Positions 1-64,000 of a stretch of DNA of 64,000 nucleotides are shown piece after piece. Numbering within the stretch: the stretch's first letter is position 1; the number at the start of each line of letters is the position of its first letter. Below the pieces are notes generated by a model. The model searched no databases and was not told the origin of the DNA. It worked only from the letters and a program-made list of their open reading frames with translations. A program made the translations under genes and the position numbers. The DNA lies in contig NZ_JAFBCQ010000001.1 of NCBI RefSeq assembly GCF_016907815.1, positions 2,976,001 to 3,040,000 on the forward strand, given 5' to 3'. This DNA is from Microbacterium aurum (GTDB taxonomy: Bacteria; Actinomycetota; Actinomycetes; Actinomycetales; Microbacteriaceae).

Positions 1-1
1 C

Positions 2-433
2 GAGCCCTCGCTCGCCTTCCGGTCGCTGCTGCTGCCGGCGGTGACGATCGGGGTCGTCGAGGGCGCCATGCTCATGCGCTTCGTGCGGTCGGCGACGCTG
101 CAGGCGACCGGTCAGGACTTCGTCCGCACCGCCGCCGCGAAGGGCCTGACGCGCAACCAGGCGCTGGTGCGCCACGGGCTGCCCACCGTCGGCCTGTCGA
201 TCATCACGGTGCTCGGCCTGCAGGTCGCCGGCATCATCGTGGGCGCCGTCGTCATCGAGCAGCTGTTCAGCCTGCCCGGCATCGGGCGGATGCTGGTGGC
301 CGATGTCGGCAACCGCGACCTGCCGAAGGTGCAGGGCGAGCTGCTCGTGCTTACCGGATTCGTCCTCGTCGTCGGCTTCGTCGTCGACCTCGTCCACCGG
401 GTCATCGACCCCCGGCAGCGGGAGGCGGAATGA
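2..433 (+). CDS. Peptide ABC transporter permease, DppB/OppB type (5' end outside window)
   Basis: This is the C-terminal part (143 residues) of an inner-membrane permease of a dipeptide/oligopeptide importer; the frame is open to the left edge, so the start is missing. The binding-protein-dependent transport (EAA) loop is visible around QDFVRTAAAKGLTRNQALVR, which contacts the ATPases. It is followed by the family-typical segment EQLFSLPGIGRML and a last membrane helix near LVLTGFVLVVGFVVDLVH. The stop overlaps the next permease start by 4 bp (ATGA), so the two are translationally coupled. The substrate-binding protein is not in the window, so the peptide or other substrate cannot be named. 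Confidence 0.9.
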   Translation, partial: EPSLAFRSLLLPAVTIGVVEGAMLMRFVRSATLQATGQDFVRTAAAKGLTRNQALVRHGLPTVGLSIITVLGLQVAGIIVGAVVIEQLFSLPGIGRMLVADVGNRDLPKVQGELLVLTGFVLVVGFVVDLVHRVIDPRQREAE

Positions 434-1341
434 CACCTCGACACCAGAGCCCGGGGACCGCCCGGTTCGCGTGGCTGCACCGGCTGTGGCACCTCGGCAC
501 GGGGCGCTTCGGCCTCATCGTCGTCGCCGTGATCGGCCTCACGGCGCTCGTCGCCCGCTTCTGGCTGCCGTTCGACCCGCAGCGTGTCGACGTGTCGGGA
601 CGCTGGGCGCCTCCCGGCTGGCCGCACCTGCTCGGGACCGACGGGTCGGGGCGCGACATCCTGAGCCTGCTCATGGCGGGCGCGCGCACGACGGTGTGGG
701 TCGCGCTCGGTGCGGGCGTCGTGGCGACCCTCATCGGCGTCCTGCTGGCCGCCCTCGGCGCCCTCACCGCCCGCTGGCTGCGCGAGACCGTCGCCGTACT
801 CGTCGACATCCTGATCGCCTTTCCCGTGCTGCTGATCGCGATGATGATCTCATCGGTGTGGGGCGGCTCGCTCTGGGTCGTGATCGTGTCGGTGGGCATG
901 GGCTTCGGAGTGAACATCGCCCGCGTCACGCGGCCGGAACTGCGGCGCGTGCTGCACAGCGACTTCGTGCTGGCCGGGCGCGCGAGCGGCCTCACCCCGT
1001 TCCAGAACCTGTGGCGCCATCTACTGCCGAACGTGGCGCCGGTGTTCATCGTGCAGCTGTCGTGGGGCATGGCGGTCGCGGTCCTCGCCGAGGCCGGCCT
1101 CAGCTACCTCGGCTTCGGGGCGCCGCTGACCGAGCCGAGCTGGGGGCTGCTGTTGAAGGACCTGCAGACGTACATCTCCGTGCACCCCCTCACGGTGGTG
1201 TGGCCGGGGCTCGCGATCACCCTCACGGTGCTGGGGCTGAATCTGCTCGGGGACGGGCTGCGCGAGGCCACCGACCCGACGCTGTCCCGGCGCCGCGCCC
1301 GGCCCGAGGCGCAGACGCACACCCCGGCGGTGATCGCATGA
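430..1341 (+). CDS. Peptide ABC transporter permease, DppC/OppC type
   Basis: A 303-residue second permease of the same importer. A cytoplasmic N-terminus precedes the first membrane helix (about residues 27-45). The DppC-type periplasmic segment HLLGTDGSGRDIL follows at about 67-78, then several more helices. The EAA loop lies around residues 175-200 (DFVLAGRASGLTPFQNLW). Start and stop both overlap neighbours by 4 bp (ATGA), which indicates a tight operon of permease, permease, ATPase, ATPase. The two permeases would form the membrane channel energised by the next two gene products. Confidence 0.92.
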   Translation: MTPRHQSPGTARFAWLHRLWHLGTGRFGLIVVAVIGLTALVARFWLPFDPQRVDVSGRWAPPGWPHLLGTDGSGRDILSLLMAGARTTVWVALGAGVVATLIGVLLAALGALTARWLRETVAVLVDILIAFPVLLIAMMISSVWGGSLWVVIVSVGMGFGVNIARVTRPELRRVLHSDFVLAGRASGLTPFQNLWRHLLPNVAPVFIVQLSWGMAVAVLAEAGLSYLGFGAPLTEPSWGLLLKDLQTYISVHPLTVVWPGLAITLTVLGLNLLGDGLREATDPTLSRRRARPEAQTHTPAVIA

Positions 1342-2126
1342 GCCTCGCCGTCCGCGATCTCGTCATCACGATCGACGGCCGCCGTGTCGTCGACGGCGTC
1401 TCGTTCGACGTCCCGGACGGCGCGCGGGTCGGCCTCATCGGCGAGTCCGCCTCGGGCAAGTCGCTCACCGCGCTCGCCGTGCTCGGGCTGCTGCCGGAGG
1501 GCGCGACGGCGACCGGCAGCATCCGCTGGAACGATCGCGAGCTGATCGGGCTGGCCGACCGCGAGCTCGCGCGCCTGCGCGGCGACGAGATCGGCATCGT
1601 CTTCCAGGAGCCCCGCACCGCCCTCAACCCCATCCGCACGGTGGGGCGCCAGATCGCCGAGTCGGTCCGCATCCACGAGGGGATCGGGCGGGCGGATGCC
1701 GCCGCGCGCGCGATCGCCGAGGCCGAGCGCGTGCGACTGCCCGACCCCGCGCAGATCGTGCGCCGCTATCCGCACCAGCTGTCCGGCGGACAGCGTCAGC
1801 GCGTCGCGATCGCGATGGCCCTCGCCTGCCGACCGCGGCTGCTGATCGCCGACGAGCCCACGACGGCGCTCGACGTCACGATCCAGGCGGATATCCTCGA
1901 GCTGCTGCACGGTCTGGTCGCGCAGGACGGCATGTCGCTCGTGTTCATCACGCACGACCTCGCCGTGCTGTCGCAGATCGCGACCGACGCGGTCGTCCTC
2001 GATGACGGCCGGGTCGTGGAGAGCGGACCGCTGTCACGGCTGCTCACGGCCCCGGAGTCGGCCGTCACCCAGGGTCTGCTGCGCGATGCCACCGCCACGC
2101 TGTGGCGACCGGGAGGTGCGGCATGA
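1338..2126 (+). CDS. Peptide ABC transporter ATP-binding protein, DppD type
   Basis: A 262-residue ABC ATPase. Walker A is GESASGKS (35-42), with Ala where GESGSGKS is usual. The Q-loop is [11 protein letters not shown], the signature is [12 protein letters not shown] and Walker B is [12 protein letters not shown], with a switch histidine in FITHDLAVL. The start is the ATG that overlaps the upstream stop by 4 bp; a much longer open frame upstream is a shadow of the permease gene. The C-terminus lacks the long oligopeptide-family extension with an iron-sulfur motif seen in some DppD proteins. Confidence 0.92.
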
Positions 2127-2962
2127 CCGAGCACGACGCGCCGGGCACGGGCCGGCGGCAGGATCCCCGGGAACTGGTGCGGGTGCGGGGCCTCACCCGG
2201 CGCTTCCGCCAGCGCGGCGGGCGCCTGTTCACGCCGAAGCGCTGGACGACGGCGCTCGACGACGCCGACCTCGACGTCCGCGCCGGCTCCGCGGTCGGGA
2301 TCATCGGCGAGTCCGGCTCGGGCAAGTCCACGCTCGTGCGCCTCATGCTGGGCCTCGACGTGCCGACGGGCGGCACCGTCGAGGTCGCCGGGCGCGCCGT
2401 CGACGCGCGGGCCGGTGCGCGGTCGCTGCACTGGCTGCGACGCGAGACCGGCATCGTCTTCCAGGACCCGTACGCCTCGCTCGATCCCCGCATGAGCGTC
2501 GGCCGCATCGTCGGGGAGCCGCTGTGGGCGCTCGGGATCGAGGGCGACCGCCGTGCCCGCGTGCACGAGGTGCTGACCGACGTGGGCCTCGAACCCAAGA
2601 TGGCCGACCGCTACCCGCACGAGTTCTCCGGCGGTCAGCGTCAGCGCGTCGCGCTGGCGCGCGCGATCGTCCACCGGCCCCGGCTGCTCGTCGGCGACGA
2701 GCCGCTGTCGGCGCTCGATGTCACCGTCCGCGCGCAGATCCTGGAGCTCATCCGGGAGCTCCGCGCCGCCCAGCAGCTGACCCTCGTCATGGTCTCGCAC
2801 GACATCGGCGTGGTGCAGAACCTGTGCGACGAGGTCCTCGTGATGAAGGACGGCCGGATCGTGGAGGAGGGCCCGACCGAGAAGGTGCTGCTCGCGCCGC
2901 AGGTGGCCTACACGCGGCGCCTGCTCGCCTCGATCCCCGTCATCGACCCGCCCCGGGGCTGA
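2123..2962 (+). CDS. Peptide ABC transporter ATP-binding protein, DppF type
   Basis: A 279-residue ABC ATPase and last gene of the transporter operon. Walker A is GESGSGKST (62-70), the Q-loop is [16 protein letters not shown], the signature is [14 protein letters not shown], Walker B is [12 protein letters not shown] and the H-loop is [11 protein letters not shown] at 2123 is chosen because it overlaps the previous stop (ATGA); an in-frame start 21 bp upstream would run into the previous gene. It would pair with the DppD-type ATPase as a heterodimer on the cytoplasmic face. Confidence 0.92.
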
Positions 2963-2982
2963 CCGGTGTCGGGGGCGCGGCG

Positions 2983-2988
2983 TAGGGT
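2983..2988 (+). promoter_or_regulatory. -10 box TAGGGT of the M4 protease gene (leaderless start)
   Basis: TAGGGT ends 7 nt before the ATG at 2996 and there is no Shine-Dalgarno sequence. This is the arrangement expected for a leaderless mRNA and it supports ATG 2996 over the in-frame GTG at 2966. Confidence 0.55.
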
Positions 2989-2995
2989 GACCCGC

Positions 2996-4054
2996 ATGCA
3001 CGCGATCATCCCGCCCTACCTGCTGGCACGGCTGGCCACCGCCGAGGCCCCGCACCTGGCCGTCGCAGCCGAGGCCGCCCGCGCGACGCTCGCGACGCCC
3101 CGCGTCTACCACCCGACGCGCGCGAACCTCGACGTCACGGTCGAGGGCGACGCGCTGGTGTTGGAGGGCTCTCCGGCACCGGATCGCGTGATCTCCGACG
3201 CGCAGCACCGTGAGACGCTGCCGGGCGTGCGGGTGCGCGGCGAGGACGACCCGGCATCCGACGACGTGGCGGTCAACCAGGCCTTCGACGGCCTCGGCGA
3301 CACGTTCGACCTGCTGTGGGACGCCTTCGGCCGCGCCGCCATCGACGGCGCCGGCGGCACGCTGGAGGCGACCGTGCACTACGGCCAGAAGTACGACAAC
3401 GCGTTCTGGGACGGCGAGCGCATGGTGTTCGGCGACGGCGACGGCGAGGTCTTCACCGGCTTCACCGGCTCGGTGAGCGTCATCGGACACGAGCTCGGGC
3501 ACGGCGTGATCGAACACGCCGGGGGCCTGGAGTATCAGGGACAGTCCGGCGCCCTGAACGAGTCCGTCGCCGACGTGTTCGGCGCGCTCACGGAGCAGCA
3601 TCTCGTGCGGCAGAGCGCCGTGGAGGCGTCCTGGCTGATCGGGGCGGGGATCTTCACGGATGCCGTGCAGGGCACGGCTCTGCGGTCGATGAAGGCGCCC
3701 GGCACCGCCTACGACGACGACGTGCTCGGCCGCGACCCGCAGCCGGCGCACATGCGCGACTACGTCGAGACGACCGAGGACAACGGCGGCGTGCACATCA
3801 ACTCCGGCATCCCGAACAAGGCGTTCCACCTCGTCGCGACGGCCCTCGGCGGGTACGCATGGGAGCGCGCCGGCCGCATCTGGTACCTGGCGCTCACCGG
3901 CGGACGACTTTCGCGCACCGCCGATTTCGCGGCCTTCGCCGCGGAGACGGTGGCCGTCGCCGCGCGGGAGTACGGTGAGGACTCGGAGGAGGCCGACGCC
4001 GTCCGCACCGCGTGGTCCGCGGTCGGGGTCGTGAACGGTGACGAACGATCCTGA
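2996..4054 (+). CDS. M4 family (protealysin-like) zinc metalloprotease
   Basis: A 352-residue protease. The zinc motif HELGH is at 165-169 and the third ligand Glu189 lies in [12 protein letters not shown]. The downstream motif [10 protein letters not shown] supplies the catalytic-domain residues typical of thermolysin relatives. There is no signal peptide. Instead the protein begins [10 protein letters not shown], which matches the short conserved propeptide of protealysin-like zymogens. The protein therefore probably matures by removal of a short N-terminal piece and may act inside the cell or be exported non-classically. Its 3' end overlaps the next gene, an emfourin-like inhibitor, by 17 bp. 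Confidence 0.92.
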
Positions 4055-4364
4055 ACCCGCAGGGGGCGAGCCCGACGCCGTCGTGGCCGTGACCGTCAGT
4101 CGGTCCGGCGGCATCGCCGGGATGACGCGGCGCTGGGCGGTGCAGTCCCAGAGCGCCGAGGATGCCGCGCAGTGGCGCGCTCTGGTGGAGGCCTGCCCGT
4201 GGGACGAGTGCGACAGCGCGCGGCCGACGGGCGCGGACCGGTTCGCGTGGTCGGTGCGGGCCACGCTGCCGGACGCCTCGCGGCACGCGGACCTCACCGA
4301 GGATCAGGCCTCCGGGCCGTGGCGCACGCTCATCGATGCGGTGCGGGAGGCGGCGGCGGGGTGA
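4038..4364 (+). CDS. Emfourin-like M4 protease inhibitor
   Basis: A 108-residue acidic protein starting at GTG 4038, inside the last codons of the M4 protease gene but in another frame. The segment [14 protein letters not shown] followed by a mixed alpha/beta C-terminal half with [11 protein letters not shown] resembles the emfourin family, small proteins that bind and inhibit protealysin-like proteases. Emfourin genes are known to sit next to their target protease gene, which fits here. The overlap implies co-translation, so inhibitor is made along with protease. Assignment rests on context and the SGG-AG motif, not on a profile search. Confidence 0.75.
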
Positions 4365-4373
4365 CTCCGCCGC

Positions 4374-4991
4374 TCACCGACCGGCGCCGAACAGCTTCCG
4401 CCGGCGCTTTTTGGGCTGCAGCTGCTTCTGCAGGTAGATCGTGCCGAGCCAGCGGCCGAACTTGAAGCCGACGCGCCCCATCCGCCCCACCTCGACGAAG
4501 CCGAGCTTCTCGTGGAGCGCGATCGACGCCTCCGCGCCCTTGTCGCTGATGACGGCGACCATCTGGTGGATGCCCGCCTCCTCGGATGCCGCGATCAGCG
4601 CCTCCAGCAGCGCCCGGCCGAGCCCCTTGCCGGTCGCGGCCTGCCCGAGATAGATCGAGTTCTCGACGCTGTACCGGTACGCCGACTTCGACGACATCGG
4701 CTGGACGAGCGCGTATCCGAGCACCTGCCCCGACGGGGATTGCGCGACGAGGAACGGCATGCCGAGCTTGTGCAGGTGCGCCGCCTTGTCGCGCCACTGC
4801 TTGAGCGACCACTTCTTCTCATCGAAGGTGACGACGGAGTTCGTCACGTAGTGGTTGTAGATCTCGCGGATGTCCGGGATGTCGGCATCCTGCACCGGGC
4901 GGATCTCGAACGAGAACGGACGCTCGGTCTCGACGCGGCGCAGATGCGCCGGCAGGCGCCGGCGCGTCTTGTCGTACTCCTCTTCCAGCAT
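4374..4991 (-). CDS. GNAT family N-acetyltransferase
   Basis: A 205-residue protein. After about 28 charged residues comes a GNAT domain of the phosphinothricin acetyltransferase type: IRPVQDADIPDIREIYNHYV near the start and the acetyl-CoA loop QAATGKGLGRALLEAL near 120-136. The C-terminal tail is very basic (KKRRRKLFGAGR). The substrate cannot be deduced; phosphinothricin-like activity would be a guess. A TAGGCT -10 box (4999-5004) lies 7 nt upstream of the ATG, so the mRNA is probably leaderless. Confidence 0.85.
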   Translation of the reverse strand: MLEEEYDKTRRRLPAHLRRVETERPFSFEIRPVQDADIPDIREIYNHYVTNSVVTFDEKKWSLKQWRDKAAHLHKLGMPFLVAQSPSGQVLGYALVQPMSSKSAYRYSVENSIYLGQAATGKGLGRALLEALIAASEEAGIHQMVAVISDKGAEASIALHEKLGFVEVGRMGRVGFKFGRWLGTIYLQKQLQPKKRRRKLFGAGR

Positions 4992-5001
4992 GCGCGACAG
5001 C

Positions 5002-5694
5002 CTACGCGGGCAGGCGCCAGTCGACCGGCGCGGCCTGCTGCTGTGCGAGCAGCGCGTTCACGCGCGAGAACGGGCGCGACCCGAAGAACCCGCGGCTCGC
5101 CGACAGCGGCGACGGATGCGCCGACTCGACGATCGGGGTGGCGCCCAGCAGGGGCCGCAGGTTCGCGGCATCCCTCCCCCACAGCACCGCCACAAGCGGT
5201 GCGTCGCGGGCGACGAGCGTGCGGATGGCGTGCTCGGTGACCTTCTCCCAACCCCACCCGCGGTGGGATGCCGGAGCGCCCGGCGCCACGGTCAGCACAC
5301 GGTTGAGCAGCATGACGCCCTGATCGCTCCACGCCGACAGGTCGCCGTGCGGCGCCCGCGGGACGCCGAGGTCGGCCTCCAGCTCGGTGTAGATGTTCGA
5401 CAGGCTCCGCGGCAGCGGGCGCACGTGGGCATCGACGGCGAACGACAGCCCGATCGGATGGCCGGGTGTCGGGTAGGGATCCTGTCCGACGATCAGCACC
5501 TTCACCTCGGACAGCGGCCGGGCGAAGGCACGCAGCACCTTGTCGCCCGCGGGGAGGTAGTGCGTTCCGGCGGCGACCTCGGCGCGTAGGCGTTCGCCGA
5601 GCGCCGCGATATCGGGCGCGACCGGGGCGAGCGCCTGCGCCCAGCTGGGGTCGACGAGGCCGGCCGCGGCGAGCTCGCCGAGGGTCATCGCCAT
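5002..5694 (-). CDS. ung: Uracil-DNA glycosylase, family 1
   Basis: A 230-residue enzyme that removes uracil from DNA as the first step of base excision repair. Motif 1 is [11 protein letters not shown] with catalytic Asp72; the His that usually follows DPY is Pro here. The motif-3 histidine is His193 in [14 protein letters not shown]. The ATG at 5694 shares one base with the stop of the upstream phosphoribosyltransferase gene (TGATG), indicating coupling. A longer in-frame ORF extends back to 5784 but would overlap that gene by 90 bp. Confidence 0.95.
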
Positions 5695-6194
5695 CAGGCG
5701 CTCGCCTCGGCGCCGGCGTCCTCCTCGGCGACCGTGCCGGCGGCGGACCACGGGAAGTCGATCCAGCGGTCGGTCTCGCGCCACGAGTAGTCGGGCGAGG
5801 CGACCGAACCCGGCTTGGTGTAGATGCAGACCGAGCGCACGTCGGCCTGCGCGTCCTGCAGCATCCGCACCGCCAGCGCGAGGGTGCGGCCGCTGTCGGC
5901 GACGTCGTCCACGAGCAGCACGCGCTTGCCCGGGAGGTAGCCGAGGTCGAGGTCGGGCGGCAGCAGCGCCGGGGCGTCGAGCACGGTGCCGATGCCGGTG
6001 TAGAACTCGACGTTCAGCGCTCCGCAGCTCTTCACGCCCAGCCCGTAGGCGATCGCCCCGGCGGGCAGCAGGCCGCCCCGGGCGATCGCGACGACGATGT
6101 CGGGGACGAAGCCGTCGGCGAGGATCCTGCGCGACAGCTCGCGCGTCGCCTCGCCGAATCCGTCCCAGGTCAGCACTTCGCGGTCGCTCGTCAC
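5694..6194 (-). CDS. Purine-type phosphoribosyltransferase
   Basis: A 166-residue type I phosphoribosyltransferase. The PRPP-binding loop is [14 protein letters not shown], and an upstream segment [14 protein letters not shown] matches the pyrophosphate loop of xanthine/hypoxanthine enzymes. The C-terminal WIDFPWS motif is common in xanthine-guanine-type members. The likely role is salvage of a purine base to its nucleotide, but the exact base is uncertain. It starts at GTG 6194, 6 nt after TAGGCT, so it is probably leaderless and is the first gene of an operon with ung. Confidence 0.85.
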
Positions 6195-6200
6195 GCCTTC

Positions 6201-6308
6201 AGCCTACGAGCACACGGTGAGCCGGCGCGAACCGCCGCCGGCGGCGTCGCGCACGGCCGCGCGCCGCATCACGGCGTGCGCGGCGACCGGCGGGCACGCC
6301 CCTAGACT
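6201..6308. promoter_or_regulatory. Divergent leaderless promoters of phosphoribosyltransferase and MFS genes
   Basis: On the minus strand TAGGCT (6201-6206) lies 6 nt before GTG 6194. On the plus strand TAGACT (6303-6308) lies 7 nt before GTG 6316. No Shine-Dalgarno sequence precedes either start. No clear -35 hexamer was recognised. Confidence 0.5.
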
Positions 6309-6315
6309 GAGCGCC

Positions 6316-7806
6316 GTGACATCGAAGTCGGCTCTGGGAGCGCTCGCCACCGCAACCGCGTCTGTGCGCTCCTCGGCGGTCGGCGTCACCGCCGCGCTCA
6401 TCGGATGGTTCGTGCTGGTCGAGCTCGTCAGCGGCATCCTGCAGGGCTACTACGTGCCCCTGTTCAGCGACATCGTGACGACGCTCGGCATCCACGACTC
6501 CGACGTCAACTGGTTCGAGGCATCGCAGCTGCTGTTGTCGGCGCTCGTCGTGCCGATCCTCGCGAAGCTCGGCGACATGTACGGGCACAAGAAGATCCTG
6601 CTGATCGCGGCGATCCTCACGGCCGGGGCGACCTGGTGGCTGGCCTTTGCGACATCCTTCTGGTCGTTCCTCATCGCGTGGGCGCTGCAGGGGTTCTACG
6701 TCGTCTGGCTGCCGCTGGAGATCGCGCTCATCTTCGAGCGCGGCCGGCGTCAGCAGCGTGGCGTGTCGACCACGCGGCGCGCGGCGGGCCTGCTCGTCGT
6801 GGGCCTGCAGGCCGGTGCCATCATCGGCGCGCTGGCCGCCGGGCGCATCTTCGCGGCCACGCAGGACCTCACCACGACCCTCATCGTGCCCGCGGTGGCG
6901 GTGACCCTCGTCGCCGTCGTGATCTGGTTCGGCGTGCCCGAGTCGAAGCCGGAGCCGGGCCGCTCCCTCGACCTGTGGGGATTCGTGCTGCTCGCCTGGG
7001 GCCTGCTGCTGGTCACCGGCGGCCTCGCCTGGATGCGCATGATCGGCGAGCTGGGCCTCGGCGCGGACGCCTGGACCTGGGTGATCGCGCTGATCGTCCT
7101 GGGTCTCGCCGTCTTCGCCCTGTTCGTGCGGTACGAGCTGCGCCAGCAGGACCCGGCCATCGACATCCGCGTGCTGCGTCGCCCCGAGATGTGGCCCGTG
7201 CAGGTCACGGCGTTCCTGATCGGCATCAGCCTGCTCGGCGCGCAGGGTCCGCTGTCCACGTATGCCGGCACCGACCGCTCGCTCGGGTACGGCCTGGGGC
7301 TGGATGCCACGGAGCGCTCCAACATCATCGGCGTGTACCTCGTGTCGCTCATCGTCGGCGCGATCCTGTTCGCGGTGACCTCGCGCCGGGCGAGCCCGCG
7401 CATCGTGCTGATCGTCGCGACGCTGCTCGTCGGCGTCGGCTACACGCTGTTCCTGCCGTTCCACCTCGAGCTCTGGCAGGTGCTGCTGAACCTGTGCATC
7501 GCGGGCCTCGGCTGCGGCGCGCTCGTCGGAGCGCTGCCGGCCGCGGCCGCCGCGGCGGCACCGCTCGGGCAGACGGGCGTGGCGTCCGCGCTCACCAACA
7601 CGACCAAGACGATCGGCGGCACGTTCTCGTCGGCGGTGTTCGGCGTCGTGCTCGCGGCGGGCGTGGGCGCCGTCGCGAGCCAGACCGCGGCATCCCTCGG
7701 CGGATACATGACCGTGTGGGCGATCTGCGCCGGCGGCGGGTTCCTCGCCGCCGTCCTGCTGCTGTTCGTCCCGAAGGTCGCGTTCGCCGACGCTCCCCCC
7801 GCCTGA
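6316..7806 (+). CDS. MFS multidrug-type exporter (DHA2/EmrB-like)
   Basis: A 496-residue polytopic membrane protein with about 14 hydrophobic segments, the topology of the DHA2 drug-proton antiporter group. The N-terminal domain carries the MFS motif-A-like loop LGDMYGHKKILL. A proline-glycine-rich helix with GGTFSSAVFGVVLAAGVG lies near the end. GTG 6316 is chosen because a -10 box TAGACT stands 7 nt upstream. The longer frame from 6097 is antisense to the phosphoribosyltransferase gene. The substrate is unknown. Confidence 0.85.
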   Translation: MTSKSALGALATATASVRSSAVGVTAALIGWFVLVELVSGILQGYYVPLFSDIVTTLGIHDSDVNWFEASQLLLSALVVPILAKLGDMYGHKKILLIAAILTAGATWWLAFATSFWSFLIAWALQGFYVVWLPLEIALIFERGRRQQRGVSTTRRAAGLLVVGLQAGAIIGALAAGRIFAATQDLTTTLIVPAVAVTLVAVVIWFGVPESKPEPGRSLDLWGFVLLAWGLLLVTGGLAWMRMIGELGLGADAWTWVIALIVLGLAVFALFVRYELRQQDPAIDIRVLRRPEMWPVQVTAFLIGISLLGAQGPLSTYAGTDRSLGYGLGLDATERSNIIGVYLVSLIVGAILFAVTSRRASPRIVLIVATLLVGVGYTLFLPFHLELWQVLLNLCIAGLGCGALVGALPAAAAAAAPLGQTGVASALTNTTKTIGGTFSSAVFGVVLAAGVGAVASQTAASLGGYMTVWAICAGGGFLAAVLLLFVPKVAFADAPPA

Positions 7807-7822
7807 GCGCGAGACCCCGCTC

Positions 7823-8596
7823 TCAGCCGCGCGGACGCAGCGGGCCGCGGGCCAGCAGGTGCTGCGCGGACTGGGCGACGGGGCGCATCGTCACGAGGTC
7901 GAGGTTGACATGTCCCGGCGCGTTCAGCGCGTACGCGATGACATCAGCGACGTCGGATGCCGTGAGGGGGTGCTCCACGCCCTCGTACACCCGCTCCGCG
8001 CTCGCCCGGTCACCGCCCAGGCGATTGAGCGTGAACTCCTCGGTGTAGACCATGCCCGGGGCGATCTCGGTGACGCGGATGGGTTCGCCGTTCAGCTCGA
8101 GCCGCAGCGCATGCACGAGCATCGCCTCGCCCGCCTTCGCGGCGTTGTAGCCCGCCCCGCCGGGGTAAGCGGTCTGCGCGGCCGTCGACGTCACATACAG
8201 GGTGTCGGCATGTCCGCCCGGCCCGATCGCGGACCGCAGCAGCGGCAGCAGGGCCGCCGTCACGAGCTGTGCGGACAGCACGTTCGCCTCGAACATCCAG
8301 CGCCAGTCGGCGGGGTCGCCGTCCTCGACGCGATCGGTGCCCCGCGCGCCGCCGGCGACGTGCACGAGCGCGTGGACATCGCCGGTCTGTGCGAGGTGCG
8401 CCACGAGCGCGGCGACGTCGGCCTCGTTCGACAGGTCCGCGGCGAACGAGCGGGAGCCGACCTCGGCGTCCAGCGCCTCGAGCCGCTCCGCCCGGCGCGC
8501 GACACCCACGACGTCCCAGCCCGATGCGCGCAGAGCACGCACCGTCGCCTCGCCGATCCCCGAACTGGCCCCCGTCACCACTGCACGTCTGGTCAT
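7823..8596 (-). CDS. SDR family NAD(P)-dependent oxidoreductase
   Basis: A 257-residue short-chain dehydrogenase/reductase. The cofactor motif TGASSGIGEA is at about 8-17, the catalytic serine lies in VTSTAAQ, and YNAAK supplies the Tyr and Lys. An Arg at the end of strand 2 (GVARRAERLEAL) suggests NADPH. The substrate is not predictable from sequence. The gene is convergent with the MFS gene (16-bp gap) and divergent from metY. Confidence 0.88.
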   Translation of the reverse strand: MTRRAVVTGASSGIGEATVRALRASGWDVVGVARRAERLEALDAEVGSRSFAADLSNEADVAALVAHLAQTGDVHALVHVAGGARGTDRVEDGDPADWRWMFEANVLSAQLVTAALLPLLRSAIGPGGHADTLYVTSTAAQTAYPGGAGYNAAKAGEAMLVHALRLELNGEPIRVTEIAPGMVYTEEFTLNRLGGDRASAERVYEGVEHPLTASDVADVIAYALNAPGHVNLDLVTMRPVAQSAQHLLARGPLRPRG

Positions 8597-8641
8597 GCCT
8601 CTACGGTACCCGGACCGGTGTTACGTCACATTTCCCCGTGC

Positions 8642-8670
8642 TTGTTGACATCGGGGGCGCTCCGTACTGT
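8642..8670 (+). promoter_or_regulatory. Candidate metY promoter
   Basis: TTGTTG (8642-8647), 17-nt spacer and TACTGT (8665-8670) upstream of metY. An overlapping TTGACA at 8645-8650 has only a 14-nt spacer. The predicted leader of under 50 nt leaves no room for a SAM riboswitch; translation would use AGGAG at 8714-8718. Confidence 0.4.
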
Positions 8671-8724
8671 CGGTGTGGTCGCCGGCATCCGCCCGCCACC
8701 ACCCGAACCACGCAGGAGCCGAAC

Positions 8725-10047
8725 ATGTCCGCACCCGAGAACTGGCGCTTCGAGACCAAGCAGATCCACGCCGGCGCCGCGCCGGACCCGGTCACCAAGG
8801 CTCGCGCCACGCCGATCTACCAGACCACCTCCTACGTCTTCGACAACGCCGACCACGCCGCGAACCTGTTCGCGCTGGCGGAGTTCGGCAACATCTACAC
8901 GCGCATCCAGAACCCGACGCAGGACGTCCTGGAGCAGCGCCTGGCGGCGCTCGAGGGCGGCACCGGCGCGCTCGCGCTCGCCAGCGGCCAGGCCGCCGCG
9001 ACCTTCGCCGTCCTCAACATCGCGCAGGCCGGCGACCACATCGTCTCGTCGAGCTCGATCTACGGCGGCACGTACAACCTGTTCAAGTACTCGCTCGCCA
9101 AGCTCGGCATCGAGGTCACGTTCGTCGAGAACCAGGACGACGCCGAGGAGTGGCGCCGCGCGGTCCGCCCGAACACCAAGCTGCTGTTCGCCGAGACGAT
9201 CGGCAACCCGAAGATCAACATCCTCGACATCCGCCTCGTCGCCGACGTGGCGCACGAGGCGGGCGTGCCGCTCATCGTCGACAACACGATCGCGACCCCG
9301 TACCTCATCCGCCCGTTCGAGCACGGTGCCGACATCGTCGTGCATTCCGTCACGAAGTTCCTCGGCGGCCACGGCACCACGATCGGCGGCGCGATCATCG
9401 ACGGCGGCTCGTTCGCCTGGTCGCAGAACGTCGAGAAGTTCCCGGGGCTCACCGAGCCCGACGAGTCGTACCACGGCGCGAGCTACACCACGGCCGTCGG
9501 CGACGGCCTCGCGTACATCATCAAGGCGCGCGTGCAGCTGCTGCGCGACCTCGGCTCGGCGATCTCGCCGCAGAGCGCGTGGAACCTGCTGCAGGGCGTC
9601 GAGACGCTCTCGCTGCGCATCGAGCGTCACGTCCAGAACGCGCAGGAGATCGCGGAGTGGCTCGACAACCACGACGACATCGCGTCGGTGAACTACTCCG
9701 GGCTGCCCAGCTCGCCGTGGTACGCCGCCGCCAACCGCTACGCCCCGAAGGGCGTCGGCGCCGTGCTCTCCTTCGAGCTGAAGGGCGGCGTGGAGGCCGG
9801 CCGTGAGTTCGTCAACTCGCTGAGCCTGTTCAGCCACCTCGCCAACATCGGCGACGTGCGCTCGCTCGTGATCCACCCGGCATCCACCACCCACTCCCAG
9901 CTCACCCCGGAGCAGCAGCTCACCGCCGGTGTCACGCCGGGTCTGGTGCGCCTGTCGGTGGGCCTCGAGAACATCGACGACCTGAAGGCCGACCTGGAGC
10001 AGGCGTTCGCCGCCGCGCGCCGGGTCTCGGAGGCCGCCCGCGCCTGA
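8725..10047 (+). CDS. metY: O-acetylhomoserine sulfhydrylase
   Basis: A 440-residue PLP enzyme of the Cys/Met metabolism family that makes homocysteine from O-acetylhomoserine and sulfide. It shows the family N-terminus FETKQIHAG, TPIYQTTSYVF, and the PLP-lysine motif SVTKFLGGHGTTIGG. The 440-residue length is typical of MetY and longer than cystathionine gamma-synthase. ATG 8725 follows AGGAG by 6 nt. MetX, which makes its substrate, lies downstream on the same strand after a 241-bp spacer carrying repeats. Confidence 0.95.
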   Translation: MSAPENWRFETKQIHAGAAPDPVTKARATPIYQTTSYVFDNADHAANLFALAEFGNIYTRIQNPTQDVLEQRLAALEGGTGALALASGQAAATFAVLNIAQAGDHIVSSSSIYGGTYNLFKYSLAKLGIEVTFVENQDDAEEWRRAVRPNTKLLFAETIGNPKINILDIRLVADVAHEAGVPLIVDNTIATPYLIRPFEHGADIVVHSVTKFLGGHGTTIGGAIIDGGSFAWSQNVEKFPGLTEPDESYHGASYTTAVGDGLAYIIKARVQLLRDLGSAISPQSAWNLLQGVETLSLRIERHVQNAQEIAEWLDNHDDIASVNYSGLPSSPWYAAANRYAPKGVGAVLSFELKGGVEAGREFVNSLSLFSHLANIGDVRSLVIHPASTTHSQLTPEQQLTAGVTPGLVRLSVGLENIDDLKADLEQAFAAARRVSEAARA

Positions 10048-10056
10048 GCCGCGCCG

Positions 10057-10145
10057 CCGGCGCCGGTTCCGGTGCCGCGCCGCCCGTGACAGCGCCGTGC
10101 CGGCTCCGGTGCCGCGTCGCCCGTGACAGCGCCGCGCCGGTTCCG
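10057..10145. repeat. 37-bp direct repeat, about 2.4 copies
   Basis: Two units ending in CGCCCGTGACAGC (ends at 10093 and 10130) are near-identical over 37 bp. A partial third unit (GCCGCGCCGGTTCCG) runs into the palindromic element that follows. It lies directly after the metY stop. Function unknown. Confidence 0.75.
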
Positions 10146-10150
10146 TTCCG

Positions 10151-10214
10151 AAAGCAGGCTGAATCGCACCTTCTCGGTCCCCCGCGGACCGCGGAGGTCG
10201 ATTCAGCCTGCTTT
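10151..10214. repeat. Solo GCAGGCT-type palindromic element between metY and metX
   Basis: Perfect 16-bp inverted arms, AAAGCAGGCTGAATCG (10151-10166) and its complement (10199-10214), enclose 32 nt. Inside is a second hairpin, GGTCC-N5-GGACC (10176-10190). The ends and the flanking GCGAC match the elements of the tandem array at 52-54 kb, but the interior differs. It could form one long stem in RNA between the two genes. Confidence 0.8.
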
Positions 10215-10288
10215 TGCGACATCCGGCCGCCGTCACCGGCGCCCGTAACACGACGACGGCATCCGCGCCGACCCGGGAGAATGGATGG

Positions 10289-11491
10289 ATGGACTGGCAG
10301 ACCTCCGAAGACACGGTGCCCTCCGCGCCGATCACGGAGGCCGACGCGCGCCTGCTGCGCGCGCGTCCGCCGGCGACCGGCGCATGGCGCGACGGCGATC
10401 CGGCCGGCGAGCGTCGTTTCGCGGCCTTCGGCGCGTTCGCCACCGAGGGCGGGGAGGAGCTCCCCGGCATCCGTCTCGCCTACGAGTCCTGGGGCGAGCT
10501 GAACGCCGCCCGCGACAACGCGGTCCTCATCCTGCACGCCCTCACCGGCGACAGCCATGTGCGCGGGCCCGCGGGACCGGGCCACCCGACGGCGGGCTGG
10601 TGGGATGACATCGTCGGGCCGGGCGCCCCCGTCGACACCGATCGCTGGTTCGTCGTGGCGCCGAACATGCTGGGCGGATGCCAGGGCTCGACCGGCCCGT
10701 CCTCCATCGCGCCGGACGGCTACGAGTGGGCCTCCCGCTTCCCGTACCTCACGATCCGCGACCAGGTCGCCGCGCAGGTGCGCCTGGCCGACGCGCTCGG
10801 CGTCGACCGGTGGGCGGCGGTCATCGGCGGCTCGATGGGCGGCATGCACGCCCTGGAGTGGGGCGTCGGGCACCCCGAGCGGGTGGAGCGCCTCGCGGTG
10901 CTGTCGGCACCGCCGGTGACGACGGCCGACCAGATCGCCCTCAACGGCGTGCAGCTGGAGGCGATCCAGATCGACCCCCGGTTCGCCGGCGGCGAGTACT
11001 ACGACGCCCCCGACGGCGAGGGCCCCCACCGGGGGCTGGCACTCGCCCGGCGGATGGCGCTGCTGAACTACCGCAGCCCCACCGAGCTCAACCAGCGCTT
11101 CCAGCGGTCATGGCAGTCCGACAAGAGCCCGCTCGGGCACGGCGGCCGGTTCGCGGTGGAGAGCTACCTCGACTTCCACGGCAACAAGTTCACGCGCCGC
11201 TTCGACGCGAACAGCTACATCGCGCTCGTCGACGCCATGGACTCCCACGATGTCGGCCGCGACCGCGGCGGCATCGAGGACGCGCTCGCGCGCGTCACGG
11301 CGACGACGCTCGTGCTCGGCATCGACAGCGACCGGCTGTTCCCCGTCGACGGCCAGCACCGCATCGCCCGCGGCATCCGCTCGACGATCGACGACGGCGC
11401 CGTCGTCCTCTCCAGCGACTTCGGCCACGACGGGTTCCTCATCGAGACCGCCGCCGTCGGCGCGCACCTGCGCCGCCTGCTGCAGGCCTGA
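10289..11491 (+). CDS. metX: Homoserine O-acetyltransferase
   Basis: A 400-residue alpha/beta-hydrolase enzyme that transfers an acetyl group from acetyl-CoA to homoserine, the step before MetY. The nucleophile Ser lies in GGSMGGMHALEWG, the acid in GIDSDRLFP and the histidine in SDFGHDGFLIE. Family segments LTGDSHV and NMLGGCQGSTGP are present. ATG 10289 is 8 nt after GGGAGA; two other ATGs a few bases upstream are out of frame. The next gene is convergent and only 12 bp away. Confidence 0.95.
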   Translation: MDWQTSEDTVPSAPITEADARLLRARPPATGAWRDGDPAGERRFAAFGAFATEGGEELPGIRLAYESWGELNAARDNAVLILHALTGDSHVRGPAGPGHPTAGWWDDIVGPGAPVDTDRWFVVAPNMLGGCQGSTGPSSIAPDGYEWASRFPYLTIRDQVAAQVRLADALGVDRWAAVIGGSMGGMHALEWGVGHPERVERLAVLSAPPVTTADQIALNGVQLEAIQIDPRFAGGEYYDAPDGEGPHRGLALARRMALLNYRSPTELNQRFQRSWQSDKSPLGHGGRFAVESYLDFHGNKFTRRFDANSYIALVDAMDSHDVGRDRGGIEDALARVTATTLVLGIDSDRLFPVDGQHRIARGIRSTIDDGAVVLSSDFGHDGFLIETAAVGAHLRRLLQA

Positions 11492-11503
11492 CCCGCCCGC
11501 GCG

Positions 11504-12724
11504 TCAGGCCGGGACGGCGGCGGGCCGACGTTCCTGCAGCGCGTAGCTGACCAGCGCCAGCGCGAACCCGGCGACGGCGAGGACGAGCCCCACCCACATC
11601 GGCGCGACGAAGCCGAACCCGTGCGCGATGACCAGTCCTCCGAGGAAGGCTCCGAGCGCGTTGCCGATGTTCAGCGCGGAGTGGTTCAGCGCCGCGGCGA
11701 TGGACTGGTTGTCGCCGGCGACGCTCATGAGCCGCGACTGTATCGTCGGCGACAGTGCGGAGGTGATGGCGCCGAGGGCGAAGACGAACACGCCGAGGGT
11801 GACGATCCAGGCGGCCGTCAGCGCCAGCAGCGCCTGCACGACGATGAACAGCACGAACCCGCCGAGGAGGGTGCGCTTCAGGTCGATGTCGGCGAGATGG
11901 CCGCCGACGAGGTTGCCGATCGTCATCCCGAGGCCCATGAGCACCAGCACGATCGGCACCGCCCACTCCGGCGCTCCGGCCACGTCGGTCACGACCGGCG
12001 CGATGTAGCTGTAGGCGGCGAAGAACCCGCCGAATCCGATCGCGCCGATGCCGATCGCGAACCAGACCTGAGGCATGCCGAACGCCCGCAGCTCGGCGCG
12101 CAGCGTGCGGTCGGGGTCGCCGGCGTGGGCGGGCACGAACAGCCCGATGAGGACCGTTGCGAGGGCGAAGATGCCGGCGACGATGGCGAACGCGATGCGC
12201 CAGCCCAGCTGCTGGCCGAGGAACGTGCCGAGCGGCACGCCCACGACGTTCGCGAGCGTGAGGCCGGTGAGCACGAACGCCGCCCCCTTGGCCCGCGAGC
12301 CGGGGCCGAGTACGTCGGCGGCCACGAGCGCGCCGATGCCGAAGTAGGCGCCGTGCGGCAGCCCCGCCAGCAGACGCGAGGCGGCGATCAACTCGAAGCT
12401 CGGCATGAGGAAGGTCAGCGCGTTGAACAGCGTCAGTGCGGCGGCGAGGCCCAGCATGACCCGGTGGCGGGGGTACTTCGCGACGGATGCCGCGATGGTC
12501 GGCGCTCCGACGACGACGCCCAGCGCGTACAGCGAGATGAGCCAGCCCGCCTGCGCGATGGCGGCCTCGGGGTCGGCGGCGGTGAGGTCCGGCAGCAGGT
12601 CGGCGGAGATCTGGGGCAGCAGGCCCATGACGACGAACTCGGTCATGCCGATGCCGAAGGATCCGATGGCGAGGGAGAGGAGCGTCCACGTCGCCGCGCC
12701 CCTCGAGGGTGTCGAGGAGGTCAC
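11504..12724 (-). CDS. MFS exporter, DHA1 AraJ/YdhP-like
   Basis: A 406-residue 12-helix transporter. The N-terminal FGIGMTEFVVMGLLPQI motif is typical of the AraJ/YdhP/Cmx branch of DHA1 sugar- and drug-efflux proteins. A helix-4 segment GLPHGAYFGIGALVAADV is also family-typical. The substrate is not predictable. GTG 12724 lies 6 nt after a TAGCAT -10 box. Confidence 0.85.
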   Translation of the reverse strand: MTSSTPSRGAATWTLLSLAIGSFGIGMTEFVVMGLLPQISADLLPDLTAADPEAAIAQAGWLISLYALGVVVGAPTIAASVAKYPRHRVMLGLAAALTLFNALTFLMPSFELIAASRLLAGLPHGAYFGIGALVAADVLGPGSRAKGAAFVLTGLTLANVVGVPLGTFLGQQLGWRIAFAIVAGIFALATVLIGLFVPAHAGDPDRTLRAELRAFGMPQVWFAIGIGAIGFGGFFAAYSYIAPVVTDVAGAPEWAVPIVLVLMGLGMTIGNLVGGHLADIDLKRTLLGGFVLFIVVQALLALTAAWIVTLGVFVFALGAITSALSPTIQSRLMSVAGDNQSIAAALNHSALNIGNALGAFLGGLVIAHGFGFVAPMWVGLVLAVAGFALALVSYALQERRPAAVPA

Positions 12725-12752
12725 CGCATCATGCTAGCGGCCAGGCGGCGGG

Positions 12753-13070
12753 TCAGTCGTCGTGCGGGCGAGACTCGATCGCGCGCTCGAGGCGTTCGAT
12801 CTTGCCGTCGATCTCACCGGTGTGCCCGGGGCGGATGTCGGCCTTGAGCACGAGCGAGACGCGGGAACCGTACGGCAGGACGGCATCCGTCGCCGCCTTC
12901 ACGACCGCGAAGACCTCGTCCCACTCCCCCTCGATTTCGGTGAACATCGACGTGGTGCGGTGCGGCAGTCCCGAGGAGCGGACGACGGACACCGCCGCCG
13001 CGACGGCGTCGTGGACGGACCCGTCGGCGCGACCGGTCCCGGACGGGGCGACGGAGAAGGCGATGAGCAT
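12753..13070 (-). CDS. Thiamine-binding protein, MTH1187/YkoF family
   Basis: A 105-residue small ferredoxin-like-fold protein of the MTH1187 family. Recognisable parts are the first strand MLIAFSVAPSG, the middle TTSMFTEIEGEWDEVF and the conserved RVSLVLKADIRPGH. Family members bind thiamine or related pyrimidines, and in some genomes sit with thiamine transport genes. No such neighbour is visible here. GAGGAG lies 5 nt before the ATG, and the gene follows the GT87 gene by 30 bp on the same strand, so the two are probably co-transcribed. Confidence 0.75.
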   Translation of the reverse strand: MLIAFSVAPSGTGRADGSVHDAVAAAVSVVRSSGLPHRTTSMFTEIEGEWDEVFAVVKAATDAVLPYGSRVSLVLKADIRPGHTGEIDGKIERLERAIESRPHDD

Positions 13071-13100
13071 GGAACTCCTCGATTCGGTGGCGGGCGGTTC

Positions 13101-14327
13101 TCAGGCGAAGGATGCCGCGCGCAGCGCGGCCGCGTCGCGCACCGGCGACCGGACGATGGCCGCGAGGCGCACCACCATCCAGACCAGCAGCGCGATGAGC
13201 GCGAGGTTGCGGACGGTGAGCACCGTCACCGGCACGAGGGCCGGGGTGAGGATGCCACCGTACAGCAGCGGGTACACCAACTGGGTGAGCAGCGCGGTGC
13301 CGAGGGCGACGGTCGCCGGCAGCGCCCACCGGCGCCGGTCGAGCACGAGGCCGACGACGAGCGAGGGCACGAGCCAGCAGAGGTACTGCGGAGAGCCCAC
13401 CTTGTTGAAGACGATGAATCCCAGGACGAGGGCGAGGGACAGGGGCGGGAACAGCGTGGCGTAGCGGGCGCCGCGCACGACGGCGACGACGCCGAGCGCG
13501 GCGATGCCCGCCATCGCGACGAGCAGCAGCGGGGTCATGAGCGCGATGACCGTGTCGACCTCGGTCCCCGTCACCTGGAAGGTCAGCATGTCGCGGTCGT
13601 AGTACACCCAGAAGGTGCGCGGGTCGAAGAAGGTGCCCCACAGGTACGGCGTGCTGACCGGGGCCTCCACCTGCAGGCCCCGGCTGGTCTGGTCGCCGAT
13701 GAACCCGAACGCGTTCGCCGCGCCGCCCGCGAGGACGACGCCGCTGAGCGTGAGCGCGGAGACGATCACGGCGCCGCCGACGAGCGCGCCCCGACGGCGC
13801 AGCGCGATGACGGCGGCGGCGAGCAGCGCGGCCGGCCACACCTTCATCCACGTGGCGACCGCCAGCAGGATCGACGCGAGCCAGGGCCGGCCCACGAGCC
13901 ACAGGCAGCCGAGCACGGCGAGCGCGGTCGTGAAGCCGTCGAGGCGGTAGAGGCCGACCGGCCCGAGCAGCGCGATGAACGACAGCCAGAACCACGCCGC
14001 GGTGACCCGGCCGACGGCGTGCGCGCGGCCGACGAGCACGGCGAAGGCGAGGGCGTCGACCGCGGTGACCACGAGTGCCCACGCGAGGTAGTAGCCCGCG
14101 AGCGGGGCGAGGCCCTGCGCCGCGATCATCGGCAGCAGGGCGAGCTGCGGGTACACCCAGGGCTCGGTGATCCCGACGATCGCGCTGCCGTCGAGGGCCA
14201 TCCGCGACCAGGGGTCGTACACGTTGTGCACGTCGCCCATGGGCTGGTTCGGCATGAGGAACCCGAGCCACGCGACGCCCAGGTGGACGACCGCGAACGC
14301 GTTCCACAGCACCGCGCGCCTCGACAT
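13101..14327 (-). CDS. Glycosyltransferase family 87-like (mannosyltransferase-type) membrane protein
   Basis: A 408-residue protein with about 10 hydrophobic helices, resembling the DUF2029/GT87 polyprenyl-phosphate-mannose-dependent alpha-mannosyltransferases of actinobacteria. The first extracytoplasmic loop carries the acidic/aromatic segment VYDPWSRMALDG, where family members keep a catalytic acidic residue. It would add mannose to a lipid or glycan on the outer face of the membrane. TAGGAT and GGAGGG precede the ATG. Confidence 0.75.
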   Translation of the reverse strand: MSRRAVLWNAFAVVHLGVAWLGFLMPNQPMGDVHNVYDPWSRMALDGSAIVGITEPWVYPQLALLPMIAAQGLAPLAGYYLAWALVVTAVDALAFAVLVGRAHAVGRVTAAWFWLSFIALLGPVGLYRLDGFTTALAVLGCLWLVGRPWLASILLAVATWMKVWPAALLAAAVIALRRRGALVGGAVIVSALTLSGVVLAGGAANAFGFIGDQTSRGLQVEAPVSTPYLWGTFFDPRTFWVYYDRDMLTFQVTGTEVDTVIALMTPLLLVAMAGIAALGVVAVVRGARYATLFPPLSLALVLGFIVFNKVGSPQYLCWLVPSLVVGLVLDRRRWALPATVALGTALLTQLVYPLLYGGILTPALVPVTVLTVRNLALIALLVWMVVRLAAIVRSPVRDAAALRAASFA

Positions 14328-14381
14328 CCCTCCATCCTAGGGACGGCGTCCCCGGACCCGGTTCCCGGGGCCGGCGCCGGC

Positions 14382-15305
14382 TCAGCCTCCCGCGAGCATG
14401 CCTCCGACGACGGATGCCGCGGCCTCCGCGACCTCGAGCGCGACGACCGGTCCGCCCCGGTGTGCCTCCGACGCTGCCGCGGCGGCCCGGCCGTGCAGCC
14501 ACGCCGCCGTCGCGGCGCAGGCCTGCGGCGTCGCCCCCGCGCCGCCGTCGCCGCCGCCATCACCGCCGCCATCGCCGTCGCTGCCACTCGGTGCGGCGGT
14601 CGCGCCCGCCAGCAGCGCCCCCAGGATGCCGGCGAGCACGTCGCCGGTCCCGGCCGTGGCGAGCCACGGCACGTCCGTCGTGACGGTGCGGATGCCGCCG
14701 TCCGGCGCTGCCACGATCGTCGTCGCGCCCTTCAGCAGCACGACGGCACCGGTGGCCGCCGCCGTCTCGGCCGCCGCCGCGACCCGGTCGGGTTGCTCGC
14801 CGAGGCCGAGACTCTTCCGCAGCGCGGCATGCTCCCGGTCGTGCGGAGTGAGCACCCGCGGCGGGCGCGCGTCGGCGGCGGCCGTCTCGGCATCCGCGGC
14901 ACGATCGACGCGCGACAGCGCCCCGATGAGGTCCAGGGCTCCGGCGTCGACGACCACGGGGACATCCGCCTGCAGGACGCCCCGGAGCGCGGCCGTCTCG
15001 TCGGGGGTGCGGTCCGCGGCATCCGTCCCCGATCCGATCACCCACGCCTGCACGCGACCGTCGGCGGTGACGGTCTCGGGGCGGCGGTGCAGCACAAGCG
15101 CGCGGGGGCGTTCCGGTCCGAGGTAGCGGACCATCCCGACACCGGTGCGCCACGCCGCCTCCACGCCGAGGACGGCGGCGCCGGGATAGGCGTCCGACCC
15201 CGTCCGCAGCCCCACGACGCCGCGGGAATACTTGTCATCGTGGGCCGTTGGCCTCCTGAGGACCGCCGCCGCGTCGGCCGCGGACCATTCCCGTGACGCG
15301 TTCAT
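14382..15305 (-). CDS. nnrD: ADP-dependent NAD(P)H-hydrate dehydratase
   Basis: A 307-residue YjeF-C/ribokinase-like enzyme that repairs hydrated NADH and NADPH. Visible motifs are HDDKYSRGVVGL near the start, the central VLTPHDREHA and the nucleotide motif GTGDVLAGILGALLAG. A low-complexity run of Asp and Gly (GSDGDGGGDGGGDGG) is inserted after it. The N-terminal epimerase domain found in bifunctional Nnr is absent. ATG 15305 follows TACAGT by 7 nt, so the start is probably leaderless. Confidence 0.88.
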   Translation of the reverse strand: MNASREWSAADAAAVLRRPTAHDDKYSRGVVGLRTGSDAYPGAAVLGVEAAWRTGVGMVRYLGPERPRALVLHRRPETVTADGRVQAWVIGSGTDAADRTPDETAALRGVLQADVPVVVDAGALDLIGALSRVDRAADAETAAADARPPRVLTPHDREHAALRKSLGLGEQPDRVAAAAETAAATGAVVLLKGATTIVAAPDGGIRTVTTDVPWLATAGTGDVLAGILGALLAGATAAPSGSDGDGGGDGGGDGGAGATPQACAATAAWLHGRAAAAASEAHRGGPVVALEVAEAAASVVGGMLAGG

Positions 15306-15369
15306 GCGCGACACTGTACCCGGCCGGCCCCGGCGCCGGCCCGCCCCGTCCCCACTCGGAAGGTCGCCG

Positions 15370-16446
15370 ATGAGCCTGCTGTTCTCCCCCTATGACCTCG
15401 CCGGACGCACCGTGCGCAATCGCCTGTGGGTCGCGCCGATGTGCCAGTACTCGGCGAGCGAGGGCGTGCCGAACGACTGGCACCACGTGCACCTGGCGCA
15501 GTTCGCGTCCGGTGGCGCGGGCGTCGTCATCGCCGAGGCCACCGCGGTCGTGCCCGAAGGGCGCATCTCCCCCGAGGACACCGGACTGTGGAACGACGCG
15601 CAGCAGGAGGCGTGGGCGCCGATCGCCGCCGCGATCCGCGCGCGCGGCGCGCTGCCGGGCATCCAGCTCGCTCACGCGGGGCGCAAGGCCTCGACCTGGT
15701 CGCCGTTCTCCGGTCACCGCGGTTCCGTGCCGACGGATGCCGGGGGCTGGACGACCGTCGCGCCCTCCGCCGTCGCCTTCGAGGGCTTCGCCGAGCCCGT
15801 CGCGCTCGACACCGCCGGCATCGATCGGATCGTCGAGGCGTTCGGCGCTGCGGCGGTGCGCGCCGTCGCCGCCGGGTTCGACGTGCTCGAAGTGCACGCC
15901 GCGCACGGCTACCTGCTGCACCTGCACCAGTTCCTCTCCCCGCTGTCGAACCTCCGCGACGACGAGTACGGCGGAAGCCTTCACAACCGCGCCCGGCTGC
16001 TGCTGCGCATCGTCGAGACGGTGCGCGCCGCGGCGCCGCAGGCGGCGCTCGTGGTGCGGTTCTCGGCATCCGACTGGGCCGACGGCGGCTGGGACGCCGC
16101 GCAGACGGCGGCCGTCGCGCAGTGGGCGGCCGAGCGCGGCGCGGTGCTGTTCGACATCTCCAGCGGCGGACTCGTCGCCCACCAGCGCATCACGACGGGC
16201 CCGGGCTATCAGGTGCCGCTGGCCGCCGAGGTGCGCAGGTCCAGCGGCCTGCCGGTGAGCGCCGTCGGCGAGATCACGTCGGGCGCCCAGGCCGAGGCGG
16301 TGCTGCAGTCGGGCGACGCCGACGTGATCCTCGCCGGGCGGGAGTGGCTGCGCGACCCGCACTTCGCGCTGCGCGCCGCCACCGAGCTCGGCGAGACCGA
16401 CGCATCGCTGTGGCCTCCGCAGTACGTCCGCGCCCGGCCCCACTAG
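15370..16446 (+). CDS. Old yellow enzyme family NADH:flavin oxidoreductase (YqjM-like)
   Basis: A 358-residue TIM-barrel FMN enzyme. The N-terminus RNRLWVAPMCQYSA contains the Cys and Tyr typical of the YqjM (thermophilic-like) class that reduces activated alkenes. HAAHGYLLHLHQFLSPLSN and DEYGGS are the conserved substrate and FMN segments. GGAAGG precedes ATG 15370 by 6 nt. The physiological substrate is unknown. Confidence 0.92.
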   Translation: MSLLFSPYDLAGRTVRNRLWVAPMCQYSASEGVPNDWHHVHLAQFASGGAGVVIAEATAVVPEGRISPEDTGLWNDAQQEAWAPIAAAIRARGALPGIQLAHAGRKASTWSPFSGHRGSVPTDAGGWTTVAPSAVAFEGFAEPVALDTAGIDRIVEAFGAAAVRAVAAGFDVLEVHAAHGYLLHLHQFLSPLSNLRDDEYGGSLHNRARLLLRIVETVRAAAPQAALVVRFSASDWADGGWDAAQTAAVAQWAAERGAVLFDISSGGLVAHQRITTGPGYQVPLAAEVRRSSGLPVSAVGEITSGAQAEAVLQSGDADVILAGREWLRDPHFALRAATELGETDASLWPPQYVRARPH

Positions 16447-16483
16447 CGCGAGCCGCTCAACGGGTGGTTTCTTGCCGTGTGAC

Positions 16484-17542
16484 TCAGTACCCGCCGCGGC
16501 GGGTCGCATCGTGCACCTCGCCGACGAGCTCCTCGATGATGTCCTCGAGGAACAGCACCCCGGTGGTCTCCCCTGAGGCGTTCCGCACCTGCGCGAGGTG
16601 CCGGCTCGACCGGCGCATGAGGGCGAGCGCGTCCTCGAGATCGGTCGTCTCGGCCACCGGCACCATGTGATGGATCCGCTTGGGCTTGATCGGAGCGGCG
16701 ACGTCGTTCTCGGCATCCGCGCCCTCGGTGGCGCGGAGCACGTCCTTGAGGTGCACGTAGCCGATGGGCACGCCCTCGGCATCCACGATCACGTACCGTG
16801 AGAACCCGTGCTTGGCGACGGCCCGCTCGATCTCGTCGGGCGTCGTGATCTCCGGCAGGGTGACGAGCTCCGACAGCGGCACGGCGACATCCCGGGCCTT
16901 CTTGTCGGTGAACTCCACGGCCGCGGCGACGGCGCCCGACGCGTCGTCGAGCACACCCTCGATGCGGGACTGGTTCACGATCGTGGCGACCTCGTCGAGC
17001 GTGAAGGTGGATGCCGCCTCGTCCTTGGGTTCCACGCGGAACAGGCGCACGATGTGGTTCGCGATCCAGTTCAGCGCCACGATGATCGGATAGAAGAGCT
17101 TCGACACCCACACGAGCGGCGTCGCCAGCATCAGCACGGCGCGATCGGGCAGCGAGAACGCCAGGTTCTTCGGCACCATCTCACCGAACACCACGTGCAG
17201 GTACGACACGACGACGAGCGCGATCGCGAACGCGACCCCGCCGATGACGGCTTCGCTCCAGCCGGTGAGGCCCAGCGGCCCCTCCAGCAGGTGGTGGATC
17301 GCCGGTTCCGACACGTTCAGGATCAGCAGCGAGCAGATCGTGATGCCGAGCTGGCAGGTCGCCAGCATGAGCGTCGCGTGCTCCATCGCGTACAGCGCGG
17401 TCTTCGCCGCGCGTGACCCCTTCTCGGCGAGCGGTTCGATCTGTGAGCGACGGGCCGAGATGACCGCGAACTCGGATGCCACGAAGAATCCGTTGAACGC
17501 GAGCAGCACGACCAGCCATGCCAGGCCTGCCCAGTCGCTCAT
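16484..17542 (-). CDS. CNNM/CorC-type membrane protein (DUF21 plus CBS pair)
   Basis: A 352-residue protein. The DUF21/CNNM transmembrane domain occupies about residues 1-190 (FVASEFAVISARRSQIEPL, then HVVFGEMVPKNLAFS). A CBS pair follows (about 210-335, including SRYVIVDAEGVPIGYVHLKD). Relatives are proposed magnesium transporters or regulators; older names are hemolysin-like proteins. The C-terminal CorC_HlyC domain is lacking, unlike the neighbour. Its start overlaps that gene's stop by 4 bp, so the two paralogues form an operon. Confidence 0.88.
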   Translation of the reverse strand: MSDWAGLAWLVVLLAFNGFFVASEFAVISARRSQIEPLAEKGSRAAKTALYAMEHATLMLATCQLGITICSLLILNVSEPAIHHLLEGPLGLTGWSEAVIGGVAFAIALVVVSYLHVVFGEMVPKNLAFSLPDRAVLMLATPLVWVSKLFYPIIVALNWIANHIVRLFRVEPKDEAASTFTLDEVATIVNQSRIEGVLDDASGAVAAAVEFTDKKARDVAVPLSELVTLPEITTPDEIERAVAKHGFSRYVIVDAEGVPIGYVHLKDVLRATEGADAENDVAAPIKPKRIHHMVPVAETTDLEDALALMRRSSRHLAQVRNASGETTGVLFLEDIIEELVGEVHDATRRGGY

Positions 17543-18870
17543 CGCCGCTCACCTCCCTCGATCTCGGCCCCTTCCGGCAGCGGACGCGGGGTGAACTTCA
17601 CGCGGTCGACGCGGCGACCGTCCATACGCTGCACCTCGAGGGTGCCGTCCTCGAGTTCGATGCTGTCGCCGACGGTGGGGATCCGCTCGAGCGTCGACAT
17701 CACGAACCCGCCGACGGTGTCGTAGACCTCACCTTCGGGCACGCGGATGCCTGTGCGGTCGAGCACCTCGTCGGGGCGCAGCTCACCGGGGAAGATGACG
17801 GCATCCGCGACGCGGACGACACCCGCGCGGCTCCGGTCGTGCTCATCGAGCACCTCACCGACGATCTCCTCGACGAGGTCCTCGAGCGTCACGACGCCGG
17901 CCGTCCCGCCGTACTCGTCGACGACGATCGCCATCTGGTAGCCGCGGGCGCGCAACTCCGCCATGACGGCATCCAGGTGCACCGCCTCGGGAACGCGCAG
18001 CGGCTCCTCGGCGATGGCGGCGGCGGGCACTTCGGCGCGGCGGTCGCGGGGAACACTGACGGCCTGCTTGAGGTGCACGATGCCCGTGATGTCGTCCATC
18101 GATTCGGCGTACACGGGGAACCTGCTGTGGCCGGTGCGGCGCGCGAGCTGGATGACATCCTCGACGCTGTCACTGGCGGCGACCGCGTGGATCGACGGGC
18201 GCGGGGTCATGACATCCGCCGTCGTCAGCCGCGCGAAGGTCAGGGTGCGGTTCAGCAGTGACGCGGTGTCCTGCTCGAGCACACCCGCGCTCGCGGAGCG
18301 CCGCACGAGACTCGACAGCTCGTCGGCCGTTCGAGCGCCCGACAGCTCCTCCTTGGGTTCGATCCCCATGCTGCGCAGGATGGCGTTCGCACTGCCGTTG
18401 AGCACCGCGACGACGGGGCGGAACACGGTCGTGAAGCCGACTTGGAACGGCATGACCAACTTGGCCGTCTGCCGCGGGATGGCCAGGGCGAAGTTCTTCG
18501 GCACGAGCTCGCCGAGGATCATCGAGAAGATCGTGGCGATCGCGATGGCGACGACCGTGGAGATCGTGCGGGCCACGGCATCCGGCACTCCTGCTGCGGT
18601 GAACAGCGGGCTCAGCAGGTTCGTGAGGGCGGGCTCCATCGTGTAGCCGGTGAGCAGCGTCGTCAGCGTGATGCCCAGCTGCGCGCTGGAGAGATGGGTC
18701 GACGTCATCTTCAGCGCGTCGATCGTCAGTGACAGCCGCGACTCGCCGGCGGCCCGGCGGGCTTCGAGGTCGGCGCGGTCGAGGTTCACGAGCGCGAACT
18801 CGCTCGCGACGAACAGGCCGGTCCCGATCGTGAGCAGCAGCCCCACGCCCAACATGACGTAATCCATCAC
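17539..18870 (-). CDS. CNNM/CorC-type membrane protein with CorC_HlyC domain
   Basis: A 443-residue protein. The DUF21 domain has about three or four helices (1-200: [34 protein letters not shown]). A CBS pair follows (about 215-340), then a C-terminal CorC_HlyC ligand-binding domain. It is the first gene of a pair with a shorter paralogue. The family is linked to Mg2+ or Co2+ homeostasis. A G-rich stretch precedes the ATG, and no clear promoter was identified in the 104-bp gap to guaB1. Confidence 0.9.
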
Positions 18871-18974
18871 ACGTCACCCCCGCTCAGGCGGGAGGAGGGT
18901 CGGTGGGGCGATCGTCTACAACTAGGAGGGTCGTCCATTGTGCCGACGATTCTACGGCACCTCGCCGGGGACGG

Positions 18975-20432
18975 TCACCAGCTGACGGGGAGCGCCTTGC
19001 CCTCTTCGTAGCCGGCGGCGGACTGCAGGCCCACGGTCGCGCGCTCGTGGAACTCGGGCACCGAGGCGGCGCCGGCGTAGGTGAACGACGACCGCACCCC
19101 CGAGGTGATCATGTCGACGAGGTCCTCGACCGAGGGCCGCAGCGGGTCGAGGTAGATCTTCGACGACGAGATGCCCTCGGCGAAAAGCTCCTTGCGCGCC
19201 CGCTCGTACGGGTCGAGGCGCCCGAACCGGCCGTGCACGGCCTTCGTGGAGGCCATCCCCCACGACTCCTTGTACACGCGCCCCTCCTCGTCGACCTGCA
19301 GCTGGCGGGGGGCCTCGATGGTCCCGGCGAACCACGAGCCGATCATGACGGATGCCGCGCCCGCCGCGAGCGCCAGTGCGACGTCGCGCGGGTAGCGCAC
19401 TCCCCCGTCGGCCCAGACGTGCGCGCCGAGTTCTGCGGCCGCCTGCGCGGTCTCCAGCACGGCCGAGAACTGCGGGCGGCCGACGGCGGTCATCATGCGG
19501 GTCGTGCACATCGCGCCGGGGCCGACGCCGACCTTCAGGATCGACGCGCCCGCCGCGACGAGGTCGCGGGCGCCCTCCGCGGTGACGATGTTGCCGGCGA
19601 CGAGGGGGATCCCGAGGTTCAGGCCCGCGACGGTGTGCAGCGCCCGCAGCATCCCCTCCTGGTGACCGTGCGCGGTGTCGACGACGAGGACGTCGACGCC
19701 GGCGGCGGCGAGCGCGCGCGCCTTCGCGGCGACGTCGCCGTTGATGCCGACGGCGGCGGCCACGATGAGACGCCCGTTCGCGTCGACCGCCGGCCGGTAC
19801 AGGGTGGAGCGCAGCGCCGTACGCTGGGAGAGCGTCCCGACGAGGTAGCCGTGGTGCAGCACGCACACCGTCTCGGCCTCCGCGGCGACGAGCAGATCGA
19901 ACGCGTGGCGCGCGTCGGTCACGTCGTCCGCATCGATCGACGCGGTGCGGCCGCGCGCGAGGTCGCCGAGCCGCGCATCCGGCAGCGCGGTGCCGAGCCG
20001 GCTCGCCGGGACGACGCCGAGGATGTCGTCGACGTGGATGCGGTCGGCGAGCGCCGCCACGACGACGATGCCGTGGCCCTCGGTCGCCGGCAGCAACGCC
20101 GCCGCCTCGGCGACGGTCGCGTCGGCGGTCAGCACCTGCGGGGTGTCCCACGGCACCGGCTGCTCCTTGACCCACCGGATGGCGGCGTCGATGTCCTGCA
20201 GCGGCATGTCCTGCGGCAGCACGCCCAGCCCGCCCCGGCGCGCGAGCGCGGCGGCCAGGCGCGGTCCGGTGACGGAGTTCATGTTGGAGGCGACGAGGGG
20301 GATCGTCGCCGACGTGCCGTCCTGCGGCGAGAGGTCCACATCCAGGCGACTCGTGATCCCCGACCGCCGCGGCACGAGGAACACGTCGGAATAGGTGAGA
20401 TCGACGGTGGGCTGGGCGCCGGAGAACTGCAT
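18975..20432 (-). CDS. guaB1: GuaB1-family GMP reductase (IMP dehydrogenase-related)
   Basis: A 485-residue IMPDH/GMPR-family TIM barrel. A CBS pair is inserted at about residues 95-210. The catalytic cysteine lies in GPGAMCTTRMMTA and the phosphate/purine loop in SWFAGTIEAP. Actinobacterial GuaB1 was long annotated as IMP dehydrogenase; the mycobacterial member is known to act as GMP reductase, converting GMP to IMP with NADPH. The start has TACCGT 7 nt upstream and diverges from kgd. Confidence 0.88.
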   Translation of the reverse strand: MQFSGAQPTVDLTYSDVFLVPRRSGITSRLDVDLSPQDGTSATIPLVASNMNSVTGPRLAAALARRGGLGVLPQDMPLQDIDAAIRWVKEQPVPWDTPQVLTADATVAEAAALLPATEGHGIVVVAALADRIHVDDILGVVPASRLGTALPDARLGDLARGRTASIDADDVTDARHAFDLLVAAEAETVCVLHHGYLVGTLSQRTALRSTLYRPAVDANGRLIVAAAVGINGDVAAKARALAAAGVDVLVVDTAHGHQEGMLRALHTVAGLNLGIPLVAGNIVTAEGARDLVAAGASILKVGVGPGAMCTTRMMTAVGRPQFSAVLETAQAAAELGAHVWADGGVRYPRDVALALAAGAASVMIGSWFAGTIEAPRQLQVDEEGRVYKESWGMASTKAVHGRFGRLDPYERARKELFAEGISSSKIYLDPLRPSVEDLVDMITSGVRSSFTYAGAASVPEFHERATVGLQSAAGYEEGKALPVSW

Positions 20433-20541
20433 GTACCCACGGTACCGACAGAAAACCTGGGATACCCTTGATGGATGTGTGCGTGAGGGCTCCTGGATGC
20501 CCCGTACGGACTGAACTTCATCGATGAAAGCAGGCGCAACC

Positions 20542-23500
20542 GTGTCCAGTCAGGTGACCGGCGTGGGTACTTCGAGCGACGGCGAATTCGGGGCCAACGA
20601 GTGGCTCGTCGCCGAGATGTACGACCAATTCGCGAAGGATCGCAACTCGGTCGACCAGGCTTGGTGGCCGGTGCTGGAGGCGTACGAGAAGACGCAACGG
20701 GATGCCGGCACGGCCCCCGCTCCGGCCGGTGAACCGCAGGCCCCGTCCGCGGCGCAGCCCGCGGCATCCGCCCCCGCCGCCCCCGCCCCAGCGGCCACGC
20801 CGGCCTCGGAGGCCCGCCCGCTGACCGCACCCATCCCCGTCGTCGGCGGCCCCCAGCCGGTCGCCCGCACCACGGCACGTCCGGCGGCCCCGCAGCCGGT
20901 GCCGGCGCAGGCGCCGAAGGACGAGCCCGCCCAGACCGCCGCCCGCGAAGACGTCGTCACGCCGCTGCGCGGCATGCCGAAGACCCTCGCGGCGAACATG
21001 GACGAGTCCCTCACTGTCCCCACCGCCACGAGTGTGCGCACCGTTCCGGCGAAGCTCATGATCGACAACCGGATCGTGATCAACAACCACATGTCCCGCA
21101 CGCGGGGCGGCAAGGTCAGCTTCACGCACCTCATCGGATGGGCGCTCATCCAGGCGCTGAAAGTCTTCCCGAGCCAGAACGTCTCCTACGCCGAGATCGA
21201 CGGCAAGCCCTCGGTGGTCGCACCCGCGCACATCAACCTCGGCATCGCGATCGACCTCCCGAAGCCCGACGGCACGCGCGCCCTCATGGTCCCGAGCATC
21301 AAGCAGGCCGAGTCGCTGACGTTCAGCGAGTACCTCTCCGCCTATGAGGACCTCGTCAAGCGCGCGCGGGGCAACAAGCTCACTGCGACCGACTTCCAGG
21401 GCACGACGATCTCGCTGACCAACCCCGGCGGCATCGGCACGGTCCACTCCGTGCCGCGCCTCATGAAGGGTCAGGGCTGCATCGTCGGCGCCGGCGCCCT
21501 CGAGTACCCCGCCGAATTCCAGGGCTCGAGCGAGAAGACGCTCGTCGAGCTCGCCATCGGCAAGACGATCACCCTCACGTCGACGTACGACCACCGCGTC
21601 ATCCAGGGTGCCGGTTCCGGCGAGTTCCTCAAGATCGTGCACGAGCTGCTCATCGGCCAGCGCGGCTTCTACGAGGAGATCTTCGCGGCGCTGCGCATCC
21701 CGTACGCGCCGATCCACTGGTCCAGCGACATCAACGTCGACCTCGCCGAGCGCGTCGACAAGCAGTCCCGCGTCGTCGAGCTCATCAACTCCTACCGCGT
21801 GCGCGGCCACCTCATGGCCGACACCGACCCCCTCGAGTACGTGCAGCGCACGCACCCCGACCTCGAGATCGAGAACCACGGGCTGACGTTCTGGGACCTC
21901 GACCGCGAGTTCGTGACGGGCGGCTTCGGCGGCCGACGCACGATGAAGCTGCGCGACATCCTGGGCGTGCTGCGCGACTCGTACTGCCGCACGATCGGTG
22001 TCGAGTACATGCACATCCAGGACCCGACCCAGCGCAAGTGGTTCCAGGACAACGTCGAGGTCAAGTACCAGAAGCCGAGCCACGACGAGCAGCTGCGCAT
22101 CCTCGACAAGCTGAACCAGGCCGAGGCGTTCGAGACCTTCCTGCAGACCAAGTACGTCGGCCAGAAGCGCTTCAGCCTCGAGGGCGGCGAGTCGCTCATT
22201 CCGCTGCTGGACGAGATCCTGCAGGGAGCGGCCGGCGCGGGCCTGGACGGCGCCGCGATCGGCATGGCCCACCGCGGGCGCCTCAACGTGCTGACGAACA
22301 TCGCGGGCAAGACCTACAGCCAGATCTTCCGCGAGTTCGAGGGGTCCGTCGCGATCGGGTCGAAGTCGGGCTCCGGCGACGTCAAGTACCACCTCGGCAC
22401 GGAGGGCACCTTCGTGTCGGATGCCGGGGAGGAGCTGCCGGTGTACCTGGCGGCCAACCCGTCGCACCTGGAGACGGTCGACGGCGTGCTGGAGGGCATC
22501 GTCCGCGCCAAGCAGGACCGGATGCCGATCGGCACGTACTCGTGGCTGCCGATCCTCGTCCACGGCGATGCGGCGTTCGCCGGTCAGGGCGTCGTGGTGG
22601 AGACCCTGCAGATGTCGCAGCTGCGCGGGTACCGCACCGGCGGCACCGTGCACGTCGTCGTCAACAACCAGGTCGGCTTCACGACCCTGCCGCAGGACGG
22701 CCGCACGTCGGTGTACGCCACCGACGTCGCCAAGACCATCCAGGCGCCCATCTTCCACGTCAACGGCGATGACCCCGAGGCCGTCGTCCGCGTCGCGGAA
22801 CTGGCCGTCGCCTACCGCCAGCAGTTCCAGCGCGACGTCGTCATCGACCTCGTCTGCTACCGCCGCCGCGGTCACAACGAGGGCGACGACCCGTCGATGA
22901 CGCAGCCGCTCATGACGAACCTGATCGAGGCCAAGCGCTCCGTCCGCCGCCTGTACACCGAGGCTCTCGTCGGTCGCGGGGACATCACCGAGGAGGAGTA
23001 CGACAAGGCCAAGGCCGACTTCCAGAACCGCCTGGAGATCGCGTTCGCCGAGACGCACGCCGCCGAGACCGGAGCCACGGGCATCGTCTCCCCCGCCAGC
23101 GGCGAGATCGACCAGGCCGTGGGCGAGCCGGAGACGACCGGTGTCGCAGTGGAGGTCGTCCACCAGATCGGCGATGCGTTCGTCAACAAGCCCGACGGCT
23201 TCACGGTGCACTCCAAGCTCCAGCAGCTGCTGGAGAAGCGCCTCGACATGAGCCGCAACGGCCAGATCGACTGGGGCTTCGGCGAGCTGCTCGCGTTCGG
23301 CTCCGTGCTCATGGAGGGCACCAACGTGCGCCTGGCCGGTCAGGACGCCCGCCGCGGCACGTTCGTGCAGCGCCACGCGGTGCTCCACGACCGTCAGAAC
23401 GGTCAGGAGTGGCTGCCGCTGGCGAACCTGTCGCAGAACCAGGGTCGCTTCTACGTCTACGACTCGCTGCTGAGCGAGTACGCGGCGATGGCGTTCGAGT

Positions 23501-24288
23501 ACGGCTACTCCGTCGAGCGCCCCGACACCCTCACCCTCTGGGAGGCCCAGTTCGGCGACTTCGCCAACGGCGCCCAGTCGGTCATCGACGAGTACATCTC
23601 GGCCGCCGATCAGAAGTGGGGTCAGCAGTCGAGCGTCGTGCTGCTGCTGCCGCACGGCTACGAGGGGCAGGGTCCCGACCACTCCTCGGGCCGCATCGAG
23701 CGCTACCTGCAGATGTGCGCGCAGGACAACATGATCGTCGCGCGGCCGTCGACCCCGGCATCCTATTTCCACCTGCTGCGCCGTCAGGCCTACGCCCGCC
23801 CGCGCCGCCCGCTGATCGTCTTCACGCCGAAGGCGATGCTGCGCCTGCGCGGGGCGACGAGTCCCGTCGAGGCGTTCACGACGGGCCGGTTCGAGCCGGT
23901 GCTGGACGATGACCGCAGCATCGACAAGAGCGCCGTGACGCGTGTGCTCCTGCACTCCGGCAAGATCCACTGGGACCTCAAGGCCGAGCTGGACAAGAAG
24001 CCGAACCCGCAGATCGCGCTCGTGCGCCTGGAGCAGCTGTACCCGGCGCCGATCGACGAGCTGAACGCGGTCATCGACAGCTACCCGAACGCGGAGCTGG
24101 TGTGGGTGCAGGACGAGCCCGAGAACCAGGGCGCCTGGCCGTTCATCGCCCTCGAGGTCGTCAAGCACCTCCACGGCCGGACCATCCGCCGCGTCTCGCG
24201 TGCGGCGGCCGCGTCGACGGCCACCGGGTCGCCGAAGGTGCACGCCCGCGAGCAGGCCGAGATCATCGAGAAGGCGCTCACCGTCTGA
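20542..24288 (+). CDS. kgd: Multifunctional 2-oxoglutarate decarboxylase/dehydrogenase E1 with E2 succinyltransferase domain
   Basis: A 1248-residue TCA-cycle enzyme of the actinobacterial Kgd/OdhA type. A short N-terminal E1 segment (GANEWLVAEMYDQF) leads into an Ala/Pro-rich linker (to about 130). An E2-type acyltransferase domain follows (about 150-360, ending in TYDHRVIQGAGSGEF). The ThDP-dependent E1 runs from about 390 to the end (MAHRGRLNVL, GDAAFAGQGVV, CYRRRGHNEGDDP). There is no lipoyl domain. GTG 20542 is chosen because AAAGCAGG lies 7 nt upstream and family members start there; an in-frame ATG at 20524 would add six residues. Confidence 0.95.
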   Translation: MSSQVTGVGTSSDGEFGANEWLVAEMYDQFAKDRNSVDQAWWPVLEAYEKTQRDAGTAPAPAGEPQAPSAAQPAASAPAAPAPAATPASEARPLTAPIPVVGGPQPVARTTARPAAPQPVPAQAPKDEPAQTAAREDVVTPLRGMPKTLAANMDESLTVPTATSVRTVPAKLMIDNRIVINNHMSRTRGGKVSFTHLIGWALIQALKVFPSQNVSYAEIDGKPSVVAPAHINLGIAIDLPKPDGTRALMVPSIKQAESLTFSEYLSAYEDLVKRARGNKLTATDFQGTTISLTNPGGIGTVHSVPRLMKGQGCIVGAGALEYPAEFQGSSEKTLVELAIGKTITLTSTYDHRVIQGAGSGEFLKIVHELLIGQRGFYEEIFAALRIPYAPIHWSSDINVDLAERVDKQSRVVELINSYRVRGHLMADTDPLEYVQRTHPDLEIENHGLTFWDLDREFVTGGFGGRRTMKLRDILGVLRDSYCRTIGVEYMHIQDPTQRKWFQDNVEVKYQKPSHDEQLRILDKLNQAEAFETFLQTKYVGQKRFSLEGGESLIPLLDEILQGAAGAGLDGAAIGMAHRGRLNVLTNIAGKTYSQIFREFEGSVAIGSKSGSGDVKYHLGTEGTFVSDAGEELPVYLAANPSHLETVDGVLEGIVRAKQDRMPIGTYSWLPILVHGDAAFAGQGVVVETLQMSQLRGYRTGGTVHVVVNNQVGFTTLPQDGRTSVYATDVAKTIQAPIFHVNGDDPEAVVRVAELAVAYRQQFQRDVVIDLVCYRRRGHNEGDDPSMTQPLMTNLIEAKRSVRRLYTEALVGRGDITEEEYDKAKADFQNRLEIAFAETHAAETGATGIVSPASGEIDQAVGEPETTGVAVEVVHQIGDAFVNKPDGFTVHSKLQQLLEKRLDMSRNGQIDWGFGELLAFGSVLMEGTNVRLAGQDARRGTFVQRHAVLHDRQNGQEWLPLANLSQNQGRFYVYDSLLSEYAAMAFEYGYSVERPDTLTLWEAQFGDFANGAQSVIDEYISAADQKWGQQSSVVLLLPHGYEGQGPDHSSGRIERYLQMCAQDNMIVARPSTPASYFHLLRRQAYARPRRPLIVFTPKAMLRLRGATSPVEAFTTGRFEPVLDDDRSIDKSAVTRVLLHSGKIHWDLKAELDKKPNPQIALVRLEQLYPAPIDELNAVIDSYPNAELVWVQDEPENQGAWPFIALEVVKHLHGRTIRRVSRAAAASTATGSPKVHAREQAEIIEKALTV

Positions 24289-24295
24289 GACGCGC

Positions 24296-24337
24296 ACGAC
24301 GACGGGTCGGATGCCGCGGCATCCGACCCGTCGTCGT
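24296..24337. terminator. Perfect 42-bp palindrome after kgd
   Basis: Two complementary 21-bp arms meet with no spacer (24296-24316 and 24317-24337). It lies 8 bp after the kgd stop and has no T-tract, as is common for actinobacterial terminators. The centre is GGATGCCGCGGCATCC, two inverted copies of the over-used GGATGCC heptamer. Confidence 0.7.
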
Positions 24338-24373
24338 CAGGACACGAGAGGCCGGCCCGTCCGGAAGGACGAC

Positions 24374-24695
24374 ATGGACGTCGTGCTCCTCACGAAGCCC
24401 GCCGCGCGCTCGGGCGCCCACACCGGCGCCGCGATGCGCGCCGCCGCTGCTGCGCACCGCGCTGGAGGTCGGCGCCGACGCCGTGGTCGTCGCCGGCCGG
24501 CTGCGGCTGCTGCGCCTGCTGCCGCGCGTGTACCGCGGGACGCACACCGCGATCGCCGAGGTCGAGACGCGGCGCCTGCGCGCCGTGGAGCTGTCCTCGC
24601 CCGGGGTCACGGCGTACGCCGACGGCGACCCGATCGGGGCGCTGCCGCTGCGGGTCGAGGTGGTGCCGGCGGCCCTCCGCGTGTTCGGCGCGTGA
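24374..24695 (+). pseudogene. Remnant of a diacylglycerol/lipid kinase (YegS/DgkB type)
   Basis: Two pieces in different frames are fused. An N-terminal piece (ATG 24374, MDVVLLTKPAARSGAHTG) keeps its GGAAGG ribosome site and resembles the first strand and glycine loop of lipid kinases. From about 24450 the frame changes to a C-terminal piece with LRLLRLLPRVYRGTH and GVTAYADGDPIGALPL, the family's last domain. The catalytic middle, several hundred bp, is gone. The remaining 107 codons cannot encode an active kinase (full length is about 300 residues). The rest of the 422-bp gap between kgd and rsrA holds only the palindrome. Confidence 0.7.
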
Positions 24696-24710
24696 CCGGG
24701 CCGGAGCCCG

Positions 24711-24956
24711 TCAGTGGTGGGTGGCCTGCTCGGCGCGCAGGCGTGAGAGCACCTGGTCGCGCAGCTCCTCGGGAGCCGTCTCCTTGCACGCGCGCGCGAC
24801 GACGGCGGTGAGGGTCGTCGCGACGAGGGCCTCATCCCGGCAGGCCGGGCAGTTCTCCAGGTGCTCCCGGATGTCGGAGTGCTCCGTCTTGCAGACTTCG
24901 TTGCGGAGGTACTCCTCCAGATCCTTGCGCGCTTTGTCGCAGCCGCAGTCGTTCAT
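24711..24956 (-). CDS. rsrA: ZAS-type anti-sigma factor (RsrA-like)
   Basis: An 81-residue zinc-binding anti-sigma factor. The redox-sensing motif HLENCPAC (H-x3-C-x2-C) lies at about 32-39, with an additional N-terminal cysteine pair in MNDCGC. Under thiol oxidation such proteins lose zinc and release their sigma factor. Its start overlaps the stop of the upstream sigma gene by 4 bp (ATGA), matching the usual sigR-rsrA pair. The link to mycothiol homeostasis is inferred from the family. Confidence 0.88.
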
Positions 24957-25576
24957 TTCCTGCTCCTCGATGAAGATGCGGGGGCGGGCACCTCGATGCC
25001 GCGCTCTCGTGCGTAATCGGCCAGCAGGTCACGCAGCATCCGTCTGCCACGGTGCAGACGGCTCATGACCGTGCCGATGGGGGTTTTCATGATGTCCGCG
25101 ATCTCCTGATACGCGAAGCCTTCGACGTCGGCGAGGTACACCGCGAGCCGGAAGTCCTCCGGGATGGACTGCAGCGCATCCTTGACGACGGATGCCGGCA
25201 TGTGGTCGATCGCCTCGGCTTCGGCCGACCGGCTGCTCGTGGCCGTGGTCGACTCGGCACCGCCGAGCTGCCAGTCCTCGAGCTCATCGATCGTGCCCTG
25301 ATAGGGCTCGCGCTGCTTCTTGCGGTACGTGTTGATGTACGTGTTGGTGAGGATGCGGTACAGCCACGCCTTGAGGTTGGTGCCCTGGGTGAACGACGCC
25401 CACGAGGCGAACGCCTTCACGAACGTCTCCTGCACGAGGTCGGCGGCGTCGGCCGGATTGCGGGTCATCCGCATGGCCGCGGCGTACAGCGGGTCCATGA
25501 AAGGCAGCGCCTGCTGCTCGAACTGCGTGCGCGGATCCTCGGTGGTCTGCGGTTCTGTGGCCGCCTGCTCTTCCAT
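24953..25576 (-). CDS. sigR: RNA polymerase sigma factor, SigR/SigH type (ECF)
   Basis: A 207-residue ECF sigma factor. Region 2 includes [13 protein letters not shown] and [19 protein letters not shown]. Region 4 includes [21 protein letters not shown] and [13 protein letters not shown]. This subgroup controls the thioredoxin/mycothiol oxidative-stress regulon. ATG 25576 is chosen because TAGACT lies 8 nt upstream; the longer open frame further upstream is antisense to aroA. It is co-transcribed with rsrA and divergent from aroA. Confidence 0.92.
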
Positions 25577-25584
25577 CAGGGCCC

Positions 25585-25677
25585 AGTCTACGTCGGCGGC
25601 ATCCGCTCTAACCGGCGCGAGAGTCGCTGTCAACTGGGGCACCTTCTTTCTGCGGCGTCGGACGGGTTCGCTAGGGT
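25585..25677. promoter_or_regulatory. Divergent leaderless promoters of sigR and aroA
   Basis: Minus strand: TAGACT (25585-25590), 8 nt before ATG 25576. Plus strand: TAGGGT (25672-25677), 8 nt before ATG 25686. A SigR-type GGAAT/GTT autoregulatory site was looked for and not convincingly found. Confidence 0.5.
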
Positions 25678-25685
25678 AGAACCCG

Positions 25686-27023
25686 ATGACTGCGACCGGG
25701 TATTCCCTCCCCCATCCGGCCTCGGATTCCGGATGGCCGGCACGGCCCGCCACCGGACCCGTCCAGGCCACCGTCAGCGTGCCGGGTTCGAAGTCACTGA
25801 CGAACCGCAAGCTCGTCCTGGCGGCCCTCGCCGACGGCCCGAGCGTGCTGTCCTCGCCGCTGCACTCGGACGACTCGGCGCGCATGATCGGGGCGCTGCG
25901 CGCTCTCGGCGTCGAGATCGAGGAGGTCGCCGGCACCGGCCGGTTCGGCCCCGACCTGCACGTCGTCCCGCCGACGAGCTTCCGCGGCGACACCGTCGTG
26001 GACTGCGGCCAGGCCGGCACCGTCATGCGCTTCATCGCACCCCTGGCCGGCCTCGCGCACGGCGATGTCACGATCACCGCGCACGACAGCGCCCTGCACC
26101 GCCCGATGGGCGAGATGATCAAGGCGCTGCGCGAGATCGGCGCCGACATCGACGACGGCGGCACGTGGTCGCTGCCGTTCACCGTGCGCGGCCGCGGCCA
26201 CATCCGCGGCGGCGAGGTGACGATCGACGCGAGCGGATCGAGCCAGTTCGTCTCCGGGCTGCTGCTGGCCGCTCCCCGCTTCGACGTCGGCCTGCACGTC
26301 ATCCACTCCGGTGAGCGCCTGCCGTCGCTGCCGCACATCGACATGACGATCGAGACGCTCGGCCGCCGCGGCATCCAGGTCGAGCGCCCCGCCCCGAACG
26401 AGTGGCTCGTGCCCGCCGGCATTCCGCGGGGGCGGGATGCCGCGATCGAGCCCGACCTGTCGAATGCGGCGCCGTTCCTGGCGGCAGCCCTGCTGACGCA
26501 GGGGTCGGTGACGATCCCGGCGTGGCCGGCCAGCTCGACGCAGCCCGGCGCGCTGCTGCCGGAGATCCTGTCCCTCCTGGGTGCGAAGGTCTCCCGCCGC
26601 GGCGGGGCGCTGACGGTCGTCGGCGGCCCCCGCATCGCGGGCGTCGACCTCGACCTCACCGCCGCGAGCGAGCTCACCCCCACGCTGTTCGCCCTCGCGG
26701 CGTTCGCAGACGCGCCGACCACGCTGCACGGCATCGGGCACATCCGCGGTCACGAGACGAACCGTATCGACGCCCTCGTGACGAACCTCCGGGCGCTCGG
26801 CGGCGACGCCGAGGAGCTGCCCGACGGCATCCGGATCAACCCCCGTCCGCTGCGCGGCGGAGTGTGGCGCGCCTTCCACGACCACCGCATCGCCACTGCG
26901 GGAGCCCTCGTCGGGCTGCGGGTGCCGGGCGTGGAGGTCGACGACATCGGCACGACCGCCAAGACCATGCCGGAGTTCCCCGCGCTGTGGCACGACATGC
27001 TCGACGCCACCCCCGCGGAGTGA
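25686..27023 (+). CDS. aroA: 3-phosphoshikimate 1-carboxyvinyltransferase (EPSP synthase)
   Basis: A 445-residue enzyme of the shikimate pathway that joins shikimate 3-phosphate and PEP. Motifs: [16 protein letters not shown] (phosphate-binding Lys), [32 protein letters not shown] and the C-terminal [13 protein letters not shown]. It starts leaderless at ATG 25686. rsgA follows 9 bp later on the same strand, an arrangement common in Actinobacteria. Confidence 0.96.
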
Positions 27024-27032
27024 GCGGGTGAG

Positions 27033-28079
27033 ATGAGCTGGCTGGACGACGTCGACGACGACGAGCCGGAGTTCGACGAGGCCGACGTGCGGGTGCGCCC
27101 GAACCCGAAGGCCAACCGCCCGCGCACGAAGCGCCGTCCCGCGCACGCCGACGCCCGCATCGCGCGCGTGATCGGCGTCGACCGCGGACGCTACACGGTG
27201 CTCGTGGACGAAGACGGCCCCGACGAGCACACCGTCCTCGCCTCACGGGCCCGCGAACTGCGGAAGCAGCCGATCGTCACGGGCGATCGCGCCCGCATCG
27301 TCGGCGACACGAGCGGGGAGATCGGCACCCTCGCGCGCATCGTGGGGATCGAAAAGCGCACGTCGCTGCTGCGGCGCAGCGCCGACGACACCGATCAGGT
27401 GGAGCGCGTCGTCGTCGCCAACGCCGACCAGATGCTCATCGTCGTCGCCGCCACCGACCCGGAGCCGCGACCCCGTCTGGTCGACCGGTACCTCATCGCG
27501 GCGCTGGATGCCGGCATTCATCCCCTCCTTGTCGTCACGAAGACCGACCTCGCCGACCCGAGCGGATTCCTCGCCCATTTCGAGGGTCTCGACGATCTGG
27601 AGGTGTTCACGAGCGGTCGCGGTCAGATGCCGGTCGCGGAGATCGGCGAGCGGCTGATCGGCCACGCCACGGTGTTCGTCGGCCATTCCGGCGTCGGTAA
27701 ATCCACGCTCGTGAACGCTCTCGTGCCGAGCGCCGACCGGGCGACCGGCCACGTCAACGAGGTGACCGGCCGCGGCCGCCACACGTCGAGTTCGACGGTG
27801 TCGCTGCGCTATGTCGACCCCGCCGACCCGGCCGCCCGCGGCTGGGTCATCGACACCCCGGGCGTGCGCTCGTTCGGGCTGGGGCACGTCGACCCCGCCA
27901 ACATCCTCAAAGCCTTCAGCGACCTGGCCGCGGTGGCCGAGGACTGCCCCCGCGGCTGCACGCACATGCCCGACGCCCCCGACTGCGCGATCGTCGAGGC
28001 GGTCGCCGAGGGGCGCCTCGGCGACCGCGGTGCGGCGCGTCTGGATTCCTTGCAGCGTCTGCTCGCCACCTTCGCCTGA
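27033..28079 (+). CDS. rsgA: Ribosome small-subunit-dependent GTPase A
   Basis: A 348-residue circularly permuted GTPase that assists late 30S maturation. An OB-fold N-terminus leads to the G4 motif TKTDL, which precedes G1 GHSGVGKSTL, as expected from the permutation. G3 is DTPGVRSFGL. The C-terminal zinc knuckle DCPRGCTHMPDAPDC provides the Cys/His ligands. The N-terminus has an acidic then basic stretch (DDVDDDEPEFDE, KANRPRTKRRP). A short GGTGAG-like site precedes ATG 27033. Confidence 0.95.
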   Translation: MSWLDDVDDDEPEFDEADVRVRPNPKANRPRTKRRPAHADARIARVIGVDRGRYTVLVDEDGPDEHTVLASRARELRKQPIVTGDRARIVGDTSGEIGTLARIVGIEKRTSLLRRSADDTDQVERVVVANADQMLIVVAATDPEPRPRLVDRYLIAALDAGIHPLLVVTKTDLADPSGFLAHFEGLDDLEVFTSGRGQMPVAEIGERLIGHATVFVGHSGVGKSTLVNALVPSADRATGHVNEVTGRGRHTSSSTVSLRYVDPADPAARGWVIDTPGVRSFGLGHVDPANILKAFSDLAAVAEDCPRGCTHMPDAPDCAIVEAVAEGRLGDRGAARLDSLQRLLATFA

Positions 28080-28136
28080 CCGGGCGCGCCCGCATCCGCG
28101 GGGAGCAGGATGCCACGCGAGCCGTACGCTGGAAGC

Positions 28137-28604
28137 ATGCCCCGCCTCGAACCCGGACAGCCCGCGCCCGATTTCACCCTCGTGGACCAGGACGACCGCC
28201 CGGTCTCGCTGCACGACCTCCGCGGCGCACCCGCCATCCTCTTCTTCTACCCCGCGGCGATGACGCCGGGATGCACGACGGAGGCGTGCGACTTCCGCGA
28301 CAGCCTCGCCCCGCTGCAGGCCGCCGGGTACGCCGTCGTCGGCATCTCCCGTGACGATCCCGCGAAGCTGCGCGCGTTCCGCGAGCGCGACGGGCTGACC
28401 TATCCGCTGCTCAGCGACCCCGACCACGCCGTCCACGAGGCGTACGGGGCGTGGGGCGAGAAGATGAACTACGGCAAGCTCGTCGAGGGCGCCATCCGCT
28501 CCACCGTGATCATCGATGCGGACGGCGTCGTCACCCACGCGCTGTACAACGTCAAGGCGACCGGGCACGTCGCCCGCATCCGCACGCTCCTCGGCGTCGG
28601 CTGA
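28137..28604 (+). CDS. bcp: Thioredoxin-dependent peroxiredoxin, Bcp/PrxQ type
   Basis: A 155-residue thiol peroxidase. The peroxidatic and resolving cysteines lie in GCTTEACDF, five residues apart, as in atypical 2-Cys Bcp proteins. The N-terminal APDFTLVDQDDRPVSL is typical. It reduces hydroperoxides with electrons from thioredoxin. ATG 28137 stands 6 nt after TACGCT and has no strong Shine-Dalgarno sequence; the in-frame upstream ATG at 28110 is less likely. Confidence 0.93.
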   Translation: MPRLEPGQPAPDFTLVDQDDRPVSLHDLRGAPAILFFYPAAMTPGCTTEACDFRDSLAPLQAAGYAVVGISRDDPAKLRAFRERDGLTYPLLSDPDHAVHEAYGAWGEKMNYGKLVEGAIRSTVIIDADGVVTHALYNVKATGHVARIRTLLGVG

Positions 28605-28632
28605 CCGGCCCCGGTCCGCGCCGGTTCGGCCG

Positions 28633-29013
28633 CTACTCGGCGCGGCGGGCGGCCGCGCGGGCGGCGACGATGAGCAGCCCCAGCCCCGCGAGCGCGGGAA
28701 CCGCGAGCGCGATGCCGACGGCGGGTGCCGCCGTCGGTCCGGTGAACGCGCCGAACGCCACGGCCAGCAGCAGCAGCTGGGCGACGATGCCCCCCGATCG
28801 TCCCCACGACCCGCCGCGGGCGACGGCGACGGCGAAGGCCGCCAGTGCGGCTGCCCCGATGGCCGTCAGCACGAGCAGGGCGACGGAGCTGCCGACGTCG
28901 TCGGTGTCGCCGGAGACGAGCGCGGTGACCTCCCACCCCGCCATCACGAGCAGGGCGATGGCCTGCAGGCCGAGGATGCCGGCGGCCTGACGCTCGGCGA
29001 CGGTCGTCCTCAC
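28633..29013 (-). CDS. Small four-helix membrane protein, function unknown
   Basis: A 126-residue protein with four hydrophobic segments (about 12-33, 44-66, 74-91, 96-117) and short charged loops, ending ARAAARRAE. I recognise no family beyond a generic actinobacterial integral membrane protein. It is convergent with bcp (28-bp gap) and faces away from whiB1. Confidence 0.65.
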   Translation of the reverse strand: MRTTVAERQAAGILGLQAIALLVMAGWEVTALVSGDTDDVGSSVALLVLTAIGAAALAAFAVAVARGGSWGRSGGIVAQLLLLAVAFGAFTGPTAAPAVGIALAVPALAGLGLLIVAARAAARRAE

Positions 29014-29260
29014 GGCGCTCCCCCTCGTCTCACGCGTCCGGCACGGGTGAAGCCGGCGTCGTGGAGGCGATCCACAGCAATTCCTAGAGGAAATGCCATG
29101 TTCACCCTTGATTCATCTGAATAGCCATGGGACCATGGATCTATTCGTGTGCTCCCACAGCGAAGTGGGGCGAGCAGAGCTCGCACACCCACCAGGGTAA
29201 CGGACGCCCGGCGTCCGACCCGAACCCGAAACTTCTCATCCCGCATCAAGGAGCACCCCT
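29014..29260. other. Intergenic region upstream of whiB1
   Basis: A 247-bp stretch, locally AT-richer than its surroundings near 29075-29145. It must hold the whiB1 promoter and a long leader. AAGGAG at 29248-29253 is the ribosome site for whiB1, 7 nt before ATG. A CCATGGGACCATGG repeat lies near 29126-29139. No ORF or confident -35/-10 pair was found. Confidence 0.4.
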
Positions 29261-29509
29261 ATGGATTGGCGCGACAAAGCCGCCTGCCTCACTGTCGACC
29301 CCGAGCTGTTCTTCCCCGTCGGGAACACCGGGCCGGCGGTCGACCAGATCGAGAAGGCGAAGGCCGTCTGCGCCCGCTGCACGGTCACCGAGATCTGCCT
29401 GCAGTACGCCCTCGAGACCGGTCAGGACTCGGGCGTGTGGGGCGGTCTCTCCGAAGACGAGCGCCGCGCCCTCAAGCGTCGCGCCGCCCGCGCCCGCCGC
29501 GCGAGCTGA
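29261..29509 (+). CDS. whiB1: WhiB1-type iron-sulfur transcription factor
   Basis: An 82-residue WhiB protein. Cluster-binding cysteines are Cys9, Cys37, Cys40 and Cys46 (C-x27-C-x2-C-x5-C). The GVWGG turn is followed by a basic tail (RALKRRAARARR). The short length without an N-terminal extension fits WhiB1, an essential nitric-oxide-sensitive regulator that binds the primary sigma factor in mycobacteria. Unlike most genes here it has a long leader and a strong Shine-Dalgarno sequence. Confidence 0.92.
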   Translation: MDWRDKAACLTVDPELFFPVGNTGPAVDQIEKAKAVCARCTVTEICLQYALETGQDSGVWGGLSEDERRALKRRAARARRAS

Positions 29510-29521
29510 CCCGCGCCGACC

Positions 29522-31015
29522 TCAGGCCCGCGTCCGATCGAGGTACCGCATCGGGATCTCGATCGTCACCTCGGTACCCGAACCGACGAGCGTGTGCCAG
29601 TCGATCGTGCCGCTGAGCTCGCCCTGGATGAGCGTGCGCACGATCTGGGTGCCGAGCCCCCTCCCGACCTGCCCTTCCGGCAGGCCGACGCCGGTGTCGC
29701 GCACCTTGACCCCCAGACGCTCCTCGGTGCGCTCGGCGATGATCTCGACCTCCCCCTCCTGATCGGCGAGGCCGTGCTCGACGGCGTTGGTGACGAGCTC
29801 GGTCAGCGCGAGGGCGAGAGGGGTGGCGTACTCGCTCGGCAGGGTGCCGAACGTGCCGGTCTTCGAGGTGCGCGCGCGGGTGTTCGGCGACGCGGCGACC
29901 TCGGCGACGAGCTTGAGCACCCGGTTGAACACGTCGTCGAAGTCGACGTTCTGCGCCAGGCCCTCCGACAGAGTGTCGTGCACGACGGCGATCGCCGAGA
30001 CGCGGCGCATCGCGTGCGTGAGGGCGTCGCGCGCTTCGTCGGAGTGGGTGCGCCGTGACTGGATGCGCAGCAGCGACGCGACCGTCTGCAGGTTGTTCTT
30101 CACACGGTGGTGGATCTCGCGGATCGTCGCGTCCTTGGTGATGAGCTCCTGCTCCTGATGGCGGATCTCGGTGACGTCACGGCACAGCACGATCGCACCG
30201 ATCCGGTGGCCGCGGTCCTTCAGCGGGATGGTCCGCAGCGACACCGTGACGCCCCGAGCCTCGATATCCGCACGCCACGGCGCGCGACCGGCCATGACGA
30301 TGGGCAGCGATTCGTCGAAGTCGCGTCCCTTCGGCAGGATGCCGGTGGCGACCTCGAGCAGCGATTCGCCTTCGAGCTCGTCGTCGAACCCGAGCCGGTT
30401 GAACGCGGAGAGCGCGTTGGGGCTCGCGAAGGTCGTGATCCCGTCGACGTCCATCCGGATCAGGCCGTCCGACGCGCGGGGCGCGCCGCGGCGCGGCGAG
30501 GTCGGGGCTGCGAGGTCGGGGAAGTCGGCCGAGGCGACCATGCCGAACAGGTCGTCGGCGCAGTCGTTGAAGGTGATCTGCTGGCGCGAGGGCGTCCGCG
30601 CCTCGCCGAGGTTGGTGTGCCGGGTGAGCACGCCCACGACACGGGGCGGATGCTCGGCCGACCCCCGCTCCCGGACGATCGGCACGGCACGCACGCGCGT
30701 CGGGGTCTCCTCGAACCAGTCCGGCGAGGCGGAGTCGACGATCTCGGCGCGTGTGAACGCGTCGCGCACCTGCGTGCGCCACTGCGGGCGCACGAGGTCG
30801 CCGACGATGTCGCGGTAGAACAGGGTCGCCGCACCCGAGGGGCGCGTGTGGGCGACGGCGATGAATGAGTCGTCGGCCGTGGGCACCCAGATGACGATGT
30901 CGGCGAACGCGAGGTCGGCCAGCAGCTGCCCGTCGCCGGCGAGGCGGTGCAGCCACTCGACGTCGGCGTCGGTGGAACGGCCCTGGGCATAGACGAGGTC
31001 GCTGAGCGTGGACAC
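29522..31015 (-). CDS. pdtaS: Sensor histidine kinase, PdtaS-like
   Basis: A 497-residue soluble kinase with no membrane helix. A GAF domain (about 1-160) and a PAS domain (about 185-285) precede a HisKA_2 dimerisation domain. The phosphoacceptor is His303 in EIHHRVKNNLQTVASLL. A HATPase domain follows with LVTNAVEHG and DTGVGLPEG. Architecture and even the His303 position match mycobacterial PdtaS, which phosphorylates the ANTAR antiterminator PdtaR. No PdtaR gene is in the window. GTG 31015 lies 7 nt after TAGTCT. Confidence 0.9.
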   Translation of the reverse strand: MSTLSDLVYAQGRSTDADVEWLHRLAGDGQLLADLAFADIVIWVPTADDSFIAVAHTRPSGAATLFYRDIVGDLVRPQWRTQVRDAFTRAEIVDSASPDWFEETPTRVRAVPIVRERGSAEHPPRVVGVLTRHTNLGEARTPSRQQITFNDCADDLFGMVASADFPDLAAPTSPRRGAPRASDGLIRMDVDGITTFASPNALSAFNRLGFDDELEGESLLEVATGILPKGRDFDESLPIVMAGRAPWRADIEARGVTVSLRTIPLKDRGHRIGAIVLCRDVTEIRHQEQELITKDATIREIHHRVKNNLQTVASLLRIQSRRTHSDEARDALTHAMRRVSAIAVVHDTLSEGLAQNVDFDDVFNRVLKLVAEVAASPNTRARTSKTGTFGTLPSEYATPLALALTELVTNAVEHGLADQEGEVEIIAERTEERLGVKVRDTGVGLPEGQVGRGLGTQIVRTLIQGELSGTIDWHTLVGSGTEVTIEIPMRYLDRTRA

Positions 31016-31040
31016 GTCTTCCAGACTAGGTGAGCGGGCC

Positions 31041-32303
31041 TCAGGCCGTGCGCGCGGCACGACGGCCGCGGATGCCGCGCCGCGCCGTCTCCTGCCCCAC
31101 CCGCGCCGACCGCGACATCCGCACCGGCACCGGCGGGTCCACGGCCTCGCCGACGAAGCGGCGCACCGCGCCCGACAGCGCGGAGCGGCCCGCGACGCGG
31201 GCGACCGGCTCGGCGGCGAGGATGGCGGCATCCGTCGCCTTCGGGTCCCACGGGGCGAACCAGATCTCGTCGAGCCCGATGTAGCGCTCGAGCGTGCGAC
31301 GCAGCTGCCCGCGCGCATCGAGGCCCAGTGCGGCGGCGCGGGTCTTGTTGACGAGCACGCGCACCGGGGTCGCGCCGACGGCGGCGCGCAGATCGGCGTG
31401 GGCGCGCACGAACCGGGAGACCCCGACCGGGTCGCCGCTGACGACGGCCACGACGAGATCGGCGGCGGCCAGCGCCGCGTGCGTGGCGGCGTTGCGGCGC
31501 GGGCCGTCGAGGTCGCTGACGATCTCCTCGTCGCGTTCGAGCGACGCGGCGACGTCCACGACGATGTCGTCCACCCAGGCGCGGCAGTGGTCGAGCGCGG
31601 CACCCACCCGCGCGGCGGAGAGCTCGGGCCAGCGGCCGGGACGGTTCAGTCCCGTCAGCACCTCGATCTCGCCGAGCGGCACCGCGATGCGCGACAGCTC
31701 CGCCACGGTCAGCGTGCCCCGCTCGGCGCCGCGGCACGCCGCGGCGAACCCGGGTCCCTCGTCGGCGAGCCCGGTCAGCATCGCGATCGACGGGGCGTGC
31801 GCGTCCGCGTCGACGAGCGCGACGCGGCGTCCGTCGCGCGCCAGCTCGCACGCCAGCTCGATCGCGATCGTCGTGCGCCCGGGGGCTCCGGCCGGCCCCC
31901 ACACCGTGAGGACGCGGCCCCGGGCGGGCGGTGTTTCGGGCGCCGGTACGGGTCGGACGACGGCCGCCGCCGCCTCGTCGGGATCTGCCGCCACGACGCC
32001 GAACATCTCCGCCAGGCGGCGCTCTGCCGCATCCGCGCAGACGGCGACGATCCGCACGCCGAAGCGATCGCAGGCCGTCACGAGCTGCGCGGTCAGGGCC
32101 TCCCGGGTCGCGGCGACGGCCAGCGCGTCGGAGCCGGCCAACTCCCCGAGCAGCTCGGCGGCGGCGCGGCCCGTCATCGCGTCGGCGGCGGCCGCAGCGG
32201 GGGCGGATGCCGCGACCACGAGCCGCACATCGACGTCCTCACGCCGCAGCCGCTCCGCCAGCCGGTCGCCGACCGAACCGTCGCACGCGACGATCACTCT
32301 CAC
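31041..32303 (-). CDS. CpaE/MinD-like P-loop ATPase, orphan
   Basis: A 420-residue protein. An N-terminal receiver-like region without the usual phosphorylation site (about 1-130) is followed by an Ala/Pro linker. The SIMIBI ATPase domain begins at VWGPAGAPGRTTIAIELA, a deviant Walker A with Thr for the usual Ser/Lys pattern, and continues with VALVDADAHAPS and VLVNKTRAAALG. CpaE-like ATPases position Tad/Flp pili, but no pilus genes are nearby. The start codon overlaps the upstream SAF-domain gene (GTGA), so the two are coupled. A role cannot be assigned from sequence. Confidence 0.75.
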   Translation of the reverse strand: MRVIVACDGSVGDRLAERLRREDVDVRLVVAASAPAAAAADAMTGRAAAELLGELAGSDALAVAATREALTAQLVTACDRFGVRIVAVCADAAERRLAEMFGVVAADPDEAAAAVVRPVPAPETPPARGRVLTVWGPAGAPGRTTIAIELACELARDGRRVALVDADAHAPSIAMLTGLADEGPGFAAACRGAERGTLTVAELSRIAVPLGEIEVLTGLNRPGRWPELSAARVGAALDHCRAWVDDIVVDVAASLERDEEIVSDLDGPRRNAATHAALAAADLVVAVVSGDPVGVSRFVRAHADLRAAVGATPVRVLVNKTRAAALGLDARGQLRRTLERYIGLDEIWFAPWDPKATDAAILAAEPVARVAGRSALSGAVRRFVGEAVDPPVPVRMSRSARVGQETARRGIRGRRAARTA

Positions 32304-32932
32304 GGCGTCGTCCCCGACGACGGCACGACCGAGAGGCTGGAGCCGTCGGCGACCGCCGCGAGCGCGGCGGCGACGTCGGCGCGGGAGATCACGAGCTCGA
32401 CGGCCGTGCCCGCCGAGCCCATCATGCTCTCGTCGCGGTCGACCGACACGACGGTCGCCGATGCGACGAGGATGCGCGGGGTGTCGTAGACGCCGCGCTC
32501 GAGCTGCGGCGCAGCCCACACCTCGACCGTCGCGCCCGCAGCGACGACGGCCGGCACGGCAGTGGCGCTGCGGATCACGATCGTCGTCGTGCGCGCCTGC
32601 GCCGCGTCGCCGACGGCGTCTCGCGGCACCAGTTCGCCGGCGGCGACGGTGCGGGTCGCGACGGCGCCGGGGGTCAGGGTCGCCGGCGAGGCGTACGCGT
32701 CTTCGAGCGGACCGAGCGCGACTTCGACGACACGCAGGTCATCGGCATCCACCGCCTGCCCCGGCACGATGGTGCGCGCCGCGGCGAACACCGGCGCGGT
32801 CTGACGTGCGGCCGCGACCACGAACCAGACGCCCGCGATGGAGACGATCACCAGGGCGATGCCCAGGAGGAATCTCACGTCCGCCCAGAAGGCGCGCGGC
32901 CGCGGCCGCGCCGTGACGGGAAGCTCGCTCAT
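32300..32932 (-). CDS. SAF-domain membrane protein (CpaB/RcpC-like)
   Basis: A 210-residue protein. One N-terminal transmembrane helix (about 20-42) is followed by a SAF domain (FAAARTIVPGQAVDADDLRV to about 110) and a beta-rich region. SAF proteins of the CpaB/RcpC group are periplasmic parts of pilus assembly systems. It is first in a two-gene operon with the CpaE-like ATPase, overlapping it by 4 bp. Other Tad components (secretin, TadA/B/C, pilin) are absent from the window. Confidence 0.75.
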   Translation of the reverse strand: MSELPVTARPRPRAFWADVRFLLGIALVIVSIAGVWFVVAAARQTAPVFAAARTIVPGQAVDADDLRVVEVALGPLEDAYASPATLTPGAVATRTVAAGELVPRDAVGDAAQARTTTIVIRSATAVPAVVAAGATVEVWAAPQLERGVYDTPRILVASATVVSVDRDESMMGSAGTAVELVISRADVAAALAAVADGSSLSVVPSSGTTP

Positions 32933-32962
32933 GTCCTCATCGTCACCGATCGCGCGATCTCG

Positions 32963-32988
32963 CGCCGAGGTTATCCACAGCCTCGGCG
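32963..32988. promoter_or_regulatory. Hairpin with a DnaA box in its loop
   Basis: Arms CGCCGAGG and CCTCGGCG (32963-32970, 32981-32988) enclose TTATCCACAG, which contains the exact consensus DnaA box TTATCCACA (32971-32979). It lies between the divergent SAF-domain and HTH genes. It may bind DnaA or simply be a stem-loop. Confidence 0.45.
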
Positions 32989-33030
32989 TGGGCCGGACTG
33001 CCGTGATCGGGACGCACGCATAATGTCCTC

Positions 33031-33312
33031 ATGCCCGAACCCACCGACTCCGGTGTGCGCCTGCTCGCCCCGTCGCAGGTCGCGGAGATGCTGCAGCTCC
33101 CCGTCGACGAGGTGATCGCGCTGGTGCTCGATGGGCGCCTGCGCGGCGCCAGGATCGGCACGCCCGCCCGGTGGCGCATCGAAGCCGACAGCCTGGCCGG
33201 GTATCTCGACGATCAGGCGGAGGAGGCGCGGCGGATCGCGCTGTGGCGGGAGTCCAACGCGGCGAGCTTCCCCGAGCTGTGGGGGCGGGGCGCGGTCCGC
33301 AACCCGGACTGA
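33031..33312 (+). CDS. Helix-turn-helix (excisionase-fold) DNA-binding protein
   Basis: A 93-residue protein. A MerR/excisionase-type winged HTH occupies about residues 10-60 (LLAPSQVAEMLQLPVDEVIALV, then GARIGTPARWRIEADSLAGYL). A short alpha-helical tail follows. Such free-standing proteins often regulate adjacent genes; no integrase or attachment site is present, so a recombination role is unlikely. A CATAAT box (33019-33024) stands 6 nt before the ATG. Confidence 0.75.
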   Translation: MPEPTDSGVRLLAPSQVAEMLQLPVDEVIALVLDGRLRGARIGTPARWRIEADSLAGYLDDQAEEARRIALWRESNAASFPELWGRGAVRNPD

Positions 33313-33332
33313 GGTCCGCTCCGCGGCCGCAG

Positions 33333-33959
33333 TCAGGGCAGATCGAGCGGCGCGTCCAGGGCGACGGCGGCGATCGCCTCGAACGGCACGACGCGGAACC
33401 CGGTGACGGCGCCGGATCGGCGCGGCTGCCCGGCGTCGTGCAGGGCGAGATCGAGGTGGTCGGCACCGGCCCGGTCGATCGTGCCGTGGAGCACCCTGCC
33501 CGTGGTCAGCCGCACCGTCACCCCGACGCGGCGGCGCACGACGTCGCGGAGCACGAATCCGAGCCCCATGCGCTGACCGAGCGTGTCGCCGGCGGCGGCG
33601 TCACGGACGCTCCCCAGCATGTCCTCGACGGGCAGGGCGAGCGCCTGAACCGCGGCGAGCGGGACGATCCACAGGGGCCGCACGGCGAGGCGCCGCTCCC
33701 CGTCGCCGTGCGCGGCGCCGGTGAGCCCGAACCAGTCCGCCCCGACCCGCGAGACACGGCCGTCGAGCACCGATCCGTCCGCGAGTTCGCATGACACCGG
33801 CCGCGCCGACCCTGCCGCGGCGATCGCGACGAGCCGCTCGCGCAGCCGCACCCGAGACAGCCGCAGCCGCTCGGACTCGGTGTCCAGCGCGGCGCGCTCG
33901 GCCTCCCATTCGGAGTCGAGCTGGTCTTCCAGGTCTTCGAAGAATCGATCCCAGCGCAC
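33333..33959 (-). CDS. Conserved hypothetical protein with a duplicated beta-motif
   Basis: A 208-residue protein of unknown function. An N-terminal coiled-coil segment (about 1-48, rich in Glu/Arg/Leu) is followed by two similar units, CELADGSVLDGRVSRVGADW and VRLTTGRVLHGTIDRAGADH, that look like Sm-like or translation-factor-type small beta-barrels. I know of no assigned role. It diverges from the Rv3235-like gene across a 164-bp region with two DnaA-box-like repeats. Confidence 0.65.
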   Translation of the reverse strand: MRWDRFFEDLEDQLDSEWEAERAALDTESERLRLSRVRLRERLVAIAAAGSARPVSCELADGSVLDGRVSRVGADWFGLTGAAHGDGERRLAVRPLWIVPLAAVQALALPVEDMLGSVRDAAAGDTLGQRMGLGFVLRDVVRRRVGVTVRLTTGRVLHGTIDRAGADHLDLALHDAGQPRRSGAVTGFRVVPFEAIAAVALDAPLDLP

Positions 33960-33997
33960 GAGGGGAGCGTACGCGGATGCCGACGGAGCCGCCCGTT

Positions 33998-34021
33998 CTG
34001 TCCACAGGCGCTCTGTCCACA
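33998..34021 (+). promoter_or_regulatory. Two tandem DnaA-box-like sites
   Basis: CTGTCCACA occurs at 33998-34006 and 34013-34021, 15 bp apart, in the divergent region upstream of the Rv3235-like gene. Both match the actinobacterial DnaA-box pattern (TTGTCCACA) with one difference. Confidence 0.4.
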
Positions 34022-34123
34022 GGTTGGAGGATTCTCATCCCACGGCCTCGGCCGCTGTGCTGTACTCATGCCACCGTCACCCATCCCGCTCCCCATCCGG
34101 TACAACGACAGGAGGTTCGGCTC

Positions 34124-34564
34124 ATGGCCCCTCCCCCCGGCGGTGCCCCCGGCGCCGCATCCCGCTACGGTTCGGCGCTGGACGTCGCCGAGTACTTCGC
34201 CCCGCAGCGCACCTCGACCGATGCGCTGCCCGCCCCCGAGCCGCTGCTGAAGAACCTCACGATCGGCGTCCTCGAGGTGCTCGCCGGCGTCCGCGAGGTC
34301 GACCAGCTGGCGCGCTGGCTCGGCGAGGATGCCTTCCGCGCGCTGGTGACCCGCGCCAACCTCTCCGCCCGCGCCCGCAACGCGCGGGGGGTCACCCCGG
34401 CACGCCCGGCGTACCGCATCCTGTCCACCCACACCACCTCCCCCGCCGACGGCGTCGTGGAGGGCGTCGTCATCACGGCAGGACCCGCCCGCACCCGCGC
34501 GGTGGCGGTGCGGCTGGAGGGCTGGGACGGCCGCTGGCGGGCGACCTCGCTGGGCCTGCTGTGA
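34124..34564 (+). CDS. Rv3235-like conserved actinobacterial protein
   Basis: A 146-residue protein. A Pro/Gly/Ala-rich N-terminus is followed by a compact domain (about 38-146) ending VEGVVITAGPARTRAVAVRL and GRWRATSLGLL, the pattern of the Rv3235 family encoded near secA in many Actinobacteria. The function is unknown. AGGAGG (34110-34115) lies 8 nt before ATG 34124, one of the few strong Shine-Dalgarno sites here. It is convergent with the aminotransferase gene (10-bp gap). Confidence 0.75.
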   Translation: MAPPPGGAPGAASRYGSALDVAEYFAPQRTSTDALPAPEPLLKNLTIGVLEVLAGVREVDQLARWLGEDAFRALVTRANLSARARNARGVTPARPAYRILSTHTTSPADGVVEGVVITAGPARTRAVAVRLEGWDGRWRATSLGLL

Positions 34565-34574
34565 GCCTCGCCCG

Positions 34575-35798
34575 CTACTGGCGGTAAGAGGCGAGGAAGT
34601 TCCCGAGCCGTTCCACGGCCTCGGTGAGCACCCGGGCTTCGGGCAGCGTGACGATGCGGAAGTGATCGGGGGTCGGCCAGTTGAACCCGGTGCCCTGCAC
34701 GAGCAGGACGTGCTCGGCGACCAGGAAGTCATAGACGAACTTGGCGTCGTCGCGGATGTCGTGGACCTCGGGATCCAGCCGCGGGAACGCGTACAGGGCT
34801 CCGCGTGGCTTGTGACACGTGACGCCGGGGATGGCGGTGAGGGCCTTCCACGCGGCATCCCGCTGCTCGTGGAGCCTGCCCGTCGGGGCGATGAGCGCGT
34901 CGATGGACTGCACACCCGACAGCGCCGCCTGTACCGCGTGCTGGGCGGGGACGTTGGGGCACAGCCGCGTCGAGGCCAGCAGCTGGATGCCCTCGAGGAA
35001 CCCGGCGGCGTGCTTCTTGGGGCCGGTGATCACGAGCCAGCCCGACCGGTACCCGGCGACGCGGTACGTCTTCGACAGCCCGTTGAAGGTGAGGCACAGC
35101 AGGTCGGGCGCGAGCGTCGCGAGCGGAATGTGCACGGCGTCGTCGAACAGGATGCGGTCGTAGATCTCGTCGGACAGCAGCAGCAGCGAATGCTCGCGCG
35201 CGATCTGCACGATCCCCTCCAGCACCTCGCGGGAGTACACCGCACCGGTGGGGTTGTTGGGGTTGATGACCACGATCGCCTTCGTCGAGGGGGTGATCTT
35301 CGACCGGATGTCTTCGAGGTCGGGCTGCCAGTCGTTGTCGTTGTCACAGCGGTAGTGCACCGGCGTGCCGCCGGCGAGGCTCGTCATGGCGGTCCACAGC
35401 GGGTAGTCCGGCGACGGGATCAGCACTTCGTCGCCGGTGTCCAGCAGCGCCTGCATCGTCATCGTGATGAGCTCGGAGACGCCGTTGCCGAGGTACACGT
35501 CGTCGGGGTCGAACTTCGGGAAGCCGGTGATCTCCTCGTAGCGCGACACGACGGCGCGGCGCGCGGACATGATGCCGCGGCTGTCGCTGTAGCCGTGCGC
35601 GTGCGGGATCGCCTCGATCATGTCGCGGACGATCTGGTACGGGGCTTCGAACCCGAAGATCGCCGGGTTGCCCGTGTTGAGCTTGAGGATGCGGTGCCCG
35701 TCGGCCTCGAGCCGGTCAGCCTCCACCAGTGCGGCTCCACGGATCTCGTAGAGGACGTCCTTGAGTTTGGATGACTGGTCGAGGATGCGGGGACTCAT
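34575..35798 (-). CDS. PLP-dependent aminotransferase, AlaA-like
   Basis: A 407-residue class I aminotransferase. Motifs are LNTGNPAIFGFEAP near the start, VVINPNNPTGAVYS, and the PLP-lysine segment FNGLSKTYRVAGYRSGW. The best match by eye is the AlaA/AlaC group that makes alanine from pyruvate with glutamate. A TATCCT -10 box lies 6 nt before ATG 35798, which I prefer to the longer in-frame start at 35846. Confidence 0.9.
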   Translation of the reverse strand: MSPRILDQSSKLKDVLYEIRGAALVEADRLEADGHRILKLNTGNPAIFGFEAPYQIVRDMIEAIPHAHGYSDSRGIMSARRAVVSRYEEITGFPKFDPDDVYLGNGVSELITMTMQALLDTGDEVLIPSPDYPLWTAMTSLAGGTPVHYRCDNDNDWQPDLEDIRSKITPSTKAIVVINPNNPTGAVYSREVLEGIVQIAREHSLLLLSDEIYDRILFDDAVHIPLATLAPDLLCLTFNGLSKTYRVAGYRSGWLVITGPKKHAAGFLEGIQLLASTRLCPNVPAQHAVQAALSGVQSIDALIAPTGRLHEQRDAAWKALTAIPGVTCHKPRGALYAFPRLDPEVHDIRDDAKFVYDFLVAEHVLLVQGTGFNWPTPDHFRIVTLPEARVLTEAVERLGNFLASYRQ

Positions 35799-35911
35799 CG
35801 CATCAGGATATGCCCGTGGCATTGCCGCCCCGTTCTGAGGCCGCATGCCAATCGCCCCGCCGTGGCCCGCGACCCACAGCGCGACGGACGCAGGCGCCTC
35901 TTCGCTGCTGC

Positions 35912-35927
35912 GTAGACAATTGTCTAC
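35912..35927. promoter_or_regulatory. Perfect 16-bp palindrome, candidate operator
   Basis: GTAGACAATTGTCTAC stands out by its AT content and perfect symmetry. It lies just upstream of a remnant antitoxin frame, where type II toxin-antitoxin operators are normally found. Confidence 0.55.
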
Positions 35928-35938
35928 CCGCTTACGGA

Positions 35939-36049
35939 GTGAGCGGCGCCGAGGTCATGGCGCGACTGAGACAGCTCGATCTCGATCCGCACCTGATGGC
36001 CGACCTGGCCGCTGCGCGCGACGAGCCCGGGCGTGATCTGTGGGGATGA
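35939..36049 (+). pseudogene. Antitoxin remnant (C-terminal part)
   Basis: A frame of 30-36 codons (GTG 35939 or ATG 35957) ends LMADLAAARDEPGRDLWG, which resembles the toxin-binding tail of Phd/VapB-type antitoxins. The DNA-binding half, normally 40-50 residues, is missing. Its TGA overlaps the ATG of the following PIN-domain frame by 4 bp, the typical antitoxin-toxin coupling. Confidence 0.5.
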
Positions 36050-36300
36050 ACGAGCGCGCACTGCTCGACAGGTCGACGGTCATCGCGCTGTTCCGGGAGG
36101 AGTGCGCGTTCACCGTCTCCTCGTTCGACCGGGTCGCCGTGAGCAGTCTGACGTATGCAGAGCTGCGCCTCGGGATCTCGATGGCGCGGTCCGCCGACGT
36201 CGCGGGAGCGCGGATGGCCGCGCTCGAAGAGCTCCAGCGGGTGTTCGGCGTCGGCATCCCCTTCGACGACCGCGCTGCCGAGTGGTACGCAGAATCACAA
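36046..36300 (+). pseudogene. Truncated PIN-domain (VapC-like) toxin
   Basis: The frame starts MNERALLDRSTVIALF, with the first catalytic Asp of PIN ribonucleases in LDRS (normally LDTS), then VSSLTYAELRLGIS and VGIPFDDRAAEWYAE. The family's last third, with the remaining catalytic acidic residues, is absent. The frame runs on into sequence antisense to secA, giving a misleadingly long ORF. The loss of these residues makes it probably inactive. Together with the antitoxin piece it accounts for the 547-bp gap. Confidence 0.65.
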
Positions 36301-36345
36301 GTCGCGTCGAATCGACCGGAGGCGACACGTAGAACTCCGCGTCGG

Positions 36346-39150
<2,805 letters not shown>

Positions 39151-39368
39151 GGAGGATCTCCATCTGTCGGATGCGGGCGACGTCGGGTGCCGCCCGGTAC
39201 CGGGCGCGACGGCGCACGGCATACCTCGTCATGTTACCCGGCTGTGACTTTCCTTGGCTGACCCGCACCTGGACGCGGGTCGCGCCGGCCCTGCCGCCCA
39301 GTGCGGCGGTCGCGGTGAATCGGCTGTGCACCCGGCATCCGTACCGCAGCGGCCGTCGCTGCCGCGCA

Positions 39369-39374
39369 TAGGAT
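39369..39374 (+). promoter_or_regulatory. -10 box TAGGAT of the coiled-coil protein gene
   Basis: TAGGAT ends 6 nt before ATG 39381, the leaderless spacing seen throughout the window. Confidence 0.5.
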
Positions 39375-39380
39375 CGGGAT

Positions 39381-40715
39381 ATGGCTGGATTCTGGGGTGC
39401 CCGCAAGCAGGAACGCGCACAGCGCGACGCGGCGGATGCCGAGCTCGGCCGTCGTGCCGATGCCGCCCTCGTCGCGGCCGACGAGCGGCTGCGCACGACC
39501 GCCGACGAGCTGCTGTTCGCCGAGCTGGAACTCGGCAGGGACGCCACCCGCGACCTGCGCGACGCGCTCGATGCCGTGCGCACTCACCTCGGCGAGGCGT
39601 TCACGCTGAACCAGCTCAACCACGACCACATCCCCGACACCCCGGAAGAGCTGCGCACCCGCAACGCGCGGATCATCCAGCTGTGCGACTGGGCCGAGGA
39701 CCTTCTCGACGATCGGCTGCAGGCCCTCGCCGAGCCGGTCGCCCGCGCGCGGCGGGCGCCGGAGATCATCGAGGGGATCCGAGCCGAGGTCGCCCGCGGC
39801 ACCGATCGCGTGCCCCGCGCCGAGGCGACGCTGCAGCGACTGCAGGCGCGCTACTCCCCCGAGGCCCTGCACAAGATCGCCGGCAACCCGCGCGAGGCGG
39901 CGCAGCTGCTGGAGTTCGCCGCACACGGCGCGGACGTCTCCACCGCCCGGCGCGAGTCGGGGCAGCGCGAGCAGGCGAACCTGGCGTTGGAGACCGCGAT
40001 CGAGGCGGTGCGTCGTGCCACGACCCTGCTCGACGCCGTCGACGCGTTCGAGGTGGAGGCGCTGCGCGCCGAGTCCACGCTCGACGCGATCGTGGAGGAC
40101 TCCCGCGGCGACCTGGTCGCGGCGAAGGATCTGCTGCACGTGCCGGCCGTGACCGCGGCGATGGCGACCCTCGACCGCGAGCTGTCGCAGCTGACGCCGG
40201 CCGGCAAGAAGCCCGACCCGTTCACCGAGCTGACCCGCCTGCGCGAGGCGAACGCGGCGCTGGACGCCGCCGTCGCGAAGGCCCGGGCACGCGCGGCCAA
40301 CCCGCCGCCGCCCGAGGCGCACGTGCGTCACGCGATCGACGACGCCGACCGACAGCTGGGTGTCGCCCGCAGCGTGATCTCCGGCCACCGCGGCTGGATC
40401 GGCGCCGACGCCCGCACCCGGCTCGCCGAGGCCGAGCGCATCCGTCTCGAGCTGTCGACGCTGACCGGTCAGCCCATCGCCGAGGACGATCGGGAACAGG
40501 CGCTGGCCGATGCCCGCCGCTGCGGGCAGCTGGCGGCCGAGGCGCTGCAGCTCGCGCAGCGCGACATCGACTCCTCGCGCCCCAACGACGACAACTGGGG
40601 CGGCCCCGGTCAGGGCGGCTGGGGCGGCGGACGCCGCGGCGCGGGCGGCGACGTCGTCGGCGGCATCCTCGGCGGCCTCGTCATCGGCTCGATCCTCGAC
40701 GGCATCTTCGACTGA
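39381..40715 (+). CDS. Coiled-coil protein resembling the C-terminal part of TPM-domain proteins
   Basis: A 444-residue protein, almost entirely helical, with many Ala/Glu/Arg heptads from about residue 10 to 390. It ends with a Gly/Asp-rich stretch ([13 protein letters not shown]) and a hydrophobic glycine-rich tail [19 protein letters not shown] that could enter a membrane. The helical part resembles the cytoplasmic region of actinobacterial TPM-domain proteins, but the TPM domain and its membrane anchor are missing. Function unknown. It stands alone on the plus strand between secA and hpf. Confidence 0.7.
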
Positions 40716-40830
40716 GCATTCGCGCGCCGCGGCCGTGGGCGCACCCCGCGGTCCGTCGGATTCCGAGGAGATGTCGGCAACAGCGGGGCGGATGCCGGGA
40801 TTCGGTCCTCGGCATCCGCCCTTCTCCTCG

Positions 40831-41028
40831 TTAACCGTCGCGATCGTGGGGCGCAGCGGATCGGGCACGTCGACACTGCTGAACATCCGCGGGATGCTGG
40901 ACCTGCCGTCGTCGGGCGAGGTGGACTTCCGCGGCAATCCGGTGCTCCGTGACCACGGCAAGCGGATGCGCCGCGGCGCCCTCGACCGCCTGCGCGGGCG
41001 CGAGGTCGGATTCGTGTTCCAGTTCTGA
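40831..41028 (+). pseudogene. Fragment of a LolD/MacB-type ABC ATPase
   Basis: A 65-codon frame begins at the first beta-strand ([18 protein letters not shown]) and stops right after the Q-loop (GFVFQF then TGA). The Walker A lysine is replaced by Thr (GSGTST). There is no start codon in a plausible place, and signature and Walker B are missing. It fills the 390-bp gap between the coiled-coil gene and hpf; the part before it (40716-40830) shows nothing recognisable. Confidence 0.65.
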
Positions 41029-41054
41029 CCCGGGCGCTGCGGTTGTGACCCGGG

Positions 41055-41102
41055 CGCGCGAAGGCCCCGCATCCGACGAGGCGGATGCGGGGCCTTCGCG
41101 CG
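41055..41102. terminator. Stem-loop terminator downstream of hpf
   Basis: Arms of 21 bp (41055-41075 and 41082-41102) flank the 6-nt loop ACGAGG. The perfect stem adjoins the hpf stop at 41106 and has no T-run. It may end transcription from both sides. Confidence 0.75.
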
Positions 41103-41105
41103 TGC

Positions 41106-41771
41106 TCAGGAGGCGAGTTCCTCCTGCACCGGCGGGGCGCTCGCGGTCAGCGAGATGACGCCGTAGTCCCAGCCCTTGCGGCGGTAGACCACACTGGGGT
41201 GGTCGGTGCGGGCGTCGATGAACAGGAAGAAGTCGTGGCCGACCAGCTCCATGCGGTCGACGGCCTCCTCGACGGTCATCCACTCCGCGTCGAAGGCCTT
41301 CGTGCGGATGACGACGGGCGTGTAGTCCTCGTCCGCCTCGTCACCGGCGATGACCGGCACGGCGCCGGTCGCAACAGCGCGCAGCACGTCCGCGGATGCC
41401 GGCTGCACATCGATCCCGGCGAGCGAGCCGCTGCCCTTGTCGAGCTTCGCTCCGCGGGGGTGGTTGCGGGAGTCGACGCGCTTCTCCTTCGCGCGCCGCA
41501 GCTGTTCGGCGAGCTTGTCCACGGCGAGGTCGAGCGCGGTGAACTTGTCGCCGTCGGTAGCCTCGGCCCGCACCAGCGGGCCCTTCCCCGTGACGGTGAG
41601 CTCGACGGTCTCCTCTTCGCGGCTGCCGTTGTGGTAGGCGCGATGCGTGACCTTGACGTCGAGGCGCTGCGCCCGCGGCGCGAGCGTTCCGATCCGGACG
41701 GACTTCTCCTCGGTGACGGTGCGGAACCGATCGGAGATGCTCACTCCGACGCCGACGATGCTGGTTTCCAT
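41106..41771 (-). CDS. hpf: Long-form ribosome hibernation-promoting factor
   Basis: A 221-residue protein. An N-terminal S30AE domain (about 1-105) binds the decoding centre. After a variable linker comes the C-terminal dimerisation domain (about 160-215: YTPVVIRTKAFDAEWMTVEE and GHDFFLFIDARTDHPSVVYR), which joins two 70S particles into a 100S dimer. AGGAGG lies upstream of ATG 41771; the in-frame start at 41804 is less likely. The gene belongs to the conserved secA-hpf-comF-lpqB-mtrBA block. Confidence 0.93.
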   Translation of the reverse strand: METSIVGVGVSISDRFRTVTEEKSVRIGTLAPRAQRLDVKVTHRAYHNGSREEETVELTVTGKGPLVRAEATDGDKFTALDLAVDKLAEQLRRAKEKRVDSRNHPRGAKLDKGSGSLAGIDVQPASADVLRAVATGAVPVIAGDEADEDYTPVVIRTKAFDAEWMTVEEAVDRMELVGHDFFLFIDARTDHPSVVYRRKGWDYGVISLTASAPPVQEELAS

Positions 41772-41861
41772 CCTTGACCTCCTTGTTCCGGTCCGCCCGG
41801 TCAAGGGCGGACCCTGAGTTCGCCTTGGTCTGTCCCACGCTATCCGGGCGCACGGCCGGTG

Positions 41862-42542
41862 TCACGTAGGAATCACTGGGAGTAATCCGGTGCGGGTGGT
41901 CGATGCCACCGTCGCCGCCCCGAGCACCCGTGCCCCGCCCGCCCGCAGAGCGCGGGCCGCCTCGACGAGGGTCGCCCCCGTCGTGACGACGTCGTCGACG
42001 ACGATGACCGCCGCGCCGGCGGCGCCGCGGGCGCGCATGCTTCCGGAGACGTTCGCGGCACGTTCGGTGCGACCGAGCAGCCGCTGATCGGCGGTGGGCG
42101 CGTGCACCCGCAGCATCCGCGCCGCCGGCAGCCCCGCCCGCCGCGCGAGGAGCTCGGCGATGTGGTGTCCGCGGCGCCGGTACGCCGCGCGCGAGGACGG
42201 CACGGGCACGAAGACGACGTCGTCGGATGCTGCGGTCAGCGCCGCCGCCGCGGAGACCGCGAGCGCGGCACCCAGGGGCCCGGCGAGGGCGGTCCGCCCC
42301 TCCTCCTTGAAGGCCCGGATCGCGCGCGCCGCGACGCCCGAGAACTCGACGGCGGCGTGCACCCGCAGCCCGCCGTGGAGCGTGCGCGGCGGGCCGGGCG
42401 CCGCCGCCTCGGCCGCCAGCGTCCGCCGGCACTCGCCGCACAGCACAACGTCCGGCGCGTCGCAGCCGGCGCACCAGACGGGCAGCAGCAGCGACAGCGC
42501 GCCGCTGAGCGCACCGCGCACGGATTCGGGGAGGGTCGGCAT
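41862..42542 (-). CDS. ComF family phosphoribosyltransferase-like protein
   Basis: A 226-residue protein. An N-terminal zinc site CAGC...CGEC (about 23-38) is followed by a type I PRTase fold with the PRPP-binding loop VIVVDDVVTTGATL. In competent bacteria ComF acts in DNA uptake; elsewhere its role is unclear. ATG 42542 is preferred to the start at 42602. Its position between lpqB and hpf is conserved in Actinobacteria. Confidence 0.88.
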   Translation of the reverse strand: MPTLPESVRGALSGALSLLLPVWCAGCDAPDVVLCGECRRTLAAEAAAPGPPRTLHGGLRVHAAVEFSGVAARAIRAFKEEGRTALAGPLGAALAVSAAAALTAASDDVVFVPVPSSRAAYRRRGHHIAELLARRAGLPAARMLRVHAPTADQRLLGRTERAANVSGSMRARGAAGAAVIVVDDVVTTGATLVEAARALRAGGARVLGAATVASTTRTGLLPVIPT

Positions 42543-42676
42543 CCCTCCACTCTGGCCCGGCGACGGCGGCCGTGACGGGGCGCACGGCCGATCTGTGGAC
42601 ACCGCGCGAACCGAGGCGCCTGGGGAGAGGGCGGTGAGCGGATCAGCCGCTCGTGCGGGTCAGCCGCCCGTGCGGG

Positions 42677-44380
42677 TCACCGCGGAGAGCCCTGCTGCAC
42701 GGCGAGCACCTCGATGCCGGACGCGAGGTGCTGCCAGTTCGCGCCGCGCTGTGCGTACAGCTCGCCGTCAGCCGCCCGCACCCGCACGCCGGACGGCAGG
42801 CCGCCGGCCACGGTGGTCGCGCCCGCCGGCCCGCGCGACGCTTCGCCGAACGCGCCGATCTCGTGCGTATACAGCACCGCCTCGGCGTCGTCGGACTCGA
42901 GGACCGCGAGCGTCCCGGCATCCAGCCAGGCCAGCGCGGTCGGCGCACCGGCGAGCGTCGCCAGCACCTTGGGGGCGCCGAGGGCGGTCGGAGCGTGGTC
43001 GCGATCGCGCAGGATGCCGGCGACCCACAGCGCGTACCGGCTGCCGTCCCGGACGACGGCGGCGATGCGCGTGCCGTCGCGCGACACCCGCTGCGCGACG
43101 ATCTGCACCGCCCCCGGCCAGGCGCCGGCGATCGCCGACTGCGCCCCGGTCTCGGAGTATGCGAAGACGGCGGTGGGGCTCGCGGCGGGCACGCTCCATA
43201 CGAACCCGAACGGGTCGATCGAGGGCGCCACGAGTCCCGTGCGCCGGTCCAGCGTCGCGATCGCGTCATCGGCGCCCACCATGAGCACGGCGCCGGCGGC
43301 GTCGCGGACGGCGGCGGTCGTGCGGTCGGCGTTCACCTCGATGTCGGTGGCGTCGACCGTGAGCATCGCCTCCGACAGCCCCGCGATCGGCTCGATCGAC
43401 GTGCCCGATCCGGCGGAGCTGCCGCTGGCGAAACCGAAGGCGTCCGCGGTGCGCACGAGCGGCCGGGAGTCGACGGTGGTGGGGCGCCACGGCACCGTCT
43501 CCGCCGGCAGCGTCTGGGCGTCGACGACCATGTCGACTCCCTGGATGCCGGCGGTCGCGAGGCTCCTCGTCAATTGCGTCTGCATGCGGTTCAGCACCGT
43601 CTGGTCGAGTCCCCGGGCGCCCTCCTCCAGGCTCACCCTGGCGACGTTGTCGGCATCGACCGGCACCGCCGCCAGCGCCAGGCGTGCGTCGTCCGTGAAG
43701 GCCGTCGAGACGGCGCCCTCCAGCCACGGGCTGGGCGAGCCGTTGACGAGCGCCTGCGCGATGCTGGTCGCGGCGTTCACACGGGGGAACCACCGGTCGT
43801 CGGGGACGAGGTAGGTCCAGGTGGAGTCGAAGTACATCAGCGAGTACATCTTGAACACCGTCTTGAACCGGGTCTCGTCCAAGACGATGCCGTTCGGCGC
43901 CTGGGTGATCCGCCACTGTCCGTCGTCCTGCTGGGCGAGCGTGAAGTCGAGCGGGATCTCGCTGCTGTCGGCGGTGAGGAGCTCGCCGGCGGCATCCACC
44001 GTGGCGATCGGCGTCACGGTGAGCTGGAACTGGCTCTCGGAGATCTCCTCGATCCGCCGCTGCCCGGGGCTGTAGACGGTGACGCCGGACGGCTTCCACT
44101 GGTCGCGGAACTCGGGCGCCAGGAACTCCCGCGCCGTCGCCCAGTTCGCGCCGGGGCCGGGGCCGGAGCCGGCGGCGATGAAGCCTTCCACGACCTGTTG
44201 CGGGGTGGCGTCGTCGACCGGTCCCTTCGGGATGAAGACGACATCGCCCGACGCGCCGTCGTCACTGATGACGACGCCGGCGTTGACGGGCCCGGAGGTC
44301 GGAAGGCCGGCGCACGCCGTCAGGACGGCGGCGGCGAGTGCCGTCGCGGCGGCGGCGGCCAGAGCGCGCAGGCGCATCAT
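42677..44380 (-). CDS. lpqB: LpqB lipoprotein (GerMN and beta-propeller)
   Basis: A 567-residue lipoprotein. A signal peptide ends in the lipobox LTAC with Cys23. A GerMN domain (about 60-230) and a C-terminal beta-propeller-like region follow. LpqB works with the MtrAB two-component system at the cell surface and affects cell-wall homeostasis. ATG 44380 overlaps the mtrB stop by 4 bp (ATGA), so it is translated together with mtrB. An earlier in-frame start inside mtrB is not used in this reading. Confidence 0.92.
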   Translation of the reverse strand: MMRLRALAAAAATALAAAVLTACAGLPTSGPVNAGVVISDDGASGDVVFIPKGPVDDATPQQVVEGFIAAGSGPGPGANWATAREFLAPEFRDQWKPSGVTVYSPGQRRIEEISESQFQLTVTPIATVDAAGELLTADSSEIPLDFTLAQQDDGQWRITQAPNGIVLDETRFKTVFKMYSLMYFDSTWTYLVPDDRWFPRVNAATSIAQALVNGSPSPWLEGAVSTAFTDDARLALAAVPVDADNVARVSLEEGARGLDQTVLNRMQTQLTRSLATAGIQGVDMVVDAQTLPAETVPWRPTTVDSRPLVRTADAFGFASGSSAGSGTSIEPIAGLSEAMLTVDATDIEVNADRTTAAVRDAAGAVLMVGADDAIATLDRRTGLVAPSIDPFGFVWSVPAASPTAVFAYSETGAQSAIAGAWPGAVQIVAQRVSRDGTRIAAVVRDGSRYALWVAGILRDRDHAPTALGAPKVLATLAGAPTALAWLDAGTLAVLESDDAEAVLYTHEIGAFGEASRGPAGATTVAGGLPSGVRVRAADGELYAQRGANWQHLASGIEVLAVQQGSPR

Positions 44381-46044
44381 CGGCGGTCCCCCTTCTCGAA
44401 GACGGCGATGGGCTGCGTGAGACCGAGGTCGTCGAGCGACACCCCGTCGTCGCCCGGGTCCACCGGGATCGGCGACGACCCGCCCAGCTGCTGCCCGTGC
44501 CGCGGCAGGGTCAACACGAAGTGGGTGCCGCGACCGAGCTCGCTCCACACTGCCAGAGTTCCGCCGTGCAGGTGCGCGTCGCCGAGGGCGATCGACAGGC
44601 CGAGGCCCGTGCCGCCGATCGTGCGCTTGCGCGAGGGGTCGGCCCGCCAGAACCGGTCGAAGACGCGCTCGGAGTCGGCCGCACTCATGCCGAGCCCGTA
44701 GTCGCGCACGCCGATCGCGACGGCGTGCTGATCGCTGTCGACGGTGACGACGATGGGCCGCCCCTCACCGTGCTCGATCGCGTTGCCGAGGAGGTTGCGG
44801 ACCACGCGCCGCACACGCCGGGGGTCCATCTCCACCGGCGAGTAGCCGCCGGGGGCGACGAGGCGCACGTCCGTGCCGTGCTGCTCGGCGAGCTGCTGCA
44901 TCGAGGCGATGACATCTTCGGCGAGGTGCGCCAGACTGGTCGGCTCGTACTCCAGCTGCACCGAGCCCGCGTCGTACCGGCTGATCTCGAGGAGGTCGGT
45001 CAGCAGGGTCTCGAACCGCTGCACCTGCGCGTGCAGCAGCTCCGCGGCGCGCGCCGTGGTGGGGTCGAAGCTCTCGCGCTGGTCGTTGAGCATGTCGCTG
45101 GCCAGGCGGATCGTCGTGAGCGGCGTCCGGAGCTCATGCGAGACGTCGGAGACGAACCGCTGCTGCACGAGCGAGAGCTCAGCCAGTTCTTTGATCTGCG
45201 ACTCGATGCTGTCGGCCATCGCGTTGAAGGAGCGCCCCAGCGTCGCGAACTCGTCCTCGCCGCGGACGGGAAGGCGCACGCCGAGGTCGCCCGCCGCGAG
45301 GGTCGCACTGGTGTGCGCCGCCTCGGCGACCGGCACCGTGACCGAGCGCAGCACGACCCACGAGATCGCGGCGATCAGCAGCACAAGGCCCGCACCGACG
45401 AGCCACAGGGTCACCTGCACGAACTGCAGGGTCTGCTGCTCCGCGGCGAGGTCGTAGGCGAAGTAGAACTCGTACGCGCCGACCTCGGGAAACTCCACCT
45501 GCTGGCCGATGACGACACCCGGGACCGCACCGCCGCCGGGGCCCGGCAGCGCGATCGACTGCCACCACCGCTGCTCGCCATCGCGCTGCACCGCCGCGCG
45601 CAGCCCGGGGGTGATCAGGCCCGCGATCTCACCGCGCTGCACGTCCTGCGGGGCGATCGCCGAGGGGGCTCCCGAGACGCGGAACCCGGCGATGAGGTCG
45701 GTGCCCGCCTGCCGCGACATCGCGTCGACGGCGTTGTCGTACAGCGTCTGCAGCGCCACCGCGTCGCCTTCGACCTGCGCGGCGTTCAGCGTGCGCTGCG
45801 TCGCCTCGGTCGCCCGCTGCACCGATCCTTGCACCTGCTGCACGCGCGACTCGAACAGGTCGTTCTGGATCGCGAGAGCCATCGCGACGAACGCGACGAG
45901 GATCGCCAGCGCCGTCGCGCCGAGCGTGATGGCGAGGGTGCGGAACCGCAGCGACCGGCGCCAGGCGTAGCGCACGCGCTGCGGCCACGCGCGCCAGTCG
46001 CGCCATCCGGTCAGGGTCGGCACGCTCGCCGTCGTCGGCGTCAT
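44377..46044 (-). CDS. mtrB: Sensor histidine kinase MtrB
   Basis: A 555-residue membrane kinase. The first helix is at about 36-60, an extracytoplasmic domain follows, and the second helix is at about 212-232. A HAMP domain leads to HisKA with phosphoacceptor His303 in FVSDVSHELRTPL. The HATPase domain shows NLLGNAIEHGEG and GGTGLGLSIALGDAH. It controls MtrA and so cell division and wall hydrolase genes. ATG 46044 lies 10 bp downstream of the mtrA stop. Confidence 0.95.
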   Translation of the reverse strand: MTPTTASVPTLTGWRDWRAWPQRVRYAWRRSLRFRTLAITLGATALAILVAFVAMALAIQNDLFESRVQQVQGSVQRATEATQRTLNAAQVEGDAVALQTLYDNAVDAMSRQAGTDLIAGFRVSGAPSAIAPQDVQRGEIAGLITPGLRAAVQRDGEQRWWQSIALPGPGGGAVPGVVIGQQVEFPEVGAYEFYFAYDLAAEQQTLQFVQVTLWLVGAGLVLLIAAISWVVLRSVTVPVAEAAHTSATLAAGDLGVRLPVRGEDEFATLGRSFNAMADSIESQIKELAELSLVQQRFVSDVSHELRTPLTTIRLASDMLNDQRESFDPTTARAAELLHAQVQRFETLLTDLLEISRYDAGSVQLEYEPTSLAHLAEDVIASMQQLAEQHGTDVRLVAPGGYSPVEMDPRRVRRVVRNLLGNAIEHGEGRPIVVTVDSDQHAVAIGVRDYGLGMSAADSERVFDRFWRADPSRKRTIGGTGLGLSIALGDAHLHGGTLAVWSELGRGTHFVLTLPRHGQQLGGSSPIPVDPGDDGVSLDDLGLTQPIAVFEKGDRR

Positions 46045-46054
46045 GACGCCTCGA

Positions 46055-46735
46055 TCACACCACCGCGCCGGCGCGGTAGCCGACACCGCGCACCGTCATG
46101 ACGATCTTCGGGTTGTCGGGGTCGATCTCGACCTTCGCGCGCAGGCGCTGCACGTGCACGTTCACCAGGCGCGTGTCGGCCTTGTAGTGGTAGCCCCAGA
46201 CCTGCTCGAGCAGCATCTCGCGGGAGAACACCTGCTGGGGTTTGCTCGCCAGCGCGACGAGCAGCTCGAACTCCAGCGGAGTCAGCGCGATGACCTCGCT
46301 GCCGCGACGCACCTCATGGGCGGCGACGTCGACGACGACGTCGCCGATGCGCAGGTTGCCGCTCTCCGGCTCGGCGCTCGGGCGCAGCCGCGTGCGGATG
46401 CGCGCCACGAGCTCCTTGGGGTTGAAGGGCTTGACGATGTAGTCGTCGGCGCCGGATTCCAGGCCACGGACGACATCGGCGGTGTCGGTGCGAGCCGTCA
46501 GCATGATGATCGGCACGCCCGACTCGGCGCGGATGCGGGTGCAGATCTCGATGCCGTCGACCCCCGGCAGCATGAGGTCCAGCAGCACGAGGTCGGGGCG
46601 CTGGGCGCGCCAGACGTCGACGGCCGCGGCGCCGTCGGCGCAGAACACGGGTTCGAAGCCCTCGGTGCGCAGCACGATGCCGATCATCTCGGCGAGCGCG
46701 GTGTCGTCGTCGACAACGAGGATGCGGGAAGTCAT
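46055..46735 (-). CDS. mtrA: Response regulator MtrA (OmpR family)
   Basis: A 226-residue regulator. The receiver domain (1-115) has the phosphoacceptor Asp53 in VLLDLMLPG and the signalling Thr/Lys residues in MLTARTD and YIVKPFNP. The C-terminal winged helix (about 130-226) contains LTPLEFELLVALASKP and the recognition helix region RLVNVHVQRLRAKVE. It heads the mtrA-mtrB-lpqB operon. Confidence 0.96.
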   Translation of the reverse strand: MTSRILVVDDDTALAEMIGIVLRTEGFEPVFCADGAAAVDVWRAQRPDLVLLDLMLPGVDGIEICTRIRAESGVPIIMLTARTDTADVVRGLESGADDYIVKPFNPKELVARIRTRLRPSAEPESGNLRIGDVVVDVAAHEVRRGSEVIALTPLEFELLVALASKPQQVFSREMLLEQVWGYHYKADTRLVNVHVQRLRAKVEIDPDNPKIVMTVRGVGYRAGAVV

Positions 46736-46824
46736 GTGGCCTGATTCGTCCTTCGGGTCGGCCGGATGCCGTCGTCACGGCAGGGCGCAGGAACACAGTA
46801 TCGGACCCGTCTGGGACCGGGCCG

Positions 46825-47131
46825 CACGTCGCGGCGGCGGACACGCGCGATGCGCCGTCGACCGCCACGAAGCTCGCCGCCGAGGCGGCGGGCACCTTCC
46901 TCCTCGTCTTCGGCGGCGTCGGCACGGCGCTGTTCGCAGCGAACAACGGCCTCGCCGAGAACGGCTTCCCGGTACACGTCGGTGAACCCGGCCCGTTCGC
47001 TCGCGGCCGCGATCTACGGCGGCCCCGACGCCCTCGCGCAGCTGTGGGTGTTCCTCGTGTTCCCGATCGTCGGCGGCCTGCTCGCGGGCTTCGTGCACCG
47101 CGCCCTGTTCGACGCGAAGCCGGCGCGCTGA
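46825..47131 (+). pseudogene. Aquaporin remnant with internal deletion
   Basis: An N-terminal piece, ATKLAAEAAGTFLLVFGGVG, is the first helix of an aquaporin Z-type channel. Near 46975-46983 it joins, in another frame, the C-terminal piece SVNPARSLAAAIYGG (second NPA box) and the last helix AQLWVFLVFPIVGGLLAG. The middle, including the first NPA box, is gone. About 100 codons remain of roughly 250. It accounts for most of the 484-bp gap between mtrA and katG. Confidence 0.75.
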
Positions 47132-47154
47132 CCGCCGCGCCCGCACGACAGCGA

Positions 47155-47176
47155 CCCCGCCTCGGATGAGGCGGGG
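47155..47176. terminator. Stem-loop between aquaporin remnant and katG
   Basis: CCCCGCCTC and GAGGCGGGG (47155-47163, 47168-47176) enclose GGAT, followed by CCGTTGT. It is a plausible terminator for either strand. Confidence 0.55.
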
Positions 47177-47188
47177 CCGTTGTGGTGA

Positions 47189-47216
47189 GGATGCCGGGGC
47201 GCGCGCCCCGGCATCC
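47189..47216. terminator. Perfect 28-bp palindrome at the 3' end of katG
   Basis: Two 14-bp arms, GGATGCCGGGGCGC and its complement, meet without a loop just beyond the katG stop (47220). It again begins and ends with the GGATGCC heptamer. Confidence 0.6.
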
Positions 47217-47219
47217 GTC

Positions 47220-50019
<2,800 letters not shown>

Positions 50020-50025
50020 GCCCCC

Positions 50026-50058
50026 AGCCTAGCGTTGTTTTGAACTAGACAAAAGTAG
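50026..50058 (-). promoter_or_regulatory. furA-katG promoter with overlapping AT-rich operator
   Basis: On the minus strand TAGGCT (50026-50031) lies 6 nt before ATG 50019. Just upstream is the partly symmetrical TTTTGTCTAGTTCAAAA (about 50039-50055), an AT-rich island of the kind FurA binds. Confidence 0.6.
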
Positions 50059-50090
50059 AACGGCGGGTGAACACCCCGGCATCCGCCCGT

Positions 50091-51551
<1,461 letters not shown>

Positions 51552-51562
51552 CCGCCCATTCT

Positions 51563-51733
51563 CCCACCCCCGCCGAGGTCGCCGGTCCGTCGCCTCACCC
51601 GGTCCCCCGGGGTTCCACGCCGAGGTCGCCGGTCCGTCGCCGGAGTCGCCTCTTCCACGCCGGGGTCGCCTCTTCCACGCCGGGGTCGCCGGTTCGTCGC
51701 CGAGGTCGCCGGTCTCACGCCGAGGTCGCCGGC
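51563..51733. repeat. Imperfect tandem repeats upstream of ahcY
   Basis: Five imperfect copies of a unit like CACGCCGAGGTCGCCGG, some followed by TCCGTCGCC or TCTT, with irregular spacing of 13-47 bp. They lie between the DUF3499 stop and the ahcY start, on DNA that must carry the ahcY leader. No SAH riboswitch was recognised. Confidence 0.7.
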
Positions 51734-51781
51734 AAGCTCGCGCGCGGGGCGGCGATCTCGCGGGAGGGTGCGGGAGAGGGG

Positions 51782-51988
51782 TTAGACGCGCAGGGTCTCG
51801 TGGCGGACGACGACCCAGCCCTTGGGCACCGACAGCCGGTCGGTGTGGATCGCGCACAGGTCGTGCGCATGCGGATCGGTTGCGCCGCCGAGCGGGCCGA
51901 GCGCGGCCATCTGGTCCCCGTAGTCGTAGGTCAGGGTCGTCACGGCCTCGCGGGCGCAGCCCACCTTCGAGCACAGTCGAGTACGCAT
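51782..51988 (-). CDS. DUF3499 family protein
   Basis: A 68-residue protein starting [19 protein letters not shown] with CxxxxC, then [14 protein letters not shown] and a second metal-ligand-like segment [16 protein letters not shown]. The two Cys and Cys/His sites suggest a small zinc ribbon. The family is actinobacterial, usually next to the metallopeptidase-family gene found at 54209 and near mannose genes. ATG 51988 follows TACCGT by 7 nt. Function unknown. Confidence 0.85.
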
Positions 51989-52140
51989 CGCCTTCACGGT
52001 AGCCGCCGACCCCGTCCGCGGCCGGGTGCCGCGCCGCCGCCGTCTCAAAAGCAGGCTCGATCGGCCGAAGGGGCGCCCCGGCGGAGCGAAAGTGCCGTTT
52101 CAGCCTGCTTTCGCGACGGCAGACCAGACCAGACCGGCGC

Positions 52141-52149
52141 GGCCCGTCC
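52141..52149 (+). repeat. Target-site duplication, left copy
   Basis: GGCCCGTCC immediately before the left end of the insertion sequence; the identical 9 bp follow the right end at 53555-53563. Confidence 0.85.
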
Positions 52150-52209
52150 GGTGACGTCCCCTGGGGTGGTGGGTTTTCCGGCAGGGTCGTCGGCGTCGTA
52201 GACGTTGGT

Positions 52210-52280
52210 GAGCCATCGTGCGATGGTCAGTGAGTACCGATCAAAGTCACTCACAGGAAGACACAAACGCACGATGGCTC
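52210..52280 (+). promoter_or_regulatory. Hairpin that covers the transposase start codon
   Basis: A 13-bp arm GAGCCATCGTGCG (52210-52222) is fully complementary to CGCACGATGGCTC (52268-52280), which contains the ATG at 52274. An inner stem GTGAGT/ACTCAC (52230-52235, 52249-52254) lies inside. Read-through RNA from outside the element would hide the start codon. AGGAAG at 52255-52260 lies in the loop region. Confidence 0.65.
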
Positions 52281-53497
52281 TTAACCAGTCTGCCCTCCTC
52301 GAGCTCCTCGGGGAACTGAAACTCACCGATGTCACCGACCGGATCCGAGTCGCGACCGAGACGCTCTATCAGGAGCTGATCGACGCGGAAGCGGCGGCGT
52401 TCATCGGCGCCGCCCCGTATGAGCGCACCGAGGGCCGCGTCGCGGTCCGCAACGGCTCCAGGCCCCGCACCCTGTCGACGACAGCCGGGGATCTGGAGCT
52501 GCGGATCCCGAAGCTGCGGGCCGGGTCCTTCTTCCCGTCGCTGCTGGAACGCCGCCGGAGGGTCGATCAGGCGTTGTTCGCGGTCGTGATGGAGGCCTAC
52601 GTCCACGGCGTCTCGACCCGCAAGGTCGACGACCTCGTCAAGGCGCTGGGCGCGGACACCGGCATCTCCAAGTCGGAGGTGTCGCGGATCTGCGGCAACC
52701 TCGACGAGGACGTCGCGGCGTTCCGGGACCGGCCCCTCGCCGACAGCGCCTACCCGTACGTGTTCCTCGACGCGACCTATTGCAAGGCCCGGGTCGGCCG
52801 GCGGGTGGTCTCGCAGGCGGTCGTCGTTGCCGTGGGAGTCGCGGCCGACGGGCGGCGGGAGGTGCTCGGCTTCGAGGTCGGAGACACCGAGTCGCAGCCG
52901 TTCTGGACCACGTTCCTGCGCTCGTTGAAGGCGCGTGGGCTGGACGGGGTGAAGCTCGTGATCAGCGACGCGCACACCGGGCTGATCGCAGCGATCGAGA
53001 CCGTGTTCGTCGGCTCCGCCTGGCAACGCTGCCGAGTGCATTTCATGCGGAACGTGCTCGCCAACGTCCCGAAGACGGCTGGCCCGATGGTCGCGTCGAT
53101 CATCCGCACGATCTTCGCGCAGCCGGACACGGAGCACGTGTTCGCGCAGTTCCACGAGGTCGTCCGCATGCTCGCCAGGTCGCATCCGAAGGTCGCGGAC
53201 ATGCTCGAGGACGCCAAGAACGACATCCTCGCGTTCTGCGGATTCCCGCAGCAGCACTGGCGGCAGATCTGGTCCACGAACCCGCTCGAACGCGTCAACA
53301 AGGAGATCAAACGCCGCACCGACGTCGTCGGAACCTTCCCCAACCCCGCCGCGCTACTGCGCCTGGCCGGGCACGTCCTCATCGAGCAACACGACGAATG
53401 GGACGGCGCCGACCGCCGCTACTTCAGCGAACACTCCATGAAGCTCCTGCAAGTCGAAGCAGAGGAGGTCGCGATCCCCGAACTCGCTGCGGCATAA
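52274..53497 (+). CDS. IS256 family transposase
   Basis: A 407-residue mutator-type DDE transposase. Catalytic residues are the Asp in FLDATYCKAR (about 161), the Asp in VISDAHTGL and the Glu in STNPLERVNKEIKRR. Further family landmarks are FIGAAPYERTEGRVAVRNGS and the CRVHFMRNVLA segment between the last two. The length is normal and the frame intact. ATG 52274 is preferred because the upstream in-frame extension falls in the left-end hairpin. Confidence 0.95.
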   Translation: MALNQSALLELLGELKLTDVTDRIRVATETLYQELIDAEAAAFIGAAPYERTEGRVAVRNGSRPRTLSTTAGDLELRIPKLRAGSFFPSLLERRRRVDQALFAVVMEAYVHGVSTRKVDDLVKALGADTGISKSEVSRICGNLDEDVAAFRDRPLADSAYPYVFLDATYCKARVGRRVVSQAVVVAVGVAADGRREVLGFEVGDTESQPFWTTFLRSLKARGLDGVKLVISDAHTGLIAAIETVFVGSAWQRCRVHFMRNVLANVPKTAGPMVASIIRTIFAQPDTEHVFAQFHEVVRMLARSHPKVADMLEDAKNDILAFCGFPQQHWRQIWSTNPLERVNKEIKRRTDVVGTFPNPAALLRLAGHVLIEQHDEWDGADRRYFSEHSMKLLQVEAEEVAIPELAAA

Positions 53498-53554
53498 TCA
53501 CAGAAGCTGACCCGCACGGTGTCGAGAAACTCCACCAACCAGCGGGACGTCACC

Positions 53555-53563
53555 GGCCCGTCC
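53555..53563 (+). repeat. Target-site duplication, right copy
   Basis: GGCCCGTCC, identical to 52141-52149, immediately after the right inverted repeat. Confidence 0.85.
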
Positions 53564-54036
53564 CGACCCGACGGCCGAGCCGTGCCCCGTTCACCCCGTC
53601 CGCGGCCGGGTGCCGCGCCGCCGCCGTCTCAAAAGCAGGCTCGATCGACCGAAGGGGCACCCCGGCGGATCGAAAGTGCCGTTTCAGCCTGCTTTCGCGA
53701 CGGCAGACGAGACCGGCAGCCCGCCCGGACCCGACGGCCGAGCCGTGCCCCGTTCACCCCGTCCGCGGCCGGGTGCCGCGCCGCCACCGTCTCAAAAGCA
53801 GGCTCGATCGGCCGAAGGGGCACCCCGGCGGATCGAAAGTGCCGTTTCAGCCTGCTTTCGCGACGGCAGACGAGACCGGCAGCCCGCCCGGACCCGACGG
53901 CCGAGCCGTGCCCCGTTCACCCCGTCCGCGGCCGGGTGCCGCGCCGCCACCGTCTCAAAAGCAGGCTCGATCGGCCGAAGGGGCACCCCGGCGGAGCGAA
54001 AGTGCCGTTTCAGCCTGCTTTCGCGACCGGCAGACC

Positions 54037-54185
54037 CGGCGCGACCGCCCCAGCCGCCCCGACCGCCCCAGCCGCCCCGCCCGCCCCACCCGCCACAGCC
54101 GACCACCTCACCCGCCCCACCGCCCCACCCGCCCCAGCCGACCACCTCACCCGCCCCACCGACCCCAGCCACCCCGCCGGCCCGG
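54037..54185. repeat. Low-complexity CCGCCCCA-rich DNA
   Basis: C-rich runs built of GCCGCCCC and CACCCGCCCCACC, including two copies of GCCGACCACCTCACCCGCCC about 41 bp apart. It extends from the end of the array to the -10 box of the next gene. No coding signal is seen. With the array it makes up the 711-bp gap after the insertion sequence. Confidence 0.7.
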
Positions 54186-54196
54186 ACGGTCCCGCC

Positions 54197-54202
54197 TAGA
54201 CT
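54197..54202 (+). promoter_or_regulatory. -10 box TAGACT of the metallopeptidase-family gene
   Basis: TAGACT ends 6 nt before ATG 54209, so the promoter was spared by the array and the insertion. Confidence 0.5.
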
Positions 54203-54208
54203 GATCGC

Positions 54209-54637
54209 ATGGTGAGGAAGCGCGTCACGGCTCCCCCGCGGCGCGCGTCCCGCCACGGCCGGCACGGCCGCGAGGACCGCAGCCCCGTCGTCCGGCCGCC
54301 CCTGCTGCCGCTGGAGACCCGCGAGGAGCGGTTCGACTTCGCCGTCGGGACGGCGGCCGAGTTTCTGCGCAGCGCCTGGCCGGAACTGCGCGAGGTGCGC
54401 TTCGAGGTGGCGGCGATGCCCCCGGCATCCGACGACGACGGGATCCCCCGCTGGAGCTCACTGCCCGCGGAGCAGCGCATCGTGCTGTACCGGCTGCCGA
54501 TCGAGCGGCTCGGGCAGCTGCACCGCGAGGACGACCTGCATCGGCGCATGGCGATCGAGGCATGCGTCTTCCGCGCCGCCGCGGAGTACCTCGACCGCGA
54601 CCCGTGGGACCTCGGCCCCGACCGCTTCCACTACTGA
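54209..54637 (+). CDS. Metallopeptidase-family (zincin-like) protein, Rv3259 type
   Basis: A 142-residue protein. A basic N-terminus (about 1-30, Arg/His-rich) is followed by LETREERFDFAVGTAAEF, a central IVLYRLPIERL strand and a helix where zincins carry HExxH. Here that helix reads RRMAIEACVFRAAAEYL, so no zinc motif is visible and peptidase activity is doubtful. It matches the conserved actinobacterial protein normally encoded divergently from DUF3499, which is also its partner here apart from the inserted array. Confidence 0.7.
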   Translation: MVRKRVTAPPRRASRHGRHGREDRSPVVRPPLLPLETREERFDFAVGTAAEFLRSAWPELREVRFEVAAMPPASDDDGIPRWSSLPAEQRIVLYRLPIERLGQLHREDDLHRRMAIEACVFRAAAEYLDRDPWDLGPDRFHY

Positions 54638-54663
54638 CGCGGCGCCCAGCGCGGGGAGACGGT

Positions 54664-56325
54664 TCAGCGGGGGTAGACGGTGATGGCGGATGCCGCGGCA
54701 TCCCCCGCGGGCACGGGGTACCCCGCCACGGCGCCGCCGGTGGCGTAGGTGACGGCCGCCCGGATGCCGTCGTCGCCGGGCTCGATGCGGTACACCGCAC
54801 CGGCGGTCACCGGGACGGTGACACTCCCTCCGGCGGGCACGGTCACGTCGGTCCGCTCGCCGTCGATGCCGGTGAGCCCCACGGTCTGCGCCGTGTCGGA
54901 GGTGGACGCGAGCGTCAGCTGCGGGACGGGACCGTCGGCGACGGCGACCAGTGCCGGCGCCGTCACCTCGTCCGCCGCCGCGAACCAGCCGAAGTCGCTG
55001 CCGGCCCCGAAGCCGGATGCCGCGCGCACCGCGCCGGTGACGGGCGCGCTCGCCGTCACGACCACCGTGTAGGTGCCGACCTCGAGCCCCGACAGGTCGA
55101 GCTGCAGCGGAATCCCGGCGGTGAGGGCGACGTCCTGCGGCTGTGAGGTAGCGCCGCCGGCCCCGCCGTTCCGCAGGATCACGACCGACGCGTTGGCGTC
55201 GGCGGCCGGGGCGAGCAGGCGCAGCGATGTCACGACGTCGCTCTCGCCGGCGGTGCCGGGAGCGGTGACGACGGGCACGCCGGGAATGACGATCTGCTCC
55301 GTCGGCACGGCGCTGGCGCCGACCTGGTCGAGCCCGCCCGGCACGAGGATGCGGGTGAGGCTCGCCTGCAGCGACGCGCGTACCGGTGCCTCCGCGGCGG
55401 TGATCTGCAGAATGGGGTTCTCCTCGCCGAGGGCGAGGGCGGCCAGCGGGACGACGCGCTGGGTGCCGGCCGCGACGACGATCCCGGCGCCTGCGGCGGG
55501 AACCGCGGGGCCGGTCGCGCCGTAGACGGTGATCGTCACCCGCGCCGCGACGTCGCCGGGATTCGCCAGCACGACGAGGTCGGCGGCGCCGGTCGTGGCC
55601 GATCCCGCGACGATCCACGACTCCATCGCGGCGCGCGTGCAGGCCGAGGCGGCGAAGCCGCTGAGGTCGGATGCCGCGACCGTCGCCGAGCCTGCAGCGG
55701 CCAGATCGGTCACGGCCCCGTCGGTCGGCGGGACGGTGAGGACGGTGGGGCCGGCGCCGTCGGCGACGTCGGGCGCTCGGAGCGTGGTGGTCTCGGGAGC
55801 GACGCCCCCGGCCGCGCCGTCGGTGAGCGCCTGGGGTGCCGCGTCGGCGAGCATCGACGCGTTGGCGGTGTCGCGCCCGGCCGCGAGCACCGGTCCGGCG
55901 CAGGTCGCGATCGACGGTCCCGCCGGCGGCAGCGCGGCCAGCTCGACCGCGGCACGGTCGCCGGCCGCGGCGGGCAGGAGGCCCGACACCGGCAGCACCG
56001 CGACGCTCACGCCGAGCGAGGCGGCCACGACGGCAACCACCAGGCCGATCCCGAGCCGCACCGGCCCGAATCTGCCGGACGGATGCCGGGGCGCGGGCGC
56101 CGGGCGCACCGGTGCCTCGGCGGAGGCGGCGGGGGCCGTTCCTGCCCGCGCGGCCGCGGCGTCGTCGGCCGAGACGGTGCCCGCCACAGCCGGCGCCCCG
56201 TCAGCCGAGGCACCGGCGGCCGCCACGGCGGCGTCGGGCGAGACGCCCGCCACGGCGTCCCCGGGCACGGCGTCCCCGGCGGGCTCCCCCACCTCGTGGC
56301 GGGCGTCGGAGCGTGGATCGGTCAT
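54664..56325 (-). CDS. DUF5719 family secreted/membrane-anchored protein
   Basis: A 553-residue protein. A cytoplasmic Ala/Asp/Glu-rich N-terminus (about 1-90) leads to a single helix GIGLVVAVVAASLGVSVAVL. The extracytoplasmic region contains repeated beta-sandwich-like segments (LVVLANPGDVAARVTITVYG, GAVYRIEPGDDGIRAAVTYA). The pairing with the preceding large GT2 protein, sharing a 4-bp overlap, is typical of this family in Actinobacteria. A role in envelope glycan synthesis or export is inferred only from that context. Confidence 0.7.
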   Translation of the reverse strand: MTDPRSDARHEVGEPAGDAVPGDAVAGVSPDAAVAAAGASADGAPAVAGTVSADDAAAARAGTAPAASAEAPVRPAPAPRHPSGRFGPVRLGIGLVVAVVAASLGVSVAVLPVSGLLPAAAGDRAAVELAALPPAGPSIATCAGPVLAAGRDTANASMLADAAPQALTDGAAGGVAPETTTLRAPDVADGAGPTVLTVPPTDGAVTDLAAAGSATVAASDLSGFAASACTRAAMESWIVAGSATTGAADLVVLANPGDVAARVTITVYGATGPAVPAAGAGIVVAAGTQRVVPLAALALGEENPILQITAAEAPVRASLQASLTRILVPGGLDQVGASAVPTEQIVIPGVPVVTAPGTAGESDVVTSLRLLAPAADANASVVILRNGGAGGATSQPQDVALTAGIPLQLDLSGLEVGTYTVVVTASAPVTGAVRAASGFGAGSDFGWFAAADEVTAPALVAVADGPVPQLTLASTSDTAQTVGLTGIDGERTDVTVPAGGSVTVPVTAGAVYRIEPGDDGIRAAVTYATGGAVAGYPVPAGDAAASAITVYPR

Positions 56326-59141
56326 GCCGCGTCTCCCTTCCGGGCGCCGACGATGCGGGAGCGGCGGCGGCTGTCGGCGAGCGAGCGCCGGGTGGGGATC
56401 GCCAGCAGCAGCGCGATCGCGACGGCACCGAGCTGCAGAAGCGCGATCGGCGAGGTCGCGGGCGTCGCGGCATCCGCCCGGTCGGTGATCGGCGCCGTGA
56501 TGCGCCACAGCTTGCCCTTGCCCGTATCGCCCACGATCTCGAGATCGTCGCGCTGGTTGAGCGCGGTCTCCGCCTGGATGCGGACGGCGCGGGCGGCGTC
56601 GCTGTCGCCGCCGGGTTCGGTCCCGAGGAGGACGAACGCGACGCCGTGGTCGGCGAGGTCGGTCACGGCGCTGCCCGACGGGTCGGCGATGAGCGCCGCG
56701 GCGAGGCTCGCGGCATCCTCATCGCCCGCGTCCGCCTCGAGCCGTGCCGACCGCAGGGTCGACTGCCCGCCGAGCGCGGAGGTCTCCCCCCACACGACGT
56801 CGACGATGACGGCGCCGTCGGATGCCGGGGTCATGACGAATGTCGCGTTGCGCAGCCCCGCGCGCCCCTCGGCCTCCACGTAGGCGGGCAGCGTGCTCGT
56901 CGCCCCCTCGGTGAGGGCGGACGTGCCGCGCGGCAGGGCGGTCAGCGCGGGGACGGCGCTCACGGCGAGCGTCGCCATGACGAGGGCCGCGAGGGGAGCG
57001 CGCACGCGCGCGGCGTCGGGGATCGCGTCGAGCGTGAGCGCGGCGGCGGCGAGGGCTCCGAGCCAGAAGAGGCTGAGCGCGGGGGCCGGCGACAGGACGA
57101 TCGACGCGGCGGCATCCGTCGTCACGGTGATGCCGATGGCGATGGATGCGGTGCCGAGTCCGAGGAGCGCCGCGAATAGGGTGACCGCGGCGGGGACGAT
57201 GCGCGCGACGACGGGTGCCGCGACCGCGAGGATCAGCACCGGGACGACGAGGAGCGGCATCCACGCCGCGCCGGGGCCGATCAGCTCACCCCAGCGGCTC
57301 GCGTCGCCGGAGGGGAAGCCGAGGCCGAGCAGCAGCCGGCGCACGAGGTCCGTGGAGGCGTCGCCCGCGAGCGGCACGCCGGGGTCGGCGAGCAGCGCCC
57401 ACGGGTCGCCGGTGCTGAGGCGGTGCCAGATCATCGGGGCGAAGACGACCGCCGCCGGGACGATGAGCCAGATCACGCGCGCGAGCCCGCGGCCGTGGCC
57501 GAGGCCCGCGGTGAGGATGATCGCGATGATCCACAGCACGATGAGCGCCGGTGCCAGCGAGGGGGCCGCGGCGACGACGCCGACGGCGGCGATGGATCCC
57601 ACCGCGGCCGAGCTCCAGGAGCGGTGCGCGACGGCGGCGGTCCACAGCAGCCACGGCAGCAGCAGGTGCGCGATGACGTCCGTAGGGCGCCCCGTGACGA
57701 GCGCGTCCAGCAGGCTCGGCGCGAGCGCCCACCCGATCGCGACGGCGGCGCGGACGACGCCGCGGCCGGTGAAGCGCGTCGCGGCGAACCAGCCGCCGAG
57801 GGCCGACAGCGGCAGGGCGAGCACCCACAGCACGACGATGACCCGCGAAGGCGCCGCCGGCCACAGCGAGCCGAGCACGGCGACGACGGCGCTGAAGGGA
57901 TCGGCGGGGCCGATGGTCGCCCAGCCGAGCGGGCGGGCGCCGTAGGCGGCATCGGCCCACAACTGCGCGAGGGTCGCCCGCAGCGGCGCGAGCGCACCGC
58001 CGGCGAGGACCGGCCAGGCCAGCAGCGACAGGAACGCCACGACCGACACGAGCAGGGCGCCGAGCACGATCCAGGCTCCGCCGCCGGAGAAGAAACGCAG
58101 CTCTCCGCGACCGGGACCCTCGACCACATCGTCGTCGAGGCGCTGTCGCAGCTGCGCGGAGGTCACCCGCAGCGGGGCGAGCTGCGCCCACGACACGGCG
58201 CGTCCGGTGCGGATGCCGCGACGCGCGCGGGCGACGGCGGCCGGGCGCGCCATGACGGTGAGGGTGGCGCCCCATTCGGGCAGGATGTCGCCGGGCTGCT
58301 TGGCCAGCAGCATCCCGATCGTGCGGACGAGGGCGAGCGGCAGGTACGACAGCCAGTGCAGCACGACCGCCCACGCCGGCGCGTACACGAGGCGGCGGTG
58401 CAGTTGCGCAGTGCGCTGGGCGTATGTCTCGCGCATGCCGGGGTGGGCGGGGTCGGATGCCGAGGCGTGCGCGCCGGCGATCGCGACGAGCGCCTGCGGC
58501 GCGAGCACGACACGGCCGCCGCGCAGACGCGCGCGGATGCCGAGGTCGAGCCCTTCGTCGGCGCCGGCGAGGGCGGTGTCGAGACCGTGCAGCGCCGTCC
58601 ACGCGTCGGCGCGGATCAGGATGCCGCGGACATCGACGCCGAGGACGTCATCGCCCGTGTCGTGCTGGCCCTGGTCGTGCTCGCCGTCGGCGAGACCGAC
58701 GGTGCGGCCACCGCGGGACAACGATACGCCGAGGGAGACGATGCGGTCGTTGTCGTCGGCGCGGACGAGCTTGGGGGCGGCCAGGGCGACCGACGGGGAG
58801 GTCTCCAGCGCGCCGACCAGGCGAAGCAGGGCATCGGGGGCGGGGGTCGTCTCCTGCGAGAGCAACCACACCGCGTCGCCGTCGATGCGGCGGCTGGCGA
58901 GACTCAGCGCCTCGGCGAAGGAGGTGCCGCGGTCGGCGGTGATGACCCCCTCGGCGCCCGACTCCCCCGCGATCTGGGCGAGGGTGCGGTCGGTCGCGTG
59001 CGCGCCGCACAGCACGATCGTGAGCACATCGGCCGGGCGGGTCTGCGCGGCGAGCGCGTCGAGCGTGCGTCGGAGGTGGATATCTGCGGCCACGCGCCCC
59101 TCGGGGCGCACGACCAGCAGCGCGTGTACTCGGGCGGGCAT
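56322..59141 (-). CDS. Large GT2-type glycosyltransferase with multi-helix membrane region
   Basis: A 939-residue protein. An N-terminal GT-A glycosyltransferase domain occupies about residues 1-260 (LLVVRPEGRVAADIHLRRTL, then DGDAVWLLSQETTP). The polytopic membrane domain follows (about 275-760, a dozen or more helices), then an extracytoplasmic C-terminal region and a final helix. This resembles actinobacterial GT2 proteins encoded next to whiB2. The donor and acceptor sugars are unknown. TAGGCT lies 9 nt before ATG 59141, and DUF5719 follows with a 4-bp overlap. Confidence 0.82.
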   Translation of the reverse strand: MPARVHALLVVRPEGRVAADIHLRRTLDALAAQTRPADVLTIVLCGAHATDRTLAQIAGESGAEGVITADRGTSFAEALSLASRRIDGDAVWLLSQETTPAPDALLRLVGALETSPSVALAAPKLVRADDNDRIVSLGVSLSRGGRTVGLADGEHDQGQHDTGDDVLGVDVRGILIRADAWTALHGLDTALAGADEGLDLGIRARLRGGRVVLAPQALVAIAGAHASASDPAHPGMRETYAQRTAQLHRRLVYAPAWAVVLHWLSYLPLALVRTIGMLLAKQPGDILPEWGATLTVMARPAAVARARRGIRTGRAVSWAQLAPLRVTSAQLRQRLDDDVVEGPGRGELRFFSGGGAWIVLGALLVSVVAFLSLLAWPVLAGGALAPLRATLAQLWADAAYGARPLGWATIGPADPFSAVVAVLGSLWPAAPSRVIVVLWVLALPLSALGGWFAATRFTGRGVVRAAVAIGWALAPSLLDALVTGRPTDVIAHLLLPWLLWTAAVAHRSWSSAAVGSIAAVGVVAAAPSLAPALIVLWIIAIILTAGLGHGRGLARVIWLIVPAAVVFAPMIWHRLSTGDPWALLADPGVPLAGDASTDLVRRLLLGLGFPSGDASRWGELIGPGAAWMPLLVVPVLILAVAAPVVARIVPAAVTLFAALLGLGTASIAIGITVTTDAAASIVLSPAPALSLFWLGALAAAALTLDAIPDAARVRAPLAALVMATLAVSAVPALTALPRGTSALTEGATSTLPAYVEAEGRAGLRNATFVMTPASDGAVIVDVVWGETSALGGQSTLRSARLEADAGDEDAASLAAALIADPSGSAVTDLADHGVAFVLLGTEPGGDSDAARAVRIQAETALNQRDDLEIVGDTGKGKLWRITAPITDRADAATPATSPIALLQLGAVAIALLLAIPTRRSLADSRRRSRIVGARKGDAA

Positions 59142-59232
59142 GACGTCGTCAGCCTAGGCGGGGCCTCGCCGGCACCGCGCAGATCGGCCGCGAGTCTCCA
59201 GATCGAGCCCACTCGGCGGGGCTGGGGAACCC

Positions 59233-59340
59233 CGTTTCGTCTCGCTCGTTCCTCGCTCGCTCAACGACCGAGGCGGGTGCGGAACGCGCCGAACCCCAAC
59301 GGTCGTTGAGCGAGGGAGCGCCAGCGACCGAGACGAAACG
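59233..59340. repeat. Long imperfect inverted repeat (REP-like) between whiB2 and the GT2 gene
   Basis: A 38-bp left arm (59233-59270) starts CGTTTCGTCTCG and ends GCTCAACGACCG. The 41-bp right arm (59300-59340) is its near complement, beginning CGGTCGTTGAGCGAG and ending CGAGACGAAACG. Arms differ mainly in the middle. GTTGAGCGAG-type palindromes of this kind are widespread intergenic repeats in Actinobacteria. It could also terminate whiB2 transcription. Confidence 0.75.
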
Positions 59341-59357
59341 CCCCAACGCCCCGCGGG

Positions 59358-59675
59358 TCAGGCGCGGCGCTTGAGCTTGCGGCGCTCGCGCTCGCTGAGG
59401 CCACCCCAGATGCCGAAGCGCTCGTCGTTCTGCAGGGCGTACTCGAGGCATTCGCCACGGACGTCGCACGATGTGCAGATGCGCTTCGCGTCGCGGGTCG
59501 ATCCGCCCTTCTCGGGGAAAAACGCCTCGGGGTCGGTCTGTGCGCACAGCGCATCGGCCTGCCACGCCAGGGCGCTGTCCTCATCGACAGCGGAGGGGCG
59601 ACGGACTCCCGGGACGCCGAGATTGACCGGGTCGACGAACCAGTTGTCGGGGACGCCGGAGCGGTAACCCGTCAT
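59358..59675 (-). CDS. whiB2: WhiB2-type iron-sulfur transcription factor
   Basis: A 105-residue WhiB protein. Cluster cysteines are Cys44, Cys67, Cys70 and Cys76, followed by FGIWGGLSERERRKLKRR. An N-terminal extension of about 40 residues distinguishes it from WhiB1 and fits WhiB2/WhmD/WhiB of Streptomyces, which with WhiA controls septation genes. GGGGAGA lies upstream of ATG 59675. Confidence 0.9.
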   Translation of the reverse strand: MTGYRSGVPDNWFVDPVNLGVPGVRRPSAVDEDSALAWQADALCAQTDPEAFFPEKGGSTRDAKRICTSCDVRGECLEYALQNDERFGIWGGLSERERRKLKRRA

Positions 59676-59723
59676 ATCGTTCTCCCCACGTTTTCGGCTG
59701 GCGCTGGTGCGCGTGTTGGGATA

Positions 59724-59752
59724 ATTACACCCTTGTCATTCGCCGCGGTCAA
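59724..59752 (-). promoter_or_regulatory. whiB2 promoter candidate
   Basis: On the minus strand TTGACC (59747-59752), a 17-nt spacer and TGTAAT (59724-59729), followed by AATTATCCC. The AT-rich -10 region stands out. The leader would be about 45 nt. The rest of the gap to manA (59753-59863) shows nothing certain. Confidence 0.55.
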
Positions 59753-59863
59753 GTCGCGGATCGTAAACCCTCAAGGCCGGATTGAACCTTCACCCGCGCC
59801 CCGCCCGGCGTGTCGCCGGTGGAAACCCGGCGGGAGATCCGCGCAAGATCCGCGCGAGGGCCC

Positions 59864-61063
59864 CTACGCGCGACCGGGCTGCGCGACGAAGACGGCGCCG
59901 GCGCCGGAGACTTCGACCCGGTCTTCGCGCCCGACGTACACGGCGGCGCCGGGAACGAGCGAGACCACGGCATCCGCGGTGCGCACCTCGACCTCGCCCG
60001 CCGTCGCCAAGACGATCGCGGGGCCCCGCAGCGCCACCGTGACCGGCTGGTCGGCGGTGACGGTGACGGCCGTGAGCGCGAAGTCGCTGACCGGCGGGGC
60101 GTACTCGCGGACGCCCGGCGCGATCTCCTGCGGCACGACGAGCGGGGCGGGCCCGGTTGCGACGTCGACCACGCGCATGAGCTCGGGCACGTCGACGTGC
60201 TTGGGGGTCAGTCCGCCGCGGAGGACGTTGTCGCTGGCCGCCATGAGCTCGACGCCGAGCCCCGACTGGTAGGCGTGCAGCACGCCGGCGGGGGCGAAGA
60301 GCGCCTGACCGGGCCGGAGGATCACGAGGTTCATCAGCAGCGCGACGATGAGGCCCGGGTCGCCGGGGAAGTCGGCGGCCGCGGCGCGCAGCGTGGCGAT
60401 CTCCTCGGCGAACTCATCGCTGTCGGCGCGCTCGAGCGCCCGGACGAGGTCCGCGACGAGGTCGGCATCGGCGTCGGTGAGCGCCCACGCCAGCAGATCG
60501 CGGACGACGGATGCCGGGGCCGCGGCATCCGCCCCCGTCGCCGCACCGTCGGCGCCCTCCGCACCGACAGGCGCCCCGAGCCGCTGCATCAGCGCGGCGC
60601 GGGCGGGCCCCTCCCCCAGCGCCGCCACGAGGCGCCGGGTGTCGTCGAGCGGGCGGATCCCGACGAGCGCGCGGAACTCGTCGCTGAGCGCGACGATGAT
60701 CTCCGGCTTGTGGTTGGCGTCGCGATAGAGGCGATCCGCGGCGTCGCGCGGCACCCCGGCATCCTCTTCGCGTGCGAAGCTCTCGCGGGCCTGCGCGATC
60801 GTCGGGTGCGCCTGGATCGACAGCGAGGATGCCGCCGCCAGCACCTTCAGCAGGAACGGCAGCGGCTGCTCGCCGGCGGCGGCGAGGGCCTCGTCGAGGG
60901 TCTGTCCCGACCCGCCGGCGACGACGGAGGGGCAGCCGGGATGGTCGCCGTACCAGACCTCGGCCTCGGGGCGCCCGGTGGGCTCGCGCCCCTCCAGCGC
61001 GGGGATGAGATCGACCGATCCCCAGGAGTAGTCGCGCGGGGTGTTGGAGATCGGGATCAGCAT
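59864..61063 (-). CDS. manA: Mannose-6-phosphate isomerase, class I
   Basis: A 399-residue zinc enzyme interconverting fructose 6-phosphate and mannose 6-phosphate, which feeds mannosylated glycolipids and polymers. Recognisable are the start PRDYSWGSVDLIPAL with GRPEAEVWYGDHP, and the zinc motif region SIQAHPTIAQARESFAREE. NHKPEIIVAL provides another ligand, and LHAYQSGLGVELMAASDNVLRGG is the conserved C-terminal signature. Proximity to whiB2 and the GT genes is usual in Actinobacteria. Confidence 0.95.
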   Translation of the reverse strand: MLIPISNTPRDYSWGSVDLIPALEGREPTGRPEAEVWYGDHPGCPSVVAGGSGQTLDEALAAAGEQPLPFLLKVLAAASSLSIQAHPTIAQARESFAREEDAGVPRDAADRLYRDANHKPEIIVALSDEFRALVGIRPLDDTRRLVAALGEGPARAALMQRLGAPVGAEGADGAATGADAAAPASVVRDLLAWALTDADADLVADLVRALERADSDEFAEEIATLRAAAADFPGDPGLIVALLMNLVILRPGQALFAPAGVLHAYQSGLGVELMAASDNVLRGGLTPKHVDVPELMRVVDVATGPAPLVVPQEIAPGVREYAPPVSDFALTAVTVTADQPVTVALRGPAIVLATAGEVEVRTADAVVSLVPGAAVYVGREDRVEVSGAGAVFVAQPGRA

Positions 61064-61144
61064 GCGACCAGCCTAGAACCGCTCCGAGAACGGTCCCGGC
61101 GGCGCCCGGTCGGGCACGGGTGCGCGCGATACCCTGATCACACC

Positions 61145-62551
61145 ATGGCCGTCCACACGAAGCATCCCGTCGCGGCGCCGCCGTCCGCGCCGATCCGGGA
61201 GAAGACGGGCCACATCCTGTTGCGCGGCTGGTGCATCTTCGTCATCACCGCAGCGATCGCGGGCACCTCCTGGTTGATGGCGTTCGGCACCGTCGGCGCG
61301 GGCGTCGTCGCGTTCGGCTCGGGGATCGTCTCGATCGTCCTGTGGCTGGTGCTGCGCCCCGAGGTGCAGTGGCGGCGCCTGCCGTGGTTCGCGGTGCTGT
61401 ACGTCGTGTGGGCGGTCGCATCGCTGCTGTGGACGGCGTATCCGTCGGCGACGACGCTGACGCTGCTGCTGCTTCTCACGACGACCGTGCAGGCGATGTT
61501 CGTGGGGTCGGTGCTGACCTGGCGCGAACTCGTGCGGGCGATCGCGTCGGCGCTGAAGTGGATCCTCGCCCTGTCGCTCCTGCTCGAGCTGTGGGTGTCG
61601 CTCTTCTGGCACGGCCCGATGCTGCCGGGGTTCGTCCGACCCGACCCCAGCACCCGGTACGACCCGATCGTGTACTGGGTGCGCGACAACCTGTTCGACG
61701 GCGGACGGCTGCAGGGGCTGTTCGGCAACGCCAACCCGCTCGCCTATGCGGCGTTGCTCGGCATGATCGTCTTCGCCATCCGGTTCGCGTCGCGGGCCCC
61801 CAGGCGGAGCCTCCTCGTGGCGTGGTTCGCGCTGGCGGCGTTCCTGTTCGTGCGGGCGGGATCGGCGACGGCGTGGCTGGCCGCGGTGGCGGTCGTCGTC
61901 GTGCTCACCACGGCGCTGCTCATGCGGACGACCCGGCGCGCCGGCGAGCGCACCCGGTATTACGTGGCATATGCCGTCGTCGGCATCGGTGGGCTCACGG
62001 CCCTGTGGCTGCTGCGCGAGCGCATCTTCTCGGTGCTGGGGCGGTCGTCCGACCTCACCGGGCGGGAGGGGATCTGGGAGGTCGTCGCGCAGAAGGCGGC
62101 CGAGCGCCCGGTGATCGGCTGGGGCTTCTCCACACCGTGGGTGCCGAGCGATCCGTTCTTCGACGGCTGGATCACCGACCACGGCGAGACCGTCATGCAG
62201 GCGCACAACATGTGGCTGGACGTGTACTTCCAGCTGGGGATCATCGGGCTGGTCCTGGTCGCGCTGACGTTCCTGGCGTACGTCTGGCGGTCGTGGTTCT
62301 TCGCCGTGGACCGGCCCCGGTGGGACCTCGTGGCCGACCGGCCGTACTCGGCGGTGACGCTGCTGCCGACGCTCGTCGCGGCGATTCTGCTCGTGCAGGG
62401 GCTCGCCGAGTCGGGGCCGCTGCTCGGGTGGGGCTGGTTCTTCGTCATCATGCTGGCGTTCAAGATCAAGCAGGCGCCGCTCGTCGGTCGCGGACCGTCC
62501 GAGCAGCGCCTGGTCGGCGAGCAGGGCGAGCTCGCACGGATGGCGCGATGA
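61145..62551 (+). CDS. O-antigen ligase-like membrane protein 1
   Basis: A 468-residue protein with about 11-12 helices. A Wzy_C-type region near 220-370 contains GLFGNANPLAYAAL, GREGIWEVVAQKAAERPVIGWGF and AHNMWLDVYFQLGIIGL, the pattern of O-antigen ligases and polymerases. It would join or polymerise undecaprenyl-linked glycans outside the membrane. ATG 61145 follows TACCCT by 9 nt. Its stop overlaps the next gene, a second member, by 4 bp. Confidence 0.78.
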   Translation: MAVHTKHPVAAPPSAPIREKTGHILLRGWCIFVITAAIAGTSWLMAFGTVGAGVVAFGSGIVSIVLWLVLRPEVQWRRLPWFAVLYVVWAVASLLWTAYPSATTLTLLLLLTTTVQAMFVGSVLTWRELVRAIASALKWILALSLLLELWVSLFWHGPMLPGFVRPDPSTRYDPIVYWVRDNLFDGGRLQGLFGNANPLAYAALLGMIVFAIRFASRAPRRSLLVAWFALAAFLFVRAGSATAWLAAVAVVVVLTTALLMRTTRRAGERTRYYVAYAVVGIGGLTALWLLRERIFSVLGRSSDLTGREGIWEVVAQKAAERPVIGWGFSTPWVPSDPFFDGWITDHGETVMQAHNMWLDVYFQLGIIGLVLVALTFLAYVWRSWFFAVDRPRWDLVADRPYSAVTLLPTLVAAILLVQGLAESGPLLGWGWFFVIMLAFKIKQAPLVGRGPSEQRLVGEQGELARMAR

Positions 62552-63888
62552 CGGCGGATGCCGCCGGCACCGGCCCCCGCGACGCCGGTCGCGGCCGCGA
62601 CGCGAGCGGTGCGGTGCGGCGGCTCTTGGGGTCGGCCGATTTCGCGCGAGCGTTCACGCTGACGACGTTCGCGGCGCTCGTGGGGTCGCACCTGATCGAA
62701 CGGCTGGCGGGGATCGTGACGCTGCGCGCGGTCGTGGCGGGACTGTGCGTGTTCGCCCTCGGCATCCTCTGGGCGCGGCGTGAGGAGATCTCGCTGCTGC
62801 GCCTCGTGCCGACGACGCTGCTGCTGCTGGTGGCGTGGGCGTTCGCGAGCGTGTTCTGGAGCTCCGACCCGTTCACGAGCCTCGGGCGGTGGACCGCGAT
62901 GGCGGCGGTGGCGCTGCTGGCGGTGACGATCGGGCATATCCGCGACACGCTGCAGACGGTGCGGGCGCTCGGCGATGTGCTCCGCGCCGCGCTGGGGCTC
63001 TCACTCGGGCTCGAGGTGCTCTCCGGCATTCTGCTGGACGTGCCGCTGAAGTTCCTCGGGATCCAGGGGAACATCGCGGCGCTCGGCCCCATCCAGGGGA
63101 TCTTCGGCACCCGCAACATGCTGGGGATCATCACGGTGGTCGCGATGATCACCTTCGCGGTGGAGATGCGCACGCAGTCGGTGCGGCCGGGGACGGCGGC
63201 CGCGTCGCTGACGCTGGCGGCCGCGCTCGGTCTGCTGTCGGCGTCGCCGACCGTCCTCGTGCTCGCGGTGGCGGTGGGCACGGCGACGGCGGTGCTCATG
63301 CTGGTGCGCGCCGTGCCGGCGGAGCGACGCCGCGCGGTGCAGTGGTCGCTCGCGGCGGTGGTGGCCGCGGCATCCGTCGCGGGGTACGTGCAGCGCGCGC
63401 GGATCCTCGACGCGCTCGGAGCGACCGACGACCTGTCGATGCGGACGCGACTGTGGTCGCTGGCGGGGTTCTACACGTCGAAGCGGCCGGTGCAGGGCTG
63501 GGGCTGGTTCGGGCCGTGGGAGGTCGACGAGCAGCCGTTCTTCACGATCAATCAGCTGCTGGGGCAGCATCACACGACGGCGCTGAACGCCTACGTCGAC
63601 GTGCTGCTGCAGCTGGGGTGGGCGGGCCTGCTGCTGCTGTGCGCGCTCGGGGGCGTGGCGCTTGTGCGGTCGTGGATGACCGCGAGCCAGCGGCGCTCGA
63701 TCGTCTATGCGTGGACGCCGCTGATGCTCGTGGCGCTCGCGGTGACGAGCGTGTTCGAGTCGGTCGCGTTGTTCGGGGTGGGGTGGATGCTGCTGTGCCT
63801 GTGCGCGGTGCGGGCCGGGCAGTCGCGGTCGTGGCGCGCCCGGCTGACCGGCGATGTCCCGACGGGGTCGTTCTCGCTGCCGCGGTAG
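62548..63888 (+). CDS. O-antigen ligase-like membrane protein 2
   Basis: A 446-residue paralogue of the preceding gene product. The conserved loop reads GIFGTRNMLGIITVVAM, MRTRLWSLAGFYTSKRPVQG and HHTTALNAYVDVLLQLGWAG, again Wzy_C-like. About 10-11 helices are visible. The pair is translationally coupled (ATGA), which suggests the two work in the same glycan pathway, perhaps with different acceptors. The exact polymer is unknown. Confidence 0.78.
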   Translation: MTADAAGTGPRDAGRGRDASGAVRRLLGSADFARAFTLTTFAALVGSHLIERLAGIVTLRAVVAGLCVFALGILWARREEISLLRLVPTTLLLLVAWAFASVFWSSDPFTSLGRWTAMAAVALLAVTIGHIRDTLQTVRALGDVLRAALGLSLGLEVLSGILLDVPLKFLGIQGNIAALGPIQGIFGTRNMLGIITVVAMITFAVEMRTQSVRPGTAAASLTLAAALGLLSASPTVLVLAVAVGTATAVLMLVRAVPAERRRAVQWSLAAVVAAASVAGYVQRARILDALGATDDLSMRTRLWSLAGFYTSKRPVQGWGWFGPWEVDEQPFFTINQLLGQHHTTALNAYVDVLLQLGWAGLLLLCALGGVALVRSWMTASQRRSIVYAWTPLMLVALAVTSVFESVALFGVGWMLLCLCAVRAGQSRSWRARLTGDVPTGSFSLPR

Positions 63889-63921
63889 CCCCTCGCGCCG
63901 CCAGCGACGCGGATCGCGGCG

Positions 63922-63927
63922 TATGAT
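63922..63927 (+). promoter_or_regulatory. -10 box TATGAT of the ribbon-helix-helix gene
   Basis: A near-consensus TATGAT ends 7 nt before ATG 63935. It is the strongest -10 sequence in the window and again predicts a leaderless mRNA. Confidence 0.6.
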
Positions 63928-63934
63928 CTGGTGT

Positions 63935-64000
63935 ATGCGGCGCACGAACATCTACCTGGAGGAGCGCCAGACCCGCGCTCTCGACAGGCTCGCCGACGCA
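63935..64000 (+). CDS. Ribbon-helix-helix (CopG/VapB-like) protein, 3' end outside window
   Basis: Only the first 22 residues are present: MRRTNIYLEERQTRALDRLA. The beta-strand RTNIYL followed by a helix is the hallmark of CopG/MetJ-fold DNA-binding antitoxins. A PIN-domain toxin would be expected next, beyond the right edge. Confidence 0.65.
   Translation, partial: MRRTNIYLEERQTRALDRLADA

Follow-up and report, generated by a model that had tools for sequence, protein, structure and literature searches.

Genomes filled with copies of a single short word are, to our knowledge, documented in few lineages. The cyanobacterial word HIP1 and its sporadic alternates accompany methyltransferases able to modify them, and the purpose of HIP1 is still debated, as described in PMC4390886. 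Compared with HIP1 as presented there, the octamer GGATGCCG analysed here is alike in its density, which lies near one site per kilobase and far above expectation (4,495 copies in 3.41 Mb), in being replaced by other words in some genomes, and in near-misses that cluster at certain outer bases; the methyltransferase able to modify the word is represented here by a candidate only. The octamer differs in belonging to another phylum and in that the main words GGATGCCG, GGATGCTG, GGATGCCC and GGATCCTG are asymmetric, the sole palindromic dialect being GGATCC. A second comparable system is the DNA uptake sequence (DUS) of the Neisseriaceae, likewise an asymmetric word of thousands of copies with family-wide dialects around a conserved core, with two dialects together in one genome and with inverted pairs capable of forming stem-loops, as PMC3630211 reports. 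Unlike the DUS as described there, the present word is known from sequence in a Gram-positive family, and its distribution is not followed by that of the pilus genes examined.

Neither GGATGCCG nor CGGCATCC was found as a whole word in the open PubMed Central literature. GGATGCC begins a word in 459 open papers, and among the 20 of these listed no title concerns it; nor did the matches listed in topic searches include a description, in agreement, within that scope, with the initial annotation, whose author knew of none. The explanation ranked first, to which we assign a probability of roughly 0.45, is that the word is an iterated site linked to a methyltransferase, akin to HIP1 though asymmetric.

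Unit, abundance and placement of the word

In the 64-kb window (the whole stretch of DNA analysed, positions 1..64000), GGATGCC occurs 117 times against 15.7 expected (mean of 100 dinucleotide shuffles; largest shuffle 28), so that the excess of GGATGCC/GGCATCC first noticed there is real and larger than originally claimed. The 3.41-Mb genome holds 5,180 copies (2,532 forward, 2,648 reverse), and the reversed word occurs 182 times forward and 159 times reverse. The actual unit is the octamer: the base after GGATGCC is G at 106 of the 117 window sites, giving 106 scattered copies of GGATGCCG (51 on the plus and 55 on the minus strand) and, genome-wide, one copy per 759 bp (strands 2,183 and 2,312). 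All ten sites singled out in the initial annotation carry the motif in the reading phase assigned to them, as judged against our gene calls; its heptamer is to be replaced by an octamer with some looseness, position 7302 for example reading GGATGCCA. The 676 copies of GGATGCCG in 464 kb of the genome compare with Markov expectations, not codon-aware, that rise from 61 at order 2 through 92.5 at order 3 and 225 at order 4 to 439 at order 5; under the order-3 model no octamer is more over-represented. The commonest one-base variants, at 2.2 to 2.7 times expectation, affect positions 6 and 7, and those at positions 2 to 5 range from 0.6 to 1.6 times, from which GGATG is taken as the strict part of the word.

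Placement in reading frames supports the DNA word, rather than its translation, as the object of selection or drive. In 464 genes predicted with a simple custom caller, GGATGCCG occurs 587 times against 116.4 under within-gene synonymous shuffling (60 shuffles, maximum 141), an approximately fivefold excess which led us to reject codon or dipeptide bias as its cause and which, on this genome sample, withstands the codon-shuffle check proposed for its refutation. The excess extends to all six classes of phase and orientation, among them G-GAT-GCC-G (247 against 26.5), CG-GCA-TCC (137 against 3.2, or 43-fold) and C-GGC-ATC-C (162 against 75). Since GAT and GCA are minority codons in these genes (GAT 1,486 to GAC 7,046; GCA 1,113 to GCC 8,924 and GCG 9,223), the Asp-Ala and Ala-Ser phases of the motif hold about 17% of all GAT and about 12% of all GCA in the sample. 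Examples in the window are the Asp-Ala sites at 1694..1701 (plus strand, in the called gene 1338-2126, +) and 22419..22426 (plus strand, within kgd, 20524-24288), and the Ala-Ser sites at 3252..3259 (minus strand, read as CGGCATCC on the plus strand of the called gene 2987-4054, +) and 23756..23763 (minus strand, CGGCATCC on plus, also within kgd). Orientation in genes is about equal (278 sense, 309 antisense) and density hardly differs between coding DNA (1.44 per kb) and intergenic DNA (1.48 per kb). Together with the shuffle excess, these balances support the earlier argument for action on the DNA rather than on translation. Of the roles offered with it, the Chi-like one is not supported, as discussed below, and the methylation site and the uptake signal correspond to the explanations that we rank first and second.

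Sites also meet in convergent pairs. The perfect palindrome GGATGCCGCGGCATCC, composed of two such sites, lies at 24309..24324, where it starts 21 bp past the last base of kgd and forms the centre of a hairpin with a 19-bp stem, at 36406..36421 within secA (called 36349-39150, minus strand) and at 54688..54703 within the called gene 54667-56325 (minus strand). Pairs with 20-bp spacing are found in intergenic DNA at 40790..40817, after the called gene 39381-40715 (+) (hairpin of -34.7 kcal/mol), and at 47189..47216 just downstream of katG (called 47223-49550, minus strand); a pair with 14-bp spacing lies at 60509..60530 within the called gene 59819-62551 (+). The palindromes previously noted after kgd and katG are thus both present, that at kgd as GGATGCCGCGGCATCC (RNA folding -40.5 kcal/mol, z -6.94) and that at katG as a convergent pair (-31.4 kcal/mol, z -3.95). 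Terminator calling around the kgd pair returned none with a T tail. Among site pairs at most 60 bp apart, 36 are convergent, 11 divergent and 15 tandem.

Dialects in the Microbacteriaceae

An iterated word is widespread in the Microbacteriaceae, in lineage-specific dialects that share GGAT. Whole genomes gave GGATGCCG, GGATGCTG, GGATGCCC and GGATCCTG, and sampled stretches added GGATGCGC and GGATCC. Between lineages the spelling varies at the outer bases and sometimes at base 5, and dialects switch within single genera (g2, g43 and g1, the last being the window's own). The GGATCC dialect reaches 432 copies against 139 expected in one genome and 50 against 22.7 at one Microbacterium stercoris locus; one Pseudarthrobacter locus gave no excess (40 against 40.4). 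Around comEC, stretches of 80 family genomes were surveyed for GGAT-initial words only, most relatives being sampled at 9-20 kb. Of these genomes, 39 reach z > 5 for one of the GGATNNNN words; the 41 below this level for every such word either lack the signal or were sampled with too little power to show it. GGATGCCG is at background in the two species sampled from genus g52, an absence that probably represents one event in one genus.

Individual sites turn over between species while their genome-wide number stays high. Conversion of sites in place at a dialect switch was considered and rejected, with 0 of 14 and 1 of 13 sites converted. Over 20 stretches, GC content and motif enrichment correlate (Spearman 0.85), low-GC stretches having fewer copies.

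A candidate methyltransferase

Lineage-specific spellings that override codon choice point to a genome-wide mark, which a DNA-methylating enzyme may write or read. According to the mechanism we favour, GGATGCCG would owe its existence to a host protein that recognises it in double-stranded form, the likeliest reader being a chromosomal DNA methyltransferase of the N6-adenine type, with no nuclease seen beside its gene. Adenine is favoured because GGATGCCG has a single adenine in its top strand, and this lies within the GGAT that the dialects share. Copies are gained and lost singly under a high total, as the turnover shows; the candidate enzyme would modify the site, and shifts in its specificity would set the dialect. 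Sites would most likely accumulate because a dense methyl mark is useful, be it in self-recognition of DNA during uptake or recombination or in strand discrimination after replication, and they would be favoured until roughly every kilobase has one, an argument also made for cyanobacterial HIP1. Actinobacteria are not known to possess MutS/MutL, a further difference from HIP1. The repair ratchet proposed for HIP1 builds on these proteins (PMC4390886).

The survey behind this proposal used the profile PF01555 alone on 26 genomes (24 motif-bearing, two of g52), genomes of weak or no GGAT signal such as G018, G024, G030 and G035 lying outside it. Some match was present in all 26. In each of the 24 motif-bearing genomes, carriers of GGATGCTG, GGATGCCC, GGATCCTG and GGATCC included, there is a match at an E value of 3e-41 to 2e-50; one of these genomes, G017, is counted as motif-bearing although its 20-kb sample gives a weak signal (5 against 2.3). 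The best matches of the two g52 genomes are weaker (3e-22 and 1e-23), and the strongest in one of these, G051, is a different enzyme by reading of its sequence. The 19 candidate genes fetched of the 24 align along their length, and all 19 have DPPFNTGR and FAGSGT, in the order typical of beta-class N6-adenine enzymes. The nearest solved structures are M.RsrI, a 'Methyltransferase' (8urk) and CcrM. In this genome the candidate gene adjoins lplA; no nuclease was recognised among the neighbouring open reading frames tested, several of which match no family, and phage and plasmid collections yielded no homologue of at least 60% identity. Arthrobacter belongs to the same order as the Microbacteriaceae. 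In Arthrobacter sp. U41, GGATCC, the word of one dialect here, has been reported as m6A-methylated (PMC5356067); the Arthrobacter enzyme for it, M.AspU41ORF21335P, is a possible orthologue of the candidate.

A residue of the enzyme that tracks the dialect was not identified beyond chance: one column does split GGATC- from GGATG-dialect enzymes, but a separating column of this kind arises in 85 of 450 groupings, the actual one included, and 24 of 205 homologues, several being closely related to the enzyme of this genome, have arginine at that place. Viral contigs carry relatives of the candidate (44-63% identical) at 25 loci, some of which are nearly the same as others; these loci show no GGATGC excess (117 against 116.4). 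The idea that the enzyme leaves a footprint in viral contigs as avoidance of GGATCC found no support, this word being at rank 12 of 64 palindromes. A methyltransferase by itself leaves the multiplication of its sites unexplained.

Alternative explanations and phage genomes

The main rival, possible but in our estimation doubtful, is a DNA uptake sequence, for which a surface receptor of competent cells prefers the word and repeated transformation raises its copy number, as in Neisseriaceae and Pasteurellaceae, dialects following changes of the receptor. We know of no uptake specificity in Gram-positive bacteria. The character of the word fits: short, asymmetric and of high copy number on both strands without polarity, it turns over rapidly, is poorer in low-GC stretches and has dialects with a common core, as in Neisseriaceae (PMC3630211). 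Hairpin-forming convergent pairs follow some genes and intergenic density peaks between convergent genes (2.42 per kb), against which 17 of 24 close convergent pairs lie within genes. ComEC is present in 148 of 150 family genomes, yet both motif-free g52 genomes also have a ComEC open frame of more than 830 amino acids. Transformation of Micrococcus luteus requires Flp/Tad-type pili, according to PMC6370729, and genomes with TadE are richer in GGATGCCG (median ratio 6.5 in 129 genomes against 2.7 in 21, p 5e-5, kinship ignored). PilM presence, however, correlates likewise (p 8e-4, kinship ignored), and no TadE turned up in g5 or g8, where the GGATCCTG and GGATGCCC dialects, respectively, are strong. 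The small phage Efeko, with 13 copies of GGATGCCG against 1.8, also speaks against uptake.

Several pilus components were accordingly rejected as trackers of the word. PilM, for the type IV pilus, is absent from the two most GGATGCCG-rich genomes, this one and G106. TadE, for the Tad pilus, was present in 13 of 14 motif-high and none of six 'motif-free' genomes among 22, but two of the six are g5 genomes carrying another dialect, and the link is further broken by g8 with its GGATGCCC dialect. The T2SSF platform proteins, in 25 of 27 genomes, do not discriminate.

The methyltransferase and uptake explanations may both be true. In Campylobacter jejuni the mark placed at RAATTY by the adenine methyltransferase CtsM decides DNA uptake (PMC10046745), and marking of this type offers a possible way to unite the two. 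More speculative, and in our view rather improbable, is a methyl-written self code in which an adenine methyltransferase would mark thousands of sites, uptake or recombination would accept only marked DNA, and dialect changes in the enzyme would isolate species genetically throughout an actinobacterial family; if true, a single mechanism would underlie both HIP1-type iterated sites and Neisseria-type uptake dialects. A large Gram-positive family with dialect switches, a motif-free genus as control and a candidate enzyme renders testable the question of why genomes accumulate an iterated word. Should the word control DNA exchange, it would constitute a species barrier written in sequence and, on the practical side, tell which DNA suits the transformation of these bacteria.

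It is quite unlikely that the word is bound by a conserved protein of the nucleoid, of segregation or of replication, for which the density of sites would count and not where they lie. The scatter of one copy per 759 bp at similar coding and intergenic density would suit such a role, as would counts that stay high while sites move; the within-genus dialect switches would demand fast change of the protein, and we know of no nucleoid protein with such a site. We consider it very unlikely that the word is a mutational, repair or codon-pair by-product devoid of function at the DNA level. Measured against expectation, no near-misses are commoner than the C-to-T variants at positions 6 and 7, and GGATGCAG is depleted (10 against 21.5), as a by-product might have it, but the next lowest neighbour stands at 0.64 of expectation, too little to supply 600 extra copies; the fivefold excess over synonymous shuffling on both strands, the equal density in intergenic DNA and the existence of several dialects also oppose it. 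A polar recombination or segregation signal is hardly credible. In its favour, GGATGCCG is a high-copy octamer, as Chi and KOPS are, and Chi words vary between bacteria. Against it, GGATGCCG is balanced between leading and lagging strands (346 and 329 copies in 464 kb, the origin assumed at base 1) and between the two strands genome-wide (2,183 and 2,312), whereas the known Chi and KOPS words are strongly oriented.

Phages of Microbacterium gave a mixed result, a modest motif excess far under the level of the host. Nine such phages pooled, with Efeko kept apart and Kale and Superfresh excluded as near copies of Aubergine, hold 45 copies of GGATGCCG against 21.2 and 39 of GGATGCCC against 14.6; four phages of other hosts hold 10 against 6.4 and 6 against 3.8, respectively.

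An iterated octamer of double-stranded DNA

The over-representation of GGATGCC claimed in the initial annotation is real and strong: the heptamer occurs 117 times in the window (2,976,001-3,040,000 of the single 3,412,446-bp contig making up the genome), as compared to 15.7 expected. The base that follows is G at 106 of the 117 sites, with weak preferences at further bases of the site alignment, and the unit is therefore GGATGCCG. The whole genome holds 2,183 forward and 2,312 reverse copies of this octamer (reversed word: 112 and 82); in 400 kb of samples together with the window, 676 copies exceed the 61 expected from an order-2 Markov model, and the excess persists under orders 3 to 5. The proposal that selection or drive acts on the DNA word, as opposed to translation, is likewise borne out. 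With synonymous codons shuffled within each of the 464 genes called in 464 kb, 116.4 copies are expected in coding DNA and 587 are found; expectation is exceeded in all six classes of phase and orientation, most strongly in phases requiring rare codons (CG-GCA-TCC, 137 vs 3.2; G-GAT-GCC-G, 247 vs 26.5). The two orientations relative to genes are nearly balanced (278 and 309), density is alike within and between genes (1.44 and 1.48 per kb), and leading and lagging strands carry 346 and 329 copies (origin assumed at base 1); the word is thus understood as a property of double-stranded DNA without chromosomal direction. A search of the open-access literature, including the best 20 of 459 text matches to GGATGCC, turned up no description of the word. 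A 9-mer, AAAGCAGGC (GCCTGCTTT), is also scattered in the window (11 vs 0.1 expected).

Gaps between neighbouring copies are near-random and slightly over-dispersed (coefficient of variation 1.27). Pairs at most 60 bp apart comprise 36 convergent, 11 divergent and 15 tandem arrangements, the palindrome GGATGCCGCGGCATCC accounting for ten. Convergent pairs no more than 24 bp apart number 24, of which 17 are intragenic, 4 lie between convergent genes and 3 between tandem genes; the spaces between convergent genes show the highest intergenic density (2.42 per kb). Hairpin folding gave -40.5 kcal/mol for the pair after kgd, where a scan for T-tailed terminators called none, and -31.4 kcal/mol for that after katG. 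Among named loci, the nearest relatives of kgd belong to Microbacterium and to other Microbacteriaceae.

Dialects and turnover of the word

Across 150 Microbacteriaceae genomes, GGATGCCG ranges from 30 to 4,495 copies, and in both sampled species of one genus (g52) it is at background (84 and 92 vs 118 and 120 copies of the reversed word). In the order-level draw of 119 genomes, the ratios to the reversed word in the 111 from outside the family span roughly 0.9 to 8 and mostly fall between 1 and 4, so a weaker signal beyond the family is possible. The highest ratio belongs to a genome of family f4 (G214; 534 vs 67). In four f4 genomes (G214, G185, G228, G169), the word outnumbers its reversed spelling by a factor of 3.7 to 8, above most other outside families, perhaps the same trait in attenuated form.

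Within the family, the word is spelled in lineage-specific dialects sharing GGAT. In the window's own genus, five genomes contain 2,303 to 4,831 copies of GGATGCCG and another (G215) only 485; in 157 kb of the latter, GGATGCCG is at expectation (17 vs 16.7) and the palindrome GGATCC is over-represented (432 vs 139, counting both strands), as it is at an M. stercoris locus (50 vs 22.7). Two species in genus g2 have whole-genome GGATGCTG counts of 3,355 and 2,789 (575 in their congener), and a locus of Microbacterium sp. AG1240 has 13 vs 0.9. GGATGCCC reaches 2,134 and 1,848 in g8 and 1,285 and 1,466 in g75; GGATCCTG reaches 1,431 and 1,193 in g5 and 1,177 in g48; GGATGCGC and GGATGCGG appear in partial samples of other genera. 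A genome pair of g43 reveals a within-genus swap (GGATGCCC 1,115 vs 578; GGATGCCG 609 vs 1,654). In samples around comEC, some GGATNNNN word stands at z > 5 in 39 of 80 family genomes and not in 41, and at none of ten control loci outside the family; GGATGCCG is absent from a 20-kb sample of one genome (G030).

Side observations concern other words. The 1.43-Mb genome of a family member (G010; L145, L146, L164) has CACCGATG 23 times vs 2.7 in 60 kb, perhaps another iterated word. Of the 64 six-base palindromes tested at 80 family loci around comEC, ACATGT shows the top observed/expected ratio (400 vs 210), and local repeats occur near comEC at L201 (G049), L222 (G071), L182 (G029) and L197 (G045), for example CCACTCAA (13 vs 0.1), CTCAGGGA (13 vs 0.4), ACTCCTGA (12 vs 0.1) and TATCGAGA (9 vs 0.1).

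Turnover was followed in aligned orthologous codons, in small samples. In seven comparisons, of which some share a genome, GGATGCCG-dialect species keep the word in both at 20 of 104 sites, where background identity of any octamer is 8.5 to 18%. Two GGATGCTG species of g2 have their word in common at 3 of 5 sites, and in the two counts across g2 dialects the other spelling stands at the same place for none of 14 sites and for 1 of 13. Low sharing and the near-absence of in-place swaps imply that most single sites are not fixed functional elements. On these small alignments, the genome maintains word density, and dialects shift through loss and gain.

A possible methyl mark or uptake signal

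The word behaves both like HIP-type iterated sites and like DNA uptake sequences. Of the traits that define either class it has some, lacks others and may or may not have the rest, so it is filed as a member of neither. The reading we tentatively favour (probability roughly 45%) is a mark linked to a candidate methyltransferase of family PF01555. Every one of the 26 genomes searched contains a match to this family. In each of the 24 that bear the motif, a protein of some 300 aa scores E 3e-41 or better; the two g52 genomes, the single genus that provides the absence case, have weaker matches only (E 3e-22 and 1e-23), the one inspected being a different enzyme. Genes from 19 of the 24 were compared; all align and share DPPFNTGR and FAGSGT, and the closest solved relatives are M.RsrI, 8urk and CcrM. 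The M. aurum gene adjoins lplA, and none of the nearby ORFs that were tested was recognised as a nuclease. No residue follows dialect more closely than chance allows: a separating column arises in 85 of 450 groupings. To our knowledge, methyltransferase sites are not usually over-represented, HIP1 being an exception. Even among cyanobacteria, two other methyltransferases are reported to go with fewer rather than more sites in most genomes that carry them (PMC4390886). GGATCC, the same word as the palindromic dialect, is m6A-methylated in Arthrobacter sp. U41 according to SMRT sequencing (PMC5356067).

The methyltransferase tracks the motif better than competence and pilus genes did. The main rival reading, an uptake sequence operating without methylation, is rated as less likely. 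ComEC is present in 148 of 150 family genomes, motif-background g52 included; PilM occurs in 76 and is absent from M. aurum. TadE, found in 129, goes with a higher median GGATGCCG ratio (6.5, and 2.7 without it), but TadE-less genera bear other strong dialects, which speaks against the Tad pilus as reader. By analogy with Campylobacter, as described in PMC10046745, methyl mark and uptake sequence may be one system.

Enrichment over local expectation varies from 2.5 to 17.4 across 20 sampled stretches of the genome and climbs with GC content (Spearman 0.85), as expected if recently gained low-GC DNA is without the word. Nine pooled Microbacterium phages hold 45 copies vs 21.2 and thus a modest excess; the counts are 10 vs 6.4 in four other-host phages and 94 vs 84.1 at 32 chromosomal loci of actinobacteria from outside the family. 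Efeko (L234), a small Microbacterium phage of 17.5 kb, differs from the rest of the phages examined in that its count of the host-type word is 7 times that expected (13 vs 1.8). This excess, modest overall and clear in Efeko, is a neat fit to neither methyl mark nor uptake sequence. Relatives of the methyltransferase (44-63% identity) occur on viral contigs, on which an excess of GGATGC was not seen. The palindromes most avoided on these contigs (L292-L312 and others) are GAGCTC (20 vs 111.8) and CTCGAG (26 vs 117.3).
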